From a virus: a stretch of 30,340 nucleotides of DNA. The notes beneath the pieces were generated by a model. It had not been told where the DNA came from, did no database searches, and saw only the letters and a program-made list of their open reading frames with translations. Below are positions 1 through 30,340 of the stretch, piece by piece. Position numbers and translations under genes: made by a program. Location of the stretch: positions 1-30,340 of the IMG/VR virus record IMGVR_UViG_3300028392_000220; one strand, given 5' to 3'. Within the stretch, counting starts at the first letter, position 1, and each line of letters opens with the position of its first letter.

Positions 1-1
1 T

Positions 2-2044
2 GTACATTGGAAACCAATACGTTTTGAATTTTCTAATATGTTTAGTTATGGTGAAAATAATACTATTGATTTTAAAAAAGTAAATGGTTTAATGGGTTTG
101 TTTGCACCAAATGCAGCAGGTAAATCTTCTTTATTTGATGCAATTTCGTTTTGCCTTTATGATAAATGTAGTAGAGCATTCCGAGCACAAAATATCTTAA
201 ATAATCGTAAGACAACATTTCATTGTCAATTGGATTTTCAAATAAATGGTATAGACTATCACATTTGTAGAGAGGCTCGTACAATTAACAAAGGTAAGAA
301 TGTTAAAGTTGATGTACAATTTTGGAAAACGGAAGGTGGTATCGTAGTTTCACTTAATGGAACGGAAAGACGTGATACTAATACTGCTATTGAACAATAT
401 GTTGGTACTTATGAGGATTTCATTCTAACTGCTTTAAGTCTACAAGGTAATAATGCACTATTTATTGATAAATCTCAATCAGAAAGAAAAGACCTTCTTG
501 CTCAATTTATGGGATTAAATGTATTTGATAAATTATATGAAGTAGCAACCGAAGATATTAAGGAAGTTAGTGTACTAATTAAAAACTTTAAGAGGACTGA
601 TTTTACGACTGAATTGGCTGATAAAGGTAATGAACTTAAATCCAAAAAGAGTGAATTAAAAGATTTACAAACTAAACTTGATGGGCTATCAAATGATAAG
701 AATACTATATTAGAAAATATACTAACTCTTACAAAAGAATTAGCGCCAATTGATTCTACATTAGATTTGAGTAAATTAGAAAAAAGTAAAACCGATATTG
801 AAGGTAATATCCTAAACATTCAAATTGAAAAAGTAAATAAGAAAAATAAAATTGGTGAGTTTGGTAATCTATTAGCGGAAATATCACAATCCATAGAAGA
901 AAAGAAAACCATTCATAACAGACCTATTGAAGATGCTAAACGCCAATGGGATGAATATAAATCAGAAATAAATACTACCGAGCATAAGATTGAGCTATTA
1001 GAACAATTACTTAATTCAAATCAGGAAAAACTTTCACATTTGGAAGCACATGAGTATGACCCAAATTGTACTTATTGTATGAACAATGTATTTGTTAAAG
1101 ATGCCATTGCTACAAAACAAAAAGTTAAAGAGCAAACCGAAGAACTATTAGAATTGGGTAATAAACAACAAACACTCATTCAGCAAGCAAGTTATATATC
1201 CGATGTTGAAGAACAATGGGATGAATTGGTTGAATCCAAATCAAAATATCAAAAGGGAATTGTAATCAAAGAAAAAGCAGAAGCAGAGCTAAAAGGTTTG
1301 GATACAAAAGAGGAATTGTTTAAAACTCAATTAGAAGCGGTTAAAGGTGATATTAAGCGATATAATGATAATGAGGATACGATAAAACGTAATAAAGAAA
1401 TTCAATCCGATATTAAGGAATTTGAAAACATAAAGAGTGGGATTGATAACTCAATAAGAGAATTAAATAAGAAGGTAACAACCTTAAATGGTACTATTGC
1501 TTCATTACAATCGTTTGTAGAGGGTATTAAGAATAAGATGATAGAAGTTAAGGAGTTAGAAGAGAAAGGGCGCCTATACAACTATTATTTAGATGCAGTT
1601 AAGCGTGATGGTATTCCTTATGAATTAATATCAAAGGCATTACCAGTTATACAAACAGAAGTTAATAATATATTAGCACAGGTTGTGGATTTTGGTTGTG
1701 TAATGGAGGTCGATGGTAAATCTATTAATGCAAAAATTGTATACGATGACCAAGAGTGGCCACTTGAAATGTGTAGTGGTATGGAGAAGTTTGTAAGCGG
1801 ACTTGCTATTAGAGTTGCACTAATCAATATATGCAATCTACCTCGACCAAACTTTCTTGTTATTGATGAGGGATTTGGTACATTGGATTCTGATAATCTT
1901 TCTTCGTTATTTATGATGATGCAATATCTTAAAACTCAATTTGATTTTATTTGGGTAATTTCACATTTAGAACAAATGCGTGATATCGTAGATGGTCTAA
2001 TTGAAATTAAAAAAATAGATGGCTTTAGTAAGATTGATTTTTAA
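2..2044 (+). CDS. 46: Recombination/repair ATPase subunit, gp46 (SbcC/Rad50)-like, 5' partial
   Basis: The large subunit of the Mre11/Rad50-type nuclease (T4 gp46, partner gp47) processes DNA ends for recombination-dependent replication. The first in-frame ATG is at 38, but the frame is open back to base 2 and encodes residues (VHWKPIRFEFSN) typical of this family's first strand, so the true start lies outside the window. Counting from the ATG at 38: Walker A GLFAPNAAGKS at about 20-30, long coiled-coil arms, zinc-hook CTYC at 344-347, ABC signature CSGMEKF near 580, Walker B FLVIDEGFGTLD with D610/E611, and a switch His in WVISHLEQ. All ATPase and hook motifs are intact, so the enzyme should be active. 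The partner nuclease gp47 would be expected just upstream. The next gene is structural, so a replication/late-gene border lies at about 2050. Confidence 0.93.
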   Translation, partial: VHWKPIRFEFSNMFSYGENNTIDFKKVNGLMGLFAPNAAGKSSLFDAISFCLYDKCSRAFRAQNILNNRKTTFHCQLDFQINGIDYHICREARTINKGKNVKVDVQFWKTEGGIVVSLNGTERRDTNTAIEQYVGTYEDFILTALSLQGNNALFIDKSQSERKDLLAQFMGLNVFDKLYEVATEDIKEVSVLIKNFKRTDFTTELADKGNELKSKKSELKDLQTKLDGLSNDKNTILENILTLTKELAPIDSTLDLSKLEKSKTDIEGNILNIQIEKVNKKNKIGEFGNLLAEISQSIEEKKTIHNRPIEDAKRQWDEYKSEINTTEHKIELLEQLLNSNQEKLSHLEAHEYDPNCTYCMNNVFVKDAIATKQKVKEQTEELLELGNKQQTLIQQASYISDVEEQWDELVESKSKYQKGIVIKEKAEAELKGLDTKEELFKTQLEAVKGDIKRYNDNEDTIKRNKEIQSDIKEFENIKSGIDNSIRELNKKVTTLNGTIASLQSFVEGIKNKMIEVKELEEKGRLYNYYLDAVKRDGIPYELISKALPVIQTEVNNILAQVVDFGCVMEVDGKSINAKIVYDDQEWPLEMCSGMEKFVSGLAIRVALINICNLPRPNFLVIDEGFGTLDSDNLSSLFMMMQYLKTQFDFIWVISHLEQMRDIVDGLIEIKKIDGFSKIDF

Positions 2045-2058
2045 GTTTGAGTTTTATC

Positions 2059-2068
2059 AATATTTATA
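2059..2068 (+). promoter_or_regulatory. Late-promoter-like motif (AATATTTATA)
   Basis: One of about nine related AT-rich motifs (consensus TATATTTATA) before start codons in this window. It ends 17 bases before the ATG at 2086, at the switch from a repair gene to structural genes. Promoter function is inferred from recurrence and placement only. Confidence 0.5.
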
Positions 2069-2085
2069 TCAAACGTTTATACTAA

Positions 2086-5000
2086 ATGGCGATTATAAAA
2101 AAAACTCTGTTTCCAATAAATTTAGATAGGTGGTCGTATTATATTAACGATGATTTAGAAAGTAGTCGATATTTTAAAATAACAGAATTATCAGATACAT
2201 TTAATGGTGGTAAAAATGGATTTAGAATACAAGGTTCTGAATACCTTGCCGCAGATAGTACAATATCCATAGAAATAAAAGATTCTCAAGGAAATGTAAT
2301 CTATCACGAACCTGTTAGAGGAAATCCGCAATATTATGAAGGTACTAATATAGTTGTATCGGTAATTGTATATCCTGATACGGCTTTCGGCCCATGTACA
2401 ATAACTATAATGGGCGAATTGGCAACATTTGAAACGAATGGTGGCAAATATCCTATTCCAGATGAATGGTTAGGCAGGCATAATGTACGTTGGCAAAAAC
2501 GAATTAACGTACAACCATATCATAACAACACAACACGGATTAGATTTTATAAAAGACCATCGGTTACCATTCAGGAGCAAACGATACCATTATATTCTAA
2601 AACAACGCAAACTACAACCTATACGACTTTTTGCTCAGGAAGTAGTGTGTTAGGTAATCCTTATTATTACGATTATAATAAATACTTAACCAATAAGATT
2701 AATAGTGAAAATATAACAATTACAACTGGTTCTATATTTGGTCCAGGATCTACATTAAAAGAAGGTTCTTATTATAAAATTATTCAAAATGGTGGAGCAG
2801 GTTGTCGTTTTTATGATGTTGGCGTAAGAGAAATTATAGGAGCAGCTACAGGTACTAATTTTTATTTTAAAGCTATACAAACATATGCATATACTGGTTC
2901 GAATAATATAATTCAACCAAATGTTCCAGCATTGGATGATTATGGTACATATACTCCAGGTACAATAAAGTGGCCCGATACAACTGGTACGGTATACTTG
3001 CAAGAAGTTTTCTTAAATGCAAGATCGGATTATTATATAGAATTTATCAATCCGTATGGTCGTATAAATAATGCTGTTTCTTATGATAATGGATTAACTA
3101 CAAATTATCCATATCTTAATGTTCCAGATGATTTATCTAAAACATACATTTTAGATAATATTATAAATGAAAATTATCAAATAAATATAACTAATATAAT
3201 AGGAACTGGCAATTATAATGGTGGTAGTCCAGGCACTCGCATAAATGCAGGTGGCACCGACGGTGAAGGGATACAATATCCAGATTCATCGCCTGTATTG
3301 GCGCGATGGAATACGACAGCTTGGAAATATACACAAATTGGATCAAAATATAGATTGTATCTAAATGATTCGGTTTCGCCAATATATGCCGATGGTCCGG
3401 GATATGGTATCATTGATCCTGGTACTTTTACTGCAGCAACTGTCGCTCTGCATGATGGTTTGGGATTTATTAATTCCTTTGAGTCGGCTGATATATCAAT
3501 TACAAAAACTAAAGATGTATACTTACAATCTGGGTTGAGCCAATCATACGCTTATATAACAATAAAAGATTTAGAAACATTTACAGGAGAAGTATATAAA
3601 GTAAAAGCTTATGCAAAAAGTAGAAATGATTTACAAGGATATAAATTATTGGATGATATACGATTGGAAACAAATCAATTGTTATTAGCAGATAGCTACT
3701 TAAATAATTTAAACGTAAGAACTGGTATTTTTACTACGACTGATGTTATATCTACGTTTTGGAATACTACTACATTAGACGGTACTACAAATTTGGTATA
3801 TACGATAAATGCAAGTTCATCATTTTATTCACATTCCATATATTTAGAACCCAGTACAATACCATCGTATAAAACCGATGGTCTTGCCAAATTTGAAACT
3901 AAAAATTCATTTTCTTTTATAAAAAATACAGAATATAATTTATCATATAATTTAGTTTGTAAATCTACACCATATGGTATTGCAAGTTTGGATATTTACT
4001 TATCAGGATCTGCGTTTAATAATGATAATTTAACTACACAAAGAGGAAAATCAATTGGTTCTCATAATTTTTCAAATAAAATAATATTAGATAGGCAATC
4101 AATTAATTTTGTAGCCGATAATGATGGGTCTGGTAGTCTAAACTTTACTATAAATAATGGTAATTGGGAGTTATCTGATATAAGCTTAACTCCGTATCAA
4201 CAAATTGCATTTTCTCCAAATGAATTTACATTTAGAATAGTTCCAAATCAAAAAATTGCAAATGAAACATTTGATTTTAAATTTGAATTTTATGATATAA
4301 ATTATGCACTTGCGCCAATTACTGTTGAAACGGCTTATACATTTGTTGGTGGTAATAATTTATCAAAACGTTTTTTATTACAATACGCATCACTTGTTAA
4401 TCCAAAAAATAAATTTATAGTTTCAAATAAAACGGGAGGAATATCTGGCTTGGATATAGCCCCAAATCAACCTACATTGGATATAAGTTGGGTTTTGAGC
4501 CAAACGAATGGAGATGTACTATTCGTATCAAGTGCATATGATGAATATGATAATTACATATTACCAAGCGATGTATCTAGCCCATATCCTTATCCAGGTG
4601 GGTTAGATTATATTGCTACCACTCAAAGAAGTTTAACTTTTCAAAACTTTACAAGTTCATTAACAAATTCATCTCGAAGAGTTAAAAATATTTATTATAC
4701 AGCAAGTGTAGATGGTCTTACTCAATATTTTTCAATGTCGGCTGATTATACTGCTGCACCATTATATGTATTGCCTGTGGTTACAACGAATGCAGTATAT
4801 TCTATTAATCAAACATCCGTATCTGGTAGTGGTAGTGTAACAGTTGAACCCGTAACAGGCCACATATCTCCAGTGGAAGTTGGATTAGTTTTAAATGATA
4901 CAACTGCGCCTACTATCTTTGCAAATATAGCAAAAACATCCGAAAGTAGCTATACGTTGAACGTTCCGTTTAGTGGAAGTTTAACTGGATTAACTCCTGG

Positions 5001-5484
5001 AACAACTTATTATGTTAAAGCATATGCATCTGGTTCAATTGGTGCGGCATATGGTAATGAACTAACATTTACTACATTGCCTGGCACATCAAGTTTCCAA
5101 GTATATATTTCCTCAAGTATGGCAGGATATTCTCCAACTATTCAAAATATTTTTATAAATAGTGGTAGTTTATTATTTAAAAATTCAGCAGGATTAAACG
5201 TTACATATCCATTAACTGGCAGTGCGACATCATCATTAACATATAGTAGTAGTTATTATGATATAGCAATAACGGCATCTCAAAGTTTTCCATTAAGTAA
5301 AGGGCATCGCGCATATCTATCATTAGATCGTGTAAATAATAATGGAGGTATTGCTGAAAATATAGCTAATGTTAATATTGCGGCTGGGACATCATCGTTT
5401 GTATTTACAAACGATGATGGCGAACCACTTAATATTCCTTGGCAATCTGAAACATATATTAGATTATCAATGTACCATACTTAA
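2086..5484 (+). CDS. Large fibre or baseplate-associated structural protein with FN3-like domain
   Basis: A 1132-residue protein rich in Gly, Ser, Thr, Asn and Tyr with beta-type sequence throughout, as in tail fibres, baseplate decorations or adhesins. The first 150 residues look like an immunoglobulin-type beta domain. Residues about 897-1000 form a fibronectin-III-like repeat of the kind common in Bacteroidota surface proteins, ending in LTGLTPGTTYYVKAYA and then GNELTFTTLPG. A separate beta domain of about 130 residues follows to the C-terminus. There is no signal peptide, which fits assembly in the cytoplasm. The next gene starts 11 bases downstream and is glycosyltransferase-like, so the two probably share a transcript. 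I do not recognise the first 890 residues as a named family. The role as receptor-binding or fibre protein is inferred from composition, size and the FN3-like unit. Confidence 0.6.
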   Translation: MAIIKKTLFPINLDRWSYYINDDLESSRYFKITELSDTFNGGKNGFRIQGSEYLAADSTISIEIKDSQGNVIYHEPVRGNPQYYEGTNIVVSVIVYPDTAFGPCTITIMGELATFETNGGKYPIPDEWLGRHNVRWQKRINVQPYHNNTTRIRFYKRPSVTIQEQTIPLYSKTTQTTTYTTFCSGSSVLGNPYYYDYNKYLTNKINSENITITTGSIFGPGSTLKEGSYYKIIQNGGAGCRFYDVGVREIIGAATGTNFYFKAIQTYAYTGSNNIIQPNVPALDDYGTYTPGTIKWPDTTGTVYLQEVFLNARSDYYIEFINPYGRINNAVSYDNGLTTNYPYLNVPDDLSKTYILDNIINENYQINITNIIGTGNYNGGSPGTRINAGGTDGEGIQYPDSSPVLARWNTTAWKYTQIGSKYRLYLNDSVSPIYADGPGYGIIDPGTFTAATVALHDGLGFINSFESADISITKTKDVYLQSGLSQSYAYITIKDLETFTGEVYKVKAYAKSRNDLQGYKLLDDIRLETNQLLLADSYLNNLNVRTGIFTTTDVISTFWNTTTLDGTTNLVYTINASSSFYSHSIYLEPSTIPSYKTDGLAKFETKNSFSFIKNTEYNLSYNLVCKSTPYGIASLDIYLSGSAFNNDNLTTQRGKSIGSHNFSNKIILDRQSINFVADNDGSGSLNFTINNGNWELSDISLTPYQQIAFSPNEFTFRIVPNQKIANETFDFKFEFYDINYALAPITVETAYTFVGGNNLSKRFLLQYASLVNPKNKFIVSNKTGGISGLDIAPNQPTLDISWVLSQTNGDVLFVSSAYDEYDNYILPSDVSSPYPYPGGLDYIATTQRSLTFQNFTSSLTNSSRRVKNIYYTASVDGLTQYFSMSADYTAAPLYVLPVVTTNAVYSINQTSVSGSGSVTVEPVTGHISPVEVGLVLNDTTAPTIFANIAKTSESSYTLNVPFSGSLTGLTPGTTYYVKAYASGSIGAAYGNELTFTTLPGTSSFQVYISSSMAGYSPTIQNIFINSGSLLFKNSAGLNVTYPLTGSATSSLTYSSSYYDIAITASQSFPLSKGHRAYLSLDRVNNNGGIAENIANVNIAAGTSSFVFTNDDGEPLNIPWQSETYIRLSMYHT

Positions 5485-5495
5485 ATAATTTTAAA

Positions 5496-6443
5496 ATGAA
5501 AAAATTACGTTACATTTGTGTACAACCACGCATTAAGTATTATAGTTGGCAAGTTGAAGTTATGATAAATAACTTTATAAAAAATGGAATAAGTGGTAAT
5601 GATATGGATATATTAATTGCCTACAATCCAAATGATTTAACGAGTTCGGAAGAAAATATAGAAAATTGGTATAAATTAGCAGATAGATACAACTATGTTC
5701 GTTTTTTCTTTTATGAAGATAGTAGAACGGATTTTAGTTATATTCCATCTGTTTATTTTAATATCTTAAAACAACATATAAAATCACACCCGTATCTGCA
5801 AGATGAAGTATTATTTCTACATGATTGCGATATTGTGTTTACTAAATATGTAGATTTTTCGGATATGCTGAATGATGATATTTGGTATCTATCCGATACG
5901 GTTGGCTATATAGGTACACAATACATTTTTACAAAAGGTCAAGATGTATATAATGGGATGTGTAATATAATCGGAATAGACCCATTGATACCAAAATTAA
6001 TGAATAGTAATTCCGGCGGAGCTCAACATATAGTAAAAAATACAACTTATGAGTATTGGGATAAAGTTGAAAATGATTCTATAAAATTATACAAATATTT
6101 TAATGATATAGAACCACAATGGGAAGGCGAAGGTGAGCCAATACAAAAATGGACAGCTGGTATGTGGTCGCTACTTTGGAATGCTTGGTTATTTGGAAAC
6201 GAAACGCGAGTAGATAAAAGATTGGATTTTTGTTGGGCTACCGACCCGATTAAAGATTGGTATAATGTATCAATATTTCATAACGCAGGTGTAGTAGATA
6301 ATCTCACAGCACAATTCTATAAGGGAGCATTTCAAGAAGAATACCCATATGGAATAGACCCAACTAATTATAGCAAATCATACTGCTCATATAATTATGT
6401 AAATGAAATAATACAAACTTCTAAAATATCTTGTCTTATATAA
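5496..6443 (+). CDS. Glycosyltransferase-like protein (GT-A type)
   Basis: This 315-residue cytoplasmic protein begins like a nucleotide-sugar glycosyltransferase (MKKLRYICVQPR). It has a DxD-type metal/sugar-nucleotide motif in FLHDCDIVF, with D110 and D112 preceded by hydrophobic strand residues. Further on, NSNSGGAQHIVK and a Trp-rich segment (WTAGMWSLLWNAWLFG) resemble the acceptor half of GT-A enzymes acting on proteins. It follows the large fibre gene by 11 bases with no promoter motif between, so the likely substrate is a phage structural protein or a host surface glycan. The family call rests on the DxD context and overall pattern. A nucleotide-sugar enzyme of another kind is possible. 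Confidence 0.55.
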   Translation: MKKLRYICVQPRIKYYSWQVEVMINNFIKNGISGNDMDILIAYNPNDLTSSEENIENWYKLADRYNYVRFFFYEDSRTDFSYIPSVYFNILKQHIKSHPYLQDEVLFLHDCDIVFTKYVDFSDMLNDDIWYLSDTVGYIGTQYIFTKGQDVYNGMCNIIGIDPLIPKLMNSNSGGAQHIVKNTTYEYWDKVENDSIKLYKYFNDIEPQWEGEGEPIQKWTAGMWSLLWNAWLFGNETRVDKRLDFCWATDPIKDWYNVSIFHNAGVVDNLTAQFYKGAFQEEYPYGIDPTNYSKSYCSYNYVNEIIQTSKISCLI

Positions 6444-6590
6444 TTTGGAAAGTTCAGAAATTTTCCGTATGTTTACATTTTTACTCTTGAAACTGATCAG
6501 CACTTATAGCACTATAAAACTTAAATAATAAAAAAAGAATAATAAAAGTAATAACTGACAGCACTTCCAGACTTTTTGTCTTTAAAAGAA

Positions 6591-6613
6591 TATTTATTTA
6601 CTGAATATTTATC
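6591..6613 (+). promoter_or_regulatory. Two late-promoter-like motifs before the multi-domain gene
   Basis: TATTTATT at 6591-6598 and TATTTATC at 6606-6613 lie at the end of a 173-base gap (6444-6616). The second ends only 3 bases before the ATG at 6617. The upstream copy is better placed for a promoter. The rest of the gap is AT-rich and shows no convincing gene or terminator. Confidence 0.4.
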
Positions 6614-6616
6614 TAT

Positions 6617-9600
6617 ATGAATATAATAAGCGAAATCACTAAACCACTTGTTACGAAGACTGTCGTTATATACGCAGGTCGTTTTCAACCATTTCACAAA
6701 GGGCATTACGATGCTTATAAAAGACTTGTAAGTAAATTTGGACAAGATAGTGTATACATTGGCACTTCAAATGATACAAATGATTCTAAATCACCATTTA
6801 ATTTTAATGAAAAAAAGAAAATTGCTACAACTATGTTTGGCATCCCTTCTAATCATTTTGTACAAATAAGAAATCCATATAAACCAGTTGAAATATTGCA
6901 GCATTTCGATGGACAGACTACTCAATATATTGCTGCTGTTGGAGCAAAGGATGCGACACGTCTTCAAGGAAAATATTTCAAACCATATAACGGTAAGGCC
7001 GGTTATGGGTATAATGAGATAGGATATGTTTGGCCAGTACCAGCAGAATCAAATCCAATATCAGGAACAGATGTTCGTAATGGTCTTGGTGGCGATGAAG
7101 AAAGTGCTAAGAAGTTTTTCCTTAAAGCTTATCCAAAATTTAATAAACAAATATTTACAATGATTACTGATAAAATAAAATCATTGCATGAGGCAGCACC
7201 AATGGTTGGCGCTGGTGAGGCTGGAAGTTTTGGACTAAATCCAACTAGATATGATGATGATGATGTTACGGAAGATGGTTTTCCAGGTGGAGTGGGTGTA
7301 GGGCTTACATTACCCGGTGGATACATAAATGGTGCACCCAATCCAAAAGATGTAAAAAAATTAAGTAAAAAAATACATACTACGGATAGTAATAAAAAAT
7401 ATGTATATGACCCAATTAGTGAAATAATAGCTAACGCAGTCACAGAGGAAGCATTTAACGAATTTATAAGTAACTACTTAAATGAAGCTGAACCAAATAA
7501 AGCATTAGACCAGGATATTACATATAAAAATACAAAAGGTCAATCTAAAAAAATTAAAGCTAGAGATGCATTACGTTTACCAAAAGACCACCCTGCGCAT
7601 ATACAAGCTGCAAAAATAGCAGCTACTGCCGCACCAGCTGCTAAGACTGCCGGTAAACCGGATGTAAGTATACCTGGAAAGGTAGCAGGTTCTGTTGTTA
7701 AAAAGAGCGATGGTAAGCCTGATATAACAATTCCTGGTAAAGATGGTAAGCCAAAACAACAAGGTCCGCCGCCTCCACCACCAATGCCGCCAAAAAAATT
7801 AAGTGGAGCTGAATTAAAATCCAATGCTGAAATGGCACCTGGAGAAAAGGAAGCTTCTAAAAAGAATGACGAAATAAAAGCATCACTCGATCATGAAATG
7901 TCAAAACTATCAACTGATGATAAAAAATCGGTTGAAAGCGTAAATAACCCAGATTCTCCGGAAAGAAAGGATATGGCTGAAAAATCTAAAAGTTTTTTAT
8001 CAAAAGTTGGTAATAAATTATGGAGTGGCGCCAAACATTGGGCTAATGAGAAAAAAGAAATGTGTCAAGGAGTTGGTGCTGCAATAAAAACATTAGCTAC
8101 AGGCGGTAAACTTGGTAGTGTAAAGGATGCAAATGGTAAATATGTACACCATACGGATTTTAAAAATAAAACTGTACAAATCGACCCAAAGACAGCAAAG
8201 GAAAAAACAGTATGGGTAGATAAATCGGATTTAACGCCTGAAGAAAAGAAATTAAAACATAAATCCGAGCATGAGGAACATCACCAAAAGCATTCATTAA
8301 AACATGCTGCAAAAGATATTGCATTACTTGCCGCATCATTGGTTGCAGGAGCAGCTATTGGTGGAGCCGTTGGTGGTGGTATTGCTGCAGCAAAAGCTGG
8401 GGCTGCACACGGATTAGGACATGCGATTGGGCATGGCGCTGCGCATGGTGTAAGTGCAATTGCACACCACGGAGCAACAGGTATAGCCTCCCATGTTGGA
8501 AAGGATTTGATAAAACACTCTGCGTTTGAAGCTATGGGACTTAAAGGACACCACGCCGCTGGAGCAACTGCCGCAGTTGGTGCAATTGGTCATTTAATGG
8601 AAGGCGATGATAATAATGAGAATGATAATGATAAGAATGCAAAATTAGTGGATACATTACTAAAAAGGACTATGGAAGTAATGGCAACTTATAAAATGTC
8701 GGATGAGGAATTATTAAAATCTATTAAGAATTATAATAAAAATTCAGAAAAGAATACAGCAAAAGATATACTAAAAACAATTAATGAATCTGTAACATTA
8801 GAAAAAGCAAAGAATATACAAGATTTTGTTGATTACGCTTGTGAAAGACTTAAACTTAAAGATAAACCAAAAGTAAAATTATTATTAGATGGTGAATATT
8901 CCAATGCCGTATCTTCATTAGGTGGATATAGCCCGGTAACAAAAGATATATACGTTGTTGTGCCTGGTAGAATGACTGCCGATATATGTAGAACTATTGC
9001 ACATGAATTGGTACATAGAAAGCAAGATGAAATGGGGATGCTACGAACTGAAAATGATGGCGATACTGGTTCACCAATAGAAAATCAAGCAAACGCTGTA
9101 GCAGGAATACTATTAAGGGATTATGGTAAAAAGAATAAAGCAATTTATATGGAAAGCGTAAAATATATAAACGAAGTTAGCAACAATACTGGAGATGATG
9201 GTCAACCGGATGGTGGATATCTGCCAGCTGGGCACAGACGTACGCTTGGAGCAAATGATGGTGTGAATAAAGGTGATGATTGGTTTACCGGCGGAGGTTA
9301 CCTACAACTGGATTATCCAATAGCAGATGCAATATATGGTGCCGATGAAGAAAATATGTATACTGTAAAATATGTTGCTAGAAAATTAAGAAGGTCGATT
9401 GGTATAGATACTAAATTTGAAAAGAGTGAAGAAAAGGCAATAGATGTAACTCAAGACAAAAAAAATGGAAAATTAACAGATGAAACTAATAGTAAACGTA
9501 ATCTTACCGAAGTAAGTAAACGTGATATACATTTCAAAAATATATTCCAACATTATAGAGATGGCGATGCTAAAATGAAACAAAAAATAGCAGCAATAAT

Positions 9601-11665
9601 TACCGGAAATGCTTATGCAAAAATAAAAGAGATTCTAAAAGATATAATGGAAATGGGGCACAATGAGGTTGAAGAAATTGAAGACCAAATTGGAATATCA
9701 TTATCTGAAACTATTAAAAAAGTCGGTAGTAAATATATTGTATATCCAAAAAAAGGTGGTAAAAGATTAGGAACGCATAGCACATACAAATCGGCTAAAA
9801 AACAATTGGCAGCAATTGAAATTAATAAAGAAAGCTCAGAAGCTGATGGATATTATGGATCGGGAGCAAGCCGATGGGATGATGATACTCACTATAAAAA
9901 TGAAAATATTACTATCAATAATAAGCGTGCAAATACATTCCGCACAATTGAAGAAGCATTTGATAGTTTTTATGATAAAATGATTGAAGAAAATACATAT
10001 GAAATACCAACTATTAATGGTAAGCAAGCAATTACATTTAGAAAATTAGATGAAGCAAATGATATATTGGGCGCCATATCGCAAGATGGCGGCTCTACTA
10101 CCGTAAAAATGCCGTATTCAAAAAAATGGGAAGAATTTGATGATACGGCAGATAAATTATCAGATATTATTGGTTGGAAAAGATTACATCACCCAAGCGA
10201 TTCATATGAATATTATCGTAAAAATTTAGTAATCCCAACCTTTAATAGAAGTGAAGAAAATGGTAAAGGTAAACGTTGGATGCATCCAACTAAATCAAAA
10301 GAATATGCTGAGCATAAAAAAAGAACTTGGGAGGTTTGGCCATTTAATAATAGAGAAGAACCATACAATGAAGATCATGGTCAAGTTTATAAAATAAGAA
10401 GAAATGCATATGTTGAACCAACGATTATAAAATCAATAAAAGAAAATATAAATGAATCAAAACTTTTATTAGAAGGTGGAGCATATGGACACATGTCACA
10501 TCCATTTGATGATATGGATTTAACGTTTGGTGACCTTAAAAATATTATTAGTAAAGCATTAGATGGTGATTTAGGAGTAGTAAGAGAAAAAACCGATGGA
10601 CAGGCTTTGGCAATAAGTTGGAAAAACGGAAGATTGATTGCTGCAAGAAATAAAGGACATTTGCAAAACGCAGGAGCAAACGCAATGGGTATTGAAGAAG
10701 TTGCGGCTAAGTTTGCAGGACGTGGTGGACTAACAGATGCATACAACTTTGCAATGCGTGATTTATCTGCGGCAATTGCAGGATTGACAAAAGCTCAACG
10801 TGATAAAATATTCAATGAAGGCAAATGTTTTATGAATATTGAAGTAATATGGCCTACATCTGTAAATGTAATACCATATGGACAAGCATTATTAGTATTT
10901 CATAATACTACTTGCTATGATGTATCAGGTACAGCAATTAGTGGAGAGCAAACAACAGCAAGAATGTTGGCCGGAATGATTAAACAAATTAATGCAGATG
11001 TACAAAGTAAATACACAATACAAGGGCCACCAATTACCGAAATACCAAAGAATCAAAATTTAAGTTCTCTTAAACCAAAATATTTTTCAAAACTTTCTAA
11101 ATTACAAAATGAATTTGGATTAACCGATAATGATACTATTTCATTATATCATCAAAGTTGGTGGGAAAATTTTATAAATAAAAAAGCTCCAGTTAAGGTT
11201 GATAAAATGACAAAAGAAGCACTAGTTAGACGTTGGGCATTTGGTGATAAAACATTTAAGATTAATACAATATCAAACGCAGAATTGCAAAAATGGGCAT
11301 TAAATACTGATAAAGTTAATGTAGCAAAACAACAAAAAGATAATATCCGTCCATTTGAAGAAATATTTTTAGGAGTTGGAGCTGATATACTTTCATTTGT
11401 TGGGTCTGTATTAACTGTACATCCTGATAAGGCAATTCGTAATATGAAAGATAGATTAAAGGCAACCGCAGAACAAGTTAGAACCGCCGGAAGTCCTGCT
11501 CAAATACAAAAATTAAAAACCGAATTACAAAGATTAAATAATTTAGGCGGTATTGATAAGATAGTTGCATCCGAAGGATTGGTATTCTTTTATAATGGAA
11601 AAACTTATAAGCTTACTGGAACGTTTGCCCCGCTTAACCAAATTTTGGGAATTTTTTACGAATAA
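6617..11665 (+). CDS. 1682-aa multi-enzyme protein: NMNAT-like + zincin-like + nucleic-acid-ligase-like domains
   Basis: Domains in order. Residues 15-185 are an HxGH nucleotidylyltransferase of the NMNAT/NadM kind, with GRFQPFHKGH at 21-30 and ISGTDVR at 148-154. Residues 330-395 are Ala/Pro linkers with two GKPDxxIPGK repeats and a six-Pro run. Residues 545-660 are a Gly/Ala/His-rich, glycine-zipper-like segment. Residues 730-840 are a zincin-like peptidase with HELVH at 796-800 and ENQANAVA from 822 as a plausible third-ligand helix. Residues 1037-1070 are a small phage module (YPKKGGKRLGTH). Residues 1290-1682 resemble ATP-dependent DNA/RNA ligases: KTDG at 1325-1328 (motif I), ARNKG at 1343-1347, NIEVIWP at 1407-1413 (motif III), EGLVF at 1653-1657 (IV) and YKLTG at 1664-1668 (V). 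Sites fitting (L/I)xE|A/G occur after residues 192, 290, 662 and 1286, near domain borders. Its place among structural genes suggests virion cargo, which is inference. Confidence 0.75.
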   Translation: MNIISEITKPLVTKTVVIYAGRFQPFHKGHYDAYKRLVSKFGQDSVYIGTSNDTNDSKSPFNFNEKKKIATTMFGIPSNHFVQIRNPYKPVEILQHFDGQTTQYIAAVGAKDATRLQGKYFKPYNGKAGYGYNEIGYVWPVPAESNPISGTDVRNGLGGDEESAKKFFLKAYPKFNKQIFTMITDKIKSLHEAAPMVGAGEAGSFGLNPTRYDDDDVTEDGFPGGVGVGLTLPGGYINGAPNPKDVKKLSKKIHTTDSNKKYVYDPISEIIANAVTEEAFNEFISNYLNEAEPNKALDQDITYKNTKGQSKKIKARDALRLPKDHPAHIQAAKIAATAAPAAKTAGKPDVSIPGKVAGSVVKKSDGKPDITIPGKDGKPKQQGPPPPPPMPPKKLSGAELKSNAEMAPGEKEASKKNDEIKASLDHEMSKLSTDDKKSVESVNNPDSPERKDMAEKSKSFLSKVGNKLWSGAKHWANEKKEMCQGVGAAIKTLATGGKLGSVKDANGKYVHHTDFKNKTVQIDPKTAKEKTVWVDKSDLTPEEKKLKHKSEHEEHHQKHSLKHAAKDIALLAASLVAGAAIGGAVGGGIAAAKAGAAHGLGHAIGHGAAHGVSAIAHHGATGIASHVGKDLIKHSAFEAMGLKGHHAAGATAAVGAIGHLMEGDDNNENDNDKNAKLVDTLLKRTMEVMATYKMSDEELLKSIKNYNKNSEKNTAKDILKTINESVTLEKAKNIQDFVDYACERLKLKDKPKVKLLLDGEYSNAVSSLGGYSPVTKDIYVVVPGRMTADICRTIAHELVHRKQDEMGMLRTENDGDTGSPIENQANAVAGILLRDYGKKNKAIYMESVKYINEVSNNTGDDGQPDGGYLPAGHRRTLGANDGVNKGDDWFTGGGYLQLDYPIADAIYGADEENMYTVKYVARKLRRSIGIDTKFEKSEEKAIDVTQDKKNGKLTDETNSKRNLTEVSKRDIHFKNIFQHYRDGDAKMKQKIAAIITGNAYAKIKEILKDIMEMGHNEVEEIEDQIGISLSETIKKVGSKYIVYPKKGGKRLGTHSTYKSAKKQLAAIEINKESSEADGYYGSGASRWDDDTHYKNENITINNKRANTFRTIEEAFDSFYDKMIEENTYEIPTINGKQAITFRKLDEANDILGAISQDGGSTTVKMPYSKKWEEFDDTADKLSDIIGWKRLHHPSDSYEYYRKNLVIPTFNRSEENGKGKRWMHPTKSKEYAEHKKRTWEVWPFNNREEPYNEDHGQVYKIRRNAYVEPTIIKSIKENINESKLLLEGGAYGHMSHPFDDMDLTFGDLKNIISKALDGDLGVVREKTDGQALAISWKNGRLIAARNKGHLQNAGANAMGIEEVAAKFAGRGGLTDAYNFAMRDLSAAIAGLTKAQRDKIFNEGKCFMNIEVIWPTSVNVIPYGQALLVFHNTTCYDVSGTAISGEQTTARMLAGMIKQINADVQSKYTIQGPPITEIPKNQNLSSLKPKYFSKLSKLQNEFGLTDNDTISLYHQSWWENFINKKAPVKVDKMTKEALVRRWAFGDKTFKINTISNAELQKWALNTDKVNVAKQQKDNIRPFEEIFLGVGADILSFVGSVLTVHPDKAIRNMKDRLKATAEQVRTAGSPAQIQKLKTELQRLNNLGGIDKIVASEGLVFFYNGKTYKLTGTFAPLNQILGIFYE

Positions 11666-11672
11666 TTTGATA

Positions 11673-11682
11673 TATATTTAAA
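11673..11682 (+). promoter_or_regulatory. Late-promoter-like motif (TATATTTAAA, degenerate)
   Basis: A degenerate copy of the recurrent TATATTTATA motif in the 38-base gap after the multi-domain gene, 21 bases before the ATG at 11704. It is weaker than the exact copies elsewhere in the window. Confidence 0.35.
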
Positions 11683-11703
11683 ACAGTTATAAAAACATAT
11701 AGT

Positions 11704-12369
11704 ATGGCAAAAAGAACTAGCTTTGACCAAAAAGCAAAAGGAGTACACAAATCTCGTCAAAAAATAATTGATACGGTATTTGGTAGGGAAAATAATACAC
11801 AACACACTTTTGGATATGAAGGTGAAATTGAGCCTGATAAAAAAGTTGGTGATATTTGGACTGATAAAGATGGTAAAACTTGGGAGCAAAAGGATGGATA
11901 CAAAATATCAGTAACTAAGTTTGATGAAATACGTGAATATCTTAAGAAAATAACAACTTGTTCAAATCAAGATTGTAAAACCGATACATACATGCATACC
12001 GATAAAAAGCTAATAGCTAAAACAGGAATGTGTGTAGATTGTTTACAAAAATATGAAGAAGGATTAAAACTCGATGGAACATGGCCTTACTATGAGGATT
12101 ATAAAATATCAAAAAATAAATTAAGTACGGTAAGAGAGTATAAAGAACAATACGAACAGGCACTAAAAGATTTATCAACTAAATTACAAATGGTAAATGA
12201 AGATGGTACTATAAGTGAATGGAAATGGGATATTGATATTAATCAGGTTAGAAATGATATTGAAAACGATATAAATGGCGCAATTAATGCAATCGCACTT
12301 TTATTAGAAAGAATTGCATTGCTTGAAGAAAAGTTTATAGAATTAGGACATTCGGAATTAATAAAATAA
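11704..12369 (+). CDS. Unknown phage protein with a four-Cys zinc-ribbon-like motif
   Basis: A 221-residue soluble protein. The N-terminus is basic (MAKRTSFDQKAKGVHKSRQK). A short beta-type unit follows (GDIWTDKDGKTWEQKDGY). Four cysteines, C86, C91, C110 and C113, form a CxxxxC-n18-CxxC pattern that could bind zinc. The C-terminal third is predicted helical and ends in a heptad-like stretch (LLLERIALLEEKFIELG). It lies four bases before the first of two membrane proteins and three genes before the terminase, so a packaging or assembly role is possible. The small terminase subunit often sits near here in T4-like phages, but I see no specific motif for it. Function is not known to me. Confidence 0.6.
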   Translation: MAKRTSFDQKAKGVHKSRQKIIDTVFGRENNTQHTFGYEGEIEPDKKVGDIWTDKDGKTWEQKDGYKISVTKFDEIREYLKKITTCSNQDCKTDTYMHTDKKLIAKTGMCVDCLQKYEEGLKLDGTWPYYEDYKISKNKLSTVREYKEQYEQALKDLSTKLQMVNEDGTISEWKWDIDINQVRNDIENDINGAINAIALLLERIALLEEKFIELGHSELIK

Positions 12370-12373
12370 AAAT

Positions 12374-12781
12374 ATGAAAAATACAATCACAATCGTTCTT
12401 ACCATTATATGTTTGGTATTTGCGTACTTTACTTTCTTTGGTAATGACAATACGGAGTATAAAAAGAAATTATCAGAATTAGATGCAGCTAATAAAATAT
12501 TAGAATTACAACGTGATAGCTTGAATAATGATATTACACAATTAAAAACCGAATATACAAAACTTAACGTTAAAGATAGTATATTGAGTGTTACGATTCA
12601 AAATCAAGACAATGAGATTGCAAAAGATATTGCAATAGCAAAAAAATCACAAGCTGCATTAAATAATATAAAACATACGCTTGAGCAAACTCGTCATCAA
12701 ATTGATTCTGTTAAAGCACACCCGGCAAATCGCACAGGCAATGATTTATTAAACTCACTTAAAATAAAAACATCTAACTAA
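12374..12781 (+). CDS. N-terminal membrane-anchored coiled-coil protein (possible i-spanin-like)
   Basis: A 135-residue protein. Residues 4-23 form one hydrophobic segment (ITIVLTIICLVFAYFTFF) with a short positively charged N-terminus, predicting a signal anchor with the rest outside the cytoplasm. From about residue 27 on, the sequence is helical with heptad patterning (KKLSELDAANKILELQRDSL). Its stop codon overlaps the start of the next gene (TAATG), implying translational coupling. A short anchor plus a periplasmic coiled coil is the layout of inner-membrane spanins, which help disrupt the outer membrane at lysis. The family is too variable to confirm by eye. A structural coiled-coil protein is the alternative. 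Confidence 0.6.
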   Translation: MKNTITIVLTIICLVFAYFTFFGNDNTEYKKKLSELDAANKILELQRDSLNNDITQLKTEYTKLNVKDSILSVTIQNQDNEIAKDIAIAKKSQAALNNIKHTLEQTRHQIDSVKAHPANRTGNDLLNSLKIKTSN

Positions 12782-13275
12782 TGAAAAAAGTAATTTCAAT
12801 AATAATTTCTGTATTAATATTTTGTACAGCCAAATCGCAAATCTCATATCCTAAATTTGATGTAGATTCTTTGGGTCAAAAAGTTGTTATATTAACTATT
12901 GAGCAAGCGCAAGCACTTGATAACAACTCCGATTTACTTATTCTTTTTGAAAAACTTAATGGGCAAATCGGCACATACGATAGTGTTTGCTTAAAGGTTG
13001 TTAATCAGAAAGACTCTATCATTAGCTCACAAACTATACAAATAAATAATTTAAAAAATCAATTAAAAATTAAAGATGAGAAGATTACAAATCTTCAATC
13101 AACTATTTCAAAACAAGATACTTTAGTAGTAAATCTCAATCAAACAATTGCAAATAAAAATACTGAAATTGCGTTACATAAAGAACAAATACAAAATGTA
13201 AAAAAGAATGCTCTTAAAAAGGGGGCTATAGTAGGTGTGATTGTGGGGATATTAATAAAGTGTCTTATTAAGTAA
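12781..13275 (+). CDS. Exported coiled-coil protein with C-terminal membrane segment (possible spanin)
   Basis: A 164-residue protein with a signal-like N-terminus (MKKVISIIISVLIFCTAKSQ). A Cys at residue 15 sits in a poor lipobox (LIFC, with Phe rather than Ala/Gly/Ser before Cys). Residues about 65-140 form a regular coiled coil rich in Lys, Gln, Asn and Ile. Residues 147-163 (KGAIVGVIVGILIKCLIK) are a second hydrophobic segment. A protein tethered at both ends with a coiled coil between has the topology of a single-protein spanin, and it is coupled to another anchored coiled-coil gene through a one-base overlap. Whether the N-terminus is lipidated or cut after AKS is unclear. No holin or endolysin is visible nearby, so the lysis role is tentative. 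Confidence 0.6.
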   Translation: MKKVISIIISVLIFCTAKSQISYPKFDVDSLGQKVVILTIEQAQALDNNSDLLILFEKLNGQIGTYDSVCLKVVNQKDSIISSQTIQINNLKNQLKIKDEKITNLQSTISKQDTLVVNLNQTIANKNTEIALHKEQIQNVKKNALKKGAIVGVIVGILIKCLIK

Positions 13276-13282
13276 GATAAAA

Positions 13283-14890
13283 ATGTCAGTACAATCGCAA
13301 CCGAAAAAAACATTAAAAGAAATTATAGCAGATGAATATCGTAAATGTGGATTAGACCCAGTTTACTTTATGAAAAAATACTGTGTTATCCAACACCCGA
13401 CTCGTGGTAAAATACCATTTCACTTATATCCTTTTCAAGAGGATTGTATGATTGATTTTAAAAATAATCGTTTTAATATTATTCTTAAATCACGTCAACT
13501 TGGACTTTCAACACTTTCCGCTGGATACATTCTTTGGAAAATGCTATTCAATCAGGACTTCAATGCGCTTGTTATCGCAACAAAAGTAACGGTAGCAAAA
13601 AACTTAGTTGAAAAAGTAAGAGTTATGCACGACCTTTTACCGATATGGTTGCGGGATGGTGGTAATAGCTCGGTTGAAGATAATAAACTATCACTCAAAT
13701 TAAAGAATGGTTCACAATGTAAAGCAATTGCATCTTCACCTGATGCAGGACGTTCTGAAGCACTATCGCTATTAGTTGTTGATGAAGCGGCATTTATTCG
13801 TGATATCGATGAAATCTGGCTATCGGCACAATCAACATTATCTACCGGTGGTTCGGCAATTGTATTATCTACGCCAAATGGTGTGGGTAATTGGTTTCAT
13901 AAAATGTGGGTAGATGGTGAGAGTGGTGCAAATGGATTTCACAATATCAAACTACATTGGACGGTACATCCGGAAAGAAAGCAAGATTGGAGAGATGACC
14001 AAACTCGTATTTTAGGAATTAAAGGCGCAGCACAAGAATGTGATTGTGATTTTGTAAGTTCAGGTGATACGGTAATCGACCCACATCTACTAATGTGGTA
14101 CAAAGATACATATGTAACCGACCCTGTCGAAAAACGTGGATTTGATGGAAACTTATGGGTATGGGAACATCCAAACTATAATCGTCAATATATGGTTGTA
14201 GCTGACGTTGCTCGTGGCGATGGCTCCGATTATTCTACTGCTCAAATAATTGATATAGAAGATAGCTCGCAAGTAGCAGAATATCGTGGCAAGATTGAAA
14301 CAAAAGATTTTGGAAACTTTTTAACAGCAGTGGCAACCGAGTATAATAATGCGCTATTAGTTGTGGAAAACTCAAATGTAGGTTGGGCAACGATTCAGCA
14401 AATTATAGATAGGGGATATGGTAATTTATTTTATATGAGTAATGACCTTAAATATATTGATGTTGAAAGGCAGATGAGCAATAAGTTTTACAGAGATGAA
14501 AGGCAAATGGTTGCTGGGTTTTCTACTACATCGAAGACTAGACCACTTATTATATCATCATTGGATTCATATATACAAAACAAAGATATTCTAATACGTT
14601 CAGTAAGACTAATAGATGAATTATTTACATTTATTTGGAATGGTGGTAGAGCGGAAGCTATGAAAGGATATAACGATGACCTTACTATGGCATTAGCAAT
14701 CGGACTATGGGTAAGAAATACGGCATTAAGACTTAAACAAGAAGGGGTTGATTTGACAAAGAATATATTAAACGCATCGCATGTAGCAAAGTATGATAGT
14801 GTCTATACTATAAATGGATTAAAATCAAATCCATATCAAATGGATGTTGGAAATGGTGAACAATCGAGCTTGACTTGGTTATTGGGTTAA
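13283..14890 (+). CDS. 17: Terminase large subunit (gp17-like)
   Basis: The motor ATPase and headful nuclease that pumps DNA into the prohead through the portal. The 535 residues compare with 610 in T4. The ATPase half has Walker A KSRQLGLST at 69-77, Walker B LLVVDEAAF with D167/E168 and a coupling motif LSTPNG at 195-200. The RNase-H-like nuclease half has the acidic residues D308 (VVADVARGDGSD), E362 (LLVVENSN) and D465/D466 (GYNDDLTMALAIG). All catalytic positions are present, so it should be functional. It starts seven bases after the preceding membrane-protein gene. The portal is encoded two genes downstream. Confidence 0.95.
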   Translation: MSVQSQPKKTLKEIIADEYRKCGLDPVYFMKKYCVIQHPTRGKIPFHLYPFQEDCMIDFKNNRFNIILKSRQLGLSTLSAGYILWKMLFNQDFNALVIATKVTVAKNLVEKVRVMHDLLPIWLRDGGNSSVEDNKLSLKLKNGSQCKAIASSPDAGRSEALSLLVVDEAAFIRDIDEIWLSAQSTLSTGGSAIVLSTPNGVGNWFHKMWVDGESGANGFHNIKLHWTVHPERKQDWRDDQTRILGIKGAAQECDCDFVSSGDTVIDPHLLMWYKDTYVTDPVEKRGFDGNLWVWEHPNYNRQYMVVADVARGDGSDYSTAQIIDIEDSSQVAEYRGKIETKDFGNFLTAVATEYNNALLVVENSNVGWATIQQIIDRGYGNLFYMSNDLKYIDVERQMSNKFYRDERQMVAGFSTTSKTRPLIISSLDSYIQNKDILIRSVRLIDELFTFIWNGGRAEAMKGYNDDLTMALAIGLWVRNTALRLKQEGVDLTKNILNASHVAKYDSVYTINGLKSNPYQMDVGNGEQSSLTWLLG

Positions 14891-14902
14891 ATCAAATTTT
14901 TA

Positions 14903-14912
14903 TATATTTATA
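14903..14912 (+). promoter_or_regulatory. Late-promoter-like motif TATATTTATA (exact)
   Basis: An exact copy of the recurrent 10-mer in the 38-base gap between the terminase gene and the next gene, ending 16 bases before the ATG at 14929. It is preceded by a T-run, as at several other copies. Confidence 0.55.
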
Positions 14913-14928
14913 GATTGGATGATGAAAC

Positions 14929-16116
14929 ATGATAAAGCTAAGAGATATGCTAAATAAAGTAGGTGGGCCCACACCAAAACCACATTCTTCTACGCAAACA
15001 CAAAATGAAGATTTAAACAAATGGTTTAAAGAAAAATGGGTAAATATAGGAAAAAAAGTAAATGGTAAACATCCACCATGTGGCACTTCCGGTAAAAAAA
15101 GTGGTTATGCAAAATGTGTTCCTGCAGCTAAAGCAGCTGGAATGAGTAAAAAAGAAAAGGAAAGTGCCACTAGAAGAAAACGAGCAGCACAAAACGCAGC
15201 AGATAGAGGTGGTAAGAATAGTAATGGACAAGGAAAGACTCCGATATATGTTTCTACTAAAACAAAAAATGAAGGATGGAGTCAAAAATATAAAAATAGT
15301 ATAAATTGTAATAATCCAAAAGGTTTCTCTCAAAAAGCACATTGCAAAGGAAAGAAAAAAAATGAAACTATGAATATTGAAGAAAGACTAAACCTCTTTT
15401 TAGAGAAGAATTGCCCAACTGATAAAGCAAAGTGGGCAGCATCTAAGGTAGCAGCTAAATCTAAATTCGATGTATACCCGTCAGCATACGCAAATGGATG
15501 GGCAGCAAAGAACTATAAAGGTAAAGGCGGTGGTTGGCGAAGTTGTAGTGAATCCGTAGTAAATGAAGATTGTTGGGATGGATATAAAAATGTAGGTGGA
15601 AAAATGAAAAATGGTAAAATGGTGCCAAATTGTGTTCCTATAAATGAAGAAACCGCTGAACTTAATTGCGATGAAAACGGAAATTGTTGGGAATTAGAAC
15701 CACCAAGATATCCAAGCGATTCAATGGCAAATAGAACTATGGAAGAAGAAATCGATGAATATGATGTAGAAACCATAGAAGAAGAAAAATCTTTTATAAA
15801 ATTTATGAGAGAATATAATCAATTACTATCTGAAGCAACTTGCCCATGTTTATTGGAAGCTGAGTATCAAGGACGTAACGTAAAGCTTGGTAAAATAATG
15901 CAAGGAGATATTAAAAAATTCAAAGTATATGTTAAGAACGATAAAGGAAATGTTGTTAAAGTAAATTTTGGATTTGGTGGTAGTTCGGCCGGCGGAAAAA
16001 GAATGGTAATTAAGAAAAATAATCCTGCAAGAAGAAAATCATTTAGAGCAAGAATGAATTGTGATAGTCCCGGTCCAAGATGGAAAGCAAGATATTGGGC
16101 ATGTCGTACTTGGTAA
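14929..16116 (+). CDS. Mosaic of basic Cys-containing phage modules (DUF5872-like), likely capsid cargo
   Basis: A 395-residue, Lys-rich protein made of separate short modules I recognise from other T4-like phages. They are: a DUF5872-like unit at about 28-113 (KWFKEKWVNIGKK...CGTSGKKSGYAKC); NCNNPKGFSQKAHCKG at 126-141; CPTDKAKW...DVYPSAYANGWAAKNY at 162-196; DCWDGYKNVGGKMKNGK at 214-230; and a very basic C-terminal unit at 325-395 (ARRKSFRARMNC, PRWKARYWACRTW). Before the last unit lie two fits to the prohead-protease pattern, LSE302|A303 and LLE310|A311, preceded by a hydrophobic helix (FIKFMREYNQLL). Charge and processing sites suggest DNA-associated internal head peptides released by cleavage. 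The names of the modules are from memory; packaging and cleavage are inference. Confidence 0.7.
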   Translation: MIKLRDMLNKVGGPTPKPHSSTQTQNEDLNKWFKEKWVNIGKKVNGKHPPCGTSGKKSGYAKCVPAAKAAGMSKKEKESATRRKRAAQNAADRGGKNSNGQGKTPIYVSTKTKNEGWSQKYKNSINCNNPKGFSQKAHCKGKKKNETMNIEERLNLFLEKNCPTDKAKWAASKVAAKSKFDVYPSAYANGWAAKNYKGKGGGWRSCSESVVNEDCWDGYKNVGGKMKNGKMVPNCVPINEETAELNCDENGNCWELEPPRYPSDSMANRTMEEEIDEYDVETIEEEKSFIKFMREYNQLLSEATCPCLLEAEYQGRNVKLGKIMQGDIKKFKVYVKNDKGNVVKVNFGFGGSSAGGKRMVIKKNNPARRKSFRARMNCDSPGPRWKARYWACRTW

Positions 16117-16140
16117 TATCAAAAATTTTTCATACATTTG
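16110..16140 (+). promoter_or_regulatory. Possible host-type (Bacteroidota) promoter before the portal gene
   Basis: TTG at 16110-16112, then 20 bases, then TACATTTG at 16133-16140, fits the Bacteroidota primary-sigma consensus TTG-N17-23-TAnnTTTG. This 40-base gap is one of few of its size lacking the TATATTTATA motif. In AT-rich DNA such matches can arise by chance. Confidence 0.3.
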
Positions 16141-16156
16141 AATTTAATAAAATAAT

Positions 16157-17875
16157 ATGGCAGATAAATCAATATATAGTAGGTTACAAAAACTATTTTC
16201 AACCAATACGATAGTTCGTAAAACTCCTAAAGGTACAAAGGTAATTGATACCGATGAGTATCAAAATATGACTACAAACCTTGTGGATAGGTTTATGAAA
16301 CTAAAGGTTACAAACTATTCCACAGGTCAAATTGACTCATCACTAGCATATCAGCAAGTTAGAATAGATCTTTTCAGAGATTATGATTCAATGGACCAAG
16401 ACCCGATATTATCATCTGCATTAGATATTTTTGCAGACGAATGCACGGCTCGTAATGAAACCGGACAAGTATTAAAAATACATCATGATGATCATAATGT
16501 AAAGCAAATCCTTGAAAATCTTTTTTATGATATCCTTAATGTAGAGTTTAATCTTTGGCCATGGACTAGAAATCTTGTAAAATATGGAGATTTCTTTCTA
16601 CAATTGGAAATGTCTGAAGGTGTTGGTATTGTAAATGTTTATCCATATTCGCCTTATGAAATAAGTCGTGTTGAAAACTTTGACCCTAAAAATCCACAAA
16701 GAGTTAAATTTGTATACGCACCATATCAAAATCCATTAGGAGCATATGGGCAAACTACAAAAAAAGAATTTGAAAATTACGAAATAGCTCACTTCCGTCT
16801 AAATTCAGATTCAAACTTTTTACCATATGGTAAAGCAATGATTGAAGGCGGCCGCCGTGTTTGGAAACAAATACAATTAATGGAAGATGCAATGATATTG
16901 CATAAAATAATGAGAGCGCCTGAAAAACGTATTTTTAAAATTGATGTTGGTAATATACCGCCTACCGAAGTTGATAACTACATCCAAAAAATTATAAACA
17001 ACTCTAAAAAAGTTCCATTTGTAGATGAAAGGACTGGTGACTATAATCTTAAATTCAATGTTCAAAATATGATTGAAGATTATTATTTACCTGTACGTGG
17101 TAGTGATAATGGCACTTCAATAGATACTTTAAAAGGATTGGAGTATAGTATGATTGATGAACTTAACTATCTTAAAAATAAGTTAATGGCATCTCTTAAA
17201 ATTCCAAAGGCATATATGGGGTATGAGGAAGATACCGGTGGTAAAGCAACATTGGCATCTTTAGATATAAGATTTGCAAAAACAATAGAAAGAATACAGC
17301 GTGTATTGGTTTCCGAATTGACTAAAATAGCTATCATACATTTATACTCACAAGGTATTGATGATGAAAGATTGACAGAATTTAGTCTTGAACTTACACT
17401 TCCTTCAAAAATATATGAACAAGAGCAAGTTGAATTATATAAATCTAAAGTTGAATTAATAAGCTCAATGCAGAATACAAAAATGTTTTCAAAAGAATGG
17501 ATGTATCATTCTATTATGAAGATGGCTAAAGATGAACAAGATGAGCAGACACTTGCTATATTAGAAGATGTTAAGCAAGCATTTAGATTGACTTCAATTG
17601 AAACGCAAGGTGTAGACCCTGCGGCTCAAACCGAAGAACAACCAACTAATGTAGAGGAAGAAATAAAAAAGATAAAAACGGAATTAGAAGAAGATGGTAA
17701 AGTAGGTAGACCAAAAGATACGGTACGATATGGTAAAGATGACCATCCATTAGGACGTGACCCACTTGGTATTAAGAAATTAAAACAAAAAGAAGGTAGC
17801 GTTAAATTCAAACCTCGTAACAATTATCAAGAGATATTTAAGGATATGGATGGTAATAAAAAAATTGTTTTATAA
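16157..17875 (+). CDS. 20: Portal protein (gp20-like)
   Basis: The dodecameric ring at one head vertex through which DNA enters and leaves, and on which the prohead core is built. At 572 residues it is close to T4 gp20 (524). Family features are the early segment YDSMDQDPILSSALDIFADE, the wing/stem region with GDFFLQLEM and YPYSPYEISRVENF, HFRLNSDSNFLPYGKAMIEG, and the helical stem LKNKLMASLKIPKAYMGYEE followed by RFAKTIERIQRVL. The C-terminal about 60 residues are charged and contain an acidic/basic tail (EEEIKKIKTELEEDGK). It starts 40 bases after a cargo-like gene and is followed by a 136-base AT-rich gap. Confidence 0.9.
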   Translation: MADKSIYSRLQKLFSTNTIVRKTPKGTKVIDTDEYQNMTTNLVDRFMKLKVTNYSTGQIDSSLAYQQVRIDLFRDYDSMDQDPILSSALDIFADECTARNETGQVLKIHHDDHNVKQILENLFYDILNVEFNLWPWTRNLVKYGDFFLQLEMSEGVGIVNVYPYSPYEISRVENFDPKNPQRVKFVYAPYQNPLGAYGQTTKKEFENYEIAHFRLNSDSNFLPYGKAMIEGGRRVWKQIQLMEDAMILHKIMRAPEKRIFKIDVGNIPPTEVDNYIQKIINNSKKVPFVDERTGDYNLKFNVQNMIEDYYLPVRGSDNGTSIDTLKGLEYSMIDELNYLKNKLMASLKIPKAYMGYEEDTGGKATLASLDIRFAKTIERIQRVLVSELTKIAIIHLYSQGIDDERLTEFSLELTLPSKIYEQEQVELYKSKVELISSMQNTKMFSKEWMYHSIMKMAKDEQDEQTLAILEDVKQAFRLTSIETQGVDPAAQTEEQPTNVEEEIKKIKTELEEDGKVGRPKDTVRYGKDDHPLGRDPLGIKKLKQKEGSVKFKPRNNYQEIFKDMDGNKKIVL

Positions 17876-17982
17876 TTTTACACTTAATAATCTTTAAAAT
17901 ATATAATTTGACATACTAAATACATTTAAAATAATAAAAATCATATTTATTATTAATGGTTATAGTAAACGAATAAAAATTA

Positions 17983-17992
17983 TATATTTATA
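17983..17992 (+). promoter_or_regulatory. Late-promoter-like motif TATATTTATA (exact)
   Basis: An exact copy in the 136-base gap after the portal gene, ending 19 bases before the ATG at 18012. The rest of the gap (17876-17982) is AT-rich, with a TTGACA-like box noted separately and no gene. Confidence 0.55.
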
Positions 17993-18011
17993 TCTGACAA
18001 ATTATAAATTG

Positions 18012-18881
18012 ATGAAAAAAATAAAACATTCAAAATTCAAAAATACCGGATTTATATTTGAATTACTGGTAAGGCAAATTACTTCCGAAATAATGTCATC
18101 AAACAAATCGGTTGCGGAAAAAATTTTAAAAGAACATTTCAACTCCAAAAAAGAATTATCTAAAGAATTAAAACTTTATCAATACTTAGTTAATGAAAAG
18201 TATAATTCTGAAAGCAAAGCAGAAAAATTCATTGATACGATATGCGAAGCTCGTAAAAGACTTGATGAAACTAAACTTACAAAAGAAAAATATAACTTAA
18301 TAAAGATAATCAAAGAACAATATGGTTTGGAGGAGTTTATAAAATCACCAATATCAAACTATAAGGCTTTAGCATCAATTTATAAAATATTTGAAGTAAC
18401 AGTTTCCAATGAACAATACGATCCAACCGATATTGTAAATTCACGTTTCACAATTACAGAAAACATAATTAATACATCTATTCAAAATAAAGATAATAAG
18501 ATTAAAGATGCTGTATTAGAGGAATATCGTAAACAAGATGAAGACCTTCGTGCAATATCTTATAAACTACTTGTTGAATCATTTAATAAAAAATATAAAA
18601 ATCTTAGTAATGAACAAAAAGGACTTTTAAGAGAATATATTAATAATATAAACAACACAGGTAAATTAAGTGAGTATGTTACTAATCAGATTACAACTCT
18701 TAGTGCAAATTTAAAAGAAGTTGGTATAAAAATTAATGATAAAGTAACTAAAATTAAATTAGCAGAAACAATAGCTAATATTAAAAAAATCAAATCCGTA
18801 AAACGTATCAAAGAAGAACATCTATCTGCATTGATGATGACTTACGAACTTTTGGGTGAATTGAAAAATAAGATAAAATAA
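18012..18881 (+). CDS. Conserved helical head-region protein of unknown function
   Basis: A 289-residue soluble, Lys- and Glu-rich, nearly all-helical protein. The N-terminus (KHSKFKNTGFIFELLVRQIT) and the later ISNYKALASIYKIFE resemble a protein I have seen in the same position, between portal and protease, in other T4-like phages of marine bacteria. I know no assigned function. I place the start at the ATG at 18012 rather than the in-frame TTG at 18009, since all neighbours use ATG. There is no signal peptide, membrane segment or metal motif. The next gene begins seven bases downstream, so they are probably co-transcribed. A scaffold-associated or DNA-handling role is possible but unsupported. 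Confidence 0.7.
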   Translation: MKKIKHSKFKNTGFIFELLVRQITSEIMSSNKSVAEKILKEHFNSKKELSKELKLYQYLVNEKYNSESKAEKFIDTICEARKRLDETKLTKEKYNLIKIIKEQYGLEEFIKSPISNYKALASIYKIFEVTVSNEQYDPTDIVNSRFTITENIINTSIQNKDNKIKDAVLEEYRKQDEDLRAISYKLLVESFNKKYKNLSNEQKGLLREYINNINNTGKLSEYVTNQITTLSANLKEVGIKINDKVTKIKLAETIANIKKIKSVKRIKEEHLSALMMTYELLGELKNKIK

Positions 18882-18888
18882 ATAAGAT

Positions 18889-19134
18889 ATGACAAATTTT
18901 AGAACAAGTAATGCAGCTACATACACTACCGGTCAATCGGGATCATTACAAAATGCTTGGGGTATATTAGCAACAACAGGCTCTGCCGGAGTTCTAACAT
19001 TAGACGGAGGAAATCCTACACTAAGAGGCGCATACGCAACTATGAGTATAGCACATGTAGCTACTGGGTTTCCGTTTCCATGCTATGTAAGAAGTGTATC
19101 GGTAACAGCAGGAACTGTATATGTTTTAGCATAA
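18889..19134 (+). CDS. Small beta-type structural protein (possible head decoration)
   Basis: An 81-residue protein rich in Thr, Ala, Gly and Ser, with alternating hydrophobic residues and almost no charge (for example STAGS-type turns, SVSVTAGTVYVLA at the end). It has no signal peptide or membrane helix. It sits within the head gene cluster between an unknown helical protein and the DUF3008-like gene, with gaps of 7 and 21 bases. Its size, composition and place would suit a capsid decoration or cement protein, but there is no diagnostic motif and this is a guess. Confidence 0.55.
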   Translation: MTNFRTSNAATYTTGQSGSLQNAWGILATTGSAGVLTLDGGNPTLRGAYATMSIAHVATGFPFPCYVRSVSVTAGTVYVLA

Positions 19135-19155
19135 TAAAAATAAAATCAATTAACT

Positions 19156-19740
19156 ATGCCAGCGGTAAGTAAATCACAACAAAAATTAATGGGAATTGTA
19201 CATGCTATCCAAAAAGGAGAAGCAAACCCAAAAGATTTCAGCAAAGGAGCACAAGATATGGCTAAAAATATGAAAAAATCCGATGTTAAAGATTTTGCAT
19301 CAACAAAGCAAAAAGGACTTCCTGATAAAAAAGAAAATACGGATAAACTAAAAGAGTATATTCGTAAAATGGTTAGAGAAATGGGTACAACGGGTGCGGT
19401 TGATGGATATAATACACCATTTGCATTTGGCAAACGTGGCAATGAAAAAGCAAAAGCTAAAAAGCAAGCCGATTTGACTGGGTATACTCCAGTAAATGAA
19501 AATCGTTGGTTAGAACTAAAAAAAGAAGATAGTCCAGCTAACGCCAAAATAAACAAAGGTATCTCAAACATAAATAAACAACTTGCTGAAATGGAAAAGT
19601 TTATGGATTGGTATGGTAGATTGAAGCAAGAGAGTGGTGTTACGAATGAAACTTTTTGGAAAGCAACAAATCGTAACATTTATACGATTAAAGAAAGATT
19701 AGTGAGGCTTGAGCAGAAAATTCGTAAAATATCTGAATAA
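19156..19740 (+). CDS. DUF3008-like modular head-region protein
   Basis: A 194-residue basic protein of three modules. Residues 1-60 are DUF3008-like (MPAVSKSQQKLMGIVHAIQK ... SDVKDFASTKQKGLP). Residues about 75-110 carry a hydrophobic helix (LKEYIRKMVREMG) and the phage module GAVDGYNTPFAFG. Residues 115-194 begin with NRWLELKKED and continue as a helical unit (ISNINKQLAEMEKFMDWYGR ... NIYTIKERLVRLEQKI). These pieces recur in different orders in related phages, as far as I recall, which suggests shuffled virion cargo. Its stop overlaps the next start by one base (TAATG), implying coupled translation. Function is unknown. Confidence 0.7.
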   Translation: MPAVSKSQQKLMGIVHAIQKGEANPKDFSKGAQDMAKNMKKSDVKDFASTKQKGLPDKKENTDKLKEYIRKMVREMGTTGAVDGYNTPFAFGKRGNEKAKAKKQADLTGYTPVNENRWLELKKEDSPANAKINKGISNINKQLAEMEKFMDWYGRLKQESGVTNETFWKATNRNIYTIKERLVRLEQKIRKISE

Positions 19741-20357
19741 TGAATTTAACGGAATTAGAAAATATTGTTGAGGAAATTGTAAGAGAAGAGATGGAGTATC
19801 AACAGCTCTTCAAAGCCATGCTAAAGGCAACTGGTAAAAATATTCCTACAATGAGTGATACGGAGAAGAAGAAGTTTTTTAATGCCGTAGATAAAGCATA
19901 TAAAGCTAAGACAGAAGGTAGGCTAACTGGGTATAAAGAAAATATGGATGAAGGTTTCATATCCGGATTAATATCATTAATGACAGTGGCAATAATTGGT
20001 AAAGTAATTTTTTACTATTTTATACAATTAGTAGATAAGGGTATGAAATACTTTTCTTCTGATGATAAAAAATTAGAAGTAGTTGTTAAGAAAATATTAA
20101 AAGAGTTATCGGATAATAAATCGTTCATAGATGATGTTACCAATATGATTAATAAAAACAAAGGAATTGATCAAGTAACAGCCAACAAGATTTTAAAAAT
20201 GGGATATACTCAAGACCTAATTAAGAAATATACCGCAAAGGGTGATATTGATAAGAACAAACTTGAGAATGAATTAAAAACCATATTTTTTAAATCTTGG
20301 GAAGATTCAAATGTTGTATCAACAATAACCGATAAAATTAAAAATGATATTAAATAA
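19740..20357 (+). CDS. Head-region protein with FKAML...FFNAVDKAY module and a membrane segment
   Basis: A 205-residue protein. Residues 1-18 form an acidic amphipathic helix (MNLTELENIVEEIVREEM). Residues 19-60 are a small module widespread in phage proteins (YQQLFKAMLKATGK ... SDTEKKKFFNAVDKAY). Residues about 73-98 (GFISGLISLMTVAIIGKVIF and on) are hydrophobic enough to cross or insert into a membrane. The remainder is a Lys-rich helical domain. A membrane segment in a head-cluster protein next to the prohead protease suggests either an ejected protein acting on the host membrane or a membrane-linked assembly factor. It is coupled to both neighbours by one-base TAATG overlaps. Confidence 0.65.
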   Translation: MNLTELENIVEEIVREEMEYQQLFKAMLKATGKNIPTMSDTEKKKFFNAVDKAYKAKTEGRLTGYKENMDEGFISGLISLMTVAIIGKVIFYYFIQLVDKGMKYFSSDDKKLEVVVKKILKELSDNKSFIDDVTNMINKNKGIDQVTANKILKMGYTQDLIKKYTAKGDIDKNKLENELKTIFFKSWEDSNVVSTITDKIKNDIK

Positions 20358-20947
20358 TGAATAAAGGACTCTTAATAGAAACACATTTATTTGAAGCAAA
20401 AATACAAGAGGAAGATAATGGAACTTTCCTTGTTAAAGGTATCCTACAAAGAGCTGGAGCCCCAAATCAAAATAAACGTAGATATCCAAAGGAAATTCTT
20501 AAAAGAGAATGTGATAAGTATCAACAACTTATTAAAGAAAGACGTGCTTTGGGAGAACTTGACCATCCAGATTCACCTGTAATCAATCTTAAAAATGTTT
20601 CACATAATATTAGAGAAATCTATTGGGAAGGCGATGATGTATGTGGTGTAGTAGAAATATTATCAACACCATCTGGAAATATACTAAGAGAACTTCTAAA
20701 AAATAATATTCGTTTAGGAATTAGTAGTAGAGGTTTGGGTTCTGTAAAAGAAATGAACGATGGAACGGTTATGGTTCAGGAAGATTTTGAAATTATAGGT
20801 TGGGATTTCGTTTCAAACCCATCAACGCATGGTGCATTTATGGCGCCAATGAATGAAAGTAAGCAATGGCAGAAAATCGCAGATGAATGTGGTAAATGGT
20901 GTCGCTCACATGACTTAATGCGAGAAATTCTTATCGAATTAAATTAA
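20357..20947 (+). CDS. 21: Prohead maturation protease (gp21-like)
   Basis: A serine protease of the herpesvirus-assemblin/HK97-protease fold that degrades the scaffold and trims capsid proteins before DNA packaging. The 196 residues compare with 212 in T4. Visible family features are KGILQRAGAPNQNKRRYPKE at 27-46, the catalytic His in GELDHPDSP (H70), the catalytic Ser in RLGISSRGLGS (S123 or S124), and IIGWDFVSNPSTHGAFM at 147-163 with D150 a candidate third residue. The N-terminus holds LFE13|A14, a match to its own LxE cleavage pattern, so self-processing is likely. It overlaps the preceding gene by one base and stands among its predicted substrates. Confidence 0.92.
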   Translation: MNKGLLIETHLFEAKIQEEDNGTFLVKGILQRAGAPNQNKRRYPKEILKRECDKYQQLIKERRALGELDHPDSPVINLKNVSHNIREIYWEGDDVCGVVEILSTPSGNILRELLKNNIRLGISSRGLGSVKEMNDGTVMVQEDFEIIGWDFVSNPSTHGAFMAPMNESKQWQKIADECGKWCRSHDLMREILIELN

Positions 20948-20951
20948 TTAA

Positions 20952-20961
20952 TATATTTATA
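20952..20961 (+). promoter_or_regulatory. Late-promoter-like motif TATATTTATA (exact)
   Basis: An exact copy in the 29-base gap after the prohead protease gene, ending 15 bases before the ATG at 20977. It begins five bases after the TAA stop, so little else can be encoded there. Confidence 0.55.
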
Positions 20962-20976
20962 CAAAACAATAATAAA

Positions 20977-21342
20977 ATGAAAAAAACAATTTTACAAGAA
21001 GTTAAAGCAATAAACAAAATTGCAGGAACTAAAATTACAAAGCAACAAGAGATTGCATTAATTAAGGAAAGACTTCAAAACTTAAATGAGGCAACAGGAC
21101 CATATTACTCGACAGGATATGAAGCAGGTGGTAATGGCAAGACCGGTAAGTTGGATAAAACAACACCAGAAGGAAAATATATAGCTGCTAAAATAAATCA
21201 ACTATATACATTGATAAATGATAAAAAATTACTTGATTTTACCGAAGGATATGTAAAATCAATGGCAACATCGGTACTAAGATTCGATGGAATAAATAGT
21301 GTTCCAAAAGTATTATTACAAATAAGAGAGAAAAATAAATAA
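20977..21342 (+). CDS. Small unknown head-region protein with capsid-targeting-like N-terminus
   Basis: A 121-residue protein. Residues 1-38 are a Lys/Ile/Leu-rich helix ending in LQNLNE38|A39, which fits the gp21 cleavage pattern and resembles the short N-terminal capsid-targeting peptides of T4 internal proteins. After the site comes a Gly/Tyr-rich stretch (TGPYYSTGYEAGGNGKTGK) and a basic helical C-terminus. It lies directly downstream of the protease gene and four bases before the next gene. The family is not known to me. That it is packaged and trimmed is inference from the motif and its position. Confidence 0.6.
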   Translation: MKKTILQEVKAINKIAGTKITKQQEIALIKERLQNLNEATGPYYSTGYEAGGNGKTGKLDKTTPEGKYIAAKINQLYTLINDKKLLDFTEGYVKSMATSVLRFDGINSVPKVLLQIREKNK

Positions 21343-21346
21343 ATAA

Positions 21347-22033
21347 ATGGCAAAATTAATAAATCTAATACCCGCTAATCAAAAATCACAACAAAAATTA
21401 GCAGAATCTTTTGAAGATCCATTAGAAGGATTTCCTAAAGAGTATAAAGAATTACTTAAAAAACTCCAAAGAAGTAATGATCCAGCTGAAAGAACAATGT
21501 TGATAAATAAGATGAATGTTATTAGAAAAAACATCAAACTTAAACCATTAACAAATGAAGCTTTGGAAGATATGGAAGTATCTTTGCCGTCTACTATGGA
21601 AAGATTTTTGAATAAAACCATTGATATAATTAAATCTTATAAGCTTCCTAGAAAAAAAGAACAACTTGTAATAGCAAAGATGGTCGATGCATTAGGAATG
21701 AGTCCAAATGAATTAACTCAAGTTGTATCTAAATTAAAAAAATACGATATTGTTCATAAGGAAGATATTGAAAACAATGACCACAATTATATGGGTGAAA
21801 CCGTTAATAAATCTACAATAAAAGATTTTCTTAAAGATTTTAACAATAATCCTGATATTTTATCATCAGGGGCTCGTGAAGCAAATGGATATATTACTAT
21901 ATATTTAGATGGCAAAGATGTGCATGATGAATTTCTAGCAACACTTAAATTAGCAAAAACTAAGTATAAAGATAAACTAAAAAGAATTAACTCTGGAGCT
22001 GAAGATATATTGAAGTTTAAAGTTATAAAGTAA
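21347..22033 (+). CDS. Unknown helical head-region protein
   Basis: A 228-residue, Lys/Glu/Leu-rich protein with no signal peptide or membrane segment. The N-terminal segment contains LAE20|S21, a possible maturation-protease site. The middle has heptad-like helices (YKELLKKLQR, LPRKKEQLVIAKMVDALG). The last 60 residues include GYITIYLDGKDVHDEFLATL, a small alpha/beta unit. Its start follows the preceding stop by four bases and no promoter motif separates them. I do not recognise the family. Confidence 0.6.
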   Translation: MAKLINLIPANQKSQQKLAESFEDPLEGFPKEYKELLKKLQRSNDPAERTMLINKMNVIRKNIKLKPLTNEALEDMEVSLPSTMERFLNKTIDIIKSYKLPRKKEQLVIAKMVDALGMSPNELTQVVSKLKKYDIVHKEDIENNDHNYMGETVNKSTIKDFLKDFNNNPDILSSGAREANGYITIYLDGKDVHDEFLATLKLAKTKYKDKLKRINSGAEDILKFKVIK

Positions 22034-22097
22034 TCATTTGGTAGTAAGAATTAGATGATTTAATTAAAAACCACTTGGATACTAAAAAAGATAAATA

Positions 22098-22586
22098 ATG
22101 ATACGTTTAAAAGATATACTAAAAGAAACCGAAGAATACCAACAAATGCCAAAAGAATTAAAAAAGCATTTTTTGGAAATTATATCTACATATGGGCATC
22201 ATAGAGAGGGTATGAATCGAAAATCGGATATTCGTAGTATAGCAGAGACACTGGGTGCAATCGCTGATGCGGCTCAGGAGTACACTCTACATGAAGCAGG
22301 TGATTGGTTTGATAGGGTTACAATTAAACGTAATATGGGCGAGCTAAAGAACTTACAAAAGAAATTTGAGAAAGAGGCAATTGAAGCAAAAAGCCAAGAG
22401 GAAAGACTTGAGGCACTTTACGAAGATATGGGACATGTTTTAGGACGTTACTTTGAAATCGCAGAAATAAGTGAGCAAGAAATGCAACAAAGACTTGGAC
22501 TTAAAGGTAATCAGAGTAAAATTGATATGAATAAGAACGGAAAGATTGACTCACAAGATTTTAAAATATTGAGAAAACAAAAATAA
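22098..22586 (+). CDS. Helical head-region protein with C-terminal EF-hand-like calcium loop
   Basis: A 162-residue protein. The start (MIRLKDILKETEEYQQM) is an amphipathic helix like those on other cargo-like proteins here. Residues 25-122 match a helical phage module I recognise without a function (GMNRKSDIRSIAETLGAIAD, ERLEALYEDMGHVLGRYFEI). Residues 143-154 (DMNKNGKIDSQD) form a complete EF-hand loop, with D143, N145, N147, K149 (main-chain), D151 and D154 at positions 1, 3, 5, 7, 9 and 12, followed by FKILRKQK as in dockerin-type repeats. A single loop may bind Ca2+ only on pairing. The 64-base gap upstream has no TATATTTATA motif and no gene. Confidence 0.65.
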   Translation: MIRLKDILKETEEYQQMPKELKKHFLEIISTYGHHREGMNRKSDIRSIAETLGAIADAAQEYTLHEAGDWFDRVTIKRNMGELKNLQKKFEKEAIEAKSQEERLEALYEDMGHVLGRYFEIAEISEQEMQQRLGLKGNQSKIDMNKNGKIDSQDFKILRKQK

Positions 22587-22591
22587 ATAAA

Positions 22592-22963
22592 ATGGAACAA
22601 TTAGCATCATTATTTTTTCACAGCAGAACACAAGCGCATGTATTCCACTTAGGAGTTAAAGGACCTGGAGCATATGCAGCACATGTGGCATTACAAGCGT
22701 ACTATGACGAAATAATAGGATTAGTAGATGGATTAGTAGAATCGTATCAGGGCAAATACGGACTTATTAAATTTCAACCAGTTAATGGTTTAGATACTAA
22801 TTGTGATATTGAAAATATAATTAAGTATTTTGAAAAATTATGTGGAGCACTTGAAAAGATAAGAACCGATAAAAAATTACAAGATACTTGGATTCAAAAT
22901 CAAATAGACAACATTTCGGAATTATTATATTCAACAAAATATAAGTTAGTAAATTTACAATAA
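22592..22963 (+). CDS. Ferritin/Dps-like protein (DUF5856-like) with intact ferroxidase ligand spacing
   Basis: A 123-residue helical protein whose first half reads HSRTQAHVFHLGVKGPG, then AAHVALQAYYDE and GLVDGLVE. The residues H19, H31, D46 and E50 are separated by 12, 15 and 4 positions, the same spacing as the ferroxidase ligands of Dps (H31, H43, D58, E62 in Listeria Dps). The G-x-x-x-x-x-H and Y-D-E context also matches. Dps proteins oxidise Fe(II) with peroxide and shield DNA. This one is short (Dps is about 150-170 residues), so the fourth helix may be reduced. It follows the EF-hand protein by five bases and precedes a terminator and the scaffold gene. The family number is from memory; the metal-site match is read directly. 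Confidence 0.7.
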   Translation: MEQLASLFFHSRTQAHVFHLGVKGPGAYAAHVALQAYYDEIIGLVDGLVESYQGKYGLIKFQPVNGLDTNCDIENIIKYFEKLCGALEKIRTDKKLQDTWIQNQIDNISELLYSTKYKLVNLQ

Positions 22964-22980
22964 GATACACCCTACATATA

Positions 22981-23030
22981 AATTAAAAGCTTAGAAATAA
23001 TACCAATTTTTAAGCTTTTAATTTATTTTT
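22981..23030 (+). terminator. Long AT-rich stem-loop followed by a T-run
   Basis: Arms 22981-22997 and 23007-23023 pair over 17 positions (one G-U), with a perfect core AAAAGCTTA/TAAGCTTTT and a nine-base loop. TTTATTTTTTTAT follows. It lies 17 bases after the Dps-like gene and would end the head-cargo transcript before the scaffold and capsid genes. Confidence 0.7.
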
Positions 23031-23031
23031 T

Positions 23032-23043
23032 TATATATATTAT
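23032..23043 (+). promoter_or_regulatory. Degenerate late-promoter-like element (TATATATATTAT)
   Basis: An AT-rich element directly after the terminator T-run, resembling the TATATTTATA motif and its flanking T-run at other copies. It is the only candidate of this kind in the gap before the scaffold and capsid genes, which must be strongly expressed. The match is poor and it lies about 147 bases from the ATG. Confidence 0.25.
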
Positions 23044-23048
23044 CAAAT

Positions 23049-23077
23049 ATCCCATCTCATATGGGATTATATTTTTT
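23049..23077 (+). other. Perfect hairpin ATCCCAT-loop-ATGGGAT with T-run
   Basis: Arms 23049-23055 and 23061-23067 pair perfectly over seven bases around a CTCAT loop, followed by TATATTTTTT. This could be a second intrinsic terminator in tandem with the one at 22981. If the element at 23032 is a promoter, it would instead be a protective 5' hairpin on the scaffold/capsid messenger. Confidence 0.5.
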
Positions 23078-23189
23078 AGACATAGTTGATTAATGAATAC
23101 CCTTCCCTATAAGGTGTGACCGAACAATCAACATAATTACATTGGAGTTCCTACACTAATAACTTCACAAACAAATTTAAGTAAAAAAA
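23078..23189 (+). other. Structured untranslated leader of the scaffold/capsid unit
   Basis: A 112-base non-coding stretch less AT-rich than other gaps here. GTTGATT (23085-23091) can pair with AATCAAC (23126-23132), enclosing CCTT (23101-23104) and AAGG (23111-23114). I see no ORF, tRNA or known riboswitch. It ends in an A-rich leader (TAAGTAAAAAAA) before the ATG at 23190. The length is unusual, since most gaps here are under 50 bases. Confidence 0.4.
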
Positions 23190-24413
23190 ATGGCAAATTC
23201 AAAATTATTGAAAGAAGCAATCGCTGATGCCAAAGCCGTTAAAGAAACTGCTTTAGCAAACGCAAAACTCGCTCTTGAAGAAGCATTTACTCCAAGACTA
23301 CAATCTATCTTATCTCAAAAGATGAGACAAGAAGCAGAAATGGAAGATGATGACACTGAACAAGTAGATGAGGAATTAGATTCATCTGACATTGGAACAA
23401 AGGTAGGTCAAGACAAAGCTGATACTCCTGCAAAACAACCAACATTAGATGCTGATACTGAATTAGCACCGGGTATGAAAAAATCCACTGCTAAAAGAGG
23501 TCTTGAAGATCCAAACAGAACAATCGTAGACACTCTCATGGAAGATGAAATGGGAATGGAAGATGAAAAGGATCAAGAAATCGCTGAATTACGTGCTCGT
23601 TTAGCAGAGCTTGAAGGAGATGATGAAACTCCTGAAGGCGATGAAAATTATGGCATGGAAGATGAAGGCGATGATATGGGTATGGATTCTGACGAAGACG
23701 GTGAAGATTATGATGTTACCGGCGACGAAGATGAGGATACCGAAGAAGATGACATGGACTTAGAATCTATCATTCGTGAATTAGAAGCTCAACTTGGAGA
23801 CGAGGAAGGCGATAAAGAAGAAGAAGATGAAAGTTCAATGTATGAGGATTATGCAGACGGTTCTGATGCCGGAACTGATAAATCCGAAGATCCTAAAGTA
23901 GTAACAAACGAAGATGAAGAAGAAAAGGATGATGTAATCGACTTAGAAGAAATTCTTCGTGAAATGGAAGCTGACTTAAAAGATGAAGAGGAAATGAAAA
24001 ACCCAGCTGAAGCTGAAAAAGATGGAGCTCTTACAGCTGAGTTAAAACAAGCTTACAGCACAATCAAATCGTTACAAGGAACAATCAATGAAGTTAATTT
24101 ACTTAACGCTAAATTATTGTTCGCAAACAAATTATTCAGAGCACATAACATGACTAACGAACAAAAAGTTAAAGTTATCGAAACTTTGGATAGAACAAAA
24201 TCGGTTAGAGAAGTTAAATTGGTTTACTCTACATTAGCAGAGAATTTCAAATATGTACCATCTAACAAAACTGTTAAAAAAGCAATCTCTGAAGGATTCG
24301 CAGCTAGCAAAATAGTTAAATCAACTAAACCAGCTGTAGCACAAAAACAAGTAATAAATGAAAGTGCTGTGATTTCTGATAGATTTAAAAAATTAGCAGG
24401 TATTATTAAATAA
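23190..24413 (+). CDS. 22: Prohead core scaffold protein (gp22-like)
   Basis: The internal core around which the capsid shell assembles and which gp21 then digests. It has 407 residues (269 in T4). An N-terminal Ala-rich helix contains LKE9|A10 and LEE31|A32, plausible cleavage sites. The centre (about 50-275) is strongly acidic, with runs of Asp/Glu and two related units, MDLESIIRELEAQL from 189 and IDLEEILREMEADL from 250. The conserved scaffold segment is near 300-350 (NLLNAKLLFANKLFRAHN, VREVKLVYSTLAENF), and the end is SDRFKKLAGIIK. Directly upstream of the capsid gene (22 bases), as in T4. It uses more C-ending codons than its neighbours, suggesting high expression. Confidence 0.88.
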   Translation: MANSKLLKEAIADAKAVKETALANAKLALEEAFTPRLQSILSQKMRQEAEMEDDDTEQVDEELDSSDIGTKVGQDKADTPAKQPTLDADTELAPGMKKSTAKRGLEDPNRTIVDTLMEDEMGMEDEKDQEIAELRARLAELEGDDETPEGDENYGMEDEGDDMGMDSDEDGEDYDVTGDEDEDTEEDDMDLESIIRELEAQLGDEEGDKEEEDESSMYEDYADGSDAGTDKSEDPKVVTNEDEEEKDDVIDLEEILREMEADLKDEEEMKNPAEAEKDGALTAELKQAYSTIKSLQGTINEVNLLNAKLLFANKLFRAHNMTNEQKVKVIETLDRTKSVREVKLVYSTLAENFKYVPSNKTVKKAISEGFAASKIVKSTKPAVAQKQVINESAVISDRFKKLAGIIK

Positions 24414-24435
24414 TCAAAATAAAAATTAAATTAAA

Positions 24436-26070
24436 ATGAACTTAACAAAATTAATGACAGGTGCTAACCCACAAAGCATTATGCTTGAACAAACTAGAGG
24501 TTTGAAAGCAAAGTGGGAAAGAACTGGTTTACTTGAAGGAGTAGGCGCAGAATCAACTAAGCATGGTATGGCAGTAATGCTTGAAAACCAAGCTAAACAA
24601 TTACTTGATGAGGCTACCCGTACAGGTACAGCAGCAGGTTCAGAAGAATGGGCAGGTGTAGCTCTTCCGTTAGTAAGACGTATCTTTGGTAGCATTGCTG
24701 CAAAAGAGTTCGTTTCAGTACAACCGATGAACTTACCTTCTGGTCTTATTTTCTATATGGATTTCAAATATAGTACAGCAACAGCACAAAACCAACCAGC
24801 TTCTGGTTCTTCTTTGTATGGTGCAGGCGGTGCATTTGGACAAGATTCATTAAACGCATCTGGTAACAAACTTGGATCAACACAAGATACAACTGGTGGT
24901 TTATATGGAGCTGGTCGTTTTGGATATACTGTTAATGACCAAACTACAACAGGTATTACGGCTACATTATTGACTGCATCTTTAGCAGATATTGCGTTTG
25001 ATTTAACAAACACAACTTTATCTTCTTCTGTAGCAGCAGGTACGGCTAGAAAAATGACTGTATTAACAAGTACTTTAACTAATCCAGACCTTAATGCTGT
25101 TAGAACATTCTCAATATCTGGTTCAGGTACAAACTTTGCATACTATCCGCAGTTTACCGCAACTAGTGGTTCAGGCGCTGGTACGGCTATCGTTTTCCTT
25201 GCAACAGGTGTAACTGCAACTGGTACGCAAACTGTAGGTGTATCTTTCAATGCACAACCTACCGCTGCAAACCGTGGTGATTTTGAAGATAGAACAGGCG
25301 CTGATATTGTTATTCCAGAAATTGAATTGGAATTAAAATCAGAACCAATCGTTGCTAAAACTCGTAAGTTAAAAGCAATTTGGACTCCTGAACTTGCACA
25401 AGATTTGAACGCATATCACTCAATTGACGCTGAAGCTGAATTAACTCAAATGTTAAGTGAGTACATCTCTTTGGAAATCGACTTAGAAATCCTTGAAATG
25501 TTACAATTAAACGCTTTAACAGTTGATTATTGGTCTGCTCGTGTTGGATACGATTACAACTCTTCTACCACCTCTTTCGCAGTTGATACTAACGCAGTTC
25601 AAGCATCGGCTTATAACAAATCAACATGGTTCCAGACTTTGGGTATTAAATTACAAAAAGTTTCTAACAAAATTCACCAATTAACAATGCGTGGTGGAGC
25701 AAACTTCATAGTTGCATCTCCAAACGTATGTACAATTCTTGAATCAATGAACGGATTTGCATCTAACCCTGGTAAAGATGCTCTTCAATTCGCAGCAGGT
25801 GTATCACAAATTGGTGCAATCTCTAATCGTTTTGATGTTTATAAGAACCCGTATATGACGGAAAACGTTATCTTATTAGGCTTTAAAGGAAGTAACTTCT
25901 TTGAAACAGGTGCTGTATATGCTCCATATGTTCCATTGATTATGACTCCTTTAGTGTACGACCCAACTAACTTCACTCCTAGACGTGGAGTTATGACTCG
26001 TTACGCTAAGAAGATAGTTAGACCCGAATTTTACGGTAAAATCGTAATCGAAGGTTTGAACACTCTTTAA
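24436..26070 (+). CDS. 23: Major capsid protein (gp23-like)
   Basis: The HK97-fold shell subunit, 544 residues (521 in T4 gp23). Family landmarks are an N-terminal KAKWERTGLLEGVG (compare KWKPLLEGEG in T4), PLVRRIFGSIAAKEFVSVQP, then MNLPSGLIFYMDFKYS, RKLKAIWTPELAQDLNAYHS, DAEAELTQMLSEYISLEIDL, GGANFIVASPNV and a C-terminal GVMTRYAKKIVRPEFYGKI. Residues about 150-270 hold a Thr/Ser/Gly-rich insertion-domain-like stretch. LDE59|A60 matches the T4 maturation site (E65|A66) in position and sequence, so the mature protein probably begins at A60; LLE34|G35 is another possible cut. A-rich leader, no Shine-Dalgarno. A strong terminator follows the gene. Confidence 0.95.
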   Translation: MNLTKLMTGANPQSIMLEQTRGLKAKWERTGLLEGVGAESTKHGMAVMLENQAKQLLDEATRTGTAAGSEEWAGVALPLVRRIFGSIAAKEFVSVQPMNLPSGLIFYMDFKYSTATAQNQPASGSSLYGAGGAFGQDSLNASGNKLGSTQDTTGGLYGAGRFGYTVNDQTTTGITATLLTASLADIAFDLTNTTLSSSVAAGTARKMTVLTSTLTNPDLNAVRTFSISGSGTNFAYYPQFTATSGSGAGTAIVFLATGVTATGTQTVGVSFNAQPTAANRGDFEDRTGADIVIPEIELELKSEPIVAKTRKLKAIWTPELAQDLNAYHSIDAEAELTQMLSEYISLEIDLEILEMLQLNALTVDYWSARVGYDYNSSTTSFAVDTNAVQASAYNKSTWFQTLGIKLQKVSNKIHQLTMRGGANFIVASPNVCTILESMNGFASNPGKDALQFAAGVSQIGAISNRFDVYKNPYMTENVILLGFKGSNFFETGAVYAPYVPLIMTPLVYDPTNFTPRRGVMTRYAKKIVRPEFYGKIVIEGLNTL

Positions 26071-26092
26071 TAGTATTTAGAGTATTATAAGT

Positions 26093-26123
26093 AGAAGGGA
26101 GAAGAAATTCTCCCTTTTATTTT
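26093..26123 (+). terminator. Strong intrinsic terminator after the capsid gene (GAAA tetraloop)
   Basis: AAGGGAGAA (26095-26103) and TTCTCCCTT (26108-26116) pair perfectly over nine bases around a GAAA (GNRA) tetraloop, with A-T closing at 26093/26118, followed by TTATTTT. It is the most GC-rich hairpin in the window and lies 23 bases after the capsid stop. Confidence 0.85.
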
Positions 26124-26143
26124 GCCTTTTCCATAAAATTCCG

Positions 26144-26153
26144 TATATTTATA
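26144..26153 (+). promoter_or_regulatory. Late-promoter-like motif TATATTTATA (exact)
   Basis: An exact copy just after the capsid terminator, ending 12 bases before the ATG of the GIY-YIG endonuclease. It would restart transcription after the terminator. Confidence 0.55.
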
Positions 26154-26165
26154 TAAAATAGTTTT

Positions 26166-26723
26166 ATGGATATTATATACAAACTCACATCGCCAAAAGG
26201 TAAAGTTTACATTGGTAGGACGAATGATTTTCAAACAAGATTGAATCAACATAAGCATAATGCTATGATTAATAGAAAATCAAATTCTTTATATAGAGCA
26301 ATTCGTAAATATGGTTGGGATAATTTTAAAAAAGAAATACTATGCGAAGTTGATGCCGATATTTCTCAAAAAATAGAAGAAGAATTGATAATCGCATATA
26401 ATTCAGTAAAAACTGGGTATAATGATACATACGCCGGTGGGGGTGGTAATTTATGGAAAGATAGAAAAGATACGAATGAGTATACGGAATTTGTTGAAAA
26501 AATGAAAAAAATAAATCAATCAAATAGAATGCATGGCAAAACTCATTCAGATAATACAAAGGAACTACAAAAAGAAAAAGCAAAGGGTAGATACTCATTA
26601 GATTGGTTTATAGATAGGAATGGCGATACCGAAGGAACCCGATTATACGAAGAAAGGCGCCAGTGGTTAAAGAACAGAAACTTATTAAAAGATGCTAATG
26701 GAAGATTTATAAGTAGTTCTTAA
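26166..26723 (+). CDS. Free-standing GIY-YIG homing endonuclease
   Basis: A 185-residue enzyme that would cut a specific DNA site and spread by repair. The GIY-YIG domain covers residues 1-90: IYKLTSPKGKVYIG holds both motif halves (I4-Y5 and Y15-I16-G17), with catalytic Arg R25 in TRLNQHK and Glu in the KIEEELI helix (E71-E73). Residues about 120-135 (NRMHGKTHSDNTKEL) resemble a NUMOD3 DNA-binding repeat. The C-terminus (YSLDWFIDRNGDTEGTRLYE) is another module found in phage homing enzymes. It stands alone between the capsid terminator and the neck genes, with its own promoter-like motif. The flanking capsid and neck genes are intact and there is no sign of an intron. Confidence 0.88.
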   Translation: MDIIYKLTSPKGKVYIGRTNDFQTRLNQHKHNAMINRKSNSLYRAIRKYGWDNFKKEILCEVDADISQKIEEELIIAYNSVKTGYNDTYAGGGGNLWKDRKDTNEYTEFVEKMKKINQSNRMHGKTHSDNTKELQKEKAKGRYSLDWFIDRNGDTEGTRLYEERRQWLKNRNLLKDANGRFISSS

Positions 26724-26730
26724 TAATTTT

Positions 26731-26740
26731 TATATTTATA
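26731..26740 (+). promoter_or_regulatory. Late-promoter-like motif TATATTTATA (exact)
   Basis: An exact copy in the 47-base gap between the endonuclease and the neck genes, 30 bases before the ATG at 26771, the longest spacing among the exact copies. Confidence 0.5.
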
Positions 26741-26770
26741 AGAGAATAATAATCATAATTCTCAAATTAT

Positions 26771-27946
26771 ATGTCTTTAAACTTAAAATGGCCTGGAAGT
26801 GGTTCTGCTATATTTGGCAATACTCCATTTGCACTATACGATGATGACTCTGATTTTCAAAATGAAGGACCAAGAATGGCAGTATGGTGTGCCAAGCGAT
26901 TAGGATATCCGATTATTGATGTCGAATTAATAGATGAACAATTCTATGCATGCTTTGAAGAAGCAGTATCGGAGTATTCGGCACAGGTAAATCAGTTTAA
27001 TATCCGAAACAATCTTGATAAACTAATAGGTAGAAAATCTGGAACAAATTATACTCAAAAATTAGTTGAAGGCTCGGCGATAGTATCTGCGTTTCGTATG
27101 TCGCAAGCATATGGTACATTGGTCGGTGCTGGTGGCCCAACGGATTATAAAAAAGCTTATATAAAATTACAACCATCTGTACAAACTTATGATTTAACAC
27201 AAACAACATTTGATGCCACTACCAACGAACCACTCGATGCTGATATTATTAGGGATGTTGTTAAGGTGTATTATGATGCACCACCCGCTATTACTCGTTT
27301 CTTTGACCCATATTCAGTCGGTGCACAAGGTACGTTAAACCTAATTAGTGAGTTGGGATTTGGTAACTATTCGCCCGCTGCACAATTCTTAATGATGCCA
27401 CTTTATGAAGATGTATTAAGAATGCAACAAATTGAATTTAATGATACAATTCGTAAATCGGCATATACATTTAATATAGTAAATAATACAATTACGGTAT
27501 TTCCAGTTCCATCAAAAATGTCGCCATCATTAACACGACTTTATTTTGACTATTTTGAAAGAGAAAGTTTTGAAAATAACTCTACAATTGTAAAAGGAAG
27601 TGTGGTATCCGATTATTCCGATATTAAATACGACTTTATTCAATATGCTAATATAAATGATGTTGGAAGACAATGGATACGAAAATATACATTAGCATTA
27701 TCAAAAGAATTACTTGGTGCAATTAGAGAAAAGTATAATGAAATCCCAGTACCAGATGCAACTATTTCATTAGATGGTGCAGCTTTAAGAAGTGAGGCTC
27801 AAGTTGAGAAAGATAACTTAGTGACACAATTAAGAGAAAACCTTGAAGAGTTGACGAGAGCAAAGCAATTGGAAAACAGAAAAAATGAAGTAGAAGTACA
27901 TCAAGAAATGTTAAAAGCAATACCACTTAAAATATATGTAGGATAA
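26771..27946 (+). CDS. 13: Neck/head-completion protein (gp13-like)
   Basis: A 391-residue protein (T4 gp13 is 309) expected to form the ring under the portal that joins the packaged head to the tail. Near residues 37-75, WCAKRLGYPIIDVELIDEQF and the following FEEAVSEYS match the start of this family. The middle is mixed alpha/beta (SAYTFNIVNNTITVFPVPSK, LTRLYFDYFERE), with a helix WIRKYTLALSKELLGAIREK and a Glu/Lys-rich coiled C-terminus. It is the first of a tightly packed run (1-base gaps) with the gp14- and gp15-like genes, the T4 order 13-14-15. The call depends on this order and the N-terminal pattern. Confidence 0.7.
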   Translation: MSLNLKWPGSGSAIFGNTPFALYDDDSDFQNEGPRMAVWCAKRLGYPIIDVELIDEQFYACFEEAVSEYSAQVNQFNIRNNLDKLIGRKSGTNYTQKLVEGSAIVSAFRMSQAYGTLVGAGGPTDYKKAYIKLQPSVQTYDLTQTTFDATTNEPLDADIIRDVVKVYYDAPPAITRFFDPYSVGAQGTLNLISELGFGNYSPAAQFLMMPLYEDVLRMQQIEFNDTIRKSAYTFNIVNNTITVFPVPSKMSPSLTRLYFDYFERESFENNSTIVKGSVVSDYSDIKYDFIQYANINDVGRQWIRKYTLALSKELLGAIREKYNEIPVPDATISLDGAALRSEAQVEKDNLVTQLRENLEELTRAKQLENRKNEVEVHQEMLKAIPLKIYVG

Positions 27947-27947
27947 T

Positions 27948-28403
27948 ATGCCAAAATTTATATCAAATCGAGATGTTGCATTTTTTAAAGGTATAGCTAG
28001 AGAAGTAGTCGATGCCGTAGTACAAAATGCTATTGTATTATATAAAGTAAATTTAACAGAAACACGCGTAAATTTATATGGCGAGTCTATGAATAAGACA
28101 TGGCATAAGGGTGTACAACTATATGCATTAATAAATAAAGACCCCGAATCTGCAAGATACGAAGGGTTTGGCCCAGAAACTGATCAGAATATAGAGTTCC
28201 GATTGGATAGATGGATGTGTGAAGAAAAGAATACATATCCTGAAATTGGTGATGTTATATTTTTTAATGAGGCATATTTTGAAATTGATAATACAACTGA
28301 AATACAATATAGTGGTGGATTGCCAGAATTTAGTTTCAGTATCGTTTGTCAAACATTTATGGTTTCTAAATCTAATCTTAATATAGAAGCAAGAATAAAC
28401 TAA
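27948..28403 (+). CDS. 14: Neck protein (gp14-like head-closure)
   Basis: A 151-residue protein, shorter than T4 gp14 (256). The start SNRDVAFFKGIAREVVDAVV, then VLYKVNLTETRVNLYGES, resembles the gp14/head-closure proteins of T4-like phages of marine bacteria. PEIGDVIFFNEAYFEID is the beta-barrel signature of phage head-closure proteins (a short loop then a strand ending in a D-N-T-T-E turn). It begins one base after the gp13-like stop and ends one base before the next start, so the three are surely one transcript and probably one neck/tail-connector assembly. Confidence 0.7.
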   Translation: MPKFISNRDVAFFKGIAREVVDAVVQNAIVLYKVNLTETRVNLYGESMNKTWHKGVQLYALINKDPESARYEGFGPETDQNIEFRLDRWMCEEKNTYPEIGDVIFFNEAYFEIDNTTEIQYSGGLPEFSFSIVCQTFMVSKSNLNIEARIN

Positions 28404-28404
28404 T

Positions 28405-29502
28405 ATGGCACAAAATCCTTTAAGAAAAACCGATAGAATATTTCAAATAAAACGTGAAGCAAACGATGTTAAGCAGAGCGTAACTTTATTTGATGTTGAT
28501 TCTGCCATGCTCACATATTTGGAAGATGTTGTATTACCAAAATTAGACGATAATGGGATATCTATAAAGATACCAGTAATATATGGTAATTCGGAAAGAT
28601 GGAACGGAGCTCGTAGACAAGGTGTATATAGAGATATACATGGTAAGATACAATTACCAATAATGATGTTACGAAGAACGACCATTGCAAAAAATGATTC
28701 AATGCCAATGTTAAACCGACATGTATCATATCAAGCCATTACGAGATGGTCTAAAGATAATCGTTATGATAGATTTGGACTAATGACAGGTGTATCGCCA
28801 AAATATGATATTTATAATGTAACAATGCCAGACTATGTAGATATAAATTATGAATGTATGGGTTGGGCATCATTTACAGAGCAACTTAATACGATAGTTG
28901 AATCTTTAACATGGGCATCCGATGAATATTGGGGAGATAAAACAAAATTCAAATTTAATACAACTATTACTGATTACACAATTGTAAATGAAGTTGGCGA
29001 AGGTACTGAGCGTATTAATCGTGTAGAATTTAATTTGAATGTTAAAGCATATTTATTACCTGAACAATTTGATGGTGAAAGTACAACTAAAAAGGGATTC
29101 AACGTAAGCAAACTTATTATTTCAAATGAAGTGGATTTGACGGCAAATGGTAGATTGGAAAACCTTTTAGTAAATGAATCATCTTATAATTCAAATAAAG
29201 ATGTTGTAGACTATCTTGCCATAAATACAACAAATACCGCAACTGTATCGGTTGCAAATACAATAAATTTTTCTGTTATTAAACTAATCCCACCACCAGT
29301 TATTATAGCTGGCGGTATAACTACGAGTTTGACCGCAAATAGTATTGGATACGATATAAAAGTTTATAAAAATACAAATACTCTATTGACACAGGGTTCG
29401 GATTTTGTAGTAACATATACAAATAATAATTTGACATTTACAAGTCTAAATGCGGCAATTGGCGATACAATTACTATTATCGGTAAGTTTATAAATTTAT
29501 AA
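28405..29502 (+). CDS. 15: Tail sheath stabiliser/tail terminator (gp15-like) with C-terminal extension
   Basis: A 365-residue protein (272 in T4). Residues 1-250 follow the gp15 pattern: SIKIPVIYGNSERW at 53-66, LPIMMLRRTTIAKNDSMPML at 84-103, a strand YDIYNVTMPDYVDINYECMG with the helix FTEQLNTIVESLTW after it, and EGTERINRVEFNLNVKAYLL then PEQ. gp15 caps the tail tube and sheath and docks to the neck. The last roughly 110 residues are extra: a hinge followed by an Ig-like beta unit (YDIKVYKNTNTLLTQGSDFV, TITIIGKFINL) that T4 gp15 lacks. The extension could decorate the neck. There is a one-base gap from the gp14-like gene. Confidence 0.75.
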   Translation: MAQNPLRKTDRIFQIKREANDVKQSVTLFDVDSAMLTYLEDVVLPKLDDNGISIKIPVIYGNSERWNGARRQGVYRDIHGKIQLPIMMLRRTTIAKNDSMPMLNRHVSYQAITRWSKDNRYDRFGLMTGVSPKYDIYNVTMPDYVDINYECMGWASFTEQLNTIVESLTWASDEYWGDKTKFKFNTTITDYTIVNEVGEGTERINRVEFNLNVKAYLLPEQFDGESTTKKGFNVSKLIISNEVDLTANGRLENLLVNESSYNSNKDVVDYLAINTTNTATVSVANTINFSVIKLIPPPVIIAGGITTSLTANSIGYDIKVYKNTNTLLTQGSDFVVTYTNNNLTFTSLNAAIGDTITIIGKFINL

Positions 29503-29505
29503 TAA

Positions 29506-29515
29506 AATATTTATA
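29506..29515 (+). promoter_or_regulatory. Late-promoter-like motif (AATATTTATA)
   Basis: A near-exact copy in the 27-base gap after the gp15-like gene, ending 14 bases before the ATG at 29530. It marks a likely new transcript for tail or fibre genes. Confidence 0.5.
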
Positions 29516-29529
29516 CATAAAATAATAAT

Positions 29530-29916
29530 ATGGCAGCTGGAAAATATAATTTTACAATAGAACAGGGAACAACTGTTAATTTTGAATTACAATATAAAAA
29601 TGCAAGTGGTAGTGCTATTAATTTGACTGGTTATAGTGCTAGAATGCAAATAAGACCTGATTATGCAGATAATACAAAAACTTCATATCTTTATATATCA
29701 AGTTCTTTAAATAGCGATGGGACGGGGCTTAATTTTAGCGGTTCAAGCAATCTAAATTCACCAACATCTGGAACGATAGGAGTATATATATCTGCCGCAT
29801 CTTCATCGGCATTACATTTTGATACGGCAGTATATGATTTGGAATTGCAAACCGGAAGTTTGGTAACAAGATTATTACAAGGTACAATAAAACTAAGTAA
29901 AGAAGTAACACGTTAA
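29530..29916 (+). CDS. Small Ig-like tail/baseplate protein
   Basis: A 128-residue beta-type protein with a pattern seen in many phage tail or baseplate proteins: FTIEQGTTVNFELQYKNASG at the start, INLTGYSARMQIRPDY in the middle, SGTIGVYISAASSSAL, then AVYDLELQTGSLVTRLLQG and a closing KLSKEVTR. The unit resembles the N-terminal domain of baseplate upper proteins, which binds the baseplate while a separate part carries the receptor-binding end. The next gene starts two bases downstream and is a fibre, which supports an adaptor role. The exact partner is unknown. Confidence 0.7.
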   Translation: MAAGKYNFTIEQGTTVNFELQYKNASGSAINLTGYSARMQIRPDYADNTKTSYLYISSSLNSDGTGLNFSGSSNLNSPTSGTIGVYISAASSSALHFDTAVYDLELQTGSLVTRLLQGTIKLSKEVTR

Positions 29917-29918
29917 CA

Positions 29919-30340
29919 ATGGCAGATACATCATTAAATATAATATCATCGGATGCAAATTCGGTATCGGTGACAAGTCAAAATAGCTCTGTTACTATTA
30001 ATACGAATGGAGTTACCAATGATATAACAATTCCAGCATCGGAAATATCCACTGTGCGAATTGTAACAGTCGGCCCACCAGGCCCAACGGGCCCACCTGG
30101 ATCATCCGGTGGAGCAGGTTCGGGATTCCCCTTTTCAGGAAGCGGAGTTATAAGCGGTAGTTTACTTATATCTGGTAGTGGATTAATTGTAACGGGATCT
30201 ATATTTGTAACAAACGGATTTACAGGATCATTGTTTGGTACAGCTAGTTGGGCCACAAACTTTGTATCTGCTTCGTATTATGTTTTAAATAATCAGACTA
30301 GTTCATTTATAACAAGCGGAAGTATTGGAATAACTCAAAC
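29919..30340 (+). CDS. Tail-fibre-like protein with collagen-like segment, 3' partial
   Basis: The ATG at 29919 opens a frame that stays open to the window end (at least 140 codons). The N-terminus is Ser/Thr/Asn-rich (SVSVTSQNSSVTINTNG). A short collagen-like run (GPPGPTGPPGSSGGAG) lies at about residues 50-66, followed by repeated Gly-Ser beta units (SGSGVISGSLLISGSG) and GSLFGTASWATNF, a motif I associate with phage fibre proteins. The collagen-like run may form a trimer stalk. The gene starts two bases after the Ig-like adaptor gene and probably encodes the fibre or spike it carries. The C-terminal receptor-binding part lies outside the window. Confidence 0.75.
   Translation, partial: MADTSLNIISSDANSVSVTSQNSSVTINTNGVTNDITIPASEISTVRIVTVGPPGPTGPPGSSGGAGSGFPFSGSGVISGSLLISGSGLIVTGSIFVTNGFTGSLFGTASWATNFVSASYYVLNNQTSSFITSGSIGITQ

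Follow-up and report, generated by a model that had tools for sequence, protein, structure and literature searches.

A 1682-amino-acid protein of a T4-like phage, with an NMNAT-like nucleotidyltransferase and a ligase-like domain, as a predicted head-packaged enzyme precursor

RESULTS

The locus and its surroundings

The DNA analyzed, referred to here as the window, is the 30,340-nucleotide stretch of IMG/VR record IMGVR_UViG_3300028392_000220. Positions 6617 to 11665 of its plus strand form a single uninterrupted open reading frame (ORF) of 1682 amino acids. A preliminary description made from the sequence alone had placed three motif sets in this one frame among structural genes; this was borne out, and the recomputed positions are (i) GRFQPFHKGH at residues 21 to 30 and ISGTDVR at 148 to 154, (ii) HELVH at 796 to 800, and (iii) KTDG at 1325 to 1328, EGLVF at 1653 to 1657, and YKLTG at 1664 to 1668. 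Low-complexity stretches comprise a Pro-rich run (384 to 392) and a Gly/His-rich segment (approximately 601 to 630). The motif sets exceed chance, as judged from a PF01467 match above the cutoff, invariant C-terminal residues, and the conservation of HELVH/HEMVH together with ENxA. Both ends of the protein form a family with about 500 environmental viral loci, and the middle is variable. Fusions of the two end domains were seen in members whose length ranges from 639 to approximately 1900 amino acids. The chain carries several unrelated enzyme domains close to virion genes, as polyvalent proteins do.

The neighbors of the gene in the window encode an SbcC-like protein, terminase, portal, a T4-type prohead protease, the major head protein, and a connector, and we therefore assign the window to a T4-like phage. 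The prohead protease (20357 to 20947, plus strand; phrog_207, E = 7e-53) is the presumed processing enzyme, and the major head protein (24436 to 26070, plus strand; phrog_138, E = 1e-70) contains two sequences that could serve as propeptide sites, LLE↓G at residue 34 and LDE↓A at residue 59 (arrows mark the cut); the site in T4 gp23, for comparison, is FLTE↓A. Further observations on this region concern (i) small ORFs of the head cluster (20977 to 22586) that begin with L/I-x-E leaders (MKKTILQE and MIRLKDILKE) and probably encode further core or internal proteins, (ii) a phrog_858 gene (starvation-inducible regulator, Dps-like; 22592 to 22963) among the head genes, (iii) a GIY-YIG homing endonuclease (26166 to 26723) flanked by the genes of the major head protein and the connector, and (iv) the product of 19156 to 19740, whose N terminus, MPAVSKSQQKLMGIVHAIQKG, is similar to S-SCSM1 ORF93, a protein with a virion annotation.

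The N-terminal domain belongs to the HIGH superfamily

Residues 7 to 192 (6635 to 7192, plus strand) form an NMNAT-like nucleotidyltransferase of the HIGH superfamily. Residues 18 to 155 match PF01467 with 30.7 bits (curated cutoff, 21 bits; E = 4e-7), which supports the nucleotidyltransferase originally proposed for this end, and the domain also matches phrog_395, annotated as cytidyltransferase (E = 1e-8). A tblastn search retrieved phage NadM proteins, including NatV of KVP40 (27.7% identity over residues 18 to 154), and among named proteins phage NadM/NMNAT enzymes are the closest to this domain. The family profile matches structures of phosphopantetheine adenylyltransferase (PPAT) and NMNAT alike. 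The window protein has motifs of the HxGH type (HKGH, residues 27 to 30) and of the ISxTxxR type (ISGTDVR); HxGH is present in most relatives read, with GxHH in its place in about a third. Membership is settled at the level of the superfamily, and the product of the domain is probably NAD or a related dinucleotide.

The C-terminal domain is predicted to have a ligase-like fold

Residues 1287 to 1682 (10475 to 11662, plus strand) were assigned to the ligase-like covalent nucleotidyltransferases by means of an AlphaFold2 model, Foldseek searches of the PDB and BFVD, and a profile comparison with Rnl2. Within this segment we recognized motif I (K1325-x-D-G), motif III (E1409), motif IV (E1653-G), and motif V (K1665-x-T-G). 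In an alignment of 40 diverse sequences with identities down to 25%, the residues K39, D41, G42, E123, N131, Y135, E367, G368, K379, T381, and G382 (counted from residue 1287) are invariant, and the alignment also keeps N...Y and FH beside K-x-D-G, the Glu of motif III, EG, and KxTG. Motifs I, III, and IV are thus in order and invariant, and motif V is KxTG, not KxK. A Pfam scan of members of this domain gave nothing consistent and no Pfam family, and a PDB sequence-profile search with the alignment returned chance matches only.

The AlphaFold2 model of the domain reached a pLDDT of 87.2 and a pTM of 0.82 with 40 more diverse sequences (pLDDT of 81.7 with 37). Ranks 1 to 37 of the Foldseek search against the PDB were all covalent nucleotidyltransferases, namely RNA ligases, DNA ligases, and capping enzymes, with RNA ligases first. 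Probabilities were up to 0.91, but the best E value was 0.02, none reaching 0.001, and TM-scores were approximately 0.2 to 0.26, low values that a large helical insertion perhaps explains. Against BFVD, relatives mostly annotated as "cytidyltransferase-like" or uncharacterized came first, followed by RNA ligases with E values of approximately 2e-3 to 1e-2. In the comparison with the Rnl2 profile, none of 200 column shuffles reached the score, with an hhalign probability of only 8% and members without a PHROG RNA-ligase match, whereas the comparison with Rnl1 was not significant (56 of 200 shuffles reached the score), and membership in the T4 Rnl1 family was dropped on this count. The likeliest reading of the model is that the C-terminal domain has the ligase nucleotidyltransferase fold, with no single PDB match significant by itself. 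The earlier suggestion of a ligase at this end is upheld by the model and by both Foldseek searches; the preliminary description had named the lack of a nucleotidyltransferase or ligase fold in structure predictions as one of the results that would speak against it, and the prediction run for the C-terminal domain did not give this result.

One homolog is interrupted by a split intein exactly between the K and the TDG of the ligase motif. Its gene (L100, 4833 to 6014) is fractured: the N-terminal half of the intein stops at 5131 and the C-terminal half ends with VHN before TDG, and between the halves, at approximately 5187 to 5921, lies a separate ORF that is endonuclease-like. Inteins are commonly located in active sites, and we counted this insertion in favor of the ligase-like reading.

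Variable middle region and modules of relatives

The region between the end domains ranges from almost nothing (L001, 639 amino acids) to more than 1000 amino acids. In the window protein it begins with a variable linker (7193 to 8596, plus strand), partly Pro-rich and Gly/His-rich, which is present in the clade of the window protein and absent from the 639-amino-acid homolog. An M78-like zincin follows (8684 to 9196, plus strand), with HELVH at residues 796 to 800 and ENQANAVAG at 822 to 830. For the peptidase-like domain that had been proposed here, the motif evidence holds, HELVH or HEMVH and the downstream ENxA being retained in homologs of the window clade, but the M78 profile PF06114 stays below its cutoff (14.1 versus 22 bits; E = 0.042), as it does for a free-standing relative in phage B23 (19.5 bits; E = 9e-4). 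Beyond the window clade, most relatives lack the domain. A small accessory module containing GGKRLGTHSTYKSAKKQLAAIE (9629 to 9856, plus strand; phrog_3684, E = 4e-11) is common to other phage proteins and is also found in L022 and L107. In the middle of L022 (4851 to 8711), the segment IYHYTDKKGLAGILKSNSI...ISFTRN resembles by eye an ADP-ribosyltransferase-type fold, with no Pfam match.

Marine relatives also place modules ahead of the nucleotidyltransferase. Nine of the 34 long members carry a P-loop kinase domain; those of L140, L134, L123, and L160 score as Zeta_toxin/AAA_33, and the only PDB matches of the kinase profile with E values below 0.01 were seryl-tRNA(Sec) kinase and the entries 4mde, 4gp6, 4jst, and 4gp7, called metallophosphoesterase in the match table, which we take to be the kinase domain of Clostridium thermocellum Pnkp. 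One of the 34 (L179, 913 to 2637) contains a CCA-adding enzyme (PF01743 and PF12627; E = 4e-31 to solved enzymes) and an HD domain, separated from it by a small inserted module. A Pnkp-like kinase and a CCA-adding enzyme in relatives point to RNA repair more than to DNA repair, so that of the two substrates that the preliminary description had left side by side, RNA is favored over DNA.

These modules also bear on a reading in which the window protein is a packaged NAD-restoring protein. Its NMNAT-like domain would be central and would replace NAD removed by host defenses. The kinase found in relatives would act on ribosylnicotinamide, like that of NadR. The ligase-like domain would play an accessory part or else take AMP from NAD, its partner recycling the NMN. 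The phage NadM/NMNAT enzymes nearest to the N-terminal domain, its pair of HxGH and ISGTxVR motifs, published virion NMNAT-like proteins, and the precedent of NadR, an NMNAT fused to a P-loop kinase (PMC9503650), agree with this reading. However, the kinase matches Zeta_toxin, AAA_33, and RNA kinase structures and not ribosylnicotinamide kinase, a CCA-adding enzyme has no role in NAD salvage, about a third of the relatives are without HxGH, and the window revealed no partner such as NadV. We consider this reading unlikely.

Counterparts of both enzymes in cyanophages

A fusion in the reverse order, with a KWDG ligase-like part followed by a HIGH nucleotidyltransferase, was found in S-PM2d138 (L258, 7486 to 9261), annotated as hypothetical. 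Its ligase-like part is phrog_455, for which no function is annotated. An 11-sequence phrog_455 profile matches the window family with a score reached by none of 200 shuffles, the corresponding figure for a two-sequence profile being 82 of 200; phrog_455 could be annotated as ligase-like. A phrog_455 gene directly precedes a HIGH nucleotidyltransferase gene in S-SZBM1, P-HM1, S-WAM1, S-MbCM6, S-CAM8, and QB2; two genes lie between them in HTVC008M, and they are not adjacent in S-CRM01, S-CAM7, and S-H34. Since the two enzymes stay together whether they are encoded by neighboring genes or fused, and whichever of them comes first in the fusion, they are likely to work together.

NMNAT-like nucleotidyltransferases were detected by mass spectrometry in virions of S-SCSM1, S-SZBM1, and S-CREM2 (PMC9602691, PMC9146016, PMC10665884), and all three have T4-type leaders (MKSFLQFLKE↓A, MRFRQFIIE↓A, and MKNFSSFLTE↓A, respectively). 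The two ligase-like proteins of cyanophages whose complete sequences were read have no T4-type leader, and no virion evidence was found for these two. A 639-amino-acid family member is encoded by the Microcystis phage Mel-JY01, and a literature search on this protein returned no paper. Where the preliminary description had seen a candidate for an undescribed system, the NMNAT part has to be taken out, since NMNAT-like proteins in virions of T4-like phages are already published.

The location of the window gene among head and tail genes, its variable and partly low-complexity middle, and the double role of T4 Rnl1 as tail-fiber attachment factor (according to a database record) might suggest a structural or core head protein, whose enzyme-like domains are relics retained for folding or assembly. 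We regard this as very unlikely, the least probable of the readings considered, given that the residues of the catalytic motifs do not vary even where identity falls to 25%, that an intein targets the KxDG site, that both enzymes recur as separate cyanophage genes, and that relatives acquire further enzymes.

Leader and candidate prohead-protease sites

The cleavage motif of the T4 prohead protease gp21 is L/I-X-E, and short N-terminal propeptides target proteins into the T4 head (PMC9026906). The window protein starts with MNIISE (6617 to 6634, plus strand), which we predict to be a propeptide that targets the capsid and closes with a T4-type site, I-S-E↓; comparable T4 sequences are MELITE (Alt) and MKTYQEFIAE↓A (ipIII). 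It thus has the L/I-x-E in a predicted N-terminal propeptide that marks substrates of T4-type prohead proteases. The pattern [ILV]xE is present in 47 of 49 distinct family leaders (shuffle mean, 23; maximum, 33), a member count that, like those for sites and domains, is not independent, the family sequences being related. The pattern is kept although leader length varies widely.

Three candidate sites lie further along the chain. The first, SLHE↓AAP (7181 to 7201, plus strand), is at the end of the nucleotidyltransferase domain, and 36 of 38 members have an [IL]xE no more than 28 amino acids past the boundary, against a mean of 14 and a maximum of 23 members in shuffles. The second, HLME↓GDD (8591 to 8611, plus strand), is a motif match only. 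The third, LLLE↓ (10463 to 10474, plus strand), directly precedes the C-terminal domain; among 134 distinct sequences, P1 of this site is E in 110, M in 21, and C in 3. As M or C is at P1 in 24 of the 134, LLLE↓GG was dropped as a universal cleavage site. In the enzyme cores of 38 members, [IL]xE is depleted (7 versus 25 and 41 versus 102 expected), whereas the reversed motif is enriched (49 versus 26 and 205 versus 103 expected). Between the domains of these members, L/IxE and the reversed motif are both overrepresented; the enrichment of L/IxE there was therefore dropped as proof of cleavage, and only its depletion in the cores is specific.

The leader data also weigh on the view that the chain is an enzyme polyprotein that is not packaged and acts late during infection, either uncut or processed by the HExxH peptidase that it contains. 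HExxH peptidases were proposed to process other polyvalent proteins (PMC5512222), and detection in virions can be carry-over, as authors of the cyanophage proteomes remark. The conservation of the leader pattern despite the wide change in length, the T4-type leaders of virion-detected relatives, and the rarity of the peptidase beyond the window clade stand against this view, which we rate as distinctly improbable. A packaged multienzyme polyprotein, as envisaged in the preliminary description, is the likeliest form given the leader pattern, the site statistics, and the published virion proteomes of cyanophages with related enzymes, with packaging of the 1682-amino-acid protein itself as a prediction.

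DISCUSSION

A predicted head-packaged RNA-repair precursor

Computation shows which domains this family has, that their pairing is conserved, the pattern of the leaders, and a ligase-like fold. We propose, with a probability of about one-half, that the window protein is a head-packaged polyvalent enzyme precursor of a T4-like phage, cut by the prohead protease, that delivers RNA-repair and NAD-related enzymes. The short N-terminal leader would direct the precursor into the prohead core, and the phage's own prohead protease would cut after L/I-x-E in the leader and the linkers, which would free the NMNAT-like nucleotidyltransferase, the M78-like peptidase, and the RNA-ligase-like enzyme for injection along with the DNA. 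The ligase-like domain would most likely self-adenylylate at K1325 and seal RNA, probably tRNA, cut by host defense nucleases, and as part of this response the nucleotidyltransferase would probably supply NAD or a related dinucleotide. Packaging and cleavage are predicted from the T4 precedent and the leader evidence, and we infer the substrates and the role in defense. Points that weigh against the proposal are the modest Foldseek statistics, the nonsignificant Rnl1 comparison, KxTG as motif V, M or C at P1 ahead of the ligase-like domain, the excess of the reversed motif between domains, GxHH in some relatives, the missing leaders of the two cyanophage ligase-like proteins, and the zeta-toxin matches of the kinase.

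A broader proposal, which we put forward tentatively and hold to be less probable than that for the window protein, is that T4-like phages of fresh- and seawater package into their heads a polyprotein for RNA repair that can evolve by gaining modules. Its constant part, an NMNAT-like enzyme paired with a member of a new ligase family, would be complemented by inserted kinases, CCA-adding enzymes, peptidases, and other modules, the prohead protease would release them inside the capsid, and tRNA repair would start at DNA entry. In T4, RNA repair relies on enzymes produced after infection. If the proposal is true, a virion-delivered repair kit would act before host tRNA-cutting defenses halt translation, and the NMNAT-like proteins that recur in cyanophage virions would be given a context. 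The analysis also names a ligase-like family that is without a Pfam model and occurs in hundreds of environmental viruses, and its link to phrog_455, encoded by many cultured cyanophages, makes the idea testable in culture.

Comparison with known systems

The nearest known concept is the polyvalent protein of phages and conjugative elements (Iyer et al. 2017, PMC5512222). The window protein shares with it a large multidomain chain near virion genes, disparate enzymes, an HExxH metallopeptidase, and predicted packaging and injection; it differs in its T4-type leader and L/IxE sites, which suggest processing by a prohead protease, and in that neither HIGH nucleotidyltransferases nor RNA ligases are mentioned as parts of polyvalent proteins in the passages searched. 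The short N-terminal, head-targeting propeptide ending in L/I-x-E is shared with T4 Alt, IPII, and IPIII (PMC9026906), but Alt and IPI to IPIII are short chains with one or no known activity, whereas the window protein strings several enzymes together. With the virion NMNAT-like proteins of T4-like cyanophages (cytidylyltransferases, phrog_395) it has in common a HIGH nucleotidyltransferase and a T4-type leader, although the sequence similarity is remote (8.4 bits) and the ligase-like partner in cyanophages is usually a separate gene. Both phrog_455 and the window family have a ligase-like domain that carries KxDG and starts with an HxxHxxxD-type motif, and in both a HIGH nucleotidyltransferase is its neighbor or fusion partner; phrog_455 differs in having KWDG and another motif V, and the order of the S-PM2 fusion is reversed. 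Finally, the predicted fold, the order of motifs I, III, IV, and V, and the Pnkp-like kinase added by relatives recall T4 Rnl1 and Rnl2 with Pnkp, which act in tRNA repair, from which the window protein is set apart by a large helical segment inserted after motif III and before motif IV, KxTG as motif V, and its predicted packaging into the head.

What the first reader, a model, noticed from the sequence alone, without database searches (positions are those of the whole stretch)
6617..26070. Prohead-protease cleavage patterns recur at module borders across the head cluster
Seen: (L/I)xE before A or G at E192, E290, E662 and E1286 of the 1682-aa protein; E302 and E310 of the mosaic protein at 14929; E38 at 20977; E13 of the protease itself; E9 and E31 of the scaffold; E59 of the capsid protein. 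Several follow hydrophobic helices like the T4 capsid-targeting peptide (for example EEAFNEFISNYLNE|A). The terminase shows none by eye. Known: T4 gp21 cuts at (L/I)xE. Inference: cargo targeting tags lie inside polyproteins, not only at N-termini.
Basis: partly seen in the sequence, partly recalled or inferred. Interest (0 to 1): 0.75.

Follow-up and report, generated by a model that had tools for sequence, protein, structure and literature searches.

The report
Protease-cut cargo polyproteins in phage head
This T4-like phage appears to make enzymes it carries in its head as long chained proteins with cutting points for the phage's own head-assembly protease between the parts, so that several enzymes could be loaded together, cut apart inside the head and injected into the next host cell.

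Summary
All 11 named (L/I)xE|A/G sites exist at the stated residues. In the head cluster [LI]xE[AGS] occurs about twice as often as shuffling predicts (24 vs 11.2; the other genes 5 vs 7.4), while decoy motifs are not enriched. The same holds in the head regions of two related phages and not in the rest of those genomes. A two-fold excess means about half of all such sites are chance, so sites must be judged singly. Those at module borders pass best. In 16 homologs of the 1682-aa protein the motif is three-fold enriched outside, and three-fold depleted inside, the two conserved enzyme modules. E302 and E310 of the mosaic protein keep a hydrophobic P3 and P1 Glu in 64/64 unique homologs while P2 varies. 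Most telling: modules behind internal sites also exist as separate proteins; in phages with the T4-type protease these usually carry a short N-terminal peptide ending in [LI]xE, while in phages without it one module starts exactly at the predicted cut in 8 of 9 cases examined. Cutting of cargo polyproteins by the gp21 homolog is therefore likely. That internal helices also target cargo is inference. E1113 and E1146 are probably chance. No virion peptides were available.

The parts
6617..11665 (+). 1682-aa cargo polyprotein: nucleotidyltransferase, variable middle, zincin-like module, ligase-like module
   Evidence: Pfam CTP_transf_like E 4e-07 at residues 18-155; homologs keep first and last module and differ in the middle
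6656..7177 (+). nucleotidyltransferase module (residues 14-187)
   Evidence: phrog_395 'cytidyltransferase' E 1e-08; [LI]xE[AGS] depleted inside this and the ligase module together
7190..7192 (+). predicted cut E192, LHE|A
   Evidence: Glu in 7 of 8 distinct aligned homologs, [LIVMF]xE in 7, strict [LI]xE[AGS] in 2
7484..7486 (+). predicted cut E290, LNE|A
   Evidence: Glu in 5 of 5 distinct homologs, P3 L or F in most, strict motif 0 of 5
8303..8599 (+). Gly/Ala/His-rich hydrophobic stretch ending at E662
   Evidence: read from translation; membrane activity is inference
8600..8602 (+). predicted cut E662, LME|G
   Evidence: Glu 6 of 6, strict motif 5 of 6 distinct homologs
   Evidence: Glu and [LIVMF]xE 5 of 5, strict 1 of 5; lies near the N-terminal LRE|S of the standalone zincin of Synechococcus phage B23
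8789..9226 (+). zincin-like metallopeptidase module, HELVH at residues 796-800
   Evidence: motif; standalone homologs in phages B23 and S-SRM01; no Pfam match
9641..9853 (+). module matching phrog_3684
   Evidence: E 4.1e-11, residues 1009-1079
9953..9955 (+). E1113 motif match, judged chance
   Evidence: Glu in 1 of 2 aligned homologs, strict 0 of 2
10052..10054 (+). E1146 motif match, judged chance
   Evidence: Glu in 1 of 2 aligned homologs, strict 0 of 2
10454..10456 (+). E1280, INE|S, upstream member of a tandem pair before the ligase module
   Evidence: Glu 7 of 15 distinct homologs, strict 4
10472..10474 (+). predicted cut E1286, LLE|G, directly before the ligase module
   Evidence: Glu and strict motif 11 of 13 distinct aligned homologs; by eye in 13 of 16 homologs counting the window, two have Cys there
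10475..11662 (+). ligase-like module (residues 1287-1682), K-x-D-G at 1325
   Evidence: motif; the model of homolog L016 matches RNA ligases as top Foldseek hits but only at E 5e-3 to 2e-2; stands alone in LR756500 (L004)
14929..16116 (+). 395-aa mosaic cargo protein
   Evidence: DUF5872 E 1.7e-06; 80 of 505 IMG/VR relatives fetched
15565..15567 (+). E213 border before the CWxGY module (VNE|D)
   Evidence: Glu 61 of 64, P3 L or V in 62 of 64, P2 variable; standalone CWxGY proteins start with tags such as MKLINLIPLKE
15793..15834 (+). internal helix FIKFMREYNQLLSE ending at predicted cut E302
   Evidence: P3 Leu 64/64, P1 Glu 64/64, P2 N/S/A/D/K, P7 Tyr 64/64
15832..15834 (+). predicted cut E302, LSE|A
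   Evidence: site in 77 of 80 aligned sequences
15856..15858 (+). predicted cut E310, LLE|A
   Evidence: P1 Glu 64/64, P1' A 62 or S 2, P3 V/L/M, P2 free
15859..16113 (+). YQGR module (residues 311-395)
   Evidence: standalone in phages lacking the S77 protease, starting at the predicted cut
19378..19380 (+). V-x-E border between DUF3008 and TGAVxGY modules (weak: P3 Val, P1' Met)
   Evidence: DUF3008 E 2.1e-09; 29 of 45 homologs have this module start within 60 aa of the N-terminus
20357..20947 (+). prohead protease, gp21/S77 family
   Evidence: Peptidase_S77 E 8.8e-30, phrog_207 E 7.1e-53
20393..20395 (+). protease self-site E13, LFE|A
   Evidence: 34 of 34 near relatives; not aligned in distant ones, where an LxE lies elsewhere in the N-terminus
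21088..21090 (+). E38 of the 121-aa protein, LNE|A: untested
   Evidence: no homolog found
23190..24413 (+). scaffold-like protein with sites E9, E31, E368, E391
   Evidence: strict sites in 54, 56, 54 and 33 of 56 relatives; P2 at E368 is S/T/K/A/Q/R
24436..26070 (+). major capsid protein (gp23) with E34 and maturation-type site E59
   Evidence: Gp23 E 5e-76; E59 strict 68 of 68, E34 Glu 68 of 68

Best explanation
The 1682-aa and 395-aa proteins are head-cargo polyproteins. A short N-terminal peptide, and helices between modules, probably hold the chain in the scaffold core; when the prohead is complete, the phage's gp21-type (S77) serine protease cuts after (L/I/V/M)-x-E, releasing the modules (nucleotidyltransferase, zincin, RNA-ligase-like enzyme, small basic modules) inside the head. 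They would then enter the next host with the DNA. Shown: motif enrichment, border location, conservation, protease gene, module swapping. Inferred: actual cleavage, targeting by the internal helices, ejection.
For: Enrichment specific to [LI]xE[AGS] in head regions of three phages (24/11.2, 20/10.9, 36/17.1) and absent elsewhere (5/7.4, 88/81.2, 79/77.9), decoys not consistently enriched; outside vs inside the two enzyme modules 54/17.4 vs 4/12.0 in 16 homologs; N-terminal [LI]xE within 24 aa in 16/16 of these homologs vs 90/372 background ORFs; P3 and P1 fixed with P2 free at E302, E310 and scaffold E368; S77 protease in the window; standalone ligase, zincin, CWxGY and YQGR modules with N-terminal tags ending in LxE; YQGR module without tag in 8 of 9 phages lacking S77, with [LIVM]xE directly before it in 4 of 4 phages having S77; sites E200, E218 and E433 of a homolog fall in low-confidence interdomain stretches of its model; a cytidylyltransferase is a virion protein of cyanophage S-SM1 (PMC3037559, passages) and an NMNAT plus the DUF5872-like and DUF3008 proteins of S-SCSM1 are virion proteins (PMC9602691, passages; record annotation).
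Against: No proteomics of this phage. A two-fold enrichment means about half of all sites are chance. Homologs are related, so counts are not independent. Two homologs (L018, L020) have Cys in place of the pre-ligase Glu, and L003 lacks the site there. The standalone zincin of S-SRM01 has no LxE tag although that phage has S77. CRP-6 has no S77 match yet carries LEE|D before the module, fused to another domain. The decoy [LI]xxE[AGS] is also raised outside the modules (31 vs 17.7), partly because LLLE counts in both. In the window only 1 of 14 head ORFs shows the T4-type tag register.
Confidence: 0.8

Rival explanations
1. Only scaffold, capsid and protease are cut; the [LI]xE matches in the cargo are conserved for structural reasons (helix ends, linkers) or are chance.
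For: MCP E436, 290-aa E80/E190 and 162-aa E66 are conserved and look like fold residues; gp46-like E623 and the immuto and Mel-JY01 terminases carry the motif in a Walker-B-like VIDE/LIDE.
Against: Decoys not consistently enriched; depletion inside and enrichment outside modules; free P2 at borders; tag absent in most phages without S77.
Confidence: 0.12
2. The embedded zincin cuts the polyprotein itself, as proposed for metallopeptidase domains of polyvalent proteins (PMC5512222, passages).
For: HELVH zincin-like module inside the protein.
Against: By BLAST the zincin region is seen only in the closer homologs; L016, L018-L020, L023, L024 and L002 align only over the first and last modules, yet most keep the LxE borders.
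Confidence: 0.04
3. Internal sites are release cuts only; targeting is done by the N-terminal peptide alone, and internal helices are just linkers.
For: T4 targeting residues lie in the first 10 residues of IPIII (PMC9026906, passages); all 16 polyprotein homologs have an N-terminal LxE peptide.
Against: At least 41 of 64 unique mosaic homologs begin M-x-E|DL, too short for a helix, yet all 64 match the internal helix pattern ending in L-x-E (first-residue counts); standalone modules carry the tag themselves.
Confidence: 0.4

Closest known systems
T4 gp21 processing and capsid targeting sequences (IPIII, Alt)
   Same: S77 protease, L/I-x-E cut, short N-terminal hydrophobic peptide; Alt shows a second cut at its other end (PMC9026906, passages)
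   Different: T4 internal proteins described there are single cargo units trimmed at their ends; here cut sites lie between several enzyme-like modules of one chain
Giant phage head processing (phiKZ gp175, SPN3US gp245)
   Same: multiple cuts after x-x-Glu per protein, internal head proteins (PMC10052503, PMC5694885, passages)
   Different: motif is S/A-x-E in phiKZ (PMC9026906), and all SPN3US products except the protease lose N-terminal propeptides; release of several modules from one chain is not described in the passages read
Polyvalent proteins of phages
   Same: several unrelated enzyme domains in one predicted injected polypeptide; analogy with polyproteins (PMC5512222, passages)
   Different: there release is attributed to embedded metallopeptidases; here to a separate prohead protease
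Cyanophage virion cytidylyltransferase / NMNAT
   Same: a related kind of nucleotidyltransferase is a virion protein; the S-SRM01 cytidyltransferase starts with a T4-like tag ending ITE|A
   Different: the papers' passages mention no processing or fusion to a ligase module

Membership tests
T4 gp21 (S77) protease system | S77 prohead protease encoded in the head cluster | tested here: met
   PF03420 E 8.8e-30
T4 gp21 (S77) protease system | L/I-x-E sites in capsid, scaffold and protease | tested here: met
   MCP E59 68/68, scaffold E9/E31/E368 54-56 of 56, protease E13 34/34
T4 gp21 (S77) protease system | cleavage observed at these sites | not testable with these tools
   no virion peptides
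T4-type capsid targeting sequence | about 10-residue N-terminal peptide, hydrophobic at positions 4 and 7, L/I at 8, E at 10 | tested here: inconclusive
   1 of 14 window head ORFs (shuffle mean 0.3); 3 of 20 Mel-JY01; 8 of 20 immuto vs 10 of 178 other immuto ORFs
T4-type capsid targeting sequence | peptide suffices to bring cargo into the head | not testable with these tools
   needs an experiment
Polyvalent proteins | several unrelated domains in one polypeptide | tested here: met
Polyvalent proteins | match to a described polyvalent domain family | tested here: not met
   only CTP_transf_like in the 1682-aa protein in Pfam at E 0.01; ligase and zincin pieces match nothing
Giant-phage (phiKZ/SPN3US) processing | S/A-x-E type cut motif | not tested
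   only L/I/V/M/F P3 variants were counted

The most novel reading that the evidence does not exclude
T4-like phages of this clade and of related marine groups use a Gag-Pol-like logic: multi-enzyme cargo polyproteins with interchangeable modules, each led by its own targeting-plus-cleavage peptide, so that a captured enzyme becomes head cargo wherever it is fused; the packaged set (nucleotidyltransferase of the NMN/PPAT type, RNA-ligase-like enzyme, zincin) acts at once on entry, perhaps against NAD- and tRNA-directed defences.
Probability: 0.4. Interest if true: 0.82.

Novelty: new variant of a known kind. Interest (0 to 1): 0.63.

Why it matters
Protein cargo of phage heads is hard to recognise from sequence. 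A border motif that marks cargo, gives module edges and predicts mature N-termini would let one list the injected proteins of very many uncultured T4-like phages, and would show that head proteases, like those of RNA viruses, mature multi-enzyme polyproteins. It also offers natural multi-cargo loading signals.

Tried and rejected
A strict aromatic tag pattern ([FYW]xx[FYW][LIVM]xE) is not enriched in any of the three head regions (1 vs 0.5, 1 vs 0.9, 1 vs 1.1), so I do not use it as statistics. The T4-type N-terminal register is rare in the window itself (1 of 14).

Sites judged chance or structural: E1113, E1146 (not conserved), MCP E436, 290-aa E80/E190, Dps-like E50, 162-aa E66 (conserved 40/40 but with nearly fixed P2). 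Scaffold E368 looked unconserved against distant scaffolds (0 of 2 aligned) but is kept in 54 of 56 near ones. Scaffold column 287 is a site in 54 of 56 relatives but the window has Gln there.

In the MCP neighbourhoods (80 of at least 598 relatives) the [LI]x[QN][AGS] decoy is also raised in the first 40 residues of upstream ORFs (7.6 vs 3.5), so the N-terminal excess there (6.8 vs 2.5) is weak evidence; over whole proteins the motif stands out (1.97 against decoys of 0.91-1.35; downstream ORFs 1.12).

Structure models: mosaic protein pLDDT 44, not usable; L016 pLDDT 60, Foldseek no hit below 1e-3, so 'RNA-ligase-like' is a lead only. A PDB sequence search with the ligase module found nothing.

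Rows dropped: one search used 16 homologs, leaving out L008 (nearly the window), L011, L012, L014 (5'-cut), L017, L021, L025 (duplicates) and L027 (partial). The YQGR comparison examined 13 of the 24 records, the others being mostly near-duplicates. The Fisher value (0.0083) was computed before CRP-3 (no tag) and CRP-6 (N-terminal LEE) were read and before Melnitz (MME|S) was counted. One search used too narrow a pattern (4 rows) and is not relied on. One search counted 'MNE' as a tag because Met was allowed at P3; the figure of at least 41 tag-less forms comes from its list of first residues (only the 20 commonest starts were printed).
Full report
What is there. The window is 30,340 bases of a T4-like phage; the record is a virus record of that length. 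Its head cluster holds terminase, portal, S77 prohead protease, a scaffold-like protein and gp23, with a 1682-aa protein upstream and a 395-aa mosaic protein between terminase and portal. Among annotated phages the closest capsid proteins are those of Microcystis phage Mel-JY01 (52%), the uncultured phage LR756508 (50%) and Flavobacterium phage immuto (48%).

Check of the observation. All 11 named sites are exact. [LI]xE[AG] occurs 17 times in the 14 head ORFs against 7.8 expected, and 3 times in the 13 others against 4.4. With [AGS] and decoys: window head 24/11.2, Mel-JY01 head region (20 ORFs) 20/10.9, immuto head region (20 ORFs) 36/17.1; remaining ORFs 5/7.4 (13 ORFs), 88/81.2 (194) and 79/77.9 (178). 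Changing P1 to D, K or Q/N, changing P3 to V/M/F, shifting the spacing or reversing the motif gives no consistent excess in head regions (the reversed motif reaches 1.57 in Mel-JY01). So the signal is specific, but it is two-fold: about half of the individual matches must be chance.

Which sites are real. In 16 homologs of the 1682-aa protein the first module (nucleotidyltransferase) and the last (ligase-like) are shared while the middle varies widely; only LR756500 (L004) has the ligase module alone. [LI]xE[AGS] is found 4 times inside these two modules (12.0 expected) and 54 times outside (17.4 expected); P1 decoys outside are 0.39-0.69. All 16 have [LI]xE within the first 24 residues, against 90 of 372 background ORFs of Mel-JY01 and immuto. 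Directly before the ligase module 13 of 16 have [LI]xE|G by eye; L018 and L020 have Cys, L003 has none there. In the mosaic protein (64 unique sequences from the 80 aligned) E302 keeps P3 Leu 64/64, P1 Glu 64/64, with P2 N26 S22 A13 D2 K1; E310 keeps P1 Glu 64/64, P1' A62 S2, P3 V/L/M, P2 anything; a third border, E213, keeps Glu in 61/64. Fixed P3 and P1 with a free P2 is what the known gp21 specificity would select. Scaffold E368 shows the same over 56 relatives. E1113 and E1146 are not conserved; E38 has no homolog to test; MCP E436 and the sites in the 290-aa protein look like fold residues.

Modules with and without the tag. (a) The ligase module stands alone in LR756500 behind an 18-residue peptide ending LILE|GGSYGH, matching LLLE1286|GGAYGH. 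(b) The zincin stands alone in Synechococcus phage B23 as MNYKQFLRE|S..., near the window's internal INE724|S; its other standalone homolog (S-SRM01) has no such tag. (c) The CWxGY module behind E213 stands near the N-terminus in 12 of 85 homologs, mostly behind MKLINLIPLKE-like tags. (d) The YQGR module behind E310 stands in phage C48C1 behind MKKFKQYIDE|G...LTE|AEYQG, in HTVC008M behind LEE|AEFQG and in immuto behind LDE|GEYRG; in phage Melnitz it is fused behind MME|SEYQG in a protein that also holds nucleotidyltransferase-like and CWxGY-like modules by my reading. In phages with no S77 match the same module starts with Met-Ala at the place of the predicted cut (MAKYQGR, MAKYKGR and similar) in 8 of 9 examined; the ninth, CRP-6, has an N-terminal extension with LEE|D and a second domain. 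S77 was found in C48C1, HTVC008M, immuto and Melnitz and not in the nine. So the border LxE goes with the protease, not with the module. This is the strongest single argument, with the limits that the nine are related marine phages and that absence rests on one profile.

Link to virions. Passages of PMC3037559 report a cytidylyltransferase in the S-SM1 virion (the paper writes S-SM1); passages of PMC9602691 report 45 virion proteins of S-SCSM1 by mass spectrometry, including an NMNAT, and its record marks the DUF5872-like (SSCSM1_29) and DUF3008 (SSCSM1_93) homologs of window modules as virion proteins. The S-SRM01 cytidyltransferase begins MKNFHQFITE|A, hydrophobic at 4, 7, 8 and Glu at 10, the positions that passages of PMC9026906 give for T4 IPIII targeting and processing. 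That the window's nucleotidyltransferase is orthologous to these is inferred from phrog_395 (E 1e-08), not tested by a tree.

Structure. The model of homolog L016 (829 aa, pLDDT 60) puts E200 and E218 at helix ends within the low-confidence stretch 182-376 and E433 in the low-confidence loop 418-443; its N-terminal helix 3-14 ends at the LISE Glu. Foldseek lists archaeal RNA ligases and T4 Rnl1 first (E 5e-3 to 2e-2) and PPAT/NadM-type adenylyltransferases next: leads only.

Mechanism. Likely: a cargo chain is recruited to the scaffold core by its N-terminal peptide and perhaps by internal helices, then cut after (L/I/V/M)-x-E by the gp21 homolog during head maturation. Cleavage and border role: about 0.8. 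Internal helices as targeting tags: about 0.5. Function of the released enzymes (NAD or tRNA repair on entry): speculation.

Known or new. L/I-x-E cleavage, capsid targeting sequences, multi-site processing in giant phages and multidomain injected proteins are all known (passages only). I found no paper describing prohead-protease release of several enzyme modules from one cargo chain, in searches and 90 of an open-access library that lacks most subscription papers. I therefore rate it a new variant of a known kind.

Noticed in passing
26166-26723: A 185-aa protein read as a GIY-YIG-type endonuclease (my label, no family scan) directly behind the capsid gene; only 1 ORF in the 80 MCP loci matches it best, suggesting a recent insertion.
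   Followed up: no
22592-22963: DUF5856 / phrog_858 ('starvation-inducible', Dps-like) protein inside the head cluster.
   Followed up: no
L121:1201-1410: DUF3008 virion protein of S-SCSM1 ends in KKRTFKEFLEYIE, a tag-like helix at the C-terminus; in the window the DUF3008 module is followed by a similar helix and then another module.
   Followed up: partly
L033:7087-9810: 907-aa immuto protein with another module order (N-terminal unknown region, nucleotidyltransferase directly after LAE|A at residue 286, zincin about 634-678).
   Followed up: partly
L218:545-1234: Roseobacter phage CRP-6 gp55: YQGR-like module fused to a second domain that I read, from recall only, as XkdF-like protease.
   Followed up: no
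8303-8599: Gly/Ala/His-rich hydrophobic stretch of the polyprotein just before E662; could be membrane-active on release.
   Followed up: no
24048-24050: Scaffold column equal to residue 287 is an LxE|A site in 54 of 56 relatives but Gln in the window.
   Followed up: no
L002:22183-22410: Mel-JY01 carries a gene annotated as ribosomal protein S21 inside its head cluster.
   Followed up: no

Follow-up and report, generated by a model that had tools for sequence, protein, structure and literature searches.

Dps proteins, among them HP-NAP, MrgA and those of S. aureus and E. coli, are four-helix bundles that carry the signature HxxH...H...Y...D...E, with ferroxidase ligands spaced 12, 15 and 4 residues apart and ferroxidase half-sites that meet across a two-fold axis. 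They assemble into a dodecameric cage and oxidise Fe(II) with peroxide. A basic DNA-binding tail is present in some of them only. The four ligands are H31, H43, D58 and E62 in the Listeria protein and H51, H63, D78 and E82 in that of E. coli, with Listeria D47 and E. coli D67 as the fifth. Phages too carry members of the ferritin superfamily: some gut phages encode a full-length Dps or a manganese catalase, proposed to counter oxidative stress, in a text that names DPS and not DUF5856 (Benler et al, 2021; PMC8008677). DUF5856, the family of T4 RI.-1, was not found by name in the literature that we searched. Its proteins have so far been labelled 'hypothetical' or 'starvation-inducible transcriptional regulator', which is uninformative; the second, the RefSeq label for T4-type RI.-1 proteins, is silent on iron. 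Nor, apparently, has RI.-1 been tied explicitly to an intact Dps-type ferroxidase site in the limited literature searched.

The gene described here lies in a T4-like head and tail gene cluster that makes up the window, by which we mean the whole 30,340-nucleotide stretch of viral DNA that was analysed (IMG/VR record IMGVR_UViG_3300028392_000220; Table 1). The N-terminus of its product reads MEQLASLFFHSRTQAHVFHLGVKGPGAYAAHVALQAYYDEIIGLVDGLVESYQG, and the strand opposite the open reading frame is packed with stops. The protein matched DUF5856 (PF19174) at 59.5 bits (E 7.1e-16; Pfam curated cut-off 34.6) and phrog_858 at E 5.7e-18. DUF5856 was also matched by every one of 85 aligned members and by T4 RI.-1 itself (NP_049716.1; 114.5 bits, E 5e-33), and RB49 RI.-1 falls in the same family. 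Homology to the T4 and RB49 proteins extends over the full length and includes the four ligands, most members being 117-140 aa long. The Pfam Ferritin family (PF00210) gave no match to the window protein or in a search across the window, and reached E<=1 in just 11 of the 85 aligned members. Weak Pfam/NCBIfam matches to NPC1_MLD and PriX were dismissed as noise, and 14-3-3 matches in the PDB sequence search as helical background.

Table 1. Features of the locus (window coordinates; Dps residue equivalences as given in the text)
Feature	Position	Strand	Remark
Terminase	13283-14890		
Portal	16157-17875		
Prohead protease, gp21 type	20357..20947	+	phrog_207, E 7.1e-53
Upstream neighbour, 162 aa	22098..22586	+	function unassigned
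Minimal Dps-like protein, 123 aa (DUF5856 / phrog_858 / T4 RI.-1 family), predicted	22592..22963	+	family matches, model, fold
Codon H16 (part of HxxH motif; outside the textbook set of Dps ligands)	22637..22639	+	one exception among relatives
Codon H19 (Listeria Dps H31, E. coli H51)	22646..22648	+	invariant
Codon H31 (Listeria H43, E. coli H63)	22682..22684	+	invariant
Codon Q35 (place of fifth Dps ligand)	22694..22696	+	not conserved
Codon D46 (Listeria D58, E. coli D78)	22727..22729	+	invariant
Codon E50 (Listeria E62, E. coli E82)	22739..22741	+	invariant
A+T-rich hairpin (21 pairs, loop 7), then T run	22978..23026	+	-19.3 kcal/mol, z -7.5
Second terminator-like site	23049-23067		
Putative scaffold/core protein	23190..24413	+	judged by location and acidic composition
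Major capsid protein, T4 gp23 type	24436..26070	+	PF07068, E 5e-76

The family is widespread in phages. A tblastn search with RB49 RI.-1 matched 1398 of 50,697 phage records, and relatives of the window protein number in the hundreds in environmental viral contigs. Since no part of the alignment A1 was conserved well enough to scan genomes with, the window protein alone was run against 84,980 bacterial and archaeal genomes and gave one match, on a 5.2-kb contig carrying phage tail genes. Among 395 genomes of the matched phylum, the DUF5856 cut-off was passed by two proteins only, the scan match and one other, and those sub-threshold matches in bacterial genomes that were checked proved to be true Dps. 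The second of the two (L378:1489-1869, minus strand) is a 127-aa bacterial-genome protein that has the four ligands and, where Dps carries the fifth, an aspartate, which puts it midway between Dps and DUF5856. At another locus (L092:4001-4385) two open frames that overlap make up the rI.-1 homologue, owing to a frameshift or a sequencing error.

The first-pass annotation had pointed to four residues of the protein, H19, H31, D46 and E50, as the equivalents of the Dps ligands. Their spacing of 12, 15 and 4 is indeed exact in the translation, and the sequence context quoted around them is present. The correspondence with the E. coli ligands agrees with the structural alignment, in which VIA-align placed residues 33..166 of E. 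coli Dps (1dps) on 1..123 of the predicted model, an offset of 32, with a Z-score of 13.6. The fifth Dps ligand, an acidic residue four positions after the second histidine that the first-pass annotation left out, is absent, the window protein having Q35. Relatives mostly have G at this position, and also N, Q, E or A; T4 RI.-1 has D.

Conservation singled out the same residues. Among 53 representatives below 65% identity, only 6 of the 123 columns were invariant, namely H16, H19, H31, Y38, D46 and E50; had invariant columns fallen anywhere, the chance that four of the six would be the ligands named beforehand is 1.7e-6. In all the relatives fetched (about 370, from very different phages), H19, H31, Y38, D46 and E50 are the same throughout and H16 in all but one; T4 RI.-1, with F in place of Y38, keeps H16 and the four ligands. 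Because the loci had been seeded by short peptides, search bias was controlled for with 139 relatives whose sequences contain none of the ligand-covering search peptides; the ligand pattern was present in 138, the exception being a fragment ended by the end of its contig. In a tree of 57 proteins, the Straboviridae/Ackermannviridae, window-type, huge-phage and several small-phage clades lie apart, indicating that the ligands survived deep divergence. The gene is under purifying selection, with dN/dS against close relatives of 0.07-0.19.

The predicted structure points the same way. An AlphaFold2 model of the window protein (pLDDT 97.6, pTM 0.90) is a four-helix bundle with helices at 2-21, 27-56, 73-90 and 99-121. 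Nearly all of the top 50 VIA-align matches were Dps, the best with a Z-score of 14.1 over 121 of 123 residues at 2.3 A, and Foldseek against the PDB also ranked Dps top (probability about 1.0, TM up to 0.80). Modelling of a relative from an RB49-like phage, 98% identical to RB49 RI.-1, again gave a Dps-like structure (Z 14.6), with YciE/YciF ferritin-like proteins tying with Dps. For a helical bundle, Z-scores of 13-14 could, taken alone, reflect nothing beyond a shared fold, and a coincidental likeness between Dps and an unrelated protein of four helices might be argued from the weak Foldseek E-values (0.014 at best) and from the 11-20% sequence identity to solved Dps. Against this, phmmer found Dps 2d5k as the best solved relative (E 1.8e-4), a profile search found HP-NAP (E 8.8e-5), and hhalign of the family profile with three Bacteroidota Dps gave a probability of 83% and an E-value of 9e-6 with the ligands aligned. 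Together with the invariance of the ligands, these sequence matches refute chance for practical purposes. In BFVD the model also matched small proteins encoded by giant viruses that infect eukaryotes (A0A481ZC29 of Pithovirus LCPAC404 and A0A7D3V608 of Fadolivirus; TM about 0.8), in which a similar Dps-like fold may therefore be present.

Kinship within the superfamily appears to be with Dps specifically. Canonical ferritins such as FtnA share the superfamily fold, but the window protein lacks their intrasubunit carboxylate/ExxH di-iron site, as helices C and D carry no conserved E or ExxH. The ferritin sequences first fetched as Dps controls turned out to be canonical ferritins and were used as a negative control; hhalign of the family profile against these six gave a probability of 0.9%. 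Identity as a canonical ferritin or bacterioferritin was rejected on both counts. The protein also differs from Dps. The model has no short BC helix, which in Dps lies at the two-fold interface (residues 57 to 72 are without helix), a basic N- or C-terminal tail is missing (helix A begins at residue 2 and the net charge is -2.2), and the chain is about 25-45 residues shorter. The description of the 123-residue protein as a minimal form, also made in the first-pass annotation, holds, and family, fold and conservation agree that this phage encodes a Dps-type member of the ferritin-like proteins whose four ferroxidase ligands are intact. As judged from sequence and model, it is a minimal Dps-like variant and not a textbook Dps, and very probably possesses a Dps-type di-iron site.

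How such a site could form is suggested by the model. H31 and D46, 15 residues apart on one helix, are separated by about 22 A, so that the four ligands cannot form one site within a monomer. Because of this distance, and because both half-sites are invariant together, we favour the same dimer as that formed by Dps; the inter-subunit logic of the ligands would then be alike, as read here from the sequence and a single-chain model. We infer the following scheme for the dimer, its chemistry and its benefit to the phage. The protein, a ferritin-like member of the T4 RI.-1 (DUF5856) family derived from Dps by shortening, would pack two chains in Dps fashion, with the H19/H31 pair of each chain opposite the D46/E50 pair of its partner, giving two shared iron sites per dimer. 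These sites would bind and oxidise Fe(II), probably with hydrogen peroxide. In the late phase of infection, levels of free iron and of peroxide would thereby fall, and hydroxyl radicals would do less harm to the DNA and proteins of the phage. Since the fifth ligand and the BC helix are gone, catalysis and cage assembly may differ from those of Dps.

A Dps-fold protein could, on the other hand, use the site for another metal (Zn, Mn) or for structure only, without ferroxidase activity. The loss of the fifth ligand would fit this, as would the consideration that ligand conservation alone names no metal, but the four ligands are the exact iron set and hardly any core position is as well conserved as they are, and we regard this reading as rather unlikely. 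A predicted peroxide/iron ferroxidase acting in the infected cell is the reading that we prefer, with a probability of roughly 0.68. It provides a concrete biochemical hypothesis for a protein of T4 and of well over a thousand sequenced phages, and if true would make the control of iron and peroxide a common need of lytic infection. An iron/peroxide function is plausible for what, from its sequence and predicted fold, is a real and well-conserved minimal Dps-like variant.

The genetic data on the family concern T4 rI.-1 only, and bear on lysis timing. In PMC6832632, rI.-1 is placed in one operon with the antiholin gene rI, and its over-expression is reported to make lysis inhibition slightly longer (Golec et al, 2010, as cited there). 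This raises the possibility that the Dps-type site signals, as a redox or iron sensor or regulator that tunes, for example, lysis timing, instead of carrying out bulk detoxification; the minimal size and missing BC helix, which make a storage cage uncertain, would suit such a role. However, most family members, that of the window included, do not adjoin rI, and RaK2 has an RI.-1 homologue while lacking the T holin, RI, RI.1 and RIII (PMC3622015). Moreover, the invariant positions are ligands of catalytic type. We therefore consider a sensor unlikely. Since the T4 homologue has intact ligands, the ferroxidase hypothesis is testable in a standard laboratory phage, in which one could also ask whether redox chemistry underlies the effect of rI.-1 on lysis inhibition.

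We then considered whether the protein acts in the head or in the cell. The gene does lie among head genes, as first annotated, between the prohead protease and the putative scaffold and 5 bases past the preceding gene. The window clade adjoins head genes whereas the RI.-1 genes of T4 and RB49 adjoin rI; in other clades the neighbours are portal or terminase, tail, endolysin or RusA genes, or rI. Placement between protease and scaffold recurs in 37 of 80 close relatives and some head gene is found in the flanking sequence examined of 51, but 29 have none there, and some of these genes lie beside DnaB helicase, ribonucleotide reductase or thymidylate synthase. The head-gene neighbourhood is thus common, not fixed.

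Such a neighbourhood would be expected of a ferroxidase that travels in the capsid, shields the DNA packed there and enters the cell together with it on injection, and the N-termini of some relatives lend this idea further weight. The T4, RB49 and huge-phage members have an N-terminal extension that the window clade lacks. The T4 internal proteins begin MKTFKEF (ipI) or MKTYQEF (ipII/ipIII), and capsid-targeting information in T4 resides mainly in residues 4 and 7 (PMC9026906). Resembling starts are found in T4 RI.-1 (MKFSDF), Lw1 (MQTFNEITE) and Slopekvirus (MQSFKQITE), likewise in RB49, and in many huge-phage members (MKKFSDF, MKRFSEI, MKSFNEY). Counted over distinct proteins, they occur in 7 of 8 from Straboviridae and 12 of 29 from huge phages (19/37 together), compared with 1 of 212 other ORFs from the same loci. 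Since the motif was formalised after being noticed in some of these sequences, and sequences within a clade are related and not independent, the targeting N-termini are a lead, not proof. In the window's own clade none of 52 distinct proteins has such a start, the window protein beginning MEQLASLFF. Support from virion proteomics for a head location was not found in a limited literature check. With these N-termini absent from the window's clade and no head gene in the flank of 29 of the 80 close relatives, head packaging seems doubtful as a general account. For this phage, the proposal that the protein guards packaged DNA is not supported, as there is neither a targeting-like N-terminus nor a basic tail and some close relatives have the gene beside replication and nucleotide genes; carriage in its head is quite improbable, and the protein of this phage most probably works as a free protein inside the infected cell. 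A scheme joining the two, in which DUF5856 proteins including T4 RI.-1 would be phage-specialised minimal ferroxidases, loaded into the head by a capsid-targeting sequence and injected in T4-like and huge phages so that the virion carries a shield against iron and peroxide, with the tag-less window clade acting in the cell, can be offered only tentatively, although the N-terminus of some of those relatives does suggest head loading.

Several further observations concern head targeting. The MKxFxEF-like starts of DUF5856 proteins from Straboviridae (L082, L087-L091, L173, L177, L373) and huge phages (L179-L214) are often followed by an acidic, E-rich linker and then the Dps-like core. In BFVD, three uncultured-phage proteins labelled 'prohead protease' (A0A6J7WPK9, A0A6J7XDU5 and A0A6J7WIS1) have a stretch matching the Dps-like fold. 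This hints that domains of head proteins and of Dps-like proteins may have been fused, which would also favour head packaging. Two otherwise unrelated proteins of the window, of 395 aa (start at 14929-14953) and 162 aa (start at 22098-22122), have a common N-terminus, MI[KR]L[KR]D[MI]L, which is not present in the Dps-like protein and may be a head-targeting tag peculiar to this phage.

The 162-aa protein is encoded directly upstream of the Dps-like gene, which it adjoins in many close relatives. The gap between its stop and the Dps-like ATG is 5 bases, which makes co-transcription probable. Directly 3' of the Dps-like gene, the strong hairpin with its T run is a possible transcription terminator. 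Given this hairpin and the short gap, the Dps-like gene is probably the final one on the transcript that covers the prohead protease region, with the putative scaffold and capsid genes lying beyond it. A family search with the scaffold/core candidate gave no match. Immediately after the capsid gene is a GIY-YIG-type homing-endonuclease-like ORF (26166-26723), placed in the same way in two other loci (L003, L021). Finally, positions 6617-11665 encode a 1682-aa protein in which a cytidylyltransferase-like domain (PF01467, E 4e-7) at the N-terminus is accompanied by two motifs, HELVH, resembling that of metalloproteases, and EKTDGQ, resembling that of ligases.
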